Position numbers and translations under genes: made by a program. The notes beneath the pieces were generated by a model, which saw nothing but the letters and a program-made list of their open reading frames with translations, had not been told where the DNA came from and made no database searches. From Perkinsus olseni (taxonomy: Eukaryota; Perkinsozoa; Perkinsida; Perkinsidae), in the NCBI GenBank assembly GCA_013115135.1, contig JABANP010000128.1, positions 57,766-121,765 of the forward strand: a DNA stretch of 64,000 bases. Reading direction: 5' to 3'. Below are positions 1 to 64,000 of this stretch, in pieces; position 1 is the first letter of the stretch, and each line of letters starts with the position of its first letter.

Positions 1-925
1 GGGGAGAGGTTGATGACCGAATGTCAGCCGTTTGATGATGATGGGGATGTAGTTGTTGTTGCTGTGTCGTGGCGCCTACTCCGGCACGACTATTCTCCGT
101 CATTGCGTTGAAAATAGCCGTCCAGAGGGATACCAGTAGTGGATCTCGAGGCTCCAGACCGTCGAGTACGGTAAACATTTGTGCTCTCCACGCGTCCGAT
201 ACCTGTAATAAAACGGAAATCTTAACGGTGAAAGAGAGAGACCACGCAGCGCACGACTACTACCGCCTGTCGAGATATTGGGCAGGGATGATTCACACGA
301 GTTCCAGTCCCATTCAAGAGCCCTGGCCTATCCTTCGGCGCAGATGATGCTTCTGATGGAAGGCTCCCATTATTGTTGTTGTTGATGACGCCGCTCATAG
401 TGAAAGCGAAAGACCTGCGAGATGATTCGACTGACCGGTAGTGGACGCCAACACAACAGTCGAGTGTTGAGATGATAACAGAGAATGTAGTCGAGGAGGA
501 AGACCTTCTAGCGGCCCTGCCACCACCACCACGACCTCGAAGCTTGGCAGCCTAACCAATACGATGGTTCAAAGTGTCTACCAAGAGCGCGATAGGAAAC
601 AAATTGATGACGGCGGTGGTGACGGTGGCGGAGGGCCGTGTATACTCCGATAACGTTTATACAAAGACAAAACCGGTAAAAACCTCCTCATCGTGCTAAG
701 AACGAACCAGGCGACGACGACGACAACCTGGCAGCTTATTCCACCAAGTTAAGTTGTCGCCCAGTATGCACCACTTAGGTGAAGGCTGATGCTGCTGTGA
801 AAATAATAGCAATTGTAAAGAAGACGTATCCACTGCCCGACACTGGTCTGAGCAGGTGGTGTAGACTGACGTCTACCAGAACAAGTAGTATAGAATACAA
901 TAGGTATCGCAAATGTACAGTATCC
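1..925. other. Intergenic region, no gene recognised
   Basis: Only short open frames without recognisable protein motifs are present. A few simple-sequence patches occur (GTT repeats near 46-62, CGA repeats near 713-725). The region follows the stop codon of the kinase gene that lies on the minus strand, so its right part is probably that gene's 3' flank. Confidence 0.5.
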
Positions 926-2794
926 TCATTCTACCACCACAACAGCTCCTACAGGCTGTTGCTTGGGTGACGCTGCCCCTCCTGCTGCTGCTGTTGCTGA
1001 TGTCTCTGTGGTCTGCGACTGAACCAAGTCATCGAAGGAGGTGCCGGCCGTCGTTGGTGCCTCGGAGCACCGTGCTGACTCCAGTCGACCGCCCGATAGT
1101 CCATCGGGCTGCTTAGATAAGATCTCAGTCGGCACCGCCAATCGATTCGACAATTGAGCCACCTCTGTCTCTTCTCCAAAGAGGGGGACATTATCCGAGA
1201 TGCTCCTAACCCGAGACATCCTCCGTCCGATCGTCTGCTCACTCTCAGGCCGGGCCGCTACGGCCGAATCGACTATCATACCAACCGACCGGAGCCGCAA
1301 GTGATGCGAGTCGGCGGCATCCCTCTCCAAATTCAGCGCCCGCAAAAATTTCTCATAGTCGATCTCACCGTTATCGTCGACCTCACCCTCCTGAAAGAGC
1401 TTGTCCGCATCCTCGATGTCTTCACCCAGTATCTCCAGAACGTTCTCAATAGTCAATTTCCCGGTGCCCTTCAAATCGAAGGCCCGGAAGGTATCTCGTA
1501 CCAAATCTTCGTGAAACTTCACGCGATTCAACAGCATAGCAGCGACGAACTCCGAGTACTCTATCTCGCCATCCTTCGACTGGTCCAGCACGTTAAAGAT
1601 ATGCTCGATCTCTCTGTTAGAGATATCAAGATTATCTTTCATAACCGTCACCATGTCACAGAGCTTGATAACGCCCTTCCTCTCCGTGTCCAGCGCCCAA
1701 AACTGGAACTTCAAATCCCGTATCTCGTCACTGGTGAGACTGTAGGCCATCATACACATAGCGGCCCTTCTAAAATGAGAGCACGCAGCGTAGCGGCGCA
1801 TCGACTGGAGGACCTCGTTGCCAATCTTGTAGGAACCGCAGACGGTCGAAGAACGATCAACGATCCAGGGGTGCTGCAGAGCCTCCGAGGCAGACATCCT
1901 CTTCTCTGGATCGCGCAGCAGCAGGCGGTGAACGAAGTCCTTCGCCTGTGGAGAAATATTACCCCATCTTTTTTCCGGCATATCATATACCCCTTCCTCG
2001 ATACTGACCAGCATGTCCCTCTCAGAGCCATGGAAGGGGGGAGCGCCGCTGAGCAGCATGTAGACGATAACGCCGAGGGACCAGAGATCACACTTGTTCG
2101 TGTAGGAGCCTTCGAGGACCTCCGGAGCAACGTAGGCCACACTGCCGCAGGACTGATGCATTCGCCGTGACGGGTCGATGATCTTACTGAAGCCGAAATC
2201 GATCAGTTTTAACGTAGCATCCTCGTCCTTAGTGTCATAGAGGAAGTTCTCTAGCTTGATGTCCCTGTGAACCACACTGTGGGCGTGCAAGTACTTGAGT
2301 GGCAGCAGCATCTGGTAGGTGGTCTCAGCGGCCACAGACTCCGAAAAATGCTGATTCTCCTTGGACACAAGACGATGGTACAGCTCCTTCCCTTTACAGT
2401 ACTCCATTACGATGTGGACGAACTTATCATCCTCGAAAACCTCGTGCAGCCTAGCGATATTGGGATGGTCCAAACGAAGGTAGATATCGACCTCACTCTT
2501 CAGCAGAGCCATCTTCTTGCTGCTGATGCGCTTCTTCTTAAACGACTTCACCGCAAATGCCTTATTGAGGCGCCGATTCGTCGCCAATCGTACGGGACCG
2601 TTGTAGCCGCTGCCGATGACCCGATTCTCGTCGAACTGGTAGAATTGATCTATCGGCTCGTACCGTATGCGAGAATGTCGCACGGCTGCGGGATGAGTCC
2701 GGCAGCTGTTGGCGGCAGCTTTGGTGATGGCGCTGCGGGTGACGGCGTGCTTGTCGTCTGGCGGGCCGGCGAGGACCGACGCGGTGCATCCCAT
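926..2794 (-). CDS. Calcium-dependent protein kinase (CDPK)
   Basis: Intronless frame of 622 residues encoding a calcium-activated Ser/Thr kinase. The start at 2794 gives MGCTAS, a myristoylation Gly2 with a palmitoylation-type Cys3, so membrane attachment is likely; an upstream in-frame Met at 2833 would hide this signal. Kinase features: glycine loop GSGYNG (61-66), AVK lysine 83, Met130 at the gatekeeper position (VMEY), HRDIK (176-180), DFG (199-201), APEV. A junction helix and four EF-hand regions follow. EF2 (DQSKDGEIEYSE) is canonical. EF1 ends in Asp, EF3 in Asn and EF4 in Lys where Glu normally sits. A Ser/Ala/Gln-rich tail of roughly 120 residues ends the protein. CDPKs are known from plants and alveolates; the family call is secure, the substrate is not known. 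Confidence 0.97.
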   Translation of the reverse strand: MGCTASVLAGPPDDKHAVTRSAITKAAANSCRTHPAAVRHSRIRYEPIDQFYQFDENRVIGSGYNGPVRLATNRRLNKAFAVKSFKKKRISSKKMALLKSEVDIYLRLDHPNIARLHEVFEDDKFVHIVMEYCKGKELYHRLVSKENQHFSESVAAETTYQMLLPLKYLHAHSVVHRDIKLENFLYDTKDEDATLKLIDFGFSKIIDPSRRMHQSCGSVAYVAPEVLEGSYTNKCDLWSLGVIVYMLLSGAPPFHGSERDMLVSIEEGVYDMPEKRWGNISPQAKDFVHRLLLRDPEKRMSASEALQHPWIVDRSSTVCGSYKIGNEVLQSMRRYAACSHFRRAAMCMMAYSLTSDEIRDLKFQFWALDTERKGVIKLCDMVTVMKDNLDISNREIEHIFNVLDQSKDGEIEYSEFVAAMLLNRVKFHEDLVRDTFRAFDLKGTGKLTIENVLEILGEDIEDADKLFQEGEVDDNGEIDYEKFLRALNLERDAADSHHLRLRSVGMIVDSAVAARPESEQTIGRRMSRVRSISDNVPLFGEETEVAQLSNRLAVPTEILSKQPDGLSGGRLESARCSEAPTTAGTSFDDLVQSQTTETSATAAAGGAASPKQQPVGAVVVVE

Positions 2795-3223
2795 TAGGAG
2801 TGAAAAGTGATTATTATAATGACCTGTGGGCAAGGATACAGGCTGGCAAGCTCAGCGTATCTTAGGTCGATCCTGGCGCGCTACAAGTTTCATAGCATCA
2901 GCGCTATCGGTACAGACTTTCTGTAATAAGGTAACAAACGGAACGAAGAGGCGGCGGGAGATACCTCTCCAGTCTGACAGCTAGGAAACTAGCTCGGCGT
3001 TGAAGACTCGTCAGGGTGACATGAATTCGAAGAAATAAGATTATTTGCAAAATTGTGGAGCCATAGCAGCACTCGCGCGCGCCAAAGTGATCGATAAATT
3101 TCGACGTGCGGGACAGATGCCTACCCCGAGATACTTCCGGCCATGATTTGTACGGAAGTTATGGTATGGGTGTTCTGCTCAGTTGGCTGTTAATATTCAG
3201 CTCACTCTGCTGTGTGAGTGGCT
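2795..3223. promoter_or_regulatory. Shared upstream region of divergent CDPK and UTP4 genes
   Basis: About 430 bases separate the start codons of the minus-strand kinase and the plus-strand WD40 gene, so both promoters must lie here or in adjacent untranslated exons. I see no clear TATA box. A possible 5' UTR intron for the downstream gene (GTATGG near 3162 to TTCAG at 3200) is compatible with the sequence but unproven. Confidence 0.4.
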
Positions 3224-6200
3224 ATGGAAGTGTTCGTATCCCGACTACTACAGCCGTCTGTGAGTGCCATACACTCCCTGGCCTTCAGTGACAAGGAGGA
3301 TCTCCTGGCAGTAGGACTGTCTGATGGATCGATACAGCTGCTGTGCTCCAGTACTAGAGCCGACTCGCCTAGTGCTGCCCGCTATTAAGTGGCAGATACC
3401 TGGGCCGTGCGATGCGTCATCCCGGGGTGTGAGGGTGAGAGGTCGGTGAGAAGGCTTTGCTTCGTAGAAGGTCGCCTCTTTTCGACTGGTGTCCACGGAC
3501 AGATCACGGAGTGGTCCACTGATACCGGCAAGGAGATGTAGTAGGGGGGGGATGGCGAGCAGGGTTGAAAATTGGAGAATCTTGCAGATGGTTCGACTGG
3601 TGAATTTTTAGGGGTTCGTACCCGTCGAACGGTGGAGCGATATGGGATATGGCAGTGGATGAGGAGAGGAGGCTGTTGGCTGTGTCTACTGAGAGCGGAG
3701 CTATACCGATGTAATAGTAAGGGCATAGGAGCAGTGGTGGTGGCACGGGCCTCATGCGGCTGTACAGTCGCGGTAGGGTAGCAATTATAACGGAAATGGT
3801 CGTGGTGTGGTAGTATAAGGTACCACGTTGTGGTTTGGTTGGACCATACCAGTATAACAGAGGAATGATAGTGAAACATTGTGTAGGCAATTGTAGGACG
3901 TCGATGTAGTTCGATTATACTGTTGTGGTAGTGATGGTGGATGTAGTAGTAGTACAAGCAGTGGTAGTGGTGGTACTGGCAGTAGTCGGTAGTGGTGAGG
4001 GGCGGCGGTTTGATAGATACTCTCTCGGACCATCCGGCTCGACTACTCTGACTCGTCTGGGTGAACTGAAGGGAGAATATCAAGCAGCCAAGAAGAAGAA
4101 GGGCGGTGGCAGCAGCAGCGCTACCAGCCGGGCCTTGTCGGTATGCTTCGGTACCGTGTCCAAAGGACGAGACGATGGTAATTATCGGACGATATTCTCG
4201 GGAAACGACAGAGGAGTGGTTAGTGAATGGCGAGTGGAAGTGAAGGAGGGTGATGATGGTAGTACAGAAGGGGAAGGGAACGATAATGGCACGCGTATAT
4301 GACATTCCCATGCTCGCGCATTTACGTAACCGGTCCCGGGTTCGAATCCCACGTTGGGCATTTTTTCAGGAACTCTTTCTCATGGGCAACACTACCTGTG
4401 TATCGGATAGTATGCGTATCTTACCTCATACTAATGCCGGTGGTGGAGTATTGGTATGGTCGTTGAAGGCTCTGTCGAAGGACAGGATCGTATCCGGCGA
4501 TTCTTCTGGCTGTTTGACACTGTGGGACGTGGACAAGCACGTCCAACTGCAGAGGGTAGTAGGAGGGTATCGGATTAACCGTTCGCCGGAAAATGGGGGA
4601 TTTATTCCGATTCGATCTGTGGTATATCCCCTGGTGTGCAGATACGGGAGCATCAGGCGGATATCCTGTGTATGACTGTACGACGAAGTGAGAAAAGGGA
4701 TAAATGCCGGCGATGGGATTCGATCCAGGGATCTTTGGGATGATAGGTCATGGAGCTCTCTGTTAGGCTCGGAGAACCATGATTTGGCCATCTTCACTAC
4801 CGGTGTCGATGCCAAGATATCGAAGTTCGCCGAGGCAAGCAATGGCGAGCTCACTGTGAAGACATCGTGAGGTTAACCCGTTTCGAGCCAGCTTGCTCAC
4901 CTGGAATCTTTTAAGATACTTCGTCAATCGTCGAGATGTCAACGCTATCTCCCTTCACCCGCAGCGGGAGGTACGCGAAAGTTGCTCCTACTTGGATCTG
5001 TCGATACGTGTGCATGCGTGCAGATTCTTGTGTGCGGTGGTAATGATGGTCAATTGGTGATCACGTCCACTAAGGCCCAGTTTACTCCTACTAAGCTTCC
5101 ACAGTAATGAGAACGCTGCCAAGGCGCGATGAAGCTAGTTTACGGTTTTTCTATCAGTTTCCACGGCCTAGCATCTTCGCCCTCGGGTGGCGGAGTTGTC
5201 CGTTGCAGCAGCTCACGGAGATTGGTGCTCACTGTGTGGCGGAATTCTATGAAGATATGGTAAGTCGGCACAAGAGTTACCGAAGGAGTGGTATGGCAGC
5301 ACTTCCCTGGGCCCAGGTATATACCCGATAAAAGCGCTGTTGCCTCCATTGCCGGCTCTGGGTCGAGCGAATCTTTGGACATGCTGGCCAACGGCGGAGT
5401 TGGAGTGGATACCCCCACCCGAACGAACAAGCCGATCTGCCTGCAGGAAGTTGCCCTGAGTGCACCTGACCACATCGTCGCTTCTGATATGAGCAAAAAT
5501 GGCGAGTACGCTATTCTGCGTTCAACTCCTTCGTCGATCCATACCAAATTTTCTCAGAATCATCGCTTGTTGCACAGCCAGTGGCGGAGTACGTATCTTT
5601 TCCTTCGTACTAGACGAGCTTGAGCTGTCGAGGTTGGCTGTCGTGCCCGACCTCAAGAACGTCACCGCTCTCTGCCTTGACGACAACTCTCAGGGTTCTA
5701 GTATATGGTAATACCATAAATTCCCTCTTTCATCGGCGAACCTGGTTGTTTTCAGCTACGCTGCTGATAGCGATTCGGGAAGGATCCAACGTCTCGATGC
5801 CTCAGCGCCTACCGGGGAGCATGCCCCTTGGGGTGAGCTGCTGCGGATGGGCAGTAAGGGTGGCAGCTGGGGTGTCGCTCAGGTTCCCCTTTCCGAGGCG
5901 TGGTCACTCGGATGGCTTTGTCCCCCGTCGCGAAGAACGGCAGCAGGTGTTTGGTGGTGGCCGACAGCTACGGTGATGTCCACTGGTAGTAGAGGAGGTC
6001 GTGGGTTCGATCCCTGCAAGGGATATTTTATTCAGTATGGGCATATCGGAGTCGGGCTCGGAAGCAGCATTCTCCCGTACGTGCTGCCTTCCTTCCCATC
6101 GCCGTAATAAGAAGGCCAAGCGCCGTCTCGGAGCCATCGAGAACCGCAACACTGGGAAGATCTTTGCCACCTCGATCAGCTTCAGCAAAGATGGCAATCT

Positions 6201-7043
6201 ATGGTGCGTAGAGAAATACCACTGCTGGGAATCGAACCCGGTATCTCTTCTTAGCTTCATCACTAGTAGCAGCTCGATGCTGTACTGCTTCAAGATCGGC
6301 CCGAAGGCATTTGACCTTCTCTGGCACGTCGACGTGCGAGCGAACATCAGCCAAGGCAGCCGGCAGCACACCAAGGGCGTGGCTGTGGCGGAGTCTCGCG
6401 TCGAGATCCCCGGCCAGATCTTCCACACAGTGCAGGTGACCTCAGTAGAGGCGCGAACCAAGCAGGGCTCACCTACCAGTGTCAAGGTTGTACTGTAAGT
6501 TGATTCGAGGGAATCCACTTGCAATCTTGTGAATCTTGCATTTCCTCAGATTCGCGGACAGTCTTATACTAGCAGGTGATATTAAGTGCGATAAGTCCCC
6601 TGTTGAGGCGGCGTTCACTGTGGTGAAGAGTCGCTTCTCCGACGACACCGAGTCAAAGCGCTGGATGGGCTCCCACGTTCTAGGTAGGCGAGGGTGATGG
6701 CGGTGGAAGGCGCTGGGGCATGGAATCTTTTCCGTCAGGCTGCGCTCAGCTGGATGAGCAGGATTGGTTGCATGGCTACACTGATACCATCCCTAACGGA
6801 ATTGATGGTGAAGAGGAGGGTGCCTCTCCGAAGAAGCGTCGGCGGAGGGCGAGCTCGGCGGGTGGAATGCCCGGTGGGGTTGTTGCTGCTGCGGCCCAGG
6901 ACAGATCACTGGTAGGGGGAGCCATCATCGCCACACTCGTCTATGTTTTACTCTTCTCATAGGTGCTCTGCTCTGTGATAGACCAGACCGATATCGACCA
7001 GCAGTTACCGCCTGCCTTCGACCGGAAACACTTCTATCGTTGA
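3224..7043 (+). CDS. UTP4: UTP4/Cirhin-like WD40 protein (gene span, at least 16 introns)
   Basis: WD40 protein of the small-subunit processome (t-UTP subcomplex), which acts in nucleolar pre-rRNA transcription and processing. Exons joined by eye give, in order, the N-terminal WD repeat (IHSLAFSDKEDLLAVGLSDG), RLFSTGVHGQITEWS, GGAIWDMAVDEE, VLVWSLKALSKDRIVSGDSSG, FTTGVDAKISKF, DVNAISLHP-ILVCGGNDGQL, DHIVASDMSKNGEYA, MALSPVAKNGSRCLVVADS and a C-terminal QLPPAFDRKHFY, which matches the conserved Cirhin/Utp4 tail (QLPPP-basic). Well-supported introns: 3351-3395, 3538-3611, 4556-4641, 4688-4766, 4867-4915, 4971-5023, 5260-5316, 5986-6035, 6204-6266. The exon around 3.75-4.05 kb is uncertain. Several introns carry tRNA T-arm remnants (listed separately). 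The start at 3224 is the first Met consistent with family length. Confidence 0.85.
4240..4369 (+). repeat. tRNA T-arm remnant in a UTP4 intron (sense)
   Basis: The intron before the exon starting at 4370 contains CCCGGGTTCGAATCCC (4335-4350), a Pol III B-box/T-loop, followed by TTGGGCA and TTTTTT. This T run is followed directly by CAG, so a Pol III-terminator-like run also forms the polypyrimidine tract of the 3' splice site. The 5' splice site is chosen by reading phase (GTGAAG at 4240) and is less certain than the acceptor. The T stem is only partly paired, so this is a decayed or partial tRNA, not a gene. Confidence 0.7.
4688..4766 (-). repeat. T-arm-like sequence in a UTP4 intron (antisense)
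   Basis: A 79-base phase-1 GT-AG intron. Read on the minus strand it contains GGATCGAATCCCATCG, close to the tRNA T arm with one change in the loop, followed by GCCGGCATTTAT. The upstream exon ends HQADILCMTVRR and the downstream exon begins SSENHDLAIFTTGVD, so the intron call is good; the tRNA relationship is weaker than for the other members. Confidence 0.5.
5986..6035 (+). repeat. tRNA T-arm remnant filling a 50-base UTP4 intron (sense)
   Basis: The 50-base phase-2 intron runs from GTAGTAGAGG to TTATTCAG. It contains GTGGGTTCGATCCC and then GGGATATTTTATTCAG. Bases 5991-6010 are identical over 20 bases (AGAGGAGG...GGGTTCGA) to bases 38994-39013 read on the minus strand, inside an intron of an unrelated gene. 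Joining across it restores the frame ADSYGDVHC-MGISESG of UTP4. Confidence 0.8.
6204..6266 (-). repeat. tRNA T-arm remnant in a UTP4 intron (antisense)
   Basis: A 63-base phase-2 intron (GTGCGTAG to CACTAG). On the minus strand it reads ACCGGGTTCGATTCCCAGCAGTGGTATTTCT: a good T arm, an acceptor-like stretch and a short T run. The flanking exons SFSKDGNL and SSSMLYCFKIG are in frame when it is removed. The element here is inverted relative to the gene, unlike the one 170 bases upstream. Confidence 0.75.
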
Positions 7044-8660
7044 GGGCCGCGGTGTGGGGCTGCTTCGCTCCGCTGTTCACCAGGGCCTTTTTCGGCGGTT
7101 TCTGTGGTCATCTTCGAACTATTACCAACGTAAAAGTCTCCCTATCTGTTGTCTATTGTCGTTTCTCTTCCACCCGATTGATACACTGTGCTGGGGGTCA
7201 CCAGCTATGGTGACATCTCCTCCACAATAATCATCACGTTATCGTTACCATAGGGGTGCCGAGCTGTTAATAGTCCGGGCCGAGGTTGGGGCATGGGTTC
7301 GATCTAGCGCCCTTAGCGGTGGAAGTCGTGACAAGATCTACTCGGCCGTCCTGCTTTCTTTATCGACCCGTATACGTATACGGCGAGTGTACGTACGGAT
7401 TCGACAATGCCTTAGAGACTCTTGTGCTGCAATGCCCTCGACCACTCATGACGTTACCTGCTCAGCAGTCCTTATCGAGAGCAGCCCCCAGCCTAATAAT
7501 GCCGTCGTACGACTAACGTGATGATCTAGCAGTGTGATGCGAGGGATGATGCAGTTGGGGGGTGTCGGTGCTCTCTCGTCACACATCTTGGGGTGTGACG
7601 ATCCTGTTGCTATGCTATGCTGTCGGTCGGCTGGTGGGCAACAGAGGCACCGCCAGGGTTCGAACCTCCGCTGTAGTATATTTTTGGTCGTATCAGACAT
7701 GCCCAGCGGAGTAAAGAAAGGAGCGTCCCCCCATTACCTCTTTTGGGGACTTCGACAATATGACGGCAACCAACCTGATATTCGGGAAGGGAGTCCACCC
7801 TCGCCAGTGGGGCTCGAGTTCGCATGGCTCATGCTGCTCCCGCTCGCCTGGTTGTCGAATGGGGTCTGCCGTGAAGTGGAGTAGGCGACCAGGAAGCTCC
7901 GGTGACGGCTAGGCTTCCCTTGCCAGCCGACTTGGAAGTAAGCCATTCCGCCAGAGATCTCAAACTTGGGCATCATCGTCGGTCACCGCATTTGCCCCAG
8001 CAGATACACCACGTAACAAGGCTCACGGCTAAGATGTCCACCGCGTGCCCTCTCCTACAGAGGCGATTGATGAACCAACTCGAGCTTTGGACCTGACGTG
8101 TAAGTAGACTGCTGTTTGTTCGCTTTCGTTACCCAACCATGGATCAAGGCGGATAACATATTGATGGCCTATTGTAGAGTATGGCGCTGTCTCCATCTCA
8201 ACGCTCCACCACATCTATTGATGGAGCATCTGACACAGTCGAGACTGTCCCGAACGAAACGCACGTGAAACCTGTGATCTCCGAGATGGGGCGAGGCCCG
8301 GCACCCAACTGGCGTCGCATAGCTCTACGACGGCAGCTAGGGTGACGCGGAGGCAAACTGAGCCGCGGCCGAAGACGACACCACTAATGGCAATCGCGGT
8401 TCGGCAGGCACAAGTTTCCTCTCGAAGGTCTCGGTTAAAAATGTGAGAGCGATGTTGGATCGAACTGTCATCGAGCACCTGACAGCTCGAGACGGTTCTC
8501 CAGGCACTAGCTTGCTAGCGTGGCAAGCTCAACCGAAACGCTAATTGTCCCGCCGTGCGCTAAACACATCATAGCGACTCTCCGCGCCGGTTTTAACCCA
8601 GATAAACTACTCGTTCATCCACTGAAATAGATCGAAGTAAGATATCCATGGCGTCAAAAT
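7044..8660 (+). other. Unassigned region with a possible short-intron gene
   Basis: No protein family was recognised. On the plus strand there are open stretches at 7286-7516 and 7534-7884 that could be exons. The segment 7634-7696 looks like a 63-base intron (GTGGGC to GTATCAG) holding GCCAGGGTTCGAACCTCC and a TATTTTT run. Another B-box-like core (GGGTTCGATCT) lies at 7294-7304. Nothing convincing was seen between 7900 and 8660. Confidence 0.35.
7634..7696 (+). repeat. tRNA T-arm remnant in a probable intron (sense)
   Basis: GT...AG segment of 63 bases with CCAGGGTTCGAACCTCC, then a TATATTTTTGG run and GTATCAG. The arrangement (T arm, short spacer, T run, CAG) copies that of the UTP4 introns at 4240-4369 and 5986-6035. 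The surrounding gene is not recognised, so the intron status is an inference from this pattern. Confidence 0.5.
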
Positions 8661-8669
8661 CGTACTACA

Positions 8670-11600
8670 GTGCAATTCTCAGCCAAGCCATTATTGGCTG
8701 AGAACGCACGAGAGCGCTGTAGTCTCGTCTTAGTTGTCATCCTCCCGGCGTGCTACCTACCATGCTTCCCCTTACCCCATGGGCACTCTCCACGTTCAAG
8801 ATGCAGGGTCGGGAGTAGCGTTGCGCCTCTCGTGCTGACTCTCCCCTTTCTAGACGTCGTCGTGGGACCGTCAGTTTCCTCTTTGTTTCAGCCCTCGACA
8901 GTTCTCCTACCGCTTGCATGTTTGGTTCTTACAAGCTTTTGGTTCATGCTAACTTTTGCCGGATTGCTGCATCGATTTTCGAGCCTCGACCAGGTGAGGC
9001 ACCTCTGGGGTCATCATCGGGCGCGTTGCAGAATGTGTTATCATCGAAGGCTTCCTCATCGCAAGGTGCCCATGAGAGATGATTTTTCTGTCGTCACTGT
9101 CGCAGCGGAGGGCGACTGCGAGTCCGAGTAAGGAGGCATCTCATTCCGTGCAGCTGCTGGTTGTTGGCTGATATATATAACCGCAGGTTGCAGCGATTAT
9201 CGGGTGAGCTGCGAGAGACACGTGAGAACTTTCCCGTCTGGTGGCGTCGAGAAATGCACTTCCCGACGAAGATGGTAGACTGACGAGTGTAGATGGTGGT
9301 GAAGTTGCAATCTTCGCTGTGCGCAAGATACCACTCAAGATCTCGACATCTCGAGAATCCTCGACGAGGCCAAGGCTATCAGCCGAGAGTCCGGATATGA
9401 GGTGGACCTGCGGGAGCTCGGTAAGGAGGGGGATCTGAGCATCACTGAAAGTAGAATCAGGAGAATGGGAGCCTAGCCCCAACTTCGATGATCTCGGCCA
9501 ACGAGCGGGGCCAGACTTTGAATGGTCAGCCTTGGCAGATAAAGGTATCATCCCAATAATACTGTGAGAAGGGGCATGTTGTGGTACTTGGATGTAGAAG
9601 TCACTTCTGATGATAGGAATGGATTGTGCGGTACGCGGATCTCATTCGACCAAGGGTGATGCAAGACCCGCCGGAGCTGAAACCGATGGTTTTTGAGAGG
9701 CCACCTGAGAGGCAGCTGCGATGGGACTGCGAAGGCAACCCGTGAGCGTCACGCTAAGCCTCCCTATTCGATGCTGCTAGAACTGCATAGATACATGTCC
9801 GGCAACAGAACGACACCGAAGAGGATTGTTGACCTGCTCTTGTTCGCCTATGAGTTCGATATCCTCGAACTGAGACTGTATGAGTTGGATCCTGTGGTCG
9901 ATGTAGGCTAACTCACAGTGGTATGAGGTTCAGGTGGTATCCGAGGTTGACCTCAGGTCTTTGTGATTCTTGAGACAACGAGAGCCCTGAAGAAGTGGGA
10001 GAAGCCACTCATGCTTGGGTCCGTTATCAATTCGCCCAGGTAGTTAGTGATGATACTCGAAGGCCATAGCCCCTTCTGGAGCTGTCGCAACTCGATGAGT
10101 ATCTTACTACAGGTTCCGAAGATTCCGTCATAAAATTATGTATAGTGTCTTCGACGATTCCACTCATGGACGGTATCAAGGGTTCAAGTCGAGAAAGGAG
10201 GGGAAGTGAGCTAGGGTGGCTAGAGATACCGGTGACTTCGGCTGTGACTCTGTGCTGTCGAGTAGTCTCCGGGATTTTCGACAGTTGAAACCCGTACCGG
10301 TCGTGCGGGGTGAGAATTGTCGTCGAATTCGGTCGGCGAATGTGTGAGCAGAGGATGATCTCGGGCAGGGTCTGTATGATGCTGCCACCAGTGCGATGCT
10401 GATGCGTAGATTTACCTCGCTTAGCGTGGAATTGTTATGAATTGTCATTTGTGCTGTGCGTGGGCGACAGTGAGGGGGAAAGGCAAACCAGCAGGGCATG
10501 GTGGAAAAGCTGCATGGGTATAAGGCTCCCTGCGGACCACGCAGTGCTCAGCGCCACTGAGTCAGTGGTCACATCTCTCGTGCTGCTGCTGCTGCTGTGC
10601 TACCGAGGTTGAATCACGGAGTACTATCTATAAACCACATCGAGTCCGAGGCTCAAATCCATAATCAGCATCATCGTCATCGTCCCATGATTGGCTCCCC
10701 ATGATGAGACAGTCCTCCTCCTCCGACTGGTCCTCGTAGTACCACATTTCTGCCCACCTCGCGGCAGGTATGACTATGAGGACTTCGCCAGAGCTTCACT
10801 TGTCGAGAAGTATTTTCAAGTTTATGGTCATCATGATGATGACGTGTTGTTCATCCACGGCGATGTCGATGAGGTGACGTGCCAAGAAAGGGAGGTTATC
10901 TCGTACCAAGGACGGTCCCTTCTAATGATGAGGGTTCTCTCAGCGGCTCGTATCAGCTTTGTAGATGCCTTCAGCCGAGCAATTAGCGGGCGTGAAGTAC
11001 TGCGAGCCTCTCGACGACCGCTTCCCAGTCACTCTACCCTCGTTGTTCCTTGCACAAAACTTCGCCTGGAAAAGTAGACCGATGATGCACTAGAAATCAT
11101 TTGCGGACTTTTCTCCTGCTCCATCTTCAGGGTCCGACATGAATGTGCTCAACTCCCCGCATGTCTTCGACGCAGCAGCGATGCGTCGTAACGACGTTAC
11201 CGGACTTCTCCAACCCGTTAGGTGAGTCACTCACCGTGAGTGACGTATCTTTCTTCTTCATAAATTTGGCTTAGGGAACCTCGATAGGTACCCTGGTGCC
11301 TGGATCCTTGATTTCCCGACGGTCGGAGCACACATGAGTTCGTTTGTAATCTAGCATCATCAATGATACGATGGTCGGATCTCCGTGCTCCGAGTTCTCG
11401 CAGATGAGCTCAGAGGCCGACATTTTGAAGTTTCTCGCCTACTCGGACGCAGGAAAGTTGCCCAGGAGTGACTTTGACAAAGGTGAGATTACTCTGGTGC
11501 TCTTCCATCTCGCTGGGTGGATTTCTCTTCGCTCCATGATAAGCATCATCACACTGCTCGATAGCTCAGTCGTCGCTCCTCCCCTCAGCCACAGCTGCGG

Positions 11601-11922
11601 CATTGGCTCGGTATCCTCATATGGGTACTGTATGGAAGGTCTGTGCGGTGAGTACTCTGGGGAGTAGAAGAGCATCACCAACGACTTCTGTTCAGGTTCG
11701 GGTGTCGGACCCGTCGGATGAGCTGCTAACGAAGAGAATAGATTATGATACTTGGATCCCTTGGTACGCCTGTCCGCTGTCCGCATGCTCGGAGGAGGAT
11801 GAGATTCGCGAGATTCTTTCAGGTTCGCGGACGTCAACCGTCATCGATACCCATACTTCTTCCCTTCATCGCAAACCCTAGAGGTCGTCGGGTCTCACCT
11901 CACTTCGCGCAGTTTATGCTGA
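8670..11922 (+). CDS. GT17 family N-acetylglucosaminyltransferase, MGAT3-like (gene span)
   Basis: Glycosyltransferase family 17 protein; known members (GnT-III) add beta-1,4-GlcNAc to the core mannose of N-glycans in the Golgi. Visible exons: a hydrophobic stretch near 8905-8980 that could be the type II membrane anchor; RIVDLLLFAYEFDILELRLYELDPVVDV (about 9820-9905); after a 54-base intron VFVILETTRALKKWEKPL (9958-10013); FRRFRHKIMYSVFDD (10112-10156); DDDVLFIHGDVDEVT (10838-10882), the family's DVD metal site; YCEPLDDRFPV; EFSQMSSEADILKFLAYSD (11389-11448); RYPYFFP (11848-11868). The order and motifs match GT17 throughout. The start and the exons at 10.2-10.7 kb are unresolved, and the stop at 11922 is one of two possibilities, because an open frame (VYADYAHRLQMCGYVRHHEH) continues past it. 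Confidence 0.78.
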
Positions 11923-12609
11923 TTACGCTCATCGTCTTCAGATGTGTGGCTATGTGAGACATCATGAACACCGGGAGAGAAAAGCATTCGACAGAGCTCT
12001 TGCTTGGGTGTACAGCAAAGGCCTACAACCGTGAGAGGAGGGGGGAGCTGACGGCTCCTGCAGTGTGCTGCAGGGAGGCTTTTTCGTATCGTAATCACTT
12101 CGTATCAGTTTTTACGCCGCAGCCCCCGGAAATTGGCACGTCGGTAGAGTCCAGCTAAACCGGTGCCGGGGTTGCTCTATGAGCTCGAGTTCACAGTGTG
12201 CAGGAGGAGCTTCAGTCTCTTCCCAAATTGCTTTTTATTCGCCCTCAGGAAGTGTATCGGTTCGGGAATGTCAGTCGCGAGCAGGGGAGCACCACCTGGT
12301 GATGGCGATGGTATGCTGCGGAAGCTGCTGTAACAACGTGGAGGACTGGCCGAGAGATCTTGTCGATCTCAAGTCTGCACAACTCCGGCTGGTTCGTGCA
12401 TCTCATCTCCACCCTCATTCTGTTCGGCTATTCCCGTTTGGGTTCGCGCCTTATCAGTTTTACCGGTTTACCACCGTGTCTCTGAATACGAGTGCAATTG
12501 AGTTTGTTAATGTACCGTAACGCATCGACTCGAAAGGTCATCCATCGACGTCTCGGCTACACGGTGAACGACATAAGAGAGCCCCTGCAGTTGGGCGGAG
12601 TGCTCATCA
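11923..12609 (+). other. Region between GT17 and the coiled-coil gene, possible exons
   Basis: Two open stretches look protein-like: YADYAHRLQMCGYVRHHEHR (about 11912-11970) running to a GTGAG donor near 12030, and a frame through 12180-12520 (LVRASHLHPHSVRLFPFGF). They could be terminal exons of the glycosyltransferase gene or a separate small gene. I cannot join them with confidence. Confidence 0.3.
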
Positions 12610-15600
12610 TGGCGGACCCGACGCCGTCAGCATCCTCGAGAGTTAGACGGGAGGATTGCGTTCAGTCGGAGGAGGTCGTCGATCCTGAGGTCGCCGCTGC
12701 TGTTATTCGAGACTACCTTCTACCACTCTTTGAAGAAGGCAATCGGCCAGTACACGATGCTAAGGTAGGTCGGTTGGACCACGAGGGTGACGTTCGAATC
12801 GGACAGTGTTTATCGTCCTCGTCTGCACGTCGTCTCGTTGTACAAGGTGTAGTTGTTGAACGCAACATGACTAGCTTGGGCTCATAGTGAACGAGATAGA
12901 GTAGATGAAGGTGGGCGGAGCGTTAAAAACGGAACGCTAGTATGATGGAGTTAGAGATCACACGGGTTCGATTGTGTTATGTAGACAGTGCAGAGGTTTG
13001 GTCGCAGAATCACTTGGTGTCCAGGTTAGGGCTGGGTTGACGGAAGGAGCCGTCAGGAGGAGCGGCGACTCATTACTTCACTCAGTAACTTCGTCAATAT
13101 TCTCGTCACGGGATGCTGGGGGTCGTCGAAGTGCTGGGACTTCGATGCTCGAAGAAATGGTGAGATCTCCGGGGGGTGTTGGACGGCCGGGAGGTCTCGT
13201 GATTTGACGACGAAGTCTGGGGCGGGACGCGGTGTGCCTCTCCCTGCCCAAGCGAGACTAACCATGGTGGTAGAGAGAGCTGAAGATGGTGTGGTATGAT
13301 GGGGTATCACGGCACCTCCCGTGTGATCTCTTAGCTACTCTCCACTCGACTGCTCGAAGAGATAACCCAGGCGCGAGACGCGATAACGGCGCTACAGAGC
13401 AGATTGGAGACTACCGAGGTGACGCAAGGAGACACTCATTCGGCGGTTGAACGAAACACTTTAGTTCGAGCGCAGCGGCGTGGAGGAGAGGTATCTTGCA
13501 GTGCGGCAGAGGCTACATGACGTCAGACGAGAGCTAAAATCCGCCGAGTGCTCTCTCAACACATACCGTGTGAGTCATCGGCCGGTTCCGAAGGCGCGGT
13601 TTGGTTGCAACCGAGGCTAACAAAGCTCTCTTTTTTCTCCCAATACTGAGTGATTCACCCGGAATTGGCAACCTGAGAAGTAATAGATATTGTCGTGATT
13701 CACTAGCATGGCACGTGAAGGTTGAGAAGACGCTGGATAGTTTGACCGCTGGGCTACGCTGTGCGAGCGAATGCGCTGCAGCGGAGTCGGGCTGTTATCA
13801 GGCGAGGAGTGCCGAGTTGGAGATGGAGACGCAAAGCCTGCGGGCTCAGATGAAAGAGTTGTCTGAGGAGATGAGAAGAAGTGCATCCGCCAATGGGAAC
13901 CTATCAACGGTACTACTGAACTCAACAGTTAATAGTTATGGACGCGCCGGGGTTTGAACCCGGGGCCTTCTGCATGCAAAGCAGACGTGATACCACTACA
14001 CCACGCGCCCGATGCTCGTAAGAGTATCTCAATAGGCGGCACTTACGGCGCAGCCTCGGAGTATGAAGAGTCGGAAACACATCCACTGCTACTCACTCGC
14101 GCGTCATGCAACAACCCTAACTGTCATCTTCAGGAACTCTACAACGCCGAGCGGAAAATAGAGAGGCTGTCCCGCGAGTTATCCGAGCAGAAGAACCTGA
14201 CTGACATAGCTAAGCTTGAGAGTGAAGTCCTAACCGAGCAGGTAGTAACCCGAGGCGCTCCTTCCGTCATGGTCTGCTTAGGTTAGAGCGCTGCATGAAG
14301 CCAAACAGGAGCTCGGAGGGATGAAGAAGTGCCAGGATAGACTCAGACATGCGCAGGAAGTAGCTGCAGTACGAGTGGCTCAGGCAAGAAGCAATATGCC
14401 GTTGGCTGTTCCACCTCATCGCAGCACTTCCCGTCAGATAACAGAGTTCAAGGATCAGCTGGAAATAGAGACAGCTCGAGTGGTGGAGGAAAGGAACGGT
14501 CTACTAGGGAGGGTGTAGGTTGCGGTATTAGAGGCGCTCCCGCAGTGGTTGACCGATAGGGAAGATCTTACCTCTGCGAAGGATGGCCTGGAGAGCGACA
14601 AAGCTCGACTGCAAGTCGAGTTGGATGAGCAGGCAAGTCGGAGGTGATGTCGTTCGTTCTGATGTGTGAGGGTGTCAGAAAAAGACGGCTCGGGCACAGA
14701 TCATCGACCTGTTCGAAGAGATGAACGCGATAAGAAAAGAGAGAGATAAAATCGAGAAGAGGATGAAGGTGAGAATTCAGACTACTCGACTAAGGGGCGC
14801 AGTGAAATTCACGCCGTTAAACGAGCGCATCTCTCGTACTCTTCTTACTGCTGGATCGGAGCTCAGGACTTGCAAGAAGACCGAGACAAGCTGAAACAAC
14901 GACTGAAGAAATACTATGCGAGACGGAGGCTGTTCGAGCTCGACCAGAGGACGTGAGATGAGCAGAACTGCTGCTAGTGGAAAGCAGCCATGGTCGTCAG
15001 GTGTAAGAACTGCAATAAGGAGTACATGGAGTCAGCCAATTTCAATTGGAGTTGTCGGACGCATCAGGTGAGTCCACGAAAGGATCATCGTGTGGCGGAT
15101 GTGTGCCATTCGGGTCGTGCTAGTCAGAGTTTGGCGGGGAGCTCTGGTGGTGCTGCGGCAAGCCGGGGAAGGATGCTACCGGATGCAAGTTCGCCAAGCA
15201 CGAGTCCAAGGTATTTGGAAGCTCTCGTTTATAACGTCGACCACCGGGCGGGACTTCAGGACGAGGATGAGTACGATGATCTGTTGGACGACGATGATGA
15301 TGAAGAGAACGGAGAGACGAAAGTGAAGTCGCTCTGTTGGGTTGGGCAGGGCTTGGGAGTGTCGAGTGTCAGGACGAGGGCGGCAAAAAGAAGAAGAATA
15401 AATCACTGCAGAATGTGAAGTGCTATTCGTGCAAGGAGATGGGCCACGCAGCCGAGTCGTGTCCGAGGGACCCCAACGTGCGGAGTCTGAGAAGTAGGAC
15501 AGTCCACGCTGTCTGGCGATGGTCGATTCTTCGATCAATCTTTCAGAAGGTTTCCAAGTGGGGAAGGAACTGAGGCGGTTGGAGATTCTGCAGACAGCGG

Positions 15601-16102
15601 CGCTGGCTGGGGGAAGACGGACGAGGGCCACAATAGGACCGGGGGACCGGACGGGACCCTCGGCAGGCGGGGAGATGGCAAACACCATCAATACGCACCT
15701 CCGGTCGGACGGTCGATCAGCTCCGTGTATAGGATATTGGTTGGTCGGCTGTTTGGTCCTTTCGAGCGCCCGATGATCGTTCGATGATGGGCATGTCAGG
15801 TACGAGGCGGTGGAGGTGATGGCGGCTGCCGGCGACTCCGCGGTTGATTTCAGCGATATCAGCTCGAGCCTGGCGGAGAAGGTAGGGCGATTTACGGTAT
15901 GTAACTTACATAATGTAAGTGAGTCGTTTCACAGTCAGCCGAGAGGGAAGCAATACTGGGCCTCACAGACTCCCCGGACGGCGCCGACAACAAGAGTAAT
16001 CTGTATCCTCCGCGCTTCAACATTGGATTCGTTACAGCTGATTCGGCCTACTACGCCCTTCTCAGTAATCAACCCGTCAAGGCCAGCACCAGCAACGCGT
16101 AA
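12610..16102 (+). CDS. Coiled-coil protein with Cys/His zinc motifs and a CCHC zinc knuckle (gene span)
   Basis: First exon starts MADPTPSASSRVRRED and ends NRPVHDAK at 12764. Later exons are long heptad-type coils (RLLEEITQARDAITALQSRLE; ELEMETQSLRAQMKELSEEM; NAERKIERLSRELSEQKN; KDQLEIETARVVEERNGL). The C-terminal part has a CxxC...CxxH segment (CKNCNKEYMESANFNWSCRTH), WWCCGKPGKDATGCKFAKHES, an acidic run (DEDEYDDLLDDDDDEE) and a CCHC zinc knuckle CYSCKEMGHAAESC (15420-15461). The last exon ends VKASTSNA at 16102. The zinc knuckle suggests nucleic-acid binding, while the coils suggest a scaffold; no named family is claimed. It may be more than one gene. One intron contains an antisense tRNA-Ala gene and another a dispersed repeat. 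Confidence 0.65.
12765..12993 (+). repeat. Long intron carrying dispersed repeat, copy 1
   Basis: The 229-base GT-AG intron after NRPVHDAK is about four times longer than usual here. Its 3' two thirds (from about 12856) resemble the long intron of the ankyrin gene at 17302-17518: shared blocks GAACGCAACATGA, ACGCTAGTATGA and TATGTAGACAGTGCAG, in the same order. It contains CACGGGTTCGATTGTG, a weak T-arm-like core, 26 bases before the 3' splice site. Confidence 0.75.
13939..14010 (-). tRNA. tRNA-Ala (anticodon TGC)
   Basis: A 72-base cloverleaf on the minus strand. Acceptor arms GGGCGCG and CGCGTCC pair fully, including the G3:U70 wobble pair that is the alanine identity element, with A73 as discriminator. 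The anticodon arm is TCTGC-TTTGCAT-GCAGA (anticodon TGC at 34-36). The T arm CCGGG-TTCAAAC-CCCGG is perfect and the D arm has the GTGGTA core. No intron. It lies between exons of a plus-strand gene, apparently inside an intron (GTACTACTGAAC near 13910 onward), transcribed against it. By far the most intact tRNA in the window. Confidence 0.95.
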
Positions 16103-16110
16103 ATCGACAT

Positions 16111-16259
16111 GGAGGATGGTGGACTCGGGTGAGCCTCTGCGGCTGTTCGGTGAGCTTGGAGACGTCCTGATGGAAGGTGATTCGGAAGACAGCGATGATA
16201 GTGATGATTATGGCATGCTTGTTAATGACAGAGATCGTCCTGCCGTTTCCAATATATAA
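16111..16259 (+). other. Small acidic open frame between genes
   Basis: A Met at 16111 opens MEDGGL, then a possible small intron, and an acidic end (EGDSEDSDDSDDYGMLVNDRD) stopping at 16259. It could be a small gene, an alternative last exon of the coiled-coil gene or 5' UTR of the ankyrin gene. No homology is recognised. Confidence 0.3.
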
Positions 16260-16384
16260 CCTGCTCTATGTTGCTTGTCACTCAACAACGGGAGTTGCGG
16301 CTTTTGTGGTATGAGCTGCGAACACCCCCTCAGCCAAAGATCTCCCTCCCACTGTGTTAGATTGTGATTAATGTCTCCGTTAAT

Positions 16385-18838
16385 ATGGGCAACGCCGTGA
16401 TGAACCCAGAGGACTCAGTTCAGACCATCATCGCCATACGTCGGGCTCTCCATCATGCGGGTGCCCGAGGGAGGGTCCCTCCTGTATGAAAGCCTATCAT
16501 CTACCTGCGACGTCGTCAGCGGTACATCGTTACTCAGGCACGGTCGCAGACGTCCCCGGGTCTCAAGGGCCCATCACAAGCCGTCACTGGCGGCAATCCC
16601 CTCTGGCGAGCAGTCCTCGAGGACGACGCCGAGACACTTCAATCGTTGTTGGTCGGTGACCTGCCGGACACTTCGGTAACTTCACTTGAGAGAGTTCCTT
16701 GAAAAGGCCCCCTTCGTGTCAGTCCAGTAGCGATGCGATTGTGGCTGTAGTGAATGCAAAAAATCGGTCGGGGGAGACGCTGCTGACCTTCGCCGCTAAA
16801 CACAGCAGTAAGAGAAGAGCGGCCTCCCAGTGGTTCGCCAGTAGCGGTGAGAGGGGCGTGACAGGTCGAAAGTGCGTCCAAGTTCTGACTCGGATGGGGT
16901 GCAACGTGAATGCCCAGGACTCCAGCGGCCGGACAGCCTTCCTCGTGGCCTGCGCTAAGGACAACATCGACATCGCCAAGGATCTGTAGGGATGATGTTG
17001 CTCCGGTCTGGGTGGCTGCTGCAATGCTTCTGTCAGTTTTCATCGGGCATCCTGCGACCCAGATATAGCCGACGATGGAGGTTTCACTGGCTTCGCTCTT
17101 GCCGTGGTGTTTGGGAATGTCGAGATAGTCCGATGGTGGCTGACTGCAGTGAGGCTCGAGCCCCTCTAGGCTGGCTAGAATGGTCTGGCTGTTGTGGTTG
17201 AGGTATCGAGGAGTGCGGCAACCGATGAGATCCCCGGACTACTCACCTCGACCTCCTGGAGACCCTTCCTTCTGGCAGCTCATCTTGGGCATATCGAGAT
17301 GGTGAGAGTGCCTCTGCGGTAGGGAATGTAGTAGTAGAACGCAACATGAGTACATTAGACATGTAGATTGGGATCTTAATGAACGACAAAGAGCAGGTAG
17401 AGTCTCCTCTGTCTTGGAGGAGGAGGCTCGGCTTCTCCAGTCGAGTTGCAGTTGAAAACGGTACGCTAGTATGACGGAAGTAGTCAAACGGTTCAATTCT
17501 GGTATGTAGACAGTGCAGATGATCACAGTTATGAAGTGTATGAGAGAACGTCGGCTCTGAAGGTGCAGACAATAGCGAAGTTCATCGGGAAGGTTTCGCT
17601 CAACGGGAAGGACCCTGACGGACGCGGTGTACTTTACTTGGCAGCCTCGGCGGGCAATCTCAAGATGGCTGAGTACGTGACAGGTTGTAGTCGTGCGAGT
17701 AGCATAAATATTGTAGGTTTGTTCTATCATTGGGAGTTGACAGATCGCAGTTGACGGAACCGGCAGCAAACGGCATGACCCCACTTTGGGTGGCATCATG
17801 TAAGGAAGGCAGATCAGCGCAGCGATCATGTCGTCTCCCTAGGCGGAGGCCACCTCGAGTTCGTGCGTTGGCTCCTGGAGGTCACCGATGCTGATGAATC
17901 AGCGGTCGACCGGGTCGACTCCCGAGGGGCTAGCCCTCTGTAGGTCGCGTTCTCGGGTGAGGACTCGGATGGGTGCGGGCAGGTACATCGCCGTGGAGAA
18001 CGGGCATGTGGGTGTGGTAGAATGCCTCATACAGCACGGCGCGGATGTCAACAGAACTCCGCATCAAGTGAGTCGGCTCGCCGCTGGGGGGAGATCAGAG
18101 GCTCGGCTCAGACGTGTTCCCCCGCGGTACGGGCATGCGTGGAGGGCAATCTGGTCATGTTACAAACGCTGATGAAGACAGGAATGGTGAACCGGAATGA
18201 TAAGATGATGGTGGAGGCGGCGAGGTGGGAAAAGCTTAGAAAATCACGGACCATCGGTCTGTGCATGAAAATACCGTTGGACAGATTTAACGGGAATGAG
18301 GATATCGTCGTGTGGGTCCAGAGTACTCGAGGATACTTCACAGCTCTCCACTATGCTCGGGAGCTGACGTTCGACCAAGTACTGCCGCTGCAGACCCCTA
18401 CCGGTTGTCATCGTATTTGTAGCATAAATTGTAGGTCTTGGCCCATCTGCGGGGGGCAGACCCGAGGCAGTCGGACATCGGGGCGAGGATACCGATATCA
18501 CACAGCGGCTTGCTTGGGCCGAGCTCACTCTCGTTAGCTCGGCAATGCGTCGATACACCATTGGTAGGGTATCTCGATACAGGCATCCGTGGGCCGGAAT
18601 TGAACCACCCTGAGTAGTCGCGAGTCGGTGAAGATGATCTAATCTTCAATACAATCGACAGTGTAGTGCTATGCTGACCTCTGCTAGTCGCAATGTTCAG
18701 CGTGCACAAAGTACTCCCACGCAACAGTAAAACGTTCTCTAGGAGCTTCTGCCGGGTAGGAGGGTATGGTCCTCGGCACGCCCCCTCTACCTTCTTGAAT
18801 GGAATAGAAAAGTACGCCAAAAAGTCTTCTGCAGGATG
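16385..18838 (+). CDS. Ankyrin-repeat protein (gene span)
   Basis: Start MGNAVMNPEDS (Gly2, possible myristoylation). Joined exons give ankyrin repeats: NPLWRAVLEDDAETLQSLL; CNVNAQDSSGRTAFLVACAKDNIDIAK; CDPDIADDGGFTGFALAVVFGNVEIV; PFLLAAHLGHIEM; DPDGRGVLYLAASAGNLKMAEYV; VENGHVGVVECLIQHGADVN; GYFTALHYARELTFDQVLP. The repeats bind protein partners; no catalytic domain is visible. The last exon follows intron 18564-18687 and ends YAKKSSAG at 18838. Confident introns: 17302-17518 and 18564-18687; others are likely about every 100-150 bases. Two introns contain tRNA-like or dispersed repeat sequence. Confidence 0.82.
17302..17518 (+). repeat. Long intron carrying dispersed repeat, copy 2
   Basis: A 217-base intron between PFLLAAHLGHIEM and the next ankyrin exon. 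From about 17331 it aligns with the intron at 12765-12993 (GAACGCAACATGA; AACGG-ACGCTAGTATGA; TATGTAGACAGTGCAG). It has an extra pyrimidine/purine-rich insert near 17400-17440 and a T-arm-like core GGTTCAATTCTGG at 17490-17502. Confidence 0.75.
18564..18687 (-). repeat. tRNA T-arm-like sequence in an ankyrin-gene intron (antisense)
   Basis: A 124-base phase-1 intron joining MRRYTI to VAMFSVHKVL in frame. On the minus strand it reads CAGGGTGGTTCAATTCCGGCCC (near 18589-18610), a B-box-like T arm. A partly paired acceptor can be imagined but no full cloverleaf is present. Confidence 0.55.
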
Positions 18839-20214
18839 ACGACGGACTGGAGTTGATAAGAAGGGCCGCAGAGGTGTGGTCACCAGCAACTCACTGGCTG
18901 TTCGACTCCAAAGCGAGGAAGTTTGCGTGAGCCAGTCGATCGAAGAGTGCTGCCGAAGGAATAACGATAATTCTCAGGGTTCTCCTGGCGAGAGTCGGAC
19001 GACGGTTGGCATGTCCCAGCCACCGGCATCAATCCGGCCTCAGCAGTCGGCCACTTCCCTTCGACATATGGAGTATGCATATCATGCCAATGGCAATAAC
19101 CCGTACGTGGCCGATGTTGTTGCTGCCGTGGTGATCGTTCATCAGGCACTCGATTCGAACTATCTGAAGAGGAGCACCGCTCCTGGCTTCATCCCAATTT
19201 TGACCTTAACACTTGATAGCTTTTTGTCCCTTCATGTCTACCAACTGTTCCTCCTCATCATCACAATATGTAACAATTCAGCCATGAAATGAGAGTAAAC
19301 GCGAAATTTGAGTTGAGTTTGTTTGGTAGTTATCAGGGGCCCCTCCTTCCTCATGCCCGAAAATAACCGTTTCCTTCCATTTTCCTTTGGCGATGTCGGG
19401 CGTACTGACGATCACGTATCGGGAGTGCGAGGATCAACATTGGAAGTGGGCTAGCCGCACTAGTCTGTGGAACTAGTCGCATCTTCCTGGCAAGGATCGT
19501 TCTCATATTATAACCACAATCTTCTTGAAGAAGGGTCAGCAAACTTCTTACGGTGGCATAAGCCTCTCAGGGGACGTATGCGTCCTGACCAAATCTCAGA
19601 GGAGGAAGGCTGGCATCTTCGAAGAAACCAAGGGACCAGGGACCGGGGTTGAGGGGCGCGTGAACATGAGCGACATCATAACTACTACAGCGTTCCTGAA
19701 CTGCTTAACCCCTCCCGTGGATGAGCGCTTCTTTCGACCTTCGCTTGCTAGGAGGTATGGTTCGGTTGAAATTCCTTCAATGCCTCACGTAGGGCCGGCT
19801 GTCAACTTGACAGCACTCGGAAGGGGAGCTCTAGCGTTGGCTTGACAGTGTCACCGAGTGTTAACCGTTGCAGGGCCGCAATGAGAAAGTTTTCCTTGCG
19901 AACTGTAACACGTACTCTCCTGGCGCGGGCAAAAAGTCATCCCCGCCAGCAGTCACCAGTTGGTAGCTGGTGGGTGGAAAGGAGTTAGGCGTCCTATGAA
20001 GCACTCAACATTCTGCAGGGCGTGGAGAGTACGATCAGTGCGCCTCCCCTCCTGGACGACTCTTATGAACACCGAATGTACAACCGTCTGGTACGCACAC
20101 ATCATGATAGATCATCATCAAAAACATCAAGAACAGCAAAGCAAGAGCACAAACCGAATTGTGCGTGAGCTCAGACCTTGAACGACCTCTCCCTTAACTC
20201 CGCCGAGACTCGTC
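18839..20214 (+). other. Region with unassigned open frames
   Basis: Open plus-strand stretches occur at 18876-19292 and 19525-19845 (138 and 106 codons). The first is Ser/Gln-rich then hydrophobic at its end, the second has no recognisable motif. Either could be a lineage-specific gene or chance. At 20096-20140 lies a CACACATCATGAT...ATCATCATC segment that recurs behind other copies of the secreted family described next, so it is probably the 3' flank of copy A. Confidence 0.35.
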
Positions 20215-20793
20215 TCAACTCAGCAATTTTCTCCTCGCACTGCTCATCCTTACGAATGCTTTCCACATATCATCTTTATTATCTCTATGATAGTCGGCTA
20301 TCCAAAACAAAGCCCCTCCGTGAGCTCCGTATGGGGATGGTGGATCAGCCAAAATAACTTCAACAATATCAAGGCACTGGGACTTGGTGTTATACGTGTT
20401 TGCTTGCGGGGGAGTATTCTCCTGGAGAGTCTTCAGAGTATCCTCAGAGAGGTGTGAGAACGGTAGCAATCCGGACTGCTCCAGCGTCCTCCAATCTTTA
20501 TCTTCCAGAGGGACGCCGAAGTTCAGTATACCCCCTATCCCGCAGTTAATCCTGTTGGTCTTCTTTGACCTTGAGAGAAAAATCAATTACGACGGAGTGG
20601 CTGGAAGCGATCCCTATGATTCAAAGTTAACTCAATAGCATGCTTCCTAATAGTACAAGTAATAAGTTTTTTGCTTATGCTCATCCCAAACCTCGGTCTA
20701 CATGACCGCCCCGGTTTCCCTATCCGCAGTCAGCGAAAGCCTAATTCTTTTCCCGGTCATCATACAACCCGAAACGTCCGGGTAAAAGTTTAT
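20215..20793 (-). pseudogene. Secreted tandem-family protein, copy A (probably broken)
   Basis: Exon 3 (20215-20586 region) is intact: WRTLEQSGLLPFSHLSEDTL, NTKSQCLDIVEVILADPP, YHRDNKDDM. Exon 2 (to 20793) reads INFYPDVSGC...RLSLTADRETGAVM and then has a stop (TAG) where other copies have the Asp of DTEFED; the sequence following it is also diverged. No clear signal-peptide exon was found upstream. I read this as a decayed paralogue, though an unrecognised intron could hide the stop. Confidence 0.6.
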
Positions 20794-21378
20794 CTGCAGG
20801 AGAAATACTAGTCAGGAGGCACCGGCGGATACGCCGAGCGGACCCAGTGAAAGCGGCAAGTTTGAAGGCCGTAAGAGGCGAGCGATACATGGCCGATGAT
20901 TTTCATAATTCGGCAGCCATCAAATGAAGACATCATCTACTGTTATCGTGAGTAGGAGGTGGCAGGAGCATACACCTGCTGCCTTCAGCTTTCAGATACG
21001 AACAGCTTCTTCTGGAGTCAACCGGAGTTGAGCCAGCCTGGAGAGCTTCTTACCGAGTGATAACTGACTTACAGCACCCGGACTGACCTCACTAGCATCA
21101 TGCTTACCGGTTCATTATCGGCGGGAGGGAGCCTTACGGCCGTTCCCGGATGCAACTAATGTAAAATGTAGCGAGAATATCCCTCCCCTCATTGATGACT
21201 TCTGTACGCAGCACATGTATCAGCAACGGCTAGGCACACATCATGATGGATCGTTAACATCAACATCAACAACAAGGGCGTATAATACCAGGATATACTC
21301 GATCCTTCTCCGAACTACTCTCCCCTCAGTCATGAGGTCACTCAATAGACTATACCCGATAACCCAAATTATCGTCTG

Positions 21379-22386
21379 CTATGCAGTCTCTTGCTCACTC
21401 TCCTCCAGTGATTCGACCAGGTCTTCTTTTTCTTCGTCTGCTGTTTCCTCCTGTCTTGCTTCGTCATTCTCTTGAAGTTCCTCGAGCTCTTCTAACTTCT
21501 CTTTCATCTCCTCCCTCTTGTCATCATAAAAATCATAAATCCAGTCGGTGCTTTCTTGGTCCGTCTGATACTCAGGCGATGGATTGGTCATGATGGCCTC
21601 AACAACACGCAGGCATTGAGACACAGTGCTAAACTTTCTGCCTCGTTTGGGAGTGCTGCTCAGTAGCATCGCCCGTATCCCCTCCGAAAGATGCGTCAAT
21701 GGCAGCCACTTGAATTCCTCCATGCCAGCCCAGTCTTTTGGTTCGAGATACACGCCACGGTAAGCATTATCCTCATTATCATCATCATCGTCGCCACCGA
21801 CTCCCCACAGGATCATGTTGGCACTCTGGGAACTGAGAGATGATAGGACAGTGTAATGGAAGCAAATATCCCCGGCCGTACAAGTAGAAAGTATCCCCCT
21901 CTTCATAATCCTCGAAGGTGGTGTCAAGAGCTCTCTCATTCACGTAGACGGTGAAGTTCATCCGGCGAAGGGGGGACGACTGCTCAATCTTACACCCCGA
22001 GATGTCCGGGTAGAATGATATCTGAAATAAGTGCTGTGACCGATAGAAGCGGACGAGACAGGAGACCGAGTTGGAGGGAAAATGCGAACACAATGAGACT
22101 TCTCTCTCGCCAACCCGTCCCGCTGGACCGTGCGGTTGGATAAGTATCAGCAGTGAGGGGTTGGTAACATCCACAACGGATGATGGTCAACCTCATGCAG
22201 TGCTGCTCCTCTCATCGCTACGAGATGACACTGCGGGTGGTGATGACATACCCCTTGTGCTTTGAGCTCGGCAATACGTTTGGATTCTTCTTCCGCTGTT
22301 AGGTAGAAGGTACTTCCTTCTTCAGCTACTCCCGATTGCTGGCCAGACCTGCTCAGAGCTACGAGGCCAAGGACCTCCAGGCGGAC
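21379..22386 (-). CDS. Secreted tandem-family protein, copy B (gene span)
   Basis: Exon 3: WAGMEEFKWLPLTHLSEGIRAM, VSQCLRVVEAIMTNPSPEY, STDWIYDFYDDKREEM and a long acidic coil (EELEELQENDEARQEE) to a stop at 21379. Exon 2 (5' end at 22021): FYPDISGCKIEQSSPLRRMN followed by DTTFEDYEEGDTFYL. Exon 1 has the signal-like core LEVLGLVALSRSGQQSG and ends RIAELKAQG before GTATGTC near 22256. This exon follows directly, in frame, on the stop codon of copy C and shows no Met of its own, so secretion may be lost or the start may lie further upstream. Function unknown. Confidence 0.7.
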
Positions 22387-23232
22387 CTACTCTGCGCCTC
22401 TCTCCGACGTATCTTGCCTTCCCCTCTCGAGACTCTCCAACTCCTCTTCTATTCTTGCCTTATTGTCGGCATAGAACTTGGAGACCCATCCGGTGGTCTT
22501 TTTGGGGTGTGTAGTATTCAGATGGTGGATGAGCCGAGATAACTTCAACCAAGCCAAGGCACTGAGTCTCGGTCGTGACTTTGTTCCTTCGCCTCGGAGT
22601 AATCAACTTCCGTATCTTTTCCAGCGTTTGCCACGTCAGGTGGTACAATGGCAACAACTTGAGGTCATAAAATCTCTCCCAATCTTCCTCTTTCAGAAAC
22701 ACTGTATGAAAGAAATCATCATCTTCATCACCACCCCAAGTGGCCATGTTGGTGCTCTTGTAGCTGAAAAAGATGATTACGGGGTTCTTCGATACCGTAA
22801 AAAGACGCATCGCCCGCATGACAGCTACGATCCCTCACTGTTACAAATTAAAGCTCGTTTTGTTCTCGAAATCGTCAAACTCAGTATCCAAAGCACTGCC
22901 CTCCACAGTCAAAGTGAAGCTCATCCTCGGCAGAGGATCCGACTGTTCAATCTTGCATCCCGAAGCCTTCGGGGAGAAAGATATCTGCAAAAGGTGAACG
23001 GGCGCAGCAGCCAAAATTGACGAGAGCGCTGCGCGGTATCAAGGTTGAGCTAGGCTTTGGAGCTTGAATTAATGAGTAGTAGTGGATTCGGGCGTACCCC
23101 TTTCGCCTTGAGCTCAGAGATAGGCCCGGCTTTCCGTGCTGCCGACTGAGATGTCTTCCCTCGAGCAGACCTCCTCAGAGCGGTAGCGGAGAGGAATGAT
23201 AGGAAGAGTTGGAGGAGGGGATGAGGCCTCAT
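22387..23232 (-). pseudogene. Secreted tandem-family protein, copy C (frameshifted)
   Basis: Exon 1: MRPHPLLQLFLSFLSATAL, a clear signal peptide, ending ISELKAKG. Exon 2 (about 22848-22984): SFSPKASGCKIEQSDPLPRM and LDTEFDDFEN. Exon 3: WERFYDLKLLPLYHLTWQTL, ETQCLGLVEVISAHPPSEYYT; then a run of five A (near 22497-22501) throws the frame off, and the family sequence TTGWVSKFYADNK continues in another frame to a stop at 22387. One A fewer would keep the frame, so this is either a genuine frameshift or a homopolymer error. Confidence 0.65.
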
Positions 23233-23967
23233 GAAAATAAACAGTCGAACCGCTGTTGATGCAATCGACGGTAATGATGGGAAGAACGGAAGCTCGAAGA
23301 CGGCCGCGGCGAGAATGTGACGGGCGAGCTCTGAGTGTGTACACACTTCCCGTCGCAAGCGCACAAACTGCCACGGACGAAGAGCCGAGCTTAGCTCCTG
23401 TCCACGTCAACTGGGGCTACCTCATAATAGACTTACCCTTTCCTGGTCAATGGTAGCGAGACAGAGATGCTGGTGAGAGTGCCGAGGTGCAGAGCGTCAT
23501 GCCAAAGTCCCTCCTCACTGTTTTGTAGGTCTCTGAAATGAGAGACTGAGCGGGCCATCCGGGACCACCAGACTCGGAGAAAGACGACGGTTGAAGATGG
23601 TTCGCACGTGTCTTTCAGAGTGCACAACCCTGTTGTTCATACTTTCTATAATGACTCTCGAGTCACGCTCAAGAATAGACGACCAATGTGTTTATAAACT
23701 TTGCCAGATTTTGTCGTATCCCCTCATTGCAACGATCGTTGTGATAGACCCGTGCAACAGAACGGGCAGACACTACGGGGACTCTGTTCGTCGCAGGCTG
23801 AGAGCACTCCCCTAATTAACGACTCCCATCAACGCTGAGGGTAGCACCGATCGCTACATGCACGTACACCATGACAGATCACAACAGGAACAACAACGGG
23901 AAAAGAATGATATGCAGGGCCTCAAAGGCCTCTATCTTCGAGCTACATTCGAGGGATTCAGTCGTCA
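23233..23967. other. Spacer between copies C and D
   Basis: No gene is recognised. Near 23864-23900 the sequence CACCATGACAGATCACAACAGGAACAACAACG resembles the segments behind copies A, B and F (CACATCATGAT-GAT... followed by CAACA-rich sequence), and marks the 3' flank of copy D. Confidence 0.4.
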
Positions 23968-24860
23968 TCATCCATGTCGGTGTACCATCCCTGACCAGTC
24001 CGAAGAGACGTCCGACCCTCCATCGGACCAGCCCCCATCCGATCCTTCCTCATCTGCCATCTCCTGCTCCTCTTCCGCTCCGCCACTCAGCCACAACTCT
24101 TCTAGCGTTTGTACTTTTTCTTTGATAGCTACCCCATTATCTGTGTAGAACTTGAAGAGCCAGTTGGTGCTGCCCCGTTCGCCCTCATACCGGGGCCGGT
24201 GGATTGGCCATGAGCGTCTCAACAATACGGAGACATTGGGACTCAGTGTTCAGCTTCTTCAATCTCTTAGGGGTGTTTTTGTCCTGCTTGAAAGTGCTAT
24301 TTTGTATGGTTTCCTGGTCCTCCCTGGACAGGTGCGCCAACGGCAGTAAACCAAGCTGCTCCAGCTCTCCCCAGTCCGTCTCTTCCATATCCCCCGCTCG
24401 ATGAGTACTATCCTTGTCGCCCCATACCACCGTATCGAAGCTCTTCCAACTGAGAGCAAGAGATGAGTAAGATGCTCATCACAACTCTTAGCTGCCTTAC
24501 AAGAAGCATCTCGCATCCCTCTCGATATCCTCAAATTCTGTATCGAAGACGTCGCCATAGATGGAGATCGTGAAGTTCATCTTTGGTAGAGGATCCGACT
24601 GTGCAATACGGCAGCCGAGAAATCTAGGGTAGATCGATATCTGCCAAGGGGGCCAATCACGAGACAAGAACCGAGCCAAGTTTGCGTTTCACGACCGCCC
24701 TATAGAAGACGATACAGGCTCGGCATGGCGGTCACGCCAGGCTTGCTACGTATTGGCCGAAGATCCGAGCGTGTGGTACGGCACAGTAGTATGAGCGCGA
24801 TGAGTGGGCTTACTACCCCTCTAGCCTTGAGGGCAGAGATACGGGTGGACTCGCCAACTT
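23968..24860 (-). pseudogene. Secreted tandem-family protein, copy D (frameshifted)
   Basis: Exon 3 begins with TDWGELEQLGLLPLAHLSRED and ESQCLRIVETLMANPPAP, then meets a stop one codon later; the family sequence YEGERGSTNWLFKFYTDNG follows in the next frame to a stop at 23968, so one base is extra around the CCCCGG at 24190-24195. Exon 2 (about 24500-24640): IYPRFLGCRIAQSDPLPKM and DTEFEDIERDARCFL. Exon 1 lies in 24800-24970 and ends RISALKARG; a hydrophobic stretch precedes it, but its start overlaps the tail of copy E. Confidence 0.62.
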
Positions 24861-24932
24861 CGCTCGAGCTGGCTGATGATGATGCCGGCTGATGGTACCT
24901 GCTGAAGAATGTGGACAAAGTGACGGGAAGAA

Positions 24933-25932
24933 TCAGATTCGGCAGTCTGATCGTAATAGCACGTACGAGAGCGGCTGCGTCGAAGCTTGTGATGAGGTTG
25001 AAGGAGGCCGGGCTTGAGAATCGCCAGAACGAGGAGGCGACTGTGAACGTGCTGGCTCTGCAGCGGGCGCCGTCGAAAAACCGCACTCGACGCATGAGTC
25101 GGTCTTGTACTCCTCATTCTCATCGAACAATTGGCCAGCCAATCGGGGGTTCTGCAGTATCCTAATCTTCCTCTTGATTCTTCTCCCATTATCACGATAG
25201 AAGTTGTAGATCCACTGGGTGCTGCCGCGATCAGCATCATGGCCAAGAGGAGGGTGAGCCATGATGGTCTCAAGAATACGCAGGCACTGGGACTCAGTGT
25301 TGAGTTGCCTCAGCCGTTTGGGAGTGTTCTTGTCCTGCTTGGGAGTGTTCTGCTGAATGACCCTCAGAGCTGCTCTCGGGAGATCCCCGAACGGCAGTAA
25401 GTATGAATTCTTCAGCTCCTTCCAATCGGCTTTCTTCACGGGCTCTGCTCGGTAAGTGCCATCAACGTCACTCCACACAATTGCCCTGAAGCTCTCGAAA
25501 CTGAGACGAGGAACCGCGTTGAAGAGGCGACGAGAGTAGCCCATCAAAGCTCCTACACATAGCACTTGGCATTCCTCTGAATATCCTCAAATTCTGTATC
25601 AATGACGTCACCATGGACGGAGATCGTGAAGGTCATCCTGGGGAGAGGGTCCGACTGCACGATCCGGCAGCCTAGGAACCTGGGCTCGATCGATATCTGC
25701 AAAGGGGACGATTGTGAACTGTCGCTAGAAGGAAACAGCAGCCGGGATCGGTCCGACGAGTCCGGATCAGGCGACCGCTCGCATCGTGGTCGTGGCTTAC
25801 CCCCTTAGCCTTGAGTTCCAAGATACGCTGAACCTCATCGGGCTCCATCGGCGCCTGTGCAGAACTCCTCAGAGCTGCAACTTCAGTGACAGAGAAGAGG
25901 AAGAACAGAGGAAGGTTAGGGAAGAGGGTCAT
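24933..25932 (-). CDS. Secreted tandem-family protein, copy E (gene span)
   Basis: Best-preserved copy. Exon 1: MTLFPNLPLFFLFSVTEVAAL, a signal peptide, ending RILELKAKG before GTAAGCC. Exon 2 (about 25560-25698): SIEPRFLGCRIVQSDPLPRM and VIDTEFEDIQRNAKCYV. Exon 3 is intact: WKELKNSYLLPFGDLPRAAL, TESQCLRILETIMAHPP, STQWIYNFYRDNGRRIK, then a Cys-containing, Pro/Ser-rich tail to the stop at 24933. Family consensus: one GC motif after a Pro/Phe turn, DTEFED, W-(x)3-L-(x)3-LLP-(x)2-HL, SQCL-(x)-(I/V)VE, and W(I/L)-(x)-FY-(x)-DN. The two conserved cysteines suit an extracellular domain. No known fold is recognised. Confidence 0.78.
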
Positions 25933-26259
25933 AAGGGCAACTGCTCGGAGCTTCAACGGCGGTGGCGGCGATAGCTGACGGGATGGAAAGTGGGAGCGCG
26001 GAAAGGGTAGGAGTGGAAAGTAGAAGAAGAATAGTGGATTCACGGGTTTACCCACGACAAGGGGACGATGGGTGTATTGGAAGGAAGTCCGTGTCGAACC
26101 ACGGTCGATCTCACGAGTTCATCACAGAAAGCTGGAAAGAACCCAAAGTGACTTCTCGACCCCCACCCCTGGTTGTTTGCTGGAGCGAACAGTGATAAGC
26201 TCAAGGGACGGTGTTCATACAGTGCTCGTTGTGATGCGGAATTCAAAACAACAACAAGA

Positions 26260-26363
26260 ATCTGAGTCAACTGAGATGCTGCCGGCTGCTGACCAGGGCT
26301 GTGAAGGGCCGTGGCTACGACGACGACAGACGCGAGAAGGAGAGGGCGGGGATGGGAAATCAC
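26260..26363 (-). pseudogene. Orphan signal-peptide exon of the tandem family
   Basis: MISHPRPLLLASVVVVATALH followed by SPGQQPAASQLTQ closely resembles exon 1 of copy F (LVAVATAL-TRSGQQAASQLTEE). No exon 2 or exon 3 follows before copy E begins, so this is probably what is left of a deleted copy. Confidence 0.6.
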
Positions 26364-26955
26364 GGTGGTGACAGAGAGACGGTGTGGAAGATTGAACGGA
26401 AGCGATGAAATCTAGCGAGGAAAATATTGGAGCGCGAAGATAGTGCAAGTGGAAATCGCTTCACTCGTGACAGGCGCGGAGACGGTGAGGGCGCAGTCGA
26501 CTCCGAGGACGGTATGAAAATCGCAAGGCACCTTGGCCAGCGATGGAGGACCATCCTCGGTGAGGATTCCTCACTCGAGAGTCCGACCAATCGATGAGGA
26601 CTTTAACGTGGCTCTGAGCCCATCCTTCCGCGAGGGCCTTGTCGTACACCCCCTCAACTTCGCCCGACTGGTCAAGGCTGAGGCTCATTCGTGGCATTGC
26701 AGCACTCGGTCGTCGAGGCATACAAAAGCGTGAAGAGATTGAGCGGTCATGCGCCGAGGTCATCATGCTCCCCTTCTCATTGACAACTCCCATCCACAAC
26801 GCCCAACACATTATTCCACAACAGATCATCATCATCATTAACATGAACAACAAAAAGGAAGGTTGCACAACAATAGGCCGTTAGTGATCTACTACGACAG
26901 GCTTCAACCCTCCATCAAACCGGCAGCCTCTCTTCCACTAAGCAGTATCATCCTC

Positions 26956-27831
26956 TTACCTCCTCCTTCTCTTCAGGTTCGCTACTTCCTGCTCCATCCT
27001 ATCCTCGTTATCTTTGTAGAACTCGAAGATCCAGTTGGTGGTCTTCTGTTCGGCATTGTATTGGGGCGGTGGATCAGCCATAATAGCTTTGACCATGTTC
27101 AAGCATTGGACTTTACTGGGGTACTTGGTCCATTGCAAAGGAGTGTTCCTTCTTAAAATTTCCCGACTTTCTTCCGAGAGGTGGGACATTGGTAGCAGCT
27201 TCAAGTCCTCAAACCTCTTCCAGTCTTCCTTTCCCACAGCCACGCCTTGGTTCATGATACCTCCTGTGCCGCAAAGAGCCCGATTCGTGTTTCGAGAACT
27301 GAGGGACGTAGCAGACTCCGGAAACTCTGCGCACAACCTCTATCGTCAACAAGTTCGGATCCAAGATTGCCTTACAAGATAAAGGATTCGTGGTCCCCGG
27401 TGTCTTCGAACTCGGTATCGAGGACCTCTCCTGTACTCCTATCCACATTGAAGGAGAACTTCATTCCGGGTAATGGGTGTTTTTGGAGAATCAGACACCC
27501 TGAAGATCGAGAGTAAACGTGTATCTGCAGAGAAAGGATGGGGCGCCACAACATACTAGCAGCAGTGGGGGCAGAATGATAATAAGAGGATACTCGCAGC
27601 AGTGAGAGCATTGGCCGTTGATAAGCAGTAGCGACAGCCGATTAATCTTCTGTCCTACTGCCACTGAGACACACAAAGTGGTTTAAAACGTACCCCTGCT
27701 TGTTCCAGGGCTGAGTTCTCTTGAGATTGTTCCTCTGTCAACTGAGAGGCCGCTTGCTGGCCAGACCTGGTCAGAGCTGTGGCCACGGCTACAAGAGACA
27801 GGTCGAGTAGGAGGCGGGGATTGAAGGCCAT
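26956..27831 (-). CDS. Secreted tandem-family protein, copy F (gene span)
   Basis: Exon 1 starts at 27831: MAFNPRLLLDLSLVAVATAL, a signal peptide, then TRSGQQAASQL and a GTACG donor. Exon 2 (about 27385-27523): HVYSRSSGCLILQKHPLPGM, VLDTEFEDTGDHESFIL. Exon 3: WKRFEDLKLLPMSHLSEESRE, SKVQCLNMVKAIMADPPPQY, TTNWIFEFYKDNEDRMEQEV, ending NLKRRRR at 26956. All three exons are open. Behind it, near 26800-26860, is the CATCATCATTAACATGAACAAC-type 3' flank shared with other copies. Confidence 0.75.
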
Positions 27832-29200
27832 GGTGTACGAGGAGCACTGATGGTCAGAACCCCAGATGAAAGGGAGATGGAAGCTATCGGGGGATAGCGG
27901 AAGCTCGAGAATAGTTCAATGTGAAGGGCGCGCTCTTGGAGTCGAGCACGACTGACAATTCCCTACAGTCCCTCGTGCCACCTTATCATGATACTGGATG
28001 GCCAACCTAATACAGTGCCAATAACCACTTATTAGTGGCACGGGCAGCACCATGGCACTGACCATGCTCCCGATGGTTAGTATCCATCACTGATGTCTAT
28101 CCAGTGGTAGTCGACCAATGGTGTGGCCAAGAAATTCTCAGGTGGGCAGTCCGGTTGCCATCTAGACTCCCTCGACTGGGAAGTGCCTTCCCTCCACAGC
28201 TCAGCGAGGTTCGCTCAGACAGTCGGGATCGGCCACCTTACCTGATGATGTAGCTTCAGGACTTGTATGCTTGTATGCTCGACAGGTGCCGGACCACTGC
28301 GAGTGGCAAGTGGTAATGTCAGTCACTATGATCAAGGGAGCCCTACAAAATCTCACGCAACAGTGAATCACTCATACACAACGGTGGCCTCGATGCTGAT
28401 TCCTTGAGAGAGCCTAGAGGGCGTTTGTCGAATATTTTCAAACGTTGGCGGGGCAGGAGTGGCTCTAGAGCACAAGGTTCCAAGGAGAGGTCTGAGACTG
28501 TCAGGAACCTAAGTGTATGTGCAATTCCCGTCAACCCAGGTGGGTTTTCCTAGGGGGTTCGTCACCAAGCGCTCACGATATAAGGAGCGTCAGGATATAC
28601 GCTGGAATGTTGCACGACTAGGAAAGTGGTCGTTTGAGGAAATGGCCACGAGCTGGTCATAACAGTGAACGGTACATGACAGTTTATCCCCTTTTTCTCT
28701 TCGTTTTTGAGAACAAAGACAAAGAACTGAGATCTCCGTCGAGACGGGAGCTGGGAATGAGAACAGCGGCGGCTGGACATTCCCTGCACTCTCACCAACG
28801 AAAAGGTTTCAAGGCTCCTGGCCCTCTCCCGACCGTCAGGCTACAACCGCGCTTATGATTAACAGACACGACACTCTCTTTCTCCGAAACACTCCATCAC
28901 ATGAAAAGTCAATCGTCAAAGGGCATCATGTCACGCTGCACCAAGGCGGAGCTCGGGGCCTCTAGTTAGCTTCCTGTACTGCGACATCTGCACGGCGTAT
29001 CTTCGCCCACAATGGTAACCATTGGTGGACCTCAACCAAGCCTTTCATCCGATCCCACTCATACCTGCGCAGACACGAGTTGAACGAGAGACGCCGAACA
29101 GCCTCCGCAAAGGAGTGCTCACGGTGCGAACTCTTCCTTCCGCTTGAGAGCCCACTCGGCCTGGGCCATAGCCACCGTCCTCATCGGTAACTCCTTGGCG
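27832..29200. other. Gene-poor region
   Basis: No protein motif was recognised on either strand. A short hairpin (GTGCCA...TGGCAC) lies at 28015-28041. The right part may contain the 3' exons of the helical-repeat gene that begins further right on the minus strand. Confidence 0.4.
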
Positions 29201-29210
29201 AGGGATGGCT

Positions 29211-31341
29211 TCAATCGGGATAAACAGTAGGAGAGGGAAAGCTGAGAGCAGACGACGACGATCTAGCATGAGGAGCTGAACATACGAAAAATTCAGAGAA
29301 GGGAGCACGCATGCACGACCGTCCCGAAAAAAACCAGCCGTCCGCCCAGAGAAAAGCAACTACTCCTCCTCTCAACCACCATACAACTACTACGTCGCTC
29401 GAGGCATCACCGCCCGAGCCGACGACGACTCTAACCCTTTCTGTCATATTGCACCGCACCCGCAGCGAATCACGAGCCCTGATTCTCACCAGCTCCTTCG
29501 AGTCGCAACACTCAGAGGCTCTATAGGACTGCTTGAGGATGGCGAACCACACCTCCGGATCAAACTCTCCAAATCGCATAAGGCACCGAGTAAGCTGGGC
29601 GATGTTGAATCTACAGGGACCGTCTGGCGCTAAACCAGTGTGTGCGGGTCGGATGACTTTGATGACGCTTGATTCTTCAGCTCGGGTATCCTCGCTGCTA
29701 ACTTCTCCACAAGGTTAGCACTCAGCTTGTTACCGTCACTCGACTGAGGATGGTACCTCGAGAGACGGACTGTACTACCGCCTACGATTTCCCAAAAAGA
29801 TGGTATGTAACAGCATACTCTATGGCCCCTCCAGGAATACAAAAATAGCGTTCCAGCGGGAGGAGCGTGTTGGCTGAGCATCTCCTACGGAACATTGTAC
29901 CAGTCAAGGCATTCGAATGCTTTTGCACTTTAGTATCTCGGAATTCCAAACTCATAACGGTCGACACCTCGGCGTGAGGAAGGATAAAGGACGCAGCATA
30001 TCGCGATAAGCCTTCCAAGATTCCGCAAACCAGTAGAAATCTTGACGCTTCCTGCCCACTCACTGGCGATGCAAGTATGCGAAGTCTGCCGCCGCCGTGA
30101 TCTCCTCCAGGGACGCCATGACCGGAACGTACGTGATGAGATCCTCAAGCATCGCCACGAACCTGATACCATGACTGGGCTCAGTACCAGTTGGCTCGCC
30201 TTCACACGTACGCCTTCTTATCACTAGCCACAACAGGAGCCGCGCACTGCCCTAATCTGGCCAGGTTCAGCGGAGACCAATCATAGCCGTGGTCACGCGC
30301 ATGCACCAGCAACTGCATGGAGAGCTCCAACAGGGCCATCACCACCAGACAGAGCTGGGGGCGCCCACATTTTGAAGGAGTTTAGTGTCATTAACCTTCA
30401 GTCTCGAGTGAGCCTCCGCTATCCTCACCAAGTCTTCCGTACTGTACCTGTGCCGCCGAGCGAGGTACTCCAAGACGAGACAGCAGAGGACGCACCCGAC
30501 GCCTGCGTTGATCGCATTCACAGCAGCATGCGCAGCCATCTCCAGAGCAGTGTAATCCTGCACTCGCAAAAGGGCCAATGCCGTCGCTACCTCAGCGTAC
30601 TGCTGTACCTGACACAACCTGGTAAGGAAGGGAACACAAGCAACAAACGGAGGCAATACTGAGAGCTTCCGCTTGAGGATTTCGCTGAGAATTCTTCCGA
30701 CAAGAACTGTGTGGGTGATCTCACACTTGCCGTACGCGTGCATGACCGTTATGAGTTGATCTGAGGTGAGCTGGGGAACCACTCGGCCCAGGTATCTGCC
30801 ACTTCGCTGCCACTGAGCTGGCCGGCCCTGTCATACCGTGCTAGCCTTCCGAAAAGAAAGGTGTCCCGCAGGCGACAAGTCCCCCAGGCATCCGCGATCC
30901 AAACCAGCTGATAGGGTTTGTACCTGCGTCCAACGTGGAGATTAGAGTCACAAAGCTTCCTTCTGACCTTGCAAGCATGTACTCCCGCGATAGGAAGCGA
31001 GTGCACTTCTCCACCATGAACCACATCCCATCACCAGACCCAAGGCGCGAGTACAGCCGGGCCAGTCTAGGGGTGTTGATGATCTGCTGCATCCTACCGC
31101 GTAACTGCAGTAACGAGCGAAAATCGAAACGAAGCCAATCCAAGGAGCTCCTCACTTTCTTAGTGATGAATGCCAACCTCCAGTCACTCGGGTTTACGTG
31201 CCCATTGCTGCCCTGCACCTGAGAGCACCCCGGCATATCAGCCAAGGAGAGATCAGTGGCCCGACTACCTCCACGAGCCTCTGCAGGACCTTGAAAAAGT
31301 GATGGTGTTGTTTGAACCTTCGATGCCGGTACAGCATCCAC
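29211..31341 (-). CDS. Helical-repeat protein of organellar RNA-binding type (gene span)
   Basis: Several minus-strand exons encode tandem alpha-helical pairs: LAFITKKVRSSLDWLRFDFRS, YKPYQLVWIADAWGTCRLRD, LTSDQLITVMHAYGKCEITH, ALEMAAHAAVNAINAGVGC, YSTEDLVRIAEAHSRLKVND and FNIAQLTRCLMRFGEFDPEVW. The spacing and the 'L..ia.ah..l...d..l...' pattern resemble the OPR/heptatricopeptide/RAP-associated repeats that bind organellar RNA in alveolates and algae. I saw no RAP domain. A hydrophobic or basic N-terminus in the exons at 31.9-32.46 kb could supply a targeting signal, but I could not join them. Confidence 0.5.
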
Positions 31342-33400
31342 GCATCCAGGACCTGGTGATCGATCAAGACCCAGCCTCAGCCCCTTCTGCCCCGTGATGG
31401 CGGTACCTCATCAACCGTAGTGGCCTCTGCTATCGCCTTTGGGAGCTTCCATTGCCAACTGATCGCCTGCTTGTACCTAACCCCACCCTCCCTGCTGTAC
31501 TAGGCCACTGCAGCAACTACGTCCTGTAATCAGCCCGTGTCGAGAAGACCAGTCTCTGCCTGGACTCCAGTTCTCTCGGCGTCTCATACCGTTCGATGTA
31601 CTTCTGCCAGTTGCCATGACCGAGGGGCTTGTGGTATCGATAATACCTACACGTCAGCAGTCATCACACTTCCATACTAGTCCACTCCAGCTTTGGTCGA
31701 GGAGCAACCAGTACTGAGAAATTTTCTGAAGAATTCAGAAGGAAATCCCAAGAGTTAAGGGCCTTTTAGGCATTGAGCGCTGAGTAGTCGACCTCCTCAC
31801 ATCGTACTGTACTTTCACACCGCTGGCGCCGCAATAGCCACTGCCAGCGACACGATTCTCCCTCTTTCCTCCCCACTACCATCGGCCCTTCTTTCTCTGA
31901 GACCCCCATCGGAAGGCCTTAGCGTAGGACCCCATGGTGCCCTGCACTCCCGCGAAATGACGGATCTGGCCGCACAGGGCAGGGACATCGCGAATGCCCG
32001 AGCGAAGGAGAGCTGGCCCAGGCCGACTCAGGGGATGCATTGCTGGTAAAACAATCTGATGCCAACAACATAGCATGCGCAAAACCCAACGCTGTTCCCT
32101 TTGGCATCGCGACGTGAAGAAATTTTTTCTCTTTCGGGAACGTCAATCGCCCCAGGCCTCCTCCTCTTCTTGGTCGCGTTATACAGCTAGACCGAACCAG
32201 CAGCGGCCCGCTAGCAGCCACAGTCGTGGAGACAAGCAAACAGAATTCTCCGGAGGACAACAGGAGTTAAGCCGGGCTCTTCGACACAGCTTCTCTCGAT
32301 CGTGATAGAGGTCGTATGAAGGCCAACCTACCCAGCCCAAAAGAGTGGACGGGATTGAAAACGCCGCCCGTCATCAGGAGTGAAACGATAATATGGAACA
32401 GGTGTTGTTGCTGCTGTTTTGCCAGCTTAACGCTGCTTGCTGCTACTGCTGCTGCTCTCATCAGTATCAGGCCAATCAGTTATCTTCTCCCTCCCCGCTC
32501 GACCATCTCCACCGGCCCCCGGACTCTTGTACGTACCCGTGTCGAAGGACTCACGATTGAGAAGGGGCAGAGGGATGGGGAAGTTACCCTAAACATAACA
32601 CTCCAGGCCCTCGAACACCGATGGCAAAACTCCGTCAACTGCACACAATCGATACACCGAACTAGCTTCCACGCACATCACTCAACCTTTACATCGCCAC
32701 CTATTCGACCTCAGCAAAGCTAGCCCGTACTATCACCATCCGTCGTTGCTCACATTAAGAACCCGATTGAAGTCAGTAACCTGCCAATGCCCTCCCGTGA
32801 ATCGACCGTCCACCGGGTAGCTGCCGCTGCCGGGTATCGCTAACAGAAGCAGACCTCACGATGCAGCCCGCACTGGAGTGGGCCCTCACGATTCAGCGTC
32901 ATTTCCATCCTGATCTCGTGGACAGCAGTCTCCTCGGCTGGTACGGTATCAGCTGCCTCAGGCAGGCCTCTTACACAATATCGTTGCTGGCATTCCATCT
33001 GACAGGAAGGGAATACTCCAGGGGCCAGGGAGGGCCTGCAGGCCGGCCTTACTCGAACGTCGACTAAGACAGCGGCTCCCGCAGCCAATGGTGGTGTTGA
33101 AGATGTCCATAAAAGGGCTGAGAAGGGTAGGGGCTCAGCGGAGGAGAAGCAGCTGCGGTATTCCTACGAGAATTGGCCTCCGCTCCGCTCGAGCTGATCT
33201 TCTGACAAAACTACATACAGCTGCGGCATCAATACCGGATTCACCAGCATCCTAACCAGCAACAACAGCATCATCATCCGGTATCCGAAAAGGCCTCCCT
33301 CAAGCTCTGATACCACACGCCACATCACCACTCCTGTGGTACTCTATCATAGGGTGGGGTGGAATTTGGCGAACGAGACAGCAGTGCTTTGCTGTACCCC
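31342..33400 (-). other. Unassigned region, possible N-terminal exons
   Basis: A minus-strand frame from 32461 (MTGGVFNPVHSFGLGRLAF) and one at 31919-32260 (FPKEKKFLHVAMPKGTALGF) look like exons, perhaps the start of the helical-repeat gene or a separate short gene. Between 32500 and 33400 I see no convincing coding signal. Confidence 0.3.
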
Positions 33401-33405
33401 AGGAC

Positions 33406-34190
33406 TCACTTGCCCTTGAAGAAGTCCTTATTCAAGCGGCGTGAGCCTCCAACGACCAAGTTAACCCGCTGTATGCTGACCTTGGGGATGTCCAGAATCT
33501 CCACTTCCAACTCGTAGCCAGACTCCTGCAAACAAAGCTGTCTAAGGGCGGTGATCCCTGTTCGCAAGGCATCCTCTCCATTATTATCGAATTCTTCAGG
33601 ATCGACGCTGCCGAGCTGTGAAAACGAATACTCCGAGGACGGTGCGAGTCCCCGTCGTCGATGATGATGATCTTGCGGTGGAGCAAGGCAGCACTGATGC
33701 TCATACTAGTAGTATCAATGCCTTCACAGTTCTGCAACCGATGACTCGACAACTACCCGTCGTCGATTTCACGATGGGGACGAAGTGTCTCAGACCAGCC
33801 TTGGTGACGGTTATGACGGCACTACAACTGCGCCACTACTCCTACCCTACATCACGATCACAGCAGCCGACTGTAAAGCTTCTAGAAGTCAATGCTAAGT
33901 GCTAGTAAGGTTCCATACCACATCTTCACCGCAACTGCTACCTTTCGTATCTTCTTCCCTTCATTAATAGCTTCCATCAAGGACTCTTCAATCGTCTCAA
34001 CATACCGAGGGTCGGACATCCGCTCCGACGTCACCTCGCTGGCCTGCCACCACAACCACCACCGCAGATCTCCACCTAACCACACCCAACCCCTTCCTCA
34101 CCAAAGCCTTCAACGCTAGTTCGCTGCCCTCCGGCAAATACTGGTCAAAGTATCTGAACCCACGCTAGCTTGAGGAGACGCCACCATCAC
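33406..34190 (-). CDS. Unrecognised conserved-looking protein (gene span)
   Basis: The last exon is open from an acceptor near 33620 to a stop at 33406 and reads QLGSVDPEEFDNNGEDALRT, then ITALRQLCLQESGYELEVEI and RVNLVVGGSRRLNKDFFKGK. An upstream exon reads RYVETIEESLMEAINEGKKI and KVAVAVKMWYG. Its regular composition argues that it is a real gene, but I do not recognise the family. Confidence 0.45.
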
Positions 34191-34509
34191 CCCTACTGTT
34201 TCTGCGGGGAGAACTCCTTAGGACACAGACTTTCTACCTGCCTCTTAGCCAGCCCGGAGAATACCTGAGCAGGACTTGATACCAGTTGCCCCAGTGGAGA
34301 GAGCATACAAAGTCCTTCAAAGTTTGTTGCGGTACGTCGCCCTCCACCGCCCACTGGTCCAATAGGCCCCCCAGCGAGGCTGCCGCCGCTGGCAGAGCGA
34401 TGCCTCGGGACCAATGGAGGGCTACTGAAGATAACAGCGGTCGAGAAAACAAGTGACCGCCACCACGAGAGAGCATGGAAGGGTGGTAAGGAAAAATAAT
34501 ACAAACACT

Positions 34510-36655
34510 TTAGAAAGTAGAATGAGGGAAATGCTGCAACGGTAACATGACTAGGACACAACCCAGGTTTCCAGGAAACGATCTCCACTCGATCCACAAC
34601 AAGCTCACTCCGGTGGTACGTGCTCCTCATCCTCGGGTCAGCAGGGGCTTTATGAATCGTCCCGACTACTGCTGTTAACAAGATCGATCCACGGCAGAGC
34701 CAGCGTGGTGAGATCCGACCCAGGGCTGCACGTTATTCTGATTTCCCTTCTCCACCAACCCCTCTGCAGGGGATCACACAGCGACCGGTACTCGGCGAAG
34801 GCGAAGGGGTGTACAGCAATACCAAACCCGTAGCCCCCTCGGGGATTCGAACCGGGATCCTGCCGAATAGAAACCCGCCTTCCTCCCGAGTTGAACAACC
34901 CTCCATGCGAAACTCCCGACTGAGGAAATCGATACTAAACAAAGGCACAGCCTCTCCCACTGCGTTCAGGTCTTCCAATGGGAAGTCCATCAACCTCCCC
35001 ACTCTGAGCAGCTCCCCACGATTAGCCTCGTCCCGGATGGCCTCCGGCACAGTCCCCTCCCCCACCTCCGACGCTGCCCTCACTGCCACGCTTGTCGTCC
35101 AGCAGCCCCTACAGTGTAACACCCTCGTCGGACTGATACCAACTTTTTCGCTCAACATCGCTACCAACTCCAACGATTCAGGCCATCAATTGCTCCCCAG
35201 GGGAGGACCTGCTGACAGATGACCTCCCCAAGGTGGTACCGCTGCAGCATTCCGACACGCAGGACCTCTTCGAAGAACTCTTGCTGCGAGTCCGCCTCGA
35301 CCACTCGGACACTTTCGGCGAAGTCCTCGGGGGAGATGCGGAAGTGCTCAAGTTGGTCTCTCAAGATGGACCATAGGCCGTCGCCCTCCCTCGGCATCCA
35401 CGATACAAATGGACCCCGACAGCCGTTTGGCGAGCAGACACGGAATGATCGAGTGGCCTACTCCAGTGAGATCAATCACCACACCATCATTCGAAAGGCC
35501 TCCGGATCGAATCCCGGCATATCCCTCCCTTCTTATACGACTGGCGGTCATAATATCGAACTCGGAGACCCCAGGTGCCCCCATCACATAGGAGCCGTCA
35601 AAAGTCACGGAAAGCTTAGAGTCCTCGCACGACACTCTAACGCTGATCTTCTGCTCCTTCTCAACCTCCCTAGGAGGGCACGGGAACACTGCACAATCCC
35701 AGTCACAGTCCACAACGCTATCAATCCTAATATCACCATACAGCGTGGCCTCCCACCACACCAGCACGCATGCACACACTCCTCCCTCCCGGACCTCCAC
35801 CTCCCTTCGACCAAGCCCCCCTATCTCGCCCCTCCTGAAATCAGCCGTGCAGACCGTAAAGGTATCCGTCAGCTTCCTATACCGAAGCCCCTCACTCTTG
35901 TGCACGCTCGCGTAGGCCTCCTCCAGACGAACGCTCTCACTCAAGTAGTAACCTCGATCGCGTATCGCCTCTGACTCAACAACACAACCAAAGACTCGAA
36001 CACACTCCGGAATCACCACGGCCCCTTCCGTCAGCTGCCCTCGAGATCTCAAATCCTTTATGACATCCACAAACCCCTCCCCCAACAACGCACAGTCCAT
36101 CAGCTCCGCTACCACCATGTCCGCTGGCGTCTCCAGCGCCAGATCGGCAGAGTCAACTTGCACGACATCTACTCGAGAGCCACACGCCCGCCTTGCCACC
36201 TCGCAAAGTGCCCAACTACAGTCACATGCCGTTATTTTCGTTTTCGGCGGTGCGCACTCCGCCAGGTAACAGCTGAGTATACCCGTACCGCAACCAACAT
36301 CGATCACTCGATCGATTTCCTCCCCTCTGTCCTGAATCGCTTTGACTATCGCTTTCCTGTAGGCCCGATTCCTACCACCATCGTTGAGCATTCGAAGGTG
36401 CCACTCATCCACGCTGTCATGACGGAGCCGTTCTCGAAGCTGTTCCAGGATGATCCGCGCAGGTTCGATCCGCGCCTCCGGCATTTTCCCCAGCGCCAGC
36501 AGCCTCTTCCATCCTTCAGAGTACCTCTCCCCTGCACACAAGGTCTTGATCGACTCCACCTCCTCCAAGAACTTCTGCCGATCAACCATCCGAGAGAATC
36601 CAAACCTCCAGGGCAACGCAGTAATGCTACGATTCACGCCCACTCCCCCCGACAC
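34510..36655 (-). CDS. Two-domain protein arginine methyltransferase, PRMT9/PRMT7-like (gene span)
   Basis: Methylates arginines with S-adenosylmethionine. The first exon (open 36655-35348) holds an N-terminal helical part, WHLRMLNDGGRNRAYRKAI, SAM motif I VIDVGCGTGILSCYLAE, the post-I acidic site ACDCS and the double-E-loop equivalent VVAELMDCALLGEGFV. A degenerate second methyltransferase half follows (VIDLTGVGHSIIPCLLAKRL, in the same exon; then DGLWSILRDQLEHFRISPED and RVLHCRGCWTTSVAVRAASE in later exons), as in PRMT7 and PRMT9. The last exon ends at 34510. Met at 36655 or, 20 codons later, at 36592-36595 may be the start. Introns lie near 35173-35220 and 34791-34870; the latter contains a T-arm-like sequence. 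Confidence 0.83.
34791..34874 (-). repeat. tRNA T-arm-like sequence within the PRMT gene (sense)
   Basis: On the minus strand GATCCCGGTTCGAATCCCCGAGGGGGCTACGGG-like sequence sits directly before an acceptor (CGCCGAG at 34797-34791). The exact donor is uncertain: GTTTCT at 34874 looks best by eye, but reading phase favours GTTCGA at about 34848, which would start the intron inside the B box. The segment is also open in one frame, so an exonised element is possible. Confidence 0.5.
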
Positions 36656-36820
36656 TATGGAGCTCTCAAGGCAATCCCGTACTCAACAGCAGCAGCAGAA
36701 GACCTTCCCGCACGGTGAAGGATACCATTATTGAGAAACCCAAGCCGCCACCACCAAACCTTACACTCGATACAAATGACTGTAAGATCTACTCTTATAC
36801 AGGACACAGGAGAAGAAATC

Positions 36821-37526
36821 TTATTTCTCGGATTCGCTCGGCTTCAACCTCGGATCCTTCCGTTCGAGCTCAGCCATTTGGTTATGGACGTCGTAGTAGG
36901 AAGCGTGGGCCTCCAAACACAGTCGACCATCCTCCAATGATACGCTACTCGGTGCCAGCAATACTATGAACCGCTCCTTGCCGTAATCACAGTACTTGAT
37001 AGACTCCTAAAAGACGCCAACTCCCGTGTCGAGCACGAGGACGGGTCGAGGAGATGAAGCACCCCAGAAGAGCCGTAGTACCAGCTTAGCCACCTTCCTG
37101 ACCTCCTCCAGCCACTTCCCCTCCGGACCCGTCATATACCGATCGAACGATCGAGAGAGGGCTGATGAGGTAGCGGAGGGGACCGCACGCTCGAACAGGC
37201 GATCAATCGGCACACGAAGCTTCTTCAGATCAGTAGACTCCAGATAAGCCTGAGAAGGTCACCCTCACAGCCCTCAGCATCACCTGGGCTGTCCATTGGG
37301 AAGTAACAACGACGACAAGTACCTCGAAAATTTCCCGCTCCTTTTGGGTCCGAATTTTCCACCCCGTTAAAACAGCCTTTTCCATCTTTTTCTCCTTCCT
37401 CTCCCTCGTCCGGGAGCTCATCAAAATCCATTCACTCGAGGCTGAGTCCGCTACTGATGATGATGGTGACGACTGCCGCGACAGAGCCGTCCCTCCACCT
37501 CCTGCTGTGCCTCTACTACTCCGCAT
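36821..37526 (-). CDS. Unrecognised protein, three or more exons (gene span)
   Basis: Starts MRSSRGTAGGGGTALSRQSS and continues through a Ser-rich, charged part; after an intron near 37240-37270 an exon reads VPIDRLFERAVPSATSSALS and FDRYMTGPEGKWLEEVRKVA, and after the acceptor at about 37007 the last exon reads ESIKYCDYGKERFIVLLAPS and EAHASYYDVHNQMAELERKD, stopping at 36821. The reading is coherent but no family is recognised. Confidence 0.5.
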
Positions 37527-37621
37527 TAGAAAAAACTACACTAACATGCGATCATCAAGGACCACTGTTGTGATGAAAAATAGTCCTTTCCCCTCTCCCA
37601 GGTAGCTCGGCTAAGGTCAAG

Positions 37622-40600
37622 TCAAGGGCCCGCACCGTACCACTCCTTCGCCAAATCCATGCCCCCTCTTTCTACAACACAGTCCACTGCTAGAAGGGCA
37701 TCAATTGCCCCCGTGAGCCAAGCATGAGCCCTCCTAAATACCCCGAAGAGCCTCTCCCCAGCAGTCGACCAGAAACCGCGACTAGCACTTCCGCTATTCA
37801 GGCACTCCAACACGAAAGCACAACAGAGGTAGAAAGGATATCAGTTACAAGTTCGGTACGACGATGGTGATATTGAACTACGTCTAAGCCGCCACTACTC
37901 CTCTGCATACACACCAGGATGCTCCTGACGACACTACCACTTCTACCCCACTGCCCCCTCCCGCCCAGCACTACCGGTCGATCCTCGTCCTCTCCGACCT
38001 CCATCACCTCAGCCTGTTGTTGGGGTTCATCGTCTTGCTGCGGATCACCTCCGCCCTGCTGCTCAACAGCTGGCTGCTCGTCGTCCTCAGGAATCTGATG
38101 CCACTCACACTACCACAGCAGCCGCCTCCCTAGTGCCCACCCCTTCTACTTCTGCTCCAATAACAGCACCGGCCTCCGGAGGCAGGGGCTGCGTCGGCTC
38201 CGTTACCTTAGCCGCTGCATCAGCTGTCTCGTTGGCCAAATAGGAACTATCCACAACCACGACTGATGCCTAGCAGCTCTCTACGGACAACTCGACAGGC
38301 TATCCTACGGTCGGCGAGGTCAGCCATTATCGAAACACCCTTTCGGAGCGTCTCCAATTTTCGACGATTTCCCGCGCCTCCTCCACTCCTGCTTGGTACT
38401 ACCATTTGAAGGGGTATTTAGTCGACTGTTTGACAAACTCCTCCGCGGCCCAACGGCTCTCGAACCGTACGATGCAACTATCCTCCCTCCAGATGAAATC
38501 GCGAACACCCTTAACGTCAAGGACCTGCAAATCGTGTGCATGCGTGCTACACCATACCAACTTTTCCGCAACTCACCCTGAAATACTCCATCACAACAGG
38601 GACGGAATCAAAGTCCGAGTCCATCTCCTCGAGCAGCACTGCTCTTGGCCGATTGTCCAATGTCATCCGATCTTGAGACTGAGGGCGTTGAGGAATGACA
38701 AGATGCGCAAGATGAGCAAGTTGCCAGTACCTCCTTCGACTGATTCTTCTGGAGCGCTTGCATGCCCGCATACCGTGCTCGAATGGCTGCATCGCGAGCC
38801 TGAAAGCACGACCGGTAAAATTCCTGGCAAAACACCTCGACCGGGATTCGAACACGAGACGTCGTCCCTCCTACCTTAGCCTTCTCAGCCTTCTCCTTTT
38901 GCATGTCCTCCGACAGCGCATGCATTTGCTCCTTCACTTTCTCTGATAGAGACAAAAACCAGATTCTGGTTACCAGAATGCCACCCCCAGGATTCGAACC
39001 CACGACCTCCTCTCCTCCCAACTCACCCAGCATCTTCTTATACATGTCCCTCTGTGCCTCTGACGTCCTAACAACAGCCAACTCATCCCTAACACCCTCG
39101 TCAACCCCCGCTCGTTCAAAGCTCTCTACACAGTACCACTCCTCCCCCTTCCCTTGGTACTACTTCTCATCAGTCAGCTTAGACAGCAGCTGTTTGACAG
39201 TTTCTGACATCCTAGACAGGACTGCTACCCGCTGCATCTCCTGTGCTTGCTTAGCCTCCCTCGCCTGACACCATCCATAACCATCAGGACACTCAACCAG
39301 TGGTGGGCCACCACCACCTACCGCCCGTTGATGCTGATGCTCAGCGTTCTCCAATACTAAATTACCAGCATGCCGAGGCTGTTGCTGTCGGAAGCCTACA
39401 CTCAGAGCCATCCACATCACCCTACCCTCACCCCTACTACCTTTCCCTCCGCCTTCACGATACCCACCTCGGCCTCCTCCGCCCTGTCTCCCACCACCGG
39501 GAGAAGCACCTAACATCATCATCACGACGTCATCCAGATATCATTATTTCCGCGGAGAGCAAGCTTCGACCCCGATCGTAACTACCTCCAGGTCCACTCA
39601 TTTGGGGCATCACTGAGGGCGCACCAGCCGGTAGGTTGGTGACTTGCCATTTCACCTGATACGCGATGCTGGACCCGGGTTCGAACCCCGGTGACGGAAC
39701 ATCTTTCCCCTACCTGAATCTCTGGGTGACCCAAAACGGGCTCTGCCATCATCGCTATAGCCGACTGCCGAGTACTAACGTACCAAAACAATCGTAACTC
39801 GCAGCTCTCTCACCGGACCTCAGGATTATTATTACGTAAACTCTACAGTAGCATTGCCTTCCTCGAGCTTGCAGTGCACCCCACTCACTTCCCTGAACAA
39901 CAACAACACCATCGCCCCACCACCACCACCACCACCACCACAGCCCCCTCTACCCGTATTTCTGGCAATGCTGGAATAACGCCGGCAAAGACACGTCCGA
40001 AGGAATGTTACTCAGTATCTGATTATCGTCACATAATCCGTCACTGCGCCACGAAATTACCCCTACCAGAGTGCTAGGCGGCGGCGCTCTCGGAGGGGGT
40101 GGTGGAGGCTGCTGTTGTTGTCCATACCCTCCTGCACCTACATCAGATCCACTTAGTCGAGCCACCCCTCCCGCTGGGAGTTTACTACCGGCAACTGGTG
40201 GGGGTGGGGGGAACTGCGGCGGTAAGGGAGCATTCATCTGGCGAGGTTGAAACCTGCTAGATACAAAATAAAAGATACTTTCCTCAACCCTTCCTACGTT
40301 GGGTTCCCTGGCTGCCCAGCTGGCTGACCCCAAGGCTGCTGCTGTCCTGCGTATCTATCACAGATCCGTCACTAAGGGAAAGATTCCCCTAAAATCTTCC
40401 TACTGCGCACTCCCCCAGGCCGCTGCCGTAGCAGTCGGTGGCGCTGTCGTTGAAGGTCCTCCCCCAAAGGCCGCAGTGAGATCATCGTCATCGTCACCAT
40501 ACCTACCACCCAACTCACGCCCATACACCCCGCACCCTCCTCCCTACCCGAACTGAGCTGCCATATCGTCATCATTCATGCCTTCCGGTTTGGGCGGAGG

Positions 40601-42031
40601 CGGCTTAGCCGGATGGAAGCGCTGCCACCAAGGGGTGTTGTCCTCGGCCTTACTCGCTGAGTTCTCTGAAGGGCTAAGGCGTCACCAGCAGCAACGCCCC
40701 TCCTCCCGTCCATACCCTCCTTAGCTCGGCCCTCCCCTTCAGGACCTCCACTGGTCGGAGAATCATCTCCATAACCCAGAGGATCCTCATCATCATCACT
40801 AACACCGCTGTTACCCATTTGGTTGTACGGGAACGGCAGTTCACCGTCCGACCCGTCATCAACGGCGTCAGCAGCAGGAGGAGGCAGCTCCTCCTCTTCA
40901 GCATGGGGTGGTGGGGGGGCCTTCTCGTGTACCCGAGACTTGTCCTGTGACCGAGACCGCGACCTACTCGCCATGCGGCCCCTGTGGCCTCCGGCACCTA
41001 TCAAAGGCCCACGTCCTCTACTAGGCAAATAAGGCGAAAATTCAACCGAAGTTGGATCCGCACACGAGATTCGAACCAGACACCTCTCGATCAACAAACG
41101 CACCCTTTACCGCCCCACCACTACCATCTCTTCGGGATCGGTCGTCCCTGCGATGATCATCCCGGTAGTAAGAGTCTCTATCGCTTCCTCTATTCCCTCT
41201 CGTCCTCCCCCTCGGAGATGGACTCCTGTAATGACGGTCTCTTCGTGAGGACCCTCGAGGCATTAGTTCAAACAGGGAGCGAACCAGGACGACCGCTGCC
41301 CATACCATCTTTCCCCCAACACCCTACACAAGTCCATCACCATCCGAAACGTTGTGGGGTGCTACCATCGTATCTGGGACCTGGCCTTACTACCCCTCCG
41401 CTTTGAGTCTTCCCACTGGGCACTGACTCCCGCCACAGTCTCCTCCGTCCAGTCCTCTTTACCACTCTGACCGGCCGGTACGACCAGACGAACCCTCGAG
41501 CCCCGGGACTTGGCAGCTTTACGCTCCTGCCGTTGCTTGGCGATGGCTGAAACACACACGTCCACATACGTGAAGAGAAACCCCAACGTCCACTACAAGG
41601 CCGCGTCTTCGAGGCGAACTGCTCCGTGAGCCGAGTAAACCTAAGCAGCAGCAGCCTAGCCCTCCCCTATCCACTGCAGTGCCCTCCCCCAGTACATGTA
41701 TGCCTTCTCTGCCTTGTGCTTCCGTTCCACCCGACGCTTCTCAAGCTCACTAGGGGTCATCTTATCAGCCCCTAACCAAGGACAAGCTACCACGGAGGTG
41801 GCCGAGTCTGGTGTAACGTAAGGCCAGTGGGACGTACTGACTCCACCACAAACGGATTATTCTCTCCACGCTCCACAGATTAGATCTTCCCTCAGAACAG
41901 CTCAGAATCGAGGACGCATGATGCCTACTTTTCTGAGTACTACTGGCCGCGGCCTGGGCGGTCTGTACCGCCTCGTGCTCACGTTCCTCCTCAACGGCCC
42001 TCCGATACTCAGCAGATGATGTGGACATGCT
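37622..42031 (-). CDS. RS-, Pro- and Gly-rich nuclear-type protein (gene span, one or two genes)
   Basis: Start MSTSSAEYRRAVEEEREHEA at 42031. Exons in order: NPFVVESVRPTGLTLHQTRP; MTPSELEKRRVERKHKAEKA; QERKAAKSRGSRVRLVVPAG; an Arg-Ser domain (SSRRDRHYRSPSPRGRTRGN, MASRSRSRSQDKSR); acidic SDDDEDPLGYGDDSP; TPWWQRFHPAKPPPPKPEG; FQPRQMNAPLPPQFPPPPP; VLGHPEIQ-VKWQVTNLPAG; a Gly-rich RGG-like part (GGGGRGGYREGGGKG); SEAQRDMYKKML-EKVKEQMHALSEDM; ARDAAIRARYAGMQALQK; a Gln/Asp-rich stretch; and MDLAKEWYGAGP with the stop at 37622. RS, RGG and proline-rich parts are typical of pre-mRNA processing factors; the specific protein is not recognised. At least four introns carry tRNA T-arm remnants. Confidence 0.5.
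38824..38874 (-). repeat. 51-base intron consisting largely of a tRNA T-arm remnant (sense)
   Basis: Runs from GTAGGAGGG (38874) to TTTTGCCAG (38824) on the minus strand. It contains CT-CGTGTTCGAATCCCGG and a TGTTTTG run before the acceptor. Phase 0: it separates EKAEKAK from EFYRSCFQARD. Its T-arm 3' half (GAATCCCGGT) is also present beside the retrotransposon LTR at 57600-57609. Confidence 0.78.
38943..39026 (-). repeat. 84-base intron with a tRNA T-arm remnant (sense)
   Basis: Runs from GTGAGTTGGG (39026) to TCTATCAG (38943), phase 1 (joining ML to EKVKEQM). It contains GTGGGTTCGAATCCTGGGGGTGGCATTCT-type sequence and a GGTTTTTGTC run. Positions 38994-39013 match 5991-6010 exactly over 20 bases. 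Only a 68-base exon (38875-38942) separates it from the T-arm intron at 38824-38874. Confidence 0.8.
39656..39713 (-). repeat. 58-base intron with a palindromic T-arm core
   Basis: Minus-strand intron from GTAGGGGAAAG (39713) to CGTATCAG (39656), joining GHPEIQ to VKWQVTNLPAG. The core GGGTTCGAACCC is a perfect palindrome, so the T arm can be read in either direction; the plus-strand reading continues GGTGACGGAACATCTTTCC. Confidence 0.75.
39914..39944. repeat. (CAC)n microsatellite
   Basis: About nine CAC units. It lies in or next to an intron of the RS/Pro-rich gene (minus strand) and creates spurious open frames on both strands. Confidence 0.85.
41021..41125 (-). repeat. tRNA T-arm-like sequence in an intron of the RS-domain gene (sense)
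   Basis: Minus-strand sequence between the RS exons contains GAGGTGTCTGGTTCGAATCTCGTGTGC (41056-41082), followed by pyrimidine-rich sequence and a CCTAG acceptor at 41021 or a GATAG acceptor slightly further. A donor at GTAGTGG (about 41125) with the GATAG acceptor keeps the RS frame; the exact borders are not certain. Confidence 0.55.
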
Positions 42032-42900
42032 TACAGGAAGGGAAGTATATCGCAACGACACCACTTCGAGCGACAAGAGAGCAATGAACTTGCAATCTTC
42101 ACCAATCTTGAAATTCCTCAACTCCGAGGAACTATCACGACTTCCAACTCGTTGGGCGTCGAACGAACGACGAATCGTCTTCCTTCGGCATTACTCTCCT
42201 GCTTGTACAACAGCCATCGGGCCTCTTCTTGCCCTCTCGGGTTCAGGCGGGCCTTCTCCCGTTCTGCCCCGTAAATCGGATTTGCACTTGGTACCATCTA
42301 TTTCCGTAATCCTCCCTTTCTCCCTCGTTTTGAATCAACATTGACTCAAGAAGTTACTCCGATACGAACAGGTGAGGGTCGAAGCGCTAAGACGAGGGAG
42401 AAAAACGGATGCCGCGAGAGAGTCCACAGTGACGGGAGAGCATTGTCGCCCCCCGGCCGGGGTACGTGCCATTTGCTGGTAGTAAGGGGGACTGGGGGTG
42501 GGACCACGGCGGGTTCTCCGCTCCTTGCAGACCGAGGGATGAACGAAGCAACTCAGGAAGAGATCGAAAAAAGACAGAGGAAGGATTGAACCCGCGCCGA
42601 TGCCTTCGTTGTAGCGATCGAGGACGGCGACGACCGGCGGCCGCGCAGCTCATGCAGACAGCACGTCAACACACAGCGTCACTGACAGGCACGCGAGTAC
42701 ATAGAAAATCCAGATCGAAATGAGATGGGTCATTTTACACACTTCTCATTCAACCCCAGTTATCGCATCAGAATTGTTATTCAGCGGCAGTCGTCGCCAC
42801 TCCTCCGCCTGGGGCTCTCGGGGCACTGTAGTACACCGACGATGGGATTTGACGGGTGGATGATGATGTTGCATGGGTCAGCAATTACTCTATTATAACC
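42032..42900. other. Intergenic region with a T-arm-like sequence
   Basis: No gene is recognised. On the minus strand, 42598-42572 reads GGCGCGGGTTCAATCCTTCCTCTGTC and then TTTTTTC, i.e. a B-box-like core followed by a terminator-like T run. It may be an intron of an unrecognised transcript or an isolated tRNA-derived element. Confidence 0.45.
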
Positions 42901-43690
42901 ATGGGGGTCATGGAGACCGTCTTCCTCCTATTCTGCCTTCTCCTCAATGGAGGCAGTGGTCTCCTGAGAGTACTGCCGTCCGTACTGGCCGGTCTTACCA
43001 TCTCTTATGGTACTGACAGCATATCCCTTCCCTCTTGCACAGTTCATACAGGCATTTGGTGGCTCATGCCATGCTGGGTATCACCTTTTAAAAGAGCGGC
43101 CTCAGTTACCAGCATAATCTGTGTTACAGCAACTACCATAATACACGTACACTGCGGGTATGGGGGGACAGGGGAGATCGGTCAAGCACTACCGTTTGGT
43201 TTTAGAGCCCCAGCTGCCATCGCCTGTGTTTCCTCCTGGTTACTGACCCAAGTGGCATTTCTCCCTGTACAGGTAGTAAGCCTCCATCATACCCTCCGAT
43301 ACAGATTCTTATCAGTTCACTACAGCCATCGTCCCCGGGCTTCTCGCCCTTTGCCTCCGCGACGCCTCTTTCGGCCTGCTTTGGCTCTTTCATCCAGTGG
43401 GCCATCTTTGTTTTCACTGTAGTTCCCTTACTTTAACCCGCTCAACTACGATCATCTCCCTGCCAGGCGCACTACTATTTCTCTTTCCCAAACGAACTTT
43501 CTCTTGGGAAAAGCGTCTCCCGTCCTGGGTGCCAGAATGGCAGCCCAACGCCTGGGTACTACAACTCCACCGTTACCGTCCTCTCTCACCCTCCTTCTCA
43601 GATATGCCTAGTTGCATCCATCTGGTCCGAACTCTCCACCGTCTGCCCAGCAATGGCAACCGCTCTCATCGGAGTGCTCCTGAGGTAGGC
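42901..43690 (+). CDS. Multi-pass membrane protein, N-terminal exons (gene span)
   Basis: Start MGVMETVFLLFCLLLNGGSG, followed by short exons separated by pyrimidine-rich acceptors. Hydrophobic segments include LLRVLPSVLAGLTISY, AAIACVSSWLLTQVAFLPVQ, TTAIVPGLLALCLRDASFGL and CLVASIWSELSTVCPAMATA. A soluble exon reads NYHNTRTLRVWGDRGDR. This is a membrane protein of unknown family; it may continue into the hydrolase-like exons downstream. Confidence 0.45.
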
Positions 43691-43899
43691 CTTCAACGCT
43701 GCGAACAGCGAGCATACTTCTATTCAGTCGGTCACACGGCAAAGAGAGGGCAAGCATCAACCACAGTGCCTGGCCGTCCACCACCAATGGTGAATCGTCC
43801 TACCAGCAGTCTAATGAAGGCACCACCTTCACAGTTTTTGTAACATCTAACATCCCCTTGCGGCAGTGACGGTGATCGATGGTGCTTTCGCTAGGTACA

Positions 43900-44570
43900 C
43901 GGTCTTGACTTCAACGACAGCCAGTGGATGGTCGGTCGTATCCTCCTCCCTCGTCTCCTCCATTCCACCCAGCGGAAGTAAGTGCTTCTCCACTGCCACC
44001 CTTCGAGTCTGCCCTGCGTTCTCTCAGAATTCACACTAGCTCTATCAATCTTCACACCGGAGGATGGCTCGAAAACGACCATCAACCCGAAGAGACCGTT
44101 GATGGGTATATAACCATACTTCATGAGCATCTCAGAGGCCTTGGTGGCGATGCTAAGCGTGACAACATCGTAAGACGAAAAGACGAGGCGAGGTCTATCG
44201 AACATTCGTTAGCGTGCAGATAGATCCGCGTCATTGTGGGACTTCTGAGGTGATCTGTTCCTAGGTTCTCATCGGCCACAGTCTCGGGGGCCTTATTTGT
44301 GAGGACTACTGCCGGTCCCGTCGGGGGTGGATGCTCGCTCAAGATGGTAACGAAGATCCTGGTAGGCCTCCTTCTGCCCCACACTATGTCTAGCATGCTC
44401 CCTCTATCAGTACCCGTCGGTGGAGTCATCTGCATCTGTTCACCTTTTGATGGTGCCAAGGTGGTATCATTGATACCCCCCGAGCTTCGTCACGGAGTAA
44501 GCCCCCCTCCTTCACCCATCCATCACCCGGCCGCCTTTAGGTGCATCTCTCTCTGCATCGGAAGCACAGC
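43900..44570 (+). CDS. Alpha/beta-hydrolase (lipase-like) exons
   Basis: An exon reading DGYITILHEHLRGLGGDAKR-DNI splices at 44168/44259 (GTAAGA...TTCCTAG) to VLIGHSLGGLI, the nucleophile elbow GxSxG of alpha/beta hydrolases. A later exon reads PVGGVICICSPFDGAKVVSL, matching the strand after the nucleophile in this fold. This supports a serine hydrolase, perhaps acting on lipids. The remaining catalytic Asp/His and the borders could not be assigned. It may be the C-terminal half of the membrane gene to its left. Confidence 0.5.
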
Positions 44571-46680
44571 ACATTACTGAGGGACATCCACGACGATCAT
44601 CATCGTAGGAAGGGTCTCTTCCCGGCAGCCCTCAACGGCCACTATTGTAGGTTGCAGCACCAGCAGGAGTAGAGGGCCCCTACGCCGTATTGCCGAGGTA
44701 TCCCCTTCTCCTATCTCGAGGTCCTCAGACAGGTAGTCTCATTGTTGACGCGCGGAGTTATTGGAGACTGTTTTGGCAGTTCCGCCTTCTGCAGGCCAGA
44801 GTACAGCAGCCTCGCTTTGGTCTTGGTGTGGCTTCGGCATCTTTTCTGTACAGCCGTGTGGGGTGAAGACTGGAAGGAAGAGTAGATAGTTCGAGGCCAC
44901 GCTCGAATGACACCAGTCGTTGTCAGGCATCCGCCAATACCCGGGGAGGAGAAGCTCGCCGAACTGAGCCTGCCCCTCACTACAACTGGGATTGATGCCG
45001 AGGATGATATCAGGATAGGTAACCTCGCGGACTGTCGTAATGATGCGATCAGCTCGTCCGGCTCAGATCCGACTGGTCTGGCTAAGTCCTTCCACAGGAT
45101 GCACATGCATGCGGCGTGGGACGCCTTCTCCGGCACTCGCCTCCGCAAAGTCGTCGTCGACGACGGAGGGGAGGGTAGGGGTCTCGCAGTGGTTGGACCA
45201 GCAGTTGGGTTCTTCTCAGGACCTGCCCAGGCGAGTCACGTCCCCCTGAAGACCCGCGTCACCGCGTCCACAACTGGCAAACGGGCTGCTGGTAGGCGAG
45301 TTACCTAGCCACCATGATCAACTCCTGGCCTTCTCAGATACTCATCTTGTTGTCTCTCGGGACCCATCCAACCCTCACCCTCCACTCCGCAACTCGTCCA
45401 CCTTCACGGATGTCTGCCTGTGGCACTGCGGCCATTACAGTGCTGTCATCAGCTCCACGACCTGGATGCACATAGCAGACTTTATTAAGGACCGCGTCTT
45501 CGATGGCGTCCATCAGCATGGCTACTAACATTATTATTCTTTCTGGCCCTCTCGACGTACCATATCTTTACCCTTTTTGTAGTGGACCTACTAACCAGTT
45601 GTTGTGTTCTGCCATAGTGGGAGGTACTGGCCGGATCGCTTTCAACTCATCGTCGAAGCCATAGCCGAAAGAGGTTTCCTTAGGCCTCTTCCTTGCGGTC
45701 ATCACCGCGATGGCTCATGTGGTGCTTTCCTGATTCGGCGGACCCAAGCGGGTCAGAAGATCCCCGAGTAGAGTATTTGCGGATGGAGTTTAATCTGGCT
45801 CGGCTGAAGGCAGCGTGTCGAAGCTCACAGCCTGACCGCCCATGGCCGAAGTCTAACAAGCATCAACGAGCAGTGCACAACAAGACCTCAGTGCTGCCAG
45901 CAACATCGCGGCCGGCCTCGACCTCTACCTGTACAAGGGAGGCAAGCAGGAGGGAACGGAGGCCCCTCGAGTCCGCTCGTTCCCGACCTTCAACGTCGGC
46001 GAGCACCGTGGCAACGTAGGTTGGCCTTTTCCGTATCCTCCTAGCTTCAACCTAAGATTCTTCTGGTCTTTGTTCTCAGTGCTCGTGATAGATTAAAGTC
46101 TCTGATACGACTCTTAAACGTCGTCCAACCCAGCACTGGCCGAACGACCCGTCCCCAAGCGGTAAGCTCCCTCCAAGGCCCCTCTGTGATGACTTCGACT
46201 TCAGAACCTCCGACCACCCAGGGTCCGTCGGCAAGCCCATCAGCGCAGGGACGTCGGGGAGAGCTACTCTCAGGTGTGCCATGCTGATACCCTGCGAAGT
46301 CGATGGCTGTGCTGCTACCCGATGCAGGCTTACCGTGAGCATATGGCTGCTACCGCTGAGGTCTACATGCCGTCGAAGGGCCCACTGCTCGCCCGTCTAT
46401 CAGCTTCGCTCCAGCCTGGCCGCCAGCCCACTACGAGGCAGTCGCCGTCATCACCGCGAGGTGAGTATGGGGTGCCTTACAACGATCCTAAGCGTGATAG
46501 CAGGTCGCCGCCGCCGGTCGGGCTTAGAGGACGATGAAATGTGGAAGGTCGGCTGTGGCATTCGTGTCGATGCGTAGGCCAGCTTCCTCGTCAGTAGTCA
46601 CACCTGGTCGCCCTTTCAGGTTCGCATCGAGTAGGCCTCTACAGGGACCTGGCTAAGGAGAGTTAGGGGAATCTGTCGAG
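44571..46680 (+). other. Unassigned plus-strand exons
   Basis: A 133-codon open frame occupies 44907-45308 without recognisable motif. From 45518 a frame MATNIIILSGPLDVPYLYPF opens; further exons read SNIAAGLDLYLYKGGKQEGT plus RVRSFPTFNVGEHRGNV (about 45900-46018), then RDRLKSLIRLLNVVQPSTGR (about 46085-46150). These are protein-like but unrecognised. They could be one gene of about 1 kb ending near 46.3-46.6 kb. Confidence 0.35.
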
Positions 46681-46828
46681 CTTGCTCGCTTCATGTCCGT
46701 GTCATGTCCGTGGTTGCTCTCCGACGTTGCTTAGTCATTGTGTTGCGTGGGGTGATGCGGACACGGTACACGCTAGGCTGGTACGGTTGTGCCACTTCGC
46801 CATACCTGGCCCCTGCCAAACACGCCCA

Positions 46829-48261
46829 ATGGCCACAGCAACAGCAGCCAGGCAGGAGTTCCGATTCCCACCCGAAATCGAACAGTTCCTCAGGGACAAC
46901 CAAATCCCGCTACGGATCTACGGTAGTCAATCCATTGGTGTATCACACAGTCGGTCAAGCGCTACAATTTCCGGGCCCCTTCAGACCCCACTCGTCAACC
47001 TACTGTGAGGACTGTAAGACAACGCTTCGACGGACCGAGTATAGAGGAGGAATTACAGAAGGAAGTACAACAGGCTGAAGATGGGAACTTGCCAGAGGGT
47101 AGGTCTAAAACCCATCTTAGTGGGGAGCCGTAGCTGTGGTCCACCGTCGGTATATGATCATCATCACTGTCGATCTATTCTCTTGTCGTATCCCCTTTGC
47201 ACGCCTGTGGTTCTCAACAGGTACCGACAAGGCACCGCGCAGTGTCAGTCCGATAGAGTGGCTGGAGCCTCTCACCGCCACCCGCTTCGGGTCGGGTCCG
47301 AAGTTCTTCTCGATACCTGCGGACACGCAGATGAGCAGGCTGAGCTCATACAAGGACGGTAGCCAATCTCACGCTCTTGCCAAACCCCGACGGCGGTCCT
47401 CTTGCAGGTCGGCTCTTCGGTCTGGACGTCTCCAGTGCATCCGCCGTGTTCGCCCTACTAGGGGAGCATGGCCCCAACCCAGGTTCGGCCGTCCTTGATC
47501 TCTGCTGCGCCCCTGGCACGAAGTTGCTCATGCTGTCGGAGCTGTGTAAAGGCAGCCGAGTCGCGGGGGTCGACATAAAGCGTGAGAGGTTGATGGTGTG
47601 CCGGAGCCTTCTCACCAAATATGGTTCTCACGACGTTGAGCTTTATCATGGTGACGCCCGAGACATCTGCAATAAACCTATGGAGAGGCTCACAATAGCA
47701 AAGAAGAAATCGCGGGGACGCAAACGGCAACGGCGAGAGTCTCCGGCAGAGGCCTTGGTAGAGACCACAACCCTCCAGGCGGGCAGCTGGGACTACGTTT
47801 TATGCGACGCCGAGTGCACCCACGATGGGAGTGTGAAGCATATGCTAAAGCATTTAGAAGCACCAGGGAGGGACAGCTCGGGTGTGGTCGGCTTCTGGCA
47901 GCAACAAGACGACCGCGGCCACCCCATGCCTTGGCTCGGCAATCTCGACGAGTTGGAGTCTCTTCAGCGTGGTCTCATCATGGCTGCTTTTGAGGCTCTC
48001 AAACCCGGGGGAATTATGGTGTACTCAACTTGTAGCATGGCGAGGAGGCAAGACGAGAGCATCGTGGAGTACCTACTGAAGGAGAGAGATTCCGCTGTCC
48101 TCGCTCCGCTTCCCTTCGACCTCTACACGGTGCCTTGCCGGGCTGCTATGAAGGATGAGGCTGATGCTGTTTGTGCGTGCAGGTTCGACCCCGCAGACAA
48201 TGATTTGGCTCGGGTCGATGCTGGCGGGCTGTTCATTGCCCGAATACATAAGGTTCTTTGA
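46829..48261 (+). CDS. NSUN/NOP2-type RNA m5C methyltransferase (gene span)
   Basis: Transfers methyl from S-adenosylmethionine to cytosine C5 in RNA. Starts MATATAARQEFRFPPEIEQF; later exons give RQRFDGPSIEEELQKEVQQA, TATRFGSGPKFFSIPADTQM-SRLSSYKDG and, after an intron ending GCAG at 47407, RLFGLDVSSASAVFALLGEH. The last exon has SAM motif I LDLCCAPGTKLLMLSEL, the acidic GVDIKRERL, motif IV VLCDAECTHDGS and motif VI VYSTCSMARRQDESIVEYLL, with the catalytic Cys in STCS. Motif IV has Ala-Glu-Cys where most NSUN proteins have Ala-Pro-Cys. A Lys/Arg-rich insert (KKKSRGRKRQRRE) may be nuclear-targeting. Four or more short introns. Confidence 0.87.
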
Positions 48262-49577
48262 TTCAACACTATCGCTTTGAGTTCTCAGTAGTGAAACCAC
48301 CCTCGGCTATTTGAGTGATACGCGTCTCATCTTGAGCGAATAACTGGAAGAGGCGTAACACGAGCGAAGGCCCCGCGTTACCGCTAGGTAAATGTCCCTC
48401 ACGGACATGCTCAGCCTCCTAGACATTTCATCCTTCTTTGTCAGAACTAATCAATGATCATTGTATCCTTTTTTGTTAGAGCTAATCAATGATCAGCACC
48501 TCGTCATGGATGATCGTTCGTGGGCATCGGTTGTACGACAGTGGTGACATCATATAATTCTGTATCCTTTAACGCTACAGATTATAATCTAGATTATAAC
48601 AGATATAACAGATCATGTGTTGGCGCGCTACTGGAGTCACGCGTCTTTTGCCCGGGCCGGGCATATTGGCCATTTTGCTAAACAATCCTATCGAAGTAGT
48701 GTATGAAACGAGAGTCCAGATTTTCCTTGGTTGTCTTCGTGTAGACAACGAGCCCTGTGTAATGATGTTGAAGATTTTGATCTGGTTATGGTCACGTATT
48801 CCGCTGAACCGATCACATTATGATACGATCAAATAAGGATTCGTGATAAAGCCAGTTGAATTTTTCTTTATTCGCATACTCATTACCACACCTATTGAGA
48901 AATAGTGGAGGATCGAGGACTTACAGGATTACAAGACATTTCTGTGACGTGACCAATCCGTATTCGTGGTATTTACTGTGAAGTCCGTACAGTATCGCTT
49001 TGTTAGTCATTCATTGTGATACTGATGTACTTCAGGGGTTTTCGATCTTTGCTCTATTTCGCCACTATCCCTCTTTCGGCTCTCCAGGTGTACCACTCGG
49101 CGCCCGTAGCAAAACTTGCCCATCTCGAAGCTCAGCACATCGCTGACAGTACCCCCTCTAACTGGAGAACACAAAGCCTTGGTCATCACCAAATAACATA
49201 ATTCAATCTAGTCCGTAACCCGTATGAGCCACGGTTGACCAAATAGACTATCTATGAGAGACATCACTCATCCTCCGACATCTAACTACCACTTCAAAGA
49301 CATCGCTGTCTCAGCGAATGACTCAATCGACGCTCACAAATCATCTCGCTGGGTATGTAGCCCATTACCAGAAATAGTTGCAAATGATGCTTGGCAAAAT
49401 CATCTCACCCGGAGGGAGAGGAGCATCATTAGGACGGGGACGAAAATATACAGACTACGGAGAAAATTCCGCTGGCCTCATCTAGACTCTCAAATGAAAC
49501 CATATACGTCACAAAAGTACCGTAGCCATCCAATAGACGAGGTATGACAACTCTAATAATCTTCTGAAAACCTCAAA
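48262..49577. other. Intergenic region with a short tandem duplication
   Basis: 3' flanks of the NSUN and ammonium transporter genes meet here (convergent). An imperfect tandem duplication of about 36 bases lies at 48428-48497 (TCCTT-TTTGT-AGA-CTAATCAATGATCA twice). AT-rich sequence with no coding signal fills the rest. Confidence 0.6.
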
Positions 49578-51118
49578 TTACTTTCCTTGCTCACAACCGC
49601 CGAAGGATATGTCACCAGCCTCGATTCCAGAGCCACCAGTAATCATAGACTCCTTCGACATAACTGGAGATAGTCTGTAAGCTTGGGCATGGTAATGCTT
49701 GGCAGCATCCGCCCCAGCCATCTCATGGTGCTCCTCAATGCGGAAAATCTTGAAGAGGCGCATCAGCCCGAATATGACGGCACTGCTAGCACCAACGAAG
49801 GAGATTATCACGACCACACCCAAAAGCTGGATGCCAAATTGGTAGCCGACAGAGACGTTCGGCGAAGCGCTGAACTCGTCGAATCCCGAATAGAAATCCC
49901 ACAGAGGAGCAGCAAGGACGCCCCAAATGCCACAAGCCCCATGCACCGCGAAGGCGTCGATTGGATCGTCAATCTTCAGTTTCTGGATGCTCCTTGAAGC
50001 GAACTGATAAACAACAGCTCCAATCGTGGCGATGCAAATGGCACTGCCCGGAACAACGTTAGCGCAGCCTGCAGTGATCGAGACCAGGCCAGCGAGGATT
50101 CCGTTGCAGACACCGACAACGTCGTACTTCTTCACGAAGATGAAACGTATCAGGAAGGTTACGAAGCCTCCGGCTGCCGCGGCCAGAGCGGTATTGACAG
50201 CAGCCAAAGAGGCGACCCAAGCATCCTCGCTAGAGCGCATAGCAAGGGTAGAACCAGCGTTAAACCCGAACCAACCAAACCACAGGACGAATGTGCCGAG
50301 GACAATCAGTGGGATCGAATGCGGATGGAACTCGCTCTGATCGTAATCGCTGTTGAAGCGACCACAGCGGGGGCCGAGGATAAGAGCGCCGGTCAGAGCA
50401 CCGATACCACCCGTAAGGTGGACTATACCGCTACCAGCAAAATCGTAGTACGGGGAGTCGAACGAGGTTGAGAGCCATCCATCACCACTCCAGGTAAACT
50501 GAACTACCGCAGGGTAGATAAAGGCGCTCATCACGGCCGAATAGACGAAATAGCTGCTTGAACGCACACGCTCAGCGACGCCACCTGAGACAATAGTCGC
50601 AGCGGTGGCACAGAATGCCCACTGGAAAAACCAGTCTTTGAAGGCATACTCTCCAGGGGACGGAGCAGAGCTGCCATCCTTGTACTCATACAGTCCGTTG
50701 CCGAAGAAGCCGTGAGCGTCACCAACGCCGTAAGCGATGGCGAAACCGAATGCCCACCAACACAGGGTACCGACCGACACATCGAGCAGATTCTTGAGAA
50801 GAATATTCTGGACGTTGCCGGCCCTGACGGAGCCCGACTCCAAAGCCGCGAAGCCGAACTGCATTAGCATCACCAGAGCACCGCACACTATGAGCCAGAT
50901 AGTATCGGTAGAATCAGCGAGACCGTTCACGGTGGGGCCATCGTCGAGAGGCCTCTGCGAGTAGCGGAGGTGGAAGCTTCGAGAAGTCTTTCGAGCTTGG
51001 CAGTTTTCTCTTCCAGCTCGAGGATTCTCTGATCAACGTTGGACTCTCCGGATGACGCTGGGATAGCATCGATCGTGAAGAGTGCCAGAACGGCGAGCCT
51101 CCAAAGCAGTGGGTTCAT
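49578..51118 (-). CDS. Ammonium transporter (Amt/Rh family) with a frame break near the N-terminus
   Basis: Eleven-helix ammonium channel of the plasma membrane. Sequence starts MNPLLWRLAVLALFTIDAIP (signal peptide), then a short coiled coil (ILELEEKTAKLERLLEAS), then the Amt body, open from 50942 to 49578. Family hallmarks: FGFAALESGSVRAGN, FFQWAFCATAATIVSGGVAE, pore histidines in SGIVHLTGG and AFAVHGACGIWG (about residues 171 and 330 of the body), GWFGFNAGS. The N-terminal part and the body are in different frames; the break falls at about 50931-50942, around a GGGG run (plus strand). Either one base is missing from this homopolymer, or an 83-base GT-AG intron removes the coiled coil. A Met six codons earlier (51133) is an alternative start. 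Confidence 0.95.
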
Positions 51119-51444
51119 AGTGGGGAAAAGCAACTATCAGAAACTTCAGTACATTCGCTAGTGTACGAACGGAATCAAGGTCAACTGAATTCCAGCGTAT
51201 TGCAGATCTCGCGAGAGCCTTGAGCCACATGAATGACTACTAACATACTCCGAGGGAATCTAGGGCGCGCGAAATTGCAGACCACGAAACGCTCCTGGAT
51301 GCGCATTCGGCTTGGCTCCGATAACGACTCATGCAATAGGGCTGCAACTGAACGAATCTGAAATGAGTCGGCGGACATGAAACTCCGATGGCTGGATGTG
51401 TTGAACACATTGCGCGCATGGTAAAACGCGCATATGTTTGGCTA

Positions 51445-51726
51445 TGTGTAGTATGCTCTCTTGAAGGGTGGGGTTGGTGTAGTTGGGAATGGACTAGAAC
51501 GCAAGTAGAGTTCTTGATGTAGATAGCTTGATTGACGGGAAGTTGCAGAGATCAATGGAAGACAGCGCTTCCGGAGGGCAAATGCAACTGAACTAGTCAC
51601 GAGACTTCTCTCAAAATCTTAGTAACCGAGGAGACAGATGAGACACGAAACGGCTAGATATCTTTTACACAGACATCCAGAGTAGCGCACGCCCGATCCT
51701 GTCTCCCACGGCCAGCATTCTACACA
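51445..51726 (-). repeat. 3' LTR of the retrotransposon
   Basis: 282 bases, TGTGTAGTATGC to GCATTCTACACA on the plus strand, with inverted termini TGTGTAG/CTACACA. Identical by eye to the copy at 57614-57895. It is the 3' LTR because the coding strand is minus. Confidence 0.97.
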
Positions 51727-51736
51727 CCGTAGAACC

Positions 51737-51754
51737 TAACACCTTGCGGTGTTA
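51737..51754. repeat. Hairpin next to the 3' LTR
   Basis: TAACACC-TTGC-GGTGTTA, a perfect 7-base-pair stem with a 4-base loop, 10 bases inside the element from the 3' LTR, where a polypurine tract would be expected. A role in RNA 3' processing or as part of an unusual plus-strand primer site is only a guess. Confidence 0.6.
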
Positions 51755-51847
51755 CTCATTGGTGTAAAAAGTGAATGATAGATATAGCAATGGATTTACG
51801 CAAAAGGTCTTGCAAAGTCTTACAGCAATACGATCAGATAGTGATAG

Positions 51848-54800
51848 TTAGAAATGAAGATATACCAGATCATCATCTTCTGGCGGGTCTTCAGCAGCCG
51901 GGGCTTCTGGGATGGGGGCCTCGGCTTCCTCGTAACGATAGGAGTCCACGTTGTCAACGGGGGGCAAGTAGCGGCGTAGGTTGAAGACCGTCTCGAGGTA
52001 GCGTAGAGGGCGTCCATCCAAAGTCTCGAGCTGATAGAGAGTGTTGGAGTTGGAGGAGTTCACCACACGATATGGGCCGGACCAGCAACTCGATTGCTTG
52101 AGCGAGCCTTTCTTGAACTTGAGTACCTTGTCACCAGGCTTGAAGATATGCATGTGAGCACGAGGGAGTGGCAGCTTCTCAAAGCGTTGACGAACACGAT
52201 CAGAGCGTTCGCACCAAAGATCCCAGTAGTCAACCATAGTCTCACAGCGTCTAGTAGCAACTTCATCGGCCATGCGGAGAAGGTCGTCCTGCAGGATCTC
52301 GCGCTGAGGGTCCAAGATGGTCAAGGACGGGAGCCACTCCTTGAGCTTCTCGAGGGACACGTTGTGCTCGTCGGAATCGTCATGACCGACCGGGTAACGG
52401 GGCCTTCTGCAGAAGTGAAGCTCATGAGCCGACAAGCCGCCGAAGTCGTAGAGAGGTAGACGGTTGAGGGCACTAACGCTCTCAGCCACAACCGTAGACA
52501 AAGGAGTGGGATCGGGAGATCGAGCCGAGTCGATCAAGCGAGCCCTAATCTGCTCGAGTAGTTGACCATGGAGTCGTTCGTGGAACCCGCCGTAACCTCT
52601 AGCATCACGAGGTAGCCAGCAAGCGCGAACGTTCCAAGTCTTGAGGAAGTACAAGAAGGGAGCCGACGTGAATACAGACCCCACGTCGCTTACCAGCACC
52701 AATGGTATTCCTCGGACAGCAAAGCTGCGCTCCATAGCAGAGATGACCAAAGACGTAGTAGGATAGGGCAGGATGTCGTAGTCCACAGAGAAGCTCACCG
52801 GGTCAAGTATAGTGAGAATCCAACGCTTCGAGTCAGACTGAGGAGCACTTGGATCGACGAGAGGACCTTGGAGGTCGACCACCACGACGTTGCCGATGTC
52901 GAAGGATAGACCCGGAGGTCTGACCACTCCACCTTGAGACCGGGAAGCATTGCGACGACGCTTGCGCTGGCAGGTGTCGCAGGTGCTGACGATACGACGA
53001 AGATGGGACCGTAGCTTAGGGGTGTAGTAGTAGGTCTGATAGAGTGTGACCGTCGAGCTAGCAGGTGGATGGCCCATGACGTCGTGAAGGTCTCGTAGGC
53101 AGGCGAGGGCAGCAGCAACAGGGGGGACGACGGGGAGGGCCTTCTCGAAGCGAGTGTTGGAGACAGAGGTGCAACCATGGAAGTAGAGAATGCCATCGTC
53201 GACCGAGTAGCAACGGAGGCTAGCAGGAACCTCGTTGGGGGTAACGTGCTGAAGGGTGTGGATCATGTTGTAGGTGCGAGCATGGTCTTGCTGTAGCTGA
53301 CGAATGGCGTCGAGGGGGAAGTAGTTCTCCAGATCACGCACCCGAGGGTCGACTTGGTCGTTGATGACAGCGATGACCTTAGGCTCAGCAGCACTTGTAG
53401 TCTTGGAGGAGTTAGCAGGGTTGATCTTAACGCTCATCTCCGCGAAGTTAGCCATCTCCAGATCAGCCTTGATGTGATCGGGGTTAGGCAAACCAGGTAG
53501 ATCACCAGAGGTCACCGGGCGAGTGGCAGCGTCGGCGGGGTTGAGTCGACCAGGGAGGAACTTGACGACCACTTCGAGGTTCATATCGACGGACATCTCC
53601 TTGAGCTGAGTCAGAGCAGTGCGAAGTCGACGTACCTCGAGGGGGGTGATGAGCTTGAGCTTAAGCTGAGAATGTAGTCGACGAACCCTGTACACCGTGC
53701 AGCCAGAGTCGAGGTAGAAGCAGATCTTGCGAGGATCAAACCGGTGGTGCAACCTCCTTATCAGGGTCAAGTAGTCATAGACAGCCGAGACAGCATCGCA
53801 GAAGCAGATGGTTTCCTTCTTGGGAATCGACCACTTCTGCTGAGTGGCAGTCCATAGATGAGACTGAGCGAAGATGCGCACCAAGGCAGCGTCGTGAACG
53901 GTGAAGGCTGAGGCCTCGCCACTAGCATCAGAGAAGACGTTGATGGTGGACAACGCGACTGAACGAGGAGTGGAGGTCAGCCTAGGACCGTCGGACTTGA
54001 TGTTCTTGATCAGTGAGAGCATACGTCTAGCCAGATCGTCAGAGACGTAGGAATCCCAGTCCTCCGCAGTGGAGAAACTGAGGCGCACCATCATCCGCAA
54101 GCTCGAAGAGTACTCAACCGCCAAGCCTAGGGGGTCATAGAAAGTCATTGCCAGCTTGAAGACCTCTCGTCGAGTAAGGCGGTCACGACTGAGGATGGCA
54201 GCGATGTCGTCCTCGTCCTTGTAGCGGATGAAGTAGCAGTCTTCGAACCAACGATAACCCAAGTAGGAGACTTCCTTGTCCATCAGCCAAGACCTGACCC
54301 GCTTGAGAACATTGGAGGGAAAGCCATGGCGCTCCAAGGACAGATCGAGGGAGTCAGCACAGCGAGTGACGGACTGGATGTCATCTCCACGGCTCTGGGT
54401 GTCGTCGACGTAGATGCTGACCTTACCACGGAACTGTGGGGGAAGTTCAGAACTAGCCGGGTCGGTGGCGGCGGAGTCGCTTGAAGCACGGTTGTCGTCG
54501 AAGGTGTCAATGACCTGAGCCACAACCGGATCTAGCTGCCGAGCTTCTTCACGCGAGAGGTAGCCAGAGTCGTAGTCCGCCAGAACCACGCAGCCGCACA
54601 GTGCTTGAGTAAGAGCCGATGGGGCGAAGTTAGCCCCGAAGATCAGAACCCGCCACTTAGCCGTAACCAAGTCGTGACCAATCCGGAAGACCATACCGAA
54701 GTAAGGCCTGTCTTGAGAACAGATGGATATCCTGTGAAAGGCCTTCGAGATATCACCGGTTATGATGAAGGGGGCGACACGACTGAGGTGCAAGTTGGCC

Positions 54801-57586
54801 AGCAAGGAACAGCCAAGGTAGTCATCAGATGCAGCGGGCCCAGAGTGGCAGAGGGGGTTCAACTCCTGGGAAGGATCAAGGACCAGTCTCACCCGAGTCG
54901 AAGCAGCATGCTCACGAAACACGGGCATAGAGGGCACGAGGTGGACCACGTCGGAGCTACCCGAGTCGACAAAGTGGTTCTCGAAAAGGCTGGAGAACAC
55001 GTCCAAGTAATCACTGCGTTGAAGTGGAGTGAGTCGAGCATCGGTAGCCACCGCACGACGTAGGCATCGTTGATTCCCATCAGACGTAGGGCGCTCTTGG
55101 CCTTTCCAAGGGACTTGCAATTGGAACCGTCCATAGGAGGCGTCATCAGTTGGTGGGAGTAGCTCCCAACCAAAGGCGGAGAACTTCTCGTCGGGAACCG
55201 TATCTGCATGATCTTCGACCGGGGAAGGAGTTGCAGACTTCTTCCTCTTAGGGATAGCAGCATCAGTAAGATCTCGCAGGAGATCGTCAGGCACAAGGTC
55301 TTCGACGCTCAAGTCAGGGTAGGACTCTTCGGGAGCATGGTCGATGGCGATGTTGCAGAGCTCCACGACCGGTTGATAGACAGCAGACTTAGAGAAGGAA
55401 GGCTTAGGGCCAGACAAGGCGGAGGCGAGCTTAGAAGCTTCTTCTCCTAGCACAAGTTGATCTCGACCAAGTAGCCAGACTGCATCCATCTCTCGCAAGA
55501 TACTAGCACTGAGGATCACATCCCTAGTCATGGCGTTGGACACAACGATGAAGTCAGTCTTCACCTCGTGAGCATCCAGGAACCGCACAGACACAGACTT
55601 GGCCACACCGATGACAGACGGACGCCCACCGTCGGCGGTAACCAGAGTGACATTAGTAGACTGCAGGCGGAAGTCAGGCACACGGGTGAGGGCGTCCATG
55701 GTGATGACACAAGCTTGGGCACCAGTGTCCAGTAGCGCAGAGAAGGTACAGGACGAGCCGTTGAGGTGAACCGGCACAGCATGATCTCTAGTCGGGGAGC
55801 CACCGAGAGAAAGGGCCTGAATAGACCTTGATGAGGGCGCTTCAGCCTTGCAGCACCAAGCGCAGTGGTTCTTCTTACCGCACCGCTCGCAAGCCTTGTT
55901 AAAGGTGTCGTACTCCTTGGGGCAGTAGAGTGTAGGAAGATGTACCAGTCCGCAGAAGTAGCAGCGGTCGTACTTGATGGCACCACAGCAGGTAGGAGCA
56001 GAATGACCGTCACCAGTCAGGCAGCGACCACACTTGGCAGAGATGATGAGCTTGTTGACAGGGTCGTTGAGGATGGCGGAGTCATCCCTAGTTCTCTTAA
56101 TCTTGGGCTTGGTGGCAGTAGGCTTGAGAGGGTCAGTAGAGGTCTTCAGCATGGTAGAGTCGTAGATTGGTGATGCAGAGGGATTAGCCACAGGGTTAGC
56201 CGTACTAGTAGGCAGGTTGGCTTGGTCGATGGAGTTGACCGTCATGTGCTTGCTATCCCAGTGAACACTGCACCACGCCTTGATGGAGTCGACTAGGGCC
56301 TTGTAGTTCATCACACCAGCTTGCTTGTAGCCGCGCTCGTCGAGGTAAGAACGACACTTAGCGGGCATACCGGAGTACATCCGACAGCGGAGTTCTTGCT
56401 CAGATAGCTTGGGAACGTGGCGAGACCTAGCAACCTCACGAGAAAGACTCTCGAACCGTGACCAGAACTTGAGGAAGGTGGTGCCTTTCTCCAGCCAAAC
56501 AGAGTTCCACTTATCCTCGAGATGATCGCCGTCGGCGCCGGAGTAAGTGCTTTCTAGGAAGTCCCAAGCATGAGCAGTGCGAGCTACCCAATAGTCAGAT
56601 TGGGCACCGTAAGGATCGCTGTACTGAGACTCGTCCACAGGATGATCTTCATCGTAGCAGTCAAGTAGTCGTTGCAAGTCAATGGAGAGGTTATGACGGA
56701 GTAGGAAATAACGCCACCTAGGGTCCGACCAGACGTAGGAGGGGGCCTTAGTGAACTTAGACTTGAACTCAGACAGACCAACCTCATCGTCCTCGCTGCT
56801 CCATGGGTGGCCTAGCACTTGAGGGGTCCACTCTACCTCCTTGATAACCTTGCCAACTTGCTCACGGGAGGTGACAGACTTCCAAGTAGACTGGTTACGA
56901 TTGCTATAACCGCCGTAGGAGCCTTCTTGCTTCTGCTGATAGTCTTGCTGATAGTAACCGCCTTGGCTAGGGCGTTGTTGCCAGCGTCCATGATGATCGG
57001 GCTCAGAATAGTCGTTGTAGTCGTTGTAGTCGTAAGGGGCTCGGCCGTAGTGAGCACGACGAGAAGGTTGTTCACGATCAGGAGGGAACACACTAGATGA
57101 ACGGACGGACACCACACCCGACCTGGTAGGCGGAGGTCTCGGAGGGGGCCCGCGTCTAGCGGCTTCGTGTTGCAGAACCACACGAGGAGCAGAACGATCA
57201 CCAGTGAGTGGTCCGCGAGCACGATCTTGAGCACCAGCCGATGGAGGATCAGGAGGCAGGAGGTCGTTGTGGTTGCTTTGGTTACCAGCGGGAGTGCCGG
57301 CTGGCAGACCAGGGTCGTCGTCGTGGTCGTGGTCGTCGGGATGGTCACGCTCTTCAAGATTATCACGGCCATCTTGGTTGACAGGGTCTTCTGGGCCTTC
57401 TTGGTCCTCATGATGCTCAGAGTCTCCTTGGTCTTCGGGGTCTTCTTGGCCTTCTTGGTCTTCACGGTCTTCACGGTCTTCACGGTCTTCTTGGCCATTG
57501 GGGGTCTCATAGAAGGGAGGATCAGAACGGACTTCTTCTTCCTCGTTGTCAGCGTAGTTACCAGCACGTCTTCTTGGTCTTGACAT
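51848..57586 (-). CDS. Gag-Pol polyprotein of the LTR retrotransposon
   Basis: Single uninterrupted frame of 1912 residues. N-terminus: acidic, repetitive Glu-Asp/Gln region (about 15-95). Gag core with aromatic WTPQVLGHPW and WRYFLLRHN. Cys/His cluster at about 515-580 (CGRCLTGDGHSAPTC; CYFCGLVHLPTLYC; CERCGKKNHCAWC). Aspartic protease LLDTGAQ at about 620. Reverse transcriptase: GDISKAFHRI, YVDDT at about 1058. DPLGL at about 1152, RNase H SDAS at about 1220, and LNPADAATRP. Integrase: H...CDTCQ zinc region (to about 1535), then the DDE residues in VVDLQGPL, VSDVGSVF and GGFHERLH (about 1572, 1632, 1670). No stop or frameshift separates gag from pol, so both products come from one polyprotein. 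Confidence 0.96.
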   Translation of the reverse strand: MSRPRRRAGNYADNEEEEVRSDPPFYETPNGQEDREDREDREDQEGQEDPEDQGDSEHHEDQEGPEDPVNQDGRDNLEERDHPDDHDHDDDPGLPAGTPAGNQSNHNDLLPPDPPSAGAQDRARGPLTGDRSAPRVVLQHEAARRGPPPRPPPTRSGVVSVRSSSVFPPDREQPSRRAHYGRAPYDYNDYNDYSEPDHHGRWQQRPSQGGYYQQDYQQKQEGSYGGYSNRNQSTWKSVTSREQVGKVIKEVEWTPQVLGHPWSSEDDEVGLSEFKSKFTKAPSYVWSDPRWRYFLLRHNLSIDLQRLLDCYDEDHPVDESQYSDPYGAQSDYWVARTAHAWDFLESTYSGADGDHLEDKWNSVWLEKGTTFLKFWSRFESLSREVARSRHVPKLSEQELRCRMYSGMPAKCRSYLDERGYKQAGVMNYKALVDSIKAWCSVHWDSKHMTVNSIDQANLPTSTANPVANPSASPIYDSTMLKTSTDPLKPTATKPKIKRTRDDSAILNDPVNKLIISAKCGRCLTGDGHSAPTCCGAIKYDRCYFCGLVHLPTLYCPKEYDTFNKACERCGKKNHCAWCCKAEAPSSRSIQALSLGGSPTRDHAVPVHLNGSSCTFSALLDTGAQACVITMDALTRVPDFRLQSTNVTLVTADGGRPSVIGVAKSVSVRFLDAHEVKTDFIVVSNAMTRDVILSASILREMDAVWLLGRDQLVLGEEASKLASALSGPKPSFSKSAVYQPVVELCNIAIDHAPEESYPDLSVEDLVPDDLLRDLTDAAIPKRKKSATPSPVEDHADTVPDEKFSAFGWELLPPTDDASYGRFQLQVPWKGQERPTSDGNQRCLRRAVATDARLTPLQRSDYLDVFSSLFENHFVDSGSSDVVHLVPSMPVFREHAASTRVRLVLDPSQELNPLCHSGPAASDDYLGCSLLANLHLSRVAPFIITGDISKAFHRISICSQDRPYFGMVFRIGHDLVTAKWRVLIFGANFAPSALTQALCGCVVLADYDSGYLSREEARQLDPVVAQVIDTFDDNRASSDSAATDPASSELPPQFRGKVSIYVDDTQSRGDDIQSVTRCADSLDLSLERHGFPSNVLKRVRSWLMDKEVSYLGYRWFEDCYFIRYKDEDDIAAILSRDRLTRREVFKLAMTFYDPLGLAVEYSSSLRMMVRLSFSTAEDWDSYVSDDLARRMLSLIKNIKSDGPRLTSTPRSVALSTINVFSDASGEASAFTVHDAALVRIFAQSHLWTATQQKWSIPKKETICFCDAVSAVYDYLTLIRRLHHRFDPRKICFYLDSGCTVYRVRRLHSQLKLKLITPLEVRRLRTALTQLKEMSVDMNLEVVVKFLPGRLNPADAATRPVTSGDLPGLPNPDHIKADLEMANFAEMSVKINPANSSKTTSAAEPKVIAVINDQVDPRVRDLENYFPLDAIRQLQQDHARTYNMIHTLQHVTPNEVPASLRCYSVDDGILYFHGCTSVSNTRFEKALPVVPPVAAALACLRDLHDVMGHPPASSTVTLYQTYYYTPKLRSHLRRIVSTCDTCQRKRRRNASRSQGGVVRPPGLSFDIGNVVVVDLQGPLVDPSAPQSDSKRWILTILDPVSFSVDYDILPYPTTSLVISAMERSFAVRGIPLVLVSDVGSVFTSAPFLYFLKTWNVRACWLPRDARGYGGFHERLHGQLLEQIRARLIDSARSPDPTPLSTVVAESVSALNRLPLYDFGGLSAHELHFCRRPRYPVGHDDSDEHNVSLEKLKEWLPSLTILDPQREILQDDLLRMADEVATRRCETMVDYWDLWCERSDRVRQRFEKLPLPRAHMHIFKPGDKVLKFKKGSLKQSSCWSGPYRVVNSSNSNTLYQLETLDGRPLRYLETVFNLRRYLPPVDNVDSYRYEEAEAPIPEAPAAEDPPEDDDLVYLHF

Positions 57587-57599
57587 GGATCAGTGTTGT

Positions 57600-57613
57600 G
57601 AATCCCGGTAGAA
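57600..57613 (-). other. Candidate primer-binding site
   Basis: The sequence directly inside the 5' LTR reads TTCTACCGGGATTC on the minus strand. It does not begin with the usual TGG that pairs with the tRNA CCA end. Its complement, GAATCCCGGTAGAA, looks like the 3' side of a tRNA T arm and acceptor, so priming from an internal tRNA segment or a trimmed tRNA is possible. Confidence 0.45.
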
Positions 57614-57895
57614 TGTGTAGTATGCTCTCTTGAAGGGTGGGGTTGGTGTAGTTGGGAATGGACTAGAACGCAAGTAGAGTTCTTGATGTAGATAGCTTGA
57701 TTGACGGGAAGTTGCAGAGATCAATGGAAGACAGCGCTTCCGGAGGGCAAATGCAACTGAACTAGTCACGAGACTTCTCTCAAAATCTTAGTAACCGAGG
57801 AGACAGATGAGACACGAAACGGCTAGATATCTTTTACACAGACATCCAGAGTAGCGCACGCCCGATCCTGTCTCCCACGGCCAGCATTCTACACA
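57614..57895 (-). repeat. 5' LTR of the retrotransposon
   Basis: 282 bases, identical by eye to 51445-51726. Promoter and transcription start for the minus-strand element transcript are expected within it; I see no clear TATA box. Confidence 0.97.
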
Positions 57896-58285
57896 GCTAT
57901 GCGCGCGCGTGCTTCTATGTGGTGACACCGGGGAGTGGCAACGGGCTTTGACGGACCAGACTGATGGGAGTCTACAGTATGGACGGAGCGCGGGATTTAA
58001 ATAATGGAGAGGAATGCAGTTCATGATCTGGCTGACGGAAAGGCAACTACGTTCATTCGCCGTCACTGTATGCGACTTATACTTGCAGCAAAGTGAGCTA
58101 CTGATCTACTGACAGTAGTCTACTGTGGATGTCCGCCAGAGCTGCGCTCCTCAAATTACTTCGTGGACCATCGACGCATTTCAATGACGAACCTTCTTGA
58201 TCCGAGTAAGTGAAAGACCGCCTGGGGAAAACCCGTGGGCGCATAACCAATACGGCCTAAAGGAGGATCAGTGCTCAACCGTTGA

Positions 58286-58334
58286 GCTATGCAGTTAGCA
58301 ATCGTTGAGCCTCAACGATTGCTAACTGCATAGC
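58286..58334. repeat. Perfect 24-bp inverted repeat with one-base spacer
   Basis: The left arm 58286-58309 (GCTATGCAGTTAGC...GTTGAG) is the exact reverse complement of the right arm 58311-58334, separated by a single C. On the minus strand, the sequence running out of the left arm reads TAGCTCAACGGTTGAGCAC (58272-58290), which fits a tRNA D arm/A box, so half of a tRNA-like sequence appears to have been copied as a foldback. Confidence 0.9.
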
Positions 58335-58517
58335 CTTAGCATAGCCTTGGGACATTCAACTCCTATAAGCCAGCTCCACGACTCCAGGGATATCCATCAG
58401 ACAGCGAGCATATTGCAAGGCGTCTTCGAATGAGGGAACAGAGTCGAAAAACCAGACACATCTTGACTGCAGACCGTACGCAAGGTTCGTGCTGAACACT
58501 CACCCGAGTTGTTTGAT

Positions 58518-58542
58518 CTAACCCCGGGATCAAACCCCGGAC
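58518..58542 (-). repeat. tRNA T-arm-like sequence (isolated)
   Basis: On the minus strand: GTCCGGGGTTTGATCCCGGGG, with good stem pairing around TTTGATC, preceded by GTAGACGT. It sits 200 bases from the D-arm-like foldback at 58286-58334 but in the wrong order to form one tRNA. Confidence 0.5.
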
Positions 58543-58759
58543 ACGTCTACCGCACTCGTGGCTCACATCCCGGCAACACACTACAAGCCTCGCGTCATTC
58601 CTCGACGTGGCACCTGGTTAAGATGCCCATTCAGCCATCTACCGCGTAGGCAGATAAACATGAATCCGGCACTCAAAGTGACCAAACTCTAAATTACAGG
58701 GTTTGGTGCCGTTCAGCTGTTGAGAAGGTGAATACTATTTATCAAGACTTGACAATTAA

Positions 58760-58965
58760 GTGGACCACATATATTGAAGCCACCGGCACTAGTGCCGCGC
58801 CCAGGGGTCTGCAATAGGCCCTATTGAATAGGGCCAGGGTTGTCCGGGCGGAAAGAAAAAATTTCTTTCTTGCGGAAATTTCCCGTATTTTCCGGGAATT
58901 TTGAACTTCAGGAAATTTCTCGAAAGTTCCAGGGAGGTAGGGGGTTCGATTCCCGGCGAAGACAT
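58760..58965 (+). repeat. Hairpin-rich segment with a T-arm remnant
   Basis: Contains GGCACTAGTGCC (palindrome), GGCCCTATTGAATAGGGCC (hairpin) and AAATTTC-rich inverted sequences at 58856-58920, then GGTAGGGGGTTCGATTCCCGGCGAAGACATTCTTTCT (58936-58970), a T arm followed by CATT and a T-rich run as in several introns. This looks like a small non-autonomous element. Confidence 0.5.
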
Positions 58966-59503
58966 TCTTTCTCTTGGCGACAAAGACAACCGAGATTCCA
59001 GAATATTGACAACCACACAGCCGACGCGACCCATATCAGCGTTGAAAATTTCATCGCTGTGAGCTGTCGAGCATGATACATTGATACATGAGATGCTTTC
59101 GTGCCCTATGACATTCTGACTGATAAGACTTTAACCGTAGGAGTGGTCAATGGGAGGCCTCATGTGATCATCAGTGTGACAAAACCTCACTATGTGATGA
59201 CATCCAGCAGAACAATTGGGACCTTCCTCACCTCGAGCAAGGTCACAGAGGGATTTCTTTCCTATGAGCACACGGCTTCAGGACATATTATGTCCGACAT
59301 AAATTCTAATTCACATTTCAGATACGATAGCACTTGTGCACAGCTCATCTGAGAAGGAACATATCATGTACCCAAAACTGCTCCCCGAGCAGGAAGTACC
59401 CACTTACTTCCAGAAAGTCTGCGAGTGATAACGTCAGTGAAAAGGAAATTGCGGAGCGAGCGAAGCGAGCGGAGCAAATACTGCCACTTCTACGCTTTTT
59501 TGT

Positions 59504-59529
59504 GCGTTCGTTCGTTCGTTCGTTCGTTC
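59504..59529 (+). repeat. (TTCG)n microsatellite
   Basis: About six TTCG units (GCGTTCGTTCG...TTCA). It creates a repetitive Val-Arg-Ser-Phe stretch in a 195-codon open frame (59334-59921) that I do not accept as a gene. A T-arm-like core (GGTGTTCGAACCCG) lies at 59704-59717. Confidence 0.85.
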
Positions 59530-60010
59530 AAATTATTTCTCCACGACTATGTCGATTCAACTCGCGAGACAAATACCATTCGAAAGCACGTGGTTTGTAT
59601 ATTCTACAAAAAAATACGAAATCGCTCCCATCCCCGTTCCACCAAGCACAACCGTCGTGGACCGTTGTAGACGAACCCGAAAAAATACGGAAAAAGTCCG
59701 TGCTGGTGTTCGAACCCGAAACTTTGTGTCGAGCTCCGCTTTTTTCGTTACGAAAGAGACTGAGAGCGAAAGAAAGAGAGATTCCCTCACTCAAGGAGGG
59801 TACAAAGATTTGGGGAAGTATCGTGAACTCGAAAGCTGGGCAAGAGGAGCAGTTCGTTGAGAGGCAAGTACCATATTTGCGGGGTTGGGTTTGCAGAGCT
59901 AAGAAGAGGATGGTGAAATGATTCCATTGAAACCGATAATCATGACGAGCTGGCTCACTGAGTATGCCGGGCATACTAGCCCTCCTGGTCACGGGTGGGT
60001 TTGACTGGAG

Positions 60011-60230
60011 GGGTCACTGCAGGTCGATAGCCTTTGCATTAACAAGTCGTGAAACTCAGGAGGCTGTAGGGCCCCTACCGTAGGGGCGATGTTCCGCTCC
60101 CTAGCGCAATAGCCGGAGGAGCTACGTGGTCCTTACCTACCGACCGTACTTATTGCAGATGCAGCGGAAGCAATAAGCAATGCTTAACGAGCATGTAGGA
60201 CTACAATCAATGCGGGATCAGCGATCGCTG
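60011..60230 (+). repeat. Diverged direct repeat, unit 1
   Basis: GGGTCACTGCAG-TCGATAGC-TTGCATTAAC...GGCTGTAG...GGCGATGTTCCGCTCC...TTGCAGATGC...AGCAATGCT...CAATCAA aligns in order with 60812-61018. It includes the short palindrome GCCCCTACCGTAGGGGC (60070-60086), which is missing from unit 2. No coding signal. Confidence 0.8.
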
Positions 60231-60660
60231 AAACATCGTTAGTGTCGCGAGCTGAACGAGGACTCCCGGAGTCCGACAGTCGGACTCCGACTACGTCATC
60301 TCTGTCATTCCCGGCAGGACTATGCTGGGACGCGTTGGTCGTCGGTGTCGAAGCGACCTCGACGAAATCGCCCTTCTTGTTGCTTTATCCAGAATCAACA
60401 CCTGATCGCGTTTACGCGATGCTGGTTTTGCGAAGAAACTTTCTGTGCTCGGAGACTCTCTGAGAGACGTGACTCCAATACTATTTTCTTCGGTTCTATC
60501 AATTTGATACTATTGGACCAATAGTTCTCGTGACTCTCGACTCTGAGAGACCATGACATGGGGTTCGCGGACGGATCGCGGCCCACATTAACCTCCACAA
60601 ACCGCAGCACTATTGCCTCTGACGGCTCAGAGTTGGATGCTCAGCATACCGGATTGGCTC

Positions 60661-60704
60661 CGCAAGACGAGGATATCATGAGATTTGCTCGTCGCCTAAT
60701 CGAC
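60661..60704 (+). repeat. Second block of the direct repeat, copy 1
   Basis: CGCAAGACGAGGATATCATG followed by AGATTTGCTCGTCGCC; closely matches 61241-61280. It follows repeat unit 1 as its partner follows unit 2, so the duplicated stretch probably includes both blocks. Confidence 0.75.
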
Positions 60705-60811
60705 AAGAGGTGAGTGACTTTCTTATGAAGCGTTGAGCCGTGCTGTTGGTTATACGTCGGACCTGATCTGATTGGGTACGCCCTACTGCTCATGAGTGGC
60801 CTCGATTAGAC

Positions 60812-61018
60812 GGGTCACTGCAGACCTATAGCTTCTGCATTAACGAGTAAAGAAACTCAATAGGCTGTAGGAGCGATATTCCGCTCCATGGCCCGTGTGG
60901 TCCTTACTCTTTGGTCTTACTCACTAACAACCTTACTCGTTGCAGATGCGGCAGAGGCATTTAGCAATGCTCAACAAAAATGTAAGACTAGAATCAATTT
61001 GAGACCAACAATCGCTGC
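60812..61018 (+). repeat. Diverged direct repeat, unit 2
   Basis: Second copy of 60011-60230 with scattered substitutions and small gaps (GGGTCACTGCAGACCTATAGC, GGAGCGATATTCCGCTCC, GTTGCAGATGCGGCAGAGGC). Head-to-tail with unit 1 at about 800 bases. Confidence 0.8.
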
Positions 61019-61240
61019 AAGTTGCAACCTGCCGACCTGCAGCCTGTAGCCTATGCTGTTGGAGTGCTTGTATAAGATGTTCCAAGTTAATCATAGATGA
61101 TAACAAAAAGGGTGATAATATAGATAGTCGTATTGTCACCTGTTGTGGCCTAGGACCGGTTGTCAGTCCAGCGGGTTGTGGTGTACCACTAAGAGTATGA
61201 CGCTGTTGTCGTTCGGCAGCTGCATCACCAGGGGAAGCAC

Positions 61241-61290
61241 CGCAGGACGAGGACATCACGAGATTTGCTCGTCGCTGCGATTAGGCGACG
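61241..61290 (+). repeat. Second block of the direct repeat, copy 2
   Basis: CGCAGGACGAGGACATCACG followed by AGATTTGCTCGTCGC; partner of 60661-60704. It is followed by a small foldback (GTCGCTGCGATTAGGCGAC). Confidence 0.75.
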
Positions 61291-61574
61291 ACGTTGCCTA
61301 ATATGCCGAACGAGATGCCATATCGTGATGGTATTACCTAGGATCGGATTATCCGATTCGGATAGTTCCTATACTGGCTCGGCAAATCATCCGCCCTTAA
61401 TTTGTCACGCCGCAGCTGGACGGAGCGGATTATCTCATCTGACTGACTGTGATTGTGACTTGAAACACCATGCATTCAAGCGCATAAATGGAGACAGCTC
61501 ATAAATGATATGGGTGGCGATGAAGGGCCGAGAGGAAGGTCTTCCGAATGATATCCAAGGAATATAATGCTCCG

Positions 61575-63663
61575 CTAATGGTCGCGGCCACTACTCGCTC
61601 TGTCTCGACCTTCCCGCTGCTCTTGAGATATCCTGACCAAGTCTACCAGCTGCCGCGTCCGATTAGTGTTAGCAATCCATTCTCGGAAGTAGCCCTCCAT
61701 CAGCTCCGATACTTGCTGCCGCCGAGCACTATCGGCAATCTCATCTAGCTGGCCGCATAATTTCGCATGGGTTTCTCGCCGCTCCTCCTGACAAACGCCC
61801 GCATGAAAGAACTTCCCATTTCGTATCCTTAACTTACCAGCGCGTCATAGTACACTTCAGGCAATGCTAATTTGGGTACGGTTTCGCCTCCGTCAAGGCC
61901 CCCCTCACGCGAAGCACTTCGAGGCTCGGGAAAACTGACCGTATTGAAGCTCTCCGGTGCCATCTGATGATACCATCCAATTTGAGATCGATTACCCTTC
62001 GGCAGCTCCTTACGAGATAGTATCCCTGTGTGGCCTGCTTGTCGGATCCAGCAGAACCGGTCGAACTCCTGTTCGAGGTGGCACTAGCCGACGACGCACG
62101 ATCCCCTCCTGCGTCTGGCATCAATGGACACCATGTCGGATGCGCCCAGATACCGGCCTGCTCAGGAATAGGATTGACAAGAACGAGCCGTCCGCACGCT
62201 TGCCTTACTGCGTGTCGATTTGGCAGCTCCGTCTCGGTGCCTATGAGATCGAGCATCCCCGCCGTCTTAAGTAACGCAGCACTTCCACTATACAAAAACG
62301 TTGAAGGGCGCTAACTTGATGCCCCGGCAGTCGCCAGTGATCACAGGTGGATTCTGAGAGCGCACCGGTAGCAACAGAGTCGGCGCAGTGATGGGACCTA
62401 CCCGAGTAAGTGTGTACAGGTTCACATCAACTCCGCTTTCAAGCCTGATAGAAGAAGAAATGACTAAGACCGTCATAGTGGAGAGAAAATCTCACCTTAT
62501 CGCCGTTGTGATGGTATGGATGTTGCACCGCTCGCAGTTCGCCACAGAGACTTGACAGGTACAGCACAACACCACTATATCGCAATCAACGCACCCGACC
62601 ACCGCCGCAAATCTGATCGGACCTGCCACGAACGGTAAGCAGAGAACGATGATATCCACAGCGTACTCACCAGTGAGGTAGATGACGGTCTCGCTACAAT
62701 TGGAGATATACAACAGATCCGTCGCTGAGCTACCACGGGCAACATCTCGGAGAATAGTGGTTTTGGACAAACCAGAGAGGGTTAACGACCGATACCTGCT
62801 AAGGATCTTCCAACCCTGAGGATGTCAATGACGATTAGGTTACCCGATTGCACAACTAGATGGGCTCTCAGTGTTTATTGGGCCAGACTTGTTGGTGCCC
62901 AGCGTGGGGGTGTAGACGACCTCATTCCAAACCAAGTTGGATTCGATGAGACCCTAACGAGGACGTCACAACAGCCATCAGTTAGCACGACCCTGCCCTA
63001 CCTGTAGTTTCTCAAAGGCAATACTAGGGCTACTGGAGATACGACTCCGCAGTGATGAAGCGCCGCTCAGCGCGAACACGGCCTCGTGAAGGGTCTTGCA
63101 GGGCGACCCAAATGATGGGCCACCAGCAATAAGGATCCTGAAGGAGGGTAGCCACCAGCTCGACGCACTGAGCGAGAGGACCTCGGATCGCACCCCAGCT
63201 TGTCCATTGCCTCCGATGAGACCTTATCAACCTTGACTTCCTTCTTGGGAGGGGACGATGTTGGGGATGATGCTCCACTGGGGTCCTCAAAACATTGGCA
63301 TACTATCCGCAACAGACTGGCGCAATGTGTCCTGAGAACCAAACCCGATTCATTGAATAGTAACTGGGTTGAGATTACGCTGCGAAAAATTCTCGCATGA
63401 AATGATTATTTTCTACGGCGAGGCTGACGGACCGTCAGTGACGGTCAGGTCCTTTCCCAGCATCACCTTATAAACCCAACGGCCTGCTGGTTATCCCGTC
63501 CAATTCGCCCACCACTGATCTGCGATGACATAACCATCGATGCTCGAGGAGATTGCTGAGAGAATCCGATACAGGGGACCTCGAAGGTCATGCTGATGCT
63601 ATTACTACTACCTGGGACTGGGAACGGGGCGAATGAGCGGCCGTTGACGCTGAAAGGAAGCAC
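61575..63663 (-). CDS. TBCC-domain protein, TBCCD1-like (gene span)
   Basis: Beta-helix TBCC domain protein; TBCCD1 members position centrosomes or basal bodies, while TBCC and RP2 act as GTPase activators. Exons on the minus strand: WWANWTG and FSVNGRSFAPFPVPGS near the start; SPPKKEVKVDKVSSEAMDKL; ATDLLYISNCSETVIYLTGE; GPIRFAAVVGCVDCDIVVLC; VSVANCERCNIHTITTA; NPPVITGDCRGIKLAPFNVF; LVNPIPEQAGIWAHPTWCPL; TVPKLALPEVYYDAL; and the last exon YFREWIANTNRTRQLVDLVR with a stop at 61575. The 'ANCE.C..H' and 'GI.LAPFN' motifs match TBCCD1. The start at 63663 is tentative, since N-terminal exon joins are unclear. Confidence 0.72.
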
Positions 63664-64000
63664 ATGCGGCTAGATCGACCACCCTAGTAGACACCAGACG
63701 GGGTCATAACGCATTACGACGATGGGCAGTGGCCGGTGAGTGGGCGTGAAACTTTCAGGGTGACGTGTGCGTGTCACCATTATGTGCTCATCCCAGTAGA
63801 GGATCCCTCACTGCCCCGAGTACTACCGTCCGGGAGGGCCTGGACCCAGGATTCCCCTGCTGCTGTCCCTCTTCTGAACGACTCCCTGTCTAAGGTTACG
63901 AGAATACGGTAGGATCTGAGGGAGGCTTCGAAGGACCGAGGAACGACCGTGTCTGTGTCCACCTGTTTGCTAGCAATACGTAACCGAACGAAGCATACCG
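63664..64000. other. Unassigned window end
   Basis: Only a 60-codon minus-strand open frame (63780-63962) is present, with no motif. It may be upstream sequence or a first exon of the TBCC-domain gene. Confidence 0.3.

What the first reader, a model, noticed from the sequence alone, without database searches (positions are those of the whole stretch)
4240..59720. tRNA T-arm remnants recur inside short introns of unrelated genes
T-loop/B-box cores (TTCGAATCC, TTCGATTCC, TTCGAACCC, TTCAATTCC) occur in introns at 4240-4369, 4688-4766, 5986-6035, 6204-6266, 7634-7696, 18564-18687, 34791-34874, 38824-38874, 38943-39026, 39656-39713 and about 41021-41125, in both orientations, plus intergenic copies at 42.58, 58.53, 58.94 and 59.71 kb. 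The 9-mer TTCGAATCC is expected about 0.5 times on two strands of 64 kb at even composition and is present at least four times, none in a confirmed exon. The simplest reading is that tRNA-derived (SINE-like) elements have founded or invaded introns: a tRNA-based introner family. Introners and tRNA-derived SINEs are each known; I am not aware of this combination being described, but could not search.
Basis: partly seen in the sequence, partly recalled or inferred. Interest (0 to 1): 0.88.

Follow-up and report, generated by a model that had tools for sequence, protein, structure and literature searches.

The report
tRNA-tail-like elements that form introns
In the genome of a single-celled parasite of shellfish, a number of the tiny stretches that are cut out of gene messages look like copies of the last third of a transfer RNA, which suggests an unusual way in which genes may gain new introns.

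Summary
The genome is Perkinsus olseni (protein names and contig length). The motif is real: TTCGAATCC occurs 1472 times genome-wide against 302 for the reversed word. The decisive test is geometry. A B-box core, exactly 10 bases, then ATTTT (A at tRNA position 73, T-run where a Pol III terminator lies) occurs 483 times; with 8, 11 or 12 bases it occurs 3, 34 and 8 times, reversed 0. Of 100 listed copies 95 differ in the 10 bases, yet they cluster; the 5' part of the tRNA is lacking. Kinesin and dynein genes on other contigs carry such introns too. Five of the nine best-supported introns are only 49-58 nt, and both orientations occur, so I think the element founded them. In one, P. chesapeaki still codes residues that P. 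olseni has turned into intron. Mobility is unproven: no covarying T-stem, no firm target-site duplication, no empty site found. New variant of a known kind (introner).

The parts
4688..4766 (+). 79-nt intron of the UTP4/cirhin gene; carries an antisense element (tRNA positions 44-73 = 4734 down to 4705)
   Evidence: Spliced translation agrees with P. olseni protein P0121 and P. chesapeaki P0122 across the junction TVRR/SSEN; profile hit
5986..6035 (+). 50-nt intron of the same gene; sense element 5996-6025 followed by T-run and CAG
   Evidence: also one of the 483 N10-ATTTT sites (C33:63769)
6204..6254 (+). 51-nt intron of the same gene; antisense element 6246 down to 6217
   Evidence: profile hit
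4331..4366 (+). sense element with TTTTTTCAG directly 5' of the first residue of the deposited cirhin protein; probably the 3' end of an intron, 5' end undetermined
   Evidence: C33:62104; protein model starts at 4382
38800..38874 (-). 75-nt intron of a gene for an RRM-annotated protein; sense element 38862 down to 38833
   Evidence: Junction KAK/ARD in P. olseni P0127 and P. chesapeaki P0128
38943..39026 (-). 84-nt intron of the same gene; sense element 39008 down to 38979. The last exon base and the first 11 nt of the intron read GELG; P. chesapeaki still codes GGLG there
   Evidence: Junction KML/EKV in P0127; KLLGGLGEKV in P0128
39656..39713 (-). 58-nt intron of the same gene; element with palindromic core GGGTTCGAACCC, orientation ambiguous
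   Evidence: Junction HPEIQ/VKWQ in P0127 and P0128
40998..41124 (-). 127-nt intron of the same gene; weaker sense element near 41085 down to 41056
   Evidence: P0127 reads RRDGAGGH across it
58935..58964 (+). good element outside predicted genes
   Evidence: Profile score 23
7649..7678 (+). element 3' of the UTP4 gene; intron status unknown
   Evidence: Profile score 18
34832..34861 (-). element-like core; predicted as exon, intron status unknown

Best explanation
A family (more likely a set of related subfamilies) of very short dispersed elements, each resembling the 3' third of a tRNA plus its Pol III terminator (AGGTC - T arm - 7 bases - A - TTTT, about 36 nt), has inserted into P. olseni genes in both orientations and founded short GT-AG introns. 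In the sense orientation the T-run serves as polypyrimidine tract before a YAG. The 5' splice site lies a few bases upstream of the element, in sequence that was exon. Copies keep the 3' end but lack the 5' part, so the likeliest route (inferred) is reverse transcription of the 3' parts of tRNA-like Pol III RNAs by the non-LTR retrotransposon machinery of this genome. Shown: the family, its geometry, and introns that contain it. Inferred: insertion as the founding event, and the RNA route (about 0.4 for the RNA route alone).
For: Geometry: GGTTCGANYCC+N10+ATTTT 483 sites, reversed control 0; N8 3, N11 34, N12 8. Among all 72 non-tRNA GTTCRANYC cores in 264 kb, unselected for flanks, A rises to 0.40 at position 73 and T to 0.42 at positions 75-77. 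Not tRNA genes: 95 of 100 listed 10-mers distinct; ARAGORN 0 of 15 fetched N10-ATTTT sites; six or more of seven bases of the acceptor 5' strand upstream in 4 of 30 elements against 7.6% at random, 3 of 3 tRNAs. Lineages: among 92 ten-mers (three tandem ones dropped) pairs within 2 mismatches are 82 against shuffled mean 37, maximum 63. Introns: 7 window introns in deposited proteins; kinesin P-loop GQT/GSGKT (E 3.2e-14); dynein heavy chain (E 3.7e-7). A gene finder blind to the motif, which predicts 11 of 12 UTP4 introns exactly, puts 14 of 28 elements in short introns that are 15% of the sequence (p 1.7e-5). Founding: of the nine introns supported by deposited proteins or homologues, five are 49-58 nt, which leaves little room for an older intron around a ~36-nt element; in intron 38943-39026 P. 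chesapeaki still codes the stretch where the intron starts. Machinery: 57 matches to the endonuclease domain PF14529 (LINE-type by general knowledge), 20 of them in open frames over 1000 aa.
Against: Outer T-stem pairs do not covary (19, 19, 17 of 39 paired against 17.8, 20.1, 15.6 shuffled; p 0.40), so the copies are not fresh copies of many working tRNAs. Target-site duplications: matched flanks barely more alike than unmatched ones (p 0.045 to 0.24 over five windows). No uninterrupted (empty) copy among the paralogues of 22 joined junctions; paralogues were found for 5, and the 4 with both exons matched are interrupted too. Four of the nine best-supported introns are 75-127 nt, long enough to have held an older intron. 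YAG within 15 nt after ATTTT: 260 matches (some sites counted twice) for 483 sites, about half, against 38% background, only a modest excess. The open-frame test for single loci is weak: 13 of 15 elements pass but so do 59% of random windows. An A-box-like match lies upstream in 5 of 43 elements, slightly more than the 3.6% at random. The best match of elements to the tRNA genes in hand is 18-24 of 30 bases. Elements are a few per cent of predicted introns, not most.
Confidence: 0.6

Rival explanations
1. Old introns invaded: the elements jumped into introns that already existed and only replaced or reshaped their content.
For: Paralogues share the interrupted state; four of the nine best-supported introns are 75-127 nt.
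Against: Five of the nine are 49-58 nt and 17 of all 22 introns laid out are 43-58 nt (many of these rest on reading frames alone, and the fetched windows of 160-190 bases cannot show long introns). In 38943-39026 the intron start is coding in P. chesapeaki.
Confidence: 0.22
2. DNA-transposon-type introners (MITE-like) whose ends happen to resemble a T arm; spread by a transposase with short target duplications.
For: In the 2022 survey 59.2% of the 130 introner families whose ends could be judged had duplications, inverted repeats or both (PMC9860276, passage); insertion in both orientations; the kinesin and L073 introns have CAGGT-like repeats at both ends.
Against: I see no terminal inverted repeats in the aligned copies (by eye); duplications not significant overall. 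The conserved columns sit at tRNA positions 44-48, 52-62, 70-73 and the T-run.
Confidence: 0.15
3. Functional intronic element: the B box and terminator are kept because TFIIIC/Pol III or a T-loop structure acts in these introns.
For: The core and the spacing are far better kept than the 4 bases at 66-69.
Against: The core was the search key, so its conservation is partly ascertainment; both orientations occur; no covarying stem.
Confidence: 0.1
4. Chance or composition, or ordinary tRNA genes and pseudogenes.
For: Of 20 sampled TTCGAATCC sites 3 are tRNA genes and 9 look like chance matches.
Against: 483 against 3, 34 and 8 at other spacings and 0 reversed; ARAGORN 0 of 15.
Confidence: 0.02

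Closest known systems
Introners / introner-like elements (Micromonas, Aureococcus, Amoebophrya, fungi; Gozashti et al. 2022, PMC9860276, passages seen; Farhat et al. 2021, PMC7789003, passages seen)
   Same: Introns at unrelated positions share sequence; element and intron nearly coincide in many cases; short; aquatic protist.
   Different: The shared sequence is a tRNA 3' end with terminator; no firm duplications or inverted repeats; GT-AG borders, unlike the non-canonical introners of the related Amoebophrya. The word find in the main text of the survey gave 0 for Perkinsus, tRNA and SINE; its supplement was not seen.
tRNA-derived SINEs (general knowledge)
   Same: B box, Pol III terminator-like T-run, dispersed copies, LINE-type machinery in the genome.
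   Different: Mostly no A box, no 5' tRNA part, no body or tail seen beyond the T-run; size about 36 nt; inserted as introns.
tRNA pseudogenes and 3' tRNA halves (general knowledge)
   Same: Similarity runs from about the variable loop to the 3' end.
   Different: Many diverged copies in lineages, a good part of them inside introns.

Membership tests
Introner | Similar sequence in many introns at non-homologous positions | tested here: met
   UTP4, RRM-protein, kinesin and dynein introns; two copies read as antisense introns of different genes share 23 identical bases (L084 and C1:71833-71886)
Introner | Spliceosomal introns removed from mRNA | tested here: met
   By protein models and homologues only: 7 window introns plus kinesin and dynein; no RNA-seq available
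Introner | Insertion into exon creates the intron (presence/absence) | tested here: inconclusive
   One case by protein comparison (GGLG in P. chesapeaki); no empty paralogous site
Introner | Target-site duplications or terminal inverted repeats (seen in many families, not all) | tested here: inconclusive
   Duplication test p 0.045-0.24; no terminal inverted repeat seen by eye in the aligned copies
tRNA-derived SINE | B box | tested here: met
tRNA-derived SINE | A box / 5' tRNA part | tested here: not met
   A-box-like upstream in 5 of 43 elements, 41 of 53 tRNA genes, 144 of 4000 random (an earlier pattern missed all 3 true tRNAs and is withdrawn); acceptor 5' strand at chance level
tRNA-derived SINE | Body and 3' tail shared with a LINE | not tested
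   LINE-type endonuclease domains are present but their 3' ends were not read
tRNA gene | Cloverleaf found by tRNA models | tested here: not met
   ARAGORN 0 of 15 (L071-L085) and 0 of 8; Rfam tRNA model matches only the three real tRNAs among L051-L070, with sub-threshold tmRNA T-arm matches in L053 and L054

The most novel reading that the evidence does not exclude
A wave of intron gain in Perkinsus driven by retroposed 3' ends of tRNA-like Pol III RNAs: the RNA polymerase III terminator becomes the polypyrimidine tract, the target supplies the splice sites, and up to a few thousand introns have this origin. It would be an RNA-borne introner made from a tRNA fragment.
Probability: 0.4. Interest if true: 0.86.

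Novelty: new variant of a known kind. Interest (0 to 1): 0.72.

Why it matters
Where new spliceosomal introns come from is an old open question; in the 2022 survey most introner families that could be judged look like DNA transposons (PMC9860276, passages). An introner whose body is a tRNA 3' end plus terminator would give a second, RNA-based source with a ready-made 3' splice signal. It would be directly testable, because deposited proteins show that P. chesapeaki, P. marinus and more than one P. olseni strain have been sequenced. My nine paper searches listed nothing like it (open-licence PubMed Central only, no preprints; only three of the listed papers were opened).

Tried and rejected
Self-trained gene finder: the first runs found too few introns or over-predicted and were dropped; the stricter ones were used. 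They were trained on the same 264 kb. Exon translations printed for minus-strand genes are one base out of frame (the first base of the ATG was left out of the exon); corrected from then on. My first UTP4 model started two bases off, corrected.

De novo search for repeated 10-mers and for 7-base hairpin loops in 264 kb did not single out the T arm. Rfam on the window and on 20 loci found no tRNA match in the elements, only sub-threshold tmRNA T-arm matches in L053 and L054. The profile took in tRNA genes in its later rounds; a profile from 24 non-tRNA elements puts 7 of 400 predicted introns of 42-90 nt at 6 bits or more, against 0 reversed and 1 exon control, so the elements are a few per cent of introns, not most.

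Single-locus open-frame test: dropped as evidence, since 1184 of 2000 random windows pass. The A-box pattern failed on 3 of 3 true tRNAs and was replaced. T-stem covariation: none. Duplications: not convincing. Empty site: none.

Full report
Identity. The window is G000:C33:57766-121765 of a 61.5-Mb assembly.

Observation. TTCGAATCC: 4 in the window against 0.61 expected, 736+736 in the genome against 153+149 for the reversed word. GTGGGTTCGANYCC: 204+205 against 2+4 (tandem tRNA genes contribute). Of 20 TTCGAATCC sites taken from the list (contigs 1-5), I judged 8 to be elements, 3 tRNA genes and 9 chance. One of the 8 (L066) is doubtful and was left out of the alignments.

What the element is. 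In 72 non-tRNA GTTCRANYC cores of 264 kb (window plus 200 kb of contig 1), A is enriched at position 73 and T just after it, in tRNA register. Genome-wide, B-box core + N10 + ATTTT occurs 483 times; N8 3, N11 34, N12 8; reversed controls 0 (N9 not run). The consensus of 39 aligned copies is AGGTC - CCGGG - TTCGAWY - CCCRS - NNNNGGC - A - TTTT (the core, and for 15 copies also ATTTT, was part of the search key). Positions 66-69 are close to random. The 100 listed 10-mers are 95 different ones; the 92 left after dropping three tandem ones are clustered more than shuffled columns allow at 2 mismatches (82 against 37, maximum 63) and 3 (271 against 185, maximum 241); at 1 mismatch 14 against 4.6, reached by a shuffle. 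Upstream, the acceptor 5' strand is at chance level and an A box is mostly lacking (5 of 43). So the element resembles the last third of a tRNA with terminator and is not a tRNA gene. From memory, AGGTCCCGGGTTCGATCCCCGG also resembles eukaryotic tRNA-Ala; the P. olseni gene for the common isoacceptor was not in hand and this was not tested.

Number. A profile finds 28 non-tRNA elements at 10 bits or more in 264 kb; the reversed sequence gives 0 at that score (third round). Twelve lie in the 200 kb of contig 1, which was not chosen for them, giving very roughly 3,700 in the genome.

Introns. Seven window introns are spliced out in the deposited P. olseni proteins. The P. chesapeaki proteins run collinear across five of the six junctions compared, and across the sixth with four extra residues; the seventh (40998-41124) rests on the P. 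olseni model alone. Whether those models rest on RNA-seq is not known to me. On contig 1 a 49-nt intron splits the kinesin P-loop GQT/GSGKT. L076 splits a dynein heavy chain at EG/FS. L075 fits alpha-tubulin only weakly (E 0.055). Of 15 N10-ATTTT sites fetched at steps through the list, I read 12 as introns, 8 sense and 4 antisense (one of the sense ones, L077, with an unusual GTCCCC donor), L081 as plausible, and L071 and L078 as not, but the frame test alone cannot carry this. A motif-blind gene finder puts 14 of 28 elements in short introns covering 15% of the sequence, 1 in a long intron, 7 in predicted exons and 6 outside genes; on contig 1 alone 7 of 12 are in short introns. One of the 7 'exon' cases (38998) is an intron in the deposited protein.

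Founding or invading. The nine introns backed by deposited proteins or homologues are 49, 50, 51, 56, 58, 75, 79, 84 and 127 nt long. All 22 laid out are 43 to 84 nt, 17 of them at most 58, but many rest on reading frames and the fetched windows are short. In 38943-39026 the P. olseni exon stops at KML and the intron begins with codons for GELG; P. chesapeaki reads KLLGGLGEKV without a break. The simplest reading is that the element landed in coding sequence and an exonic GGTGAG became the new donor. P. chesapeaki DNA was not seen, so an intron with a donor further downstream is not excluded.

Mechanism. Many sense copies end in T-run plus YAG; antisense copies start GT, then the A-run. About half of the 483 sites have YAG within 15 nt of ATTTT, against 38% after any ATTTT of the sample. 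The fixed 3' end and missing 5' part would fit reverse transcription of a Pol III RNA. LINE-type endonuclease domains are present: 57 matches, 20 in frames of over 1000 aa. Against: no covarying stem, no clear duplications, no empty paralogue. The step from family to mobility is inference.

Literature. Gozashti et al. 2022 (PMC9860276; passages): the main text does not hold Perkinsus, tRNA or SINE. Farhat et al. 2021 (PMC7789003; passages): Amoebophrya introners, with inverted and direct repeats and non-canonical splice sites. PMC3101222 (passages): P. marinus introns have GT/AG ends and are mostly under 100 bp. Nothing listed by nine paper searches combines introners with tRNA-derived sequence as far as titles and abstract starts show; most subscription papers and all preprints are outside the library.

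Noticed in passing
window 59447-59754; L026, L031, L043: Dispersed repeat of about 300 bp, 84-90% alike between the window copy and three others, with a B-box/T-arm core and T-run in the same spacing as the elements (a pattern from its core occurs 31 times in the genome). It could be a longer SINE-like relative or a source of the elements.
   Followed up: partly
window 36464 and 35506: Two element-profile hits inside the long open reading frame at 35348-36682; the one at 36464 has the N10-ATTTT spacing and lies antisense to the coding strand, possibly an element turned into exon.
   Followed up: no
window 51848-57589 (-): 1913-aa open frame that reads as an LTR-type retroelement polyprotein (label from reading the translation, no domain search).
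   Followed up: no
window plus C1:1-200000 (places not looked up): The strongest repeated 10-mers of the 264-kb sample belong to a stretch around CACCTGAGAGGCTTGGCCCACA (up to 16 occurrences of its 10-mers).
   Followed up: no
G000:C50, C57, C75, C778: tRNA-like cores or tRNA genes in tandem arrays with periods of about 0.17 to 1.3 kb.
   Followed up: no
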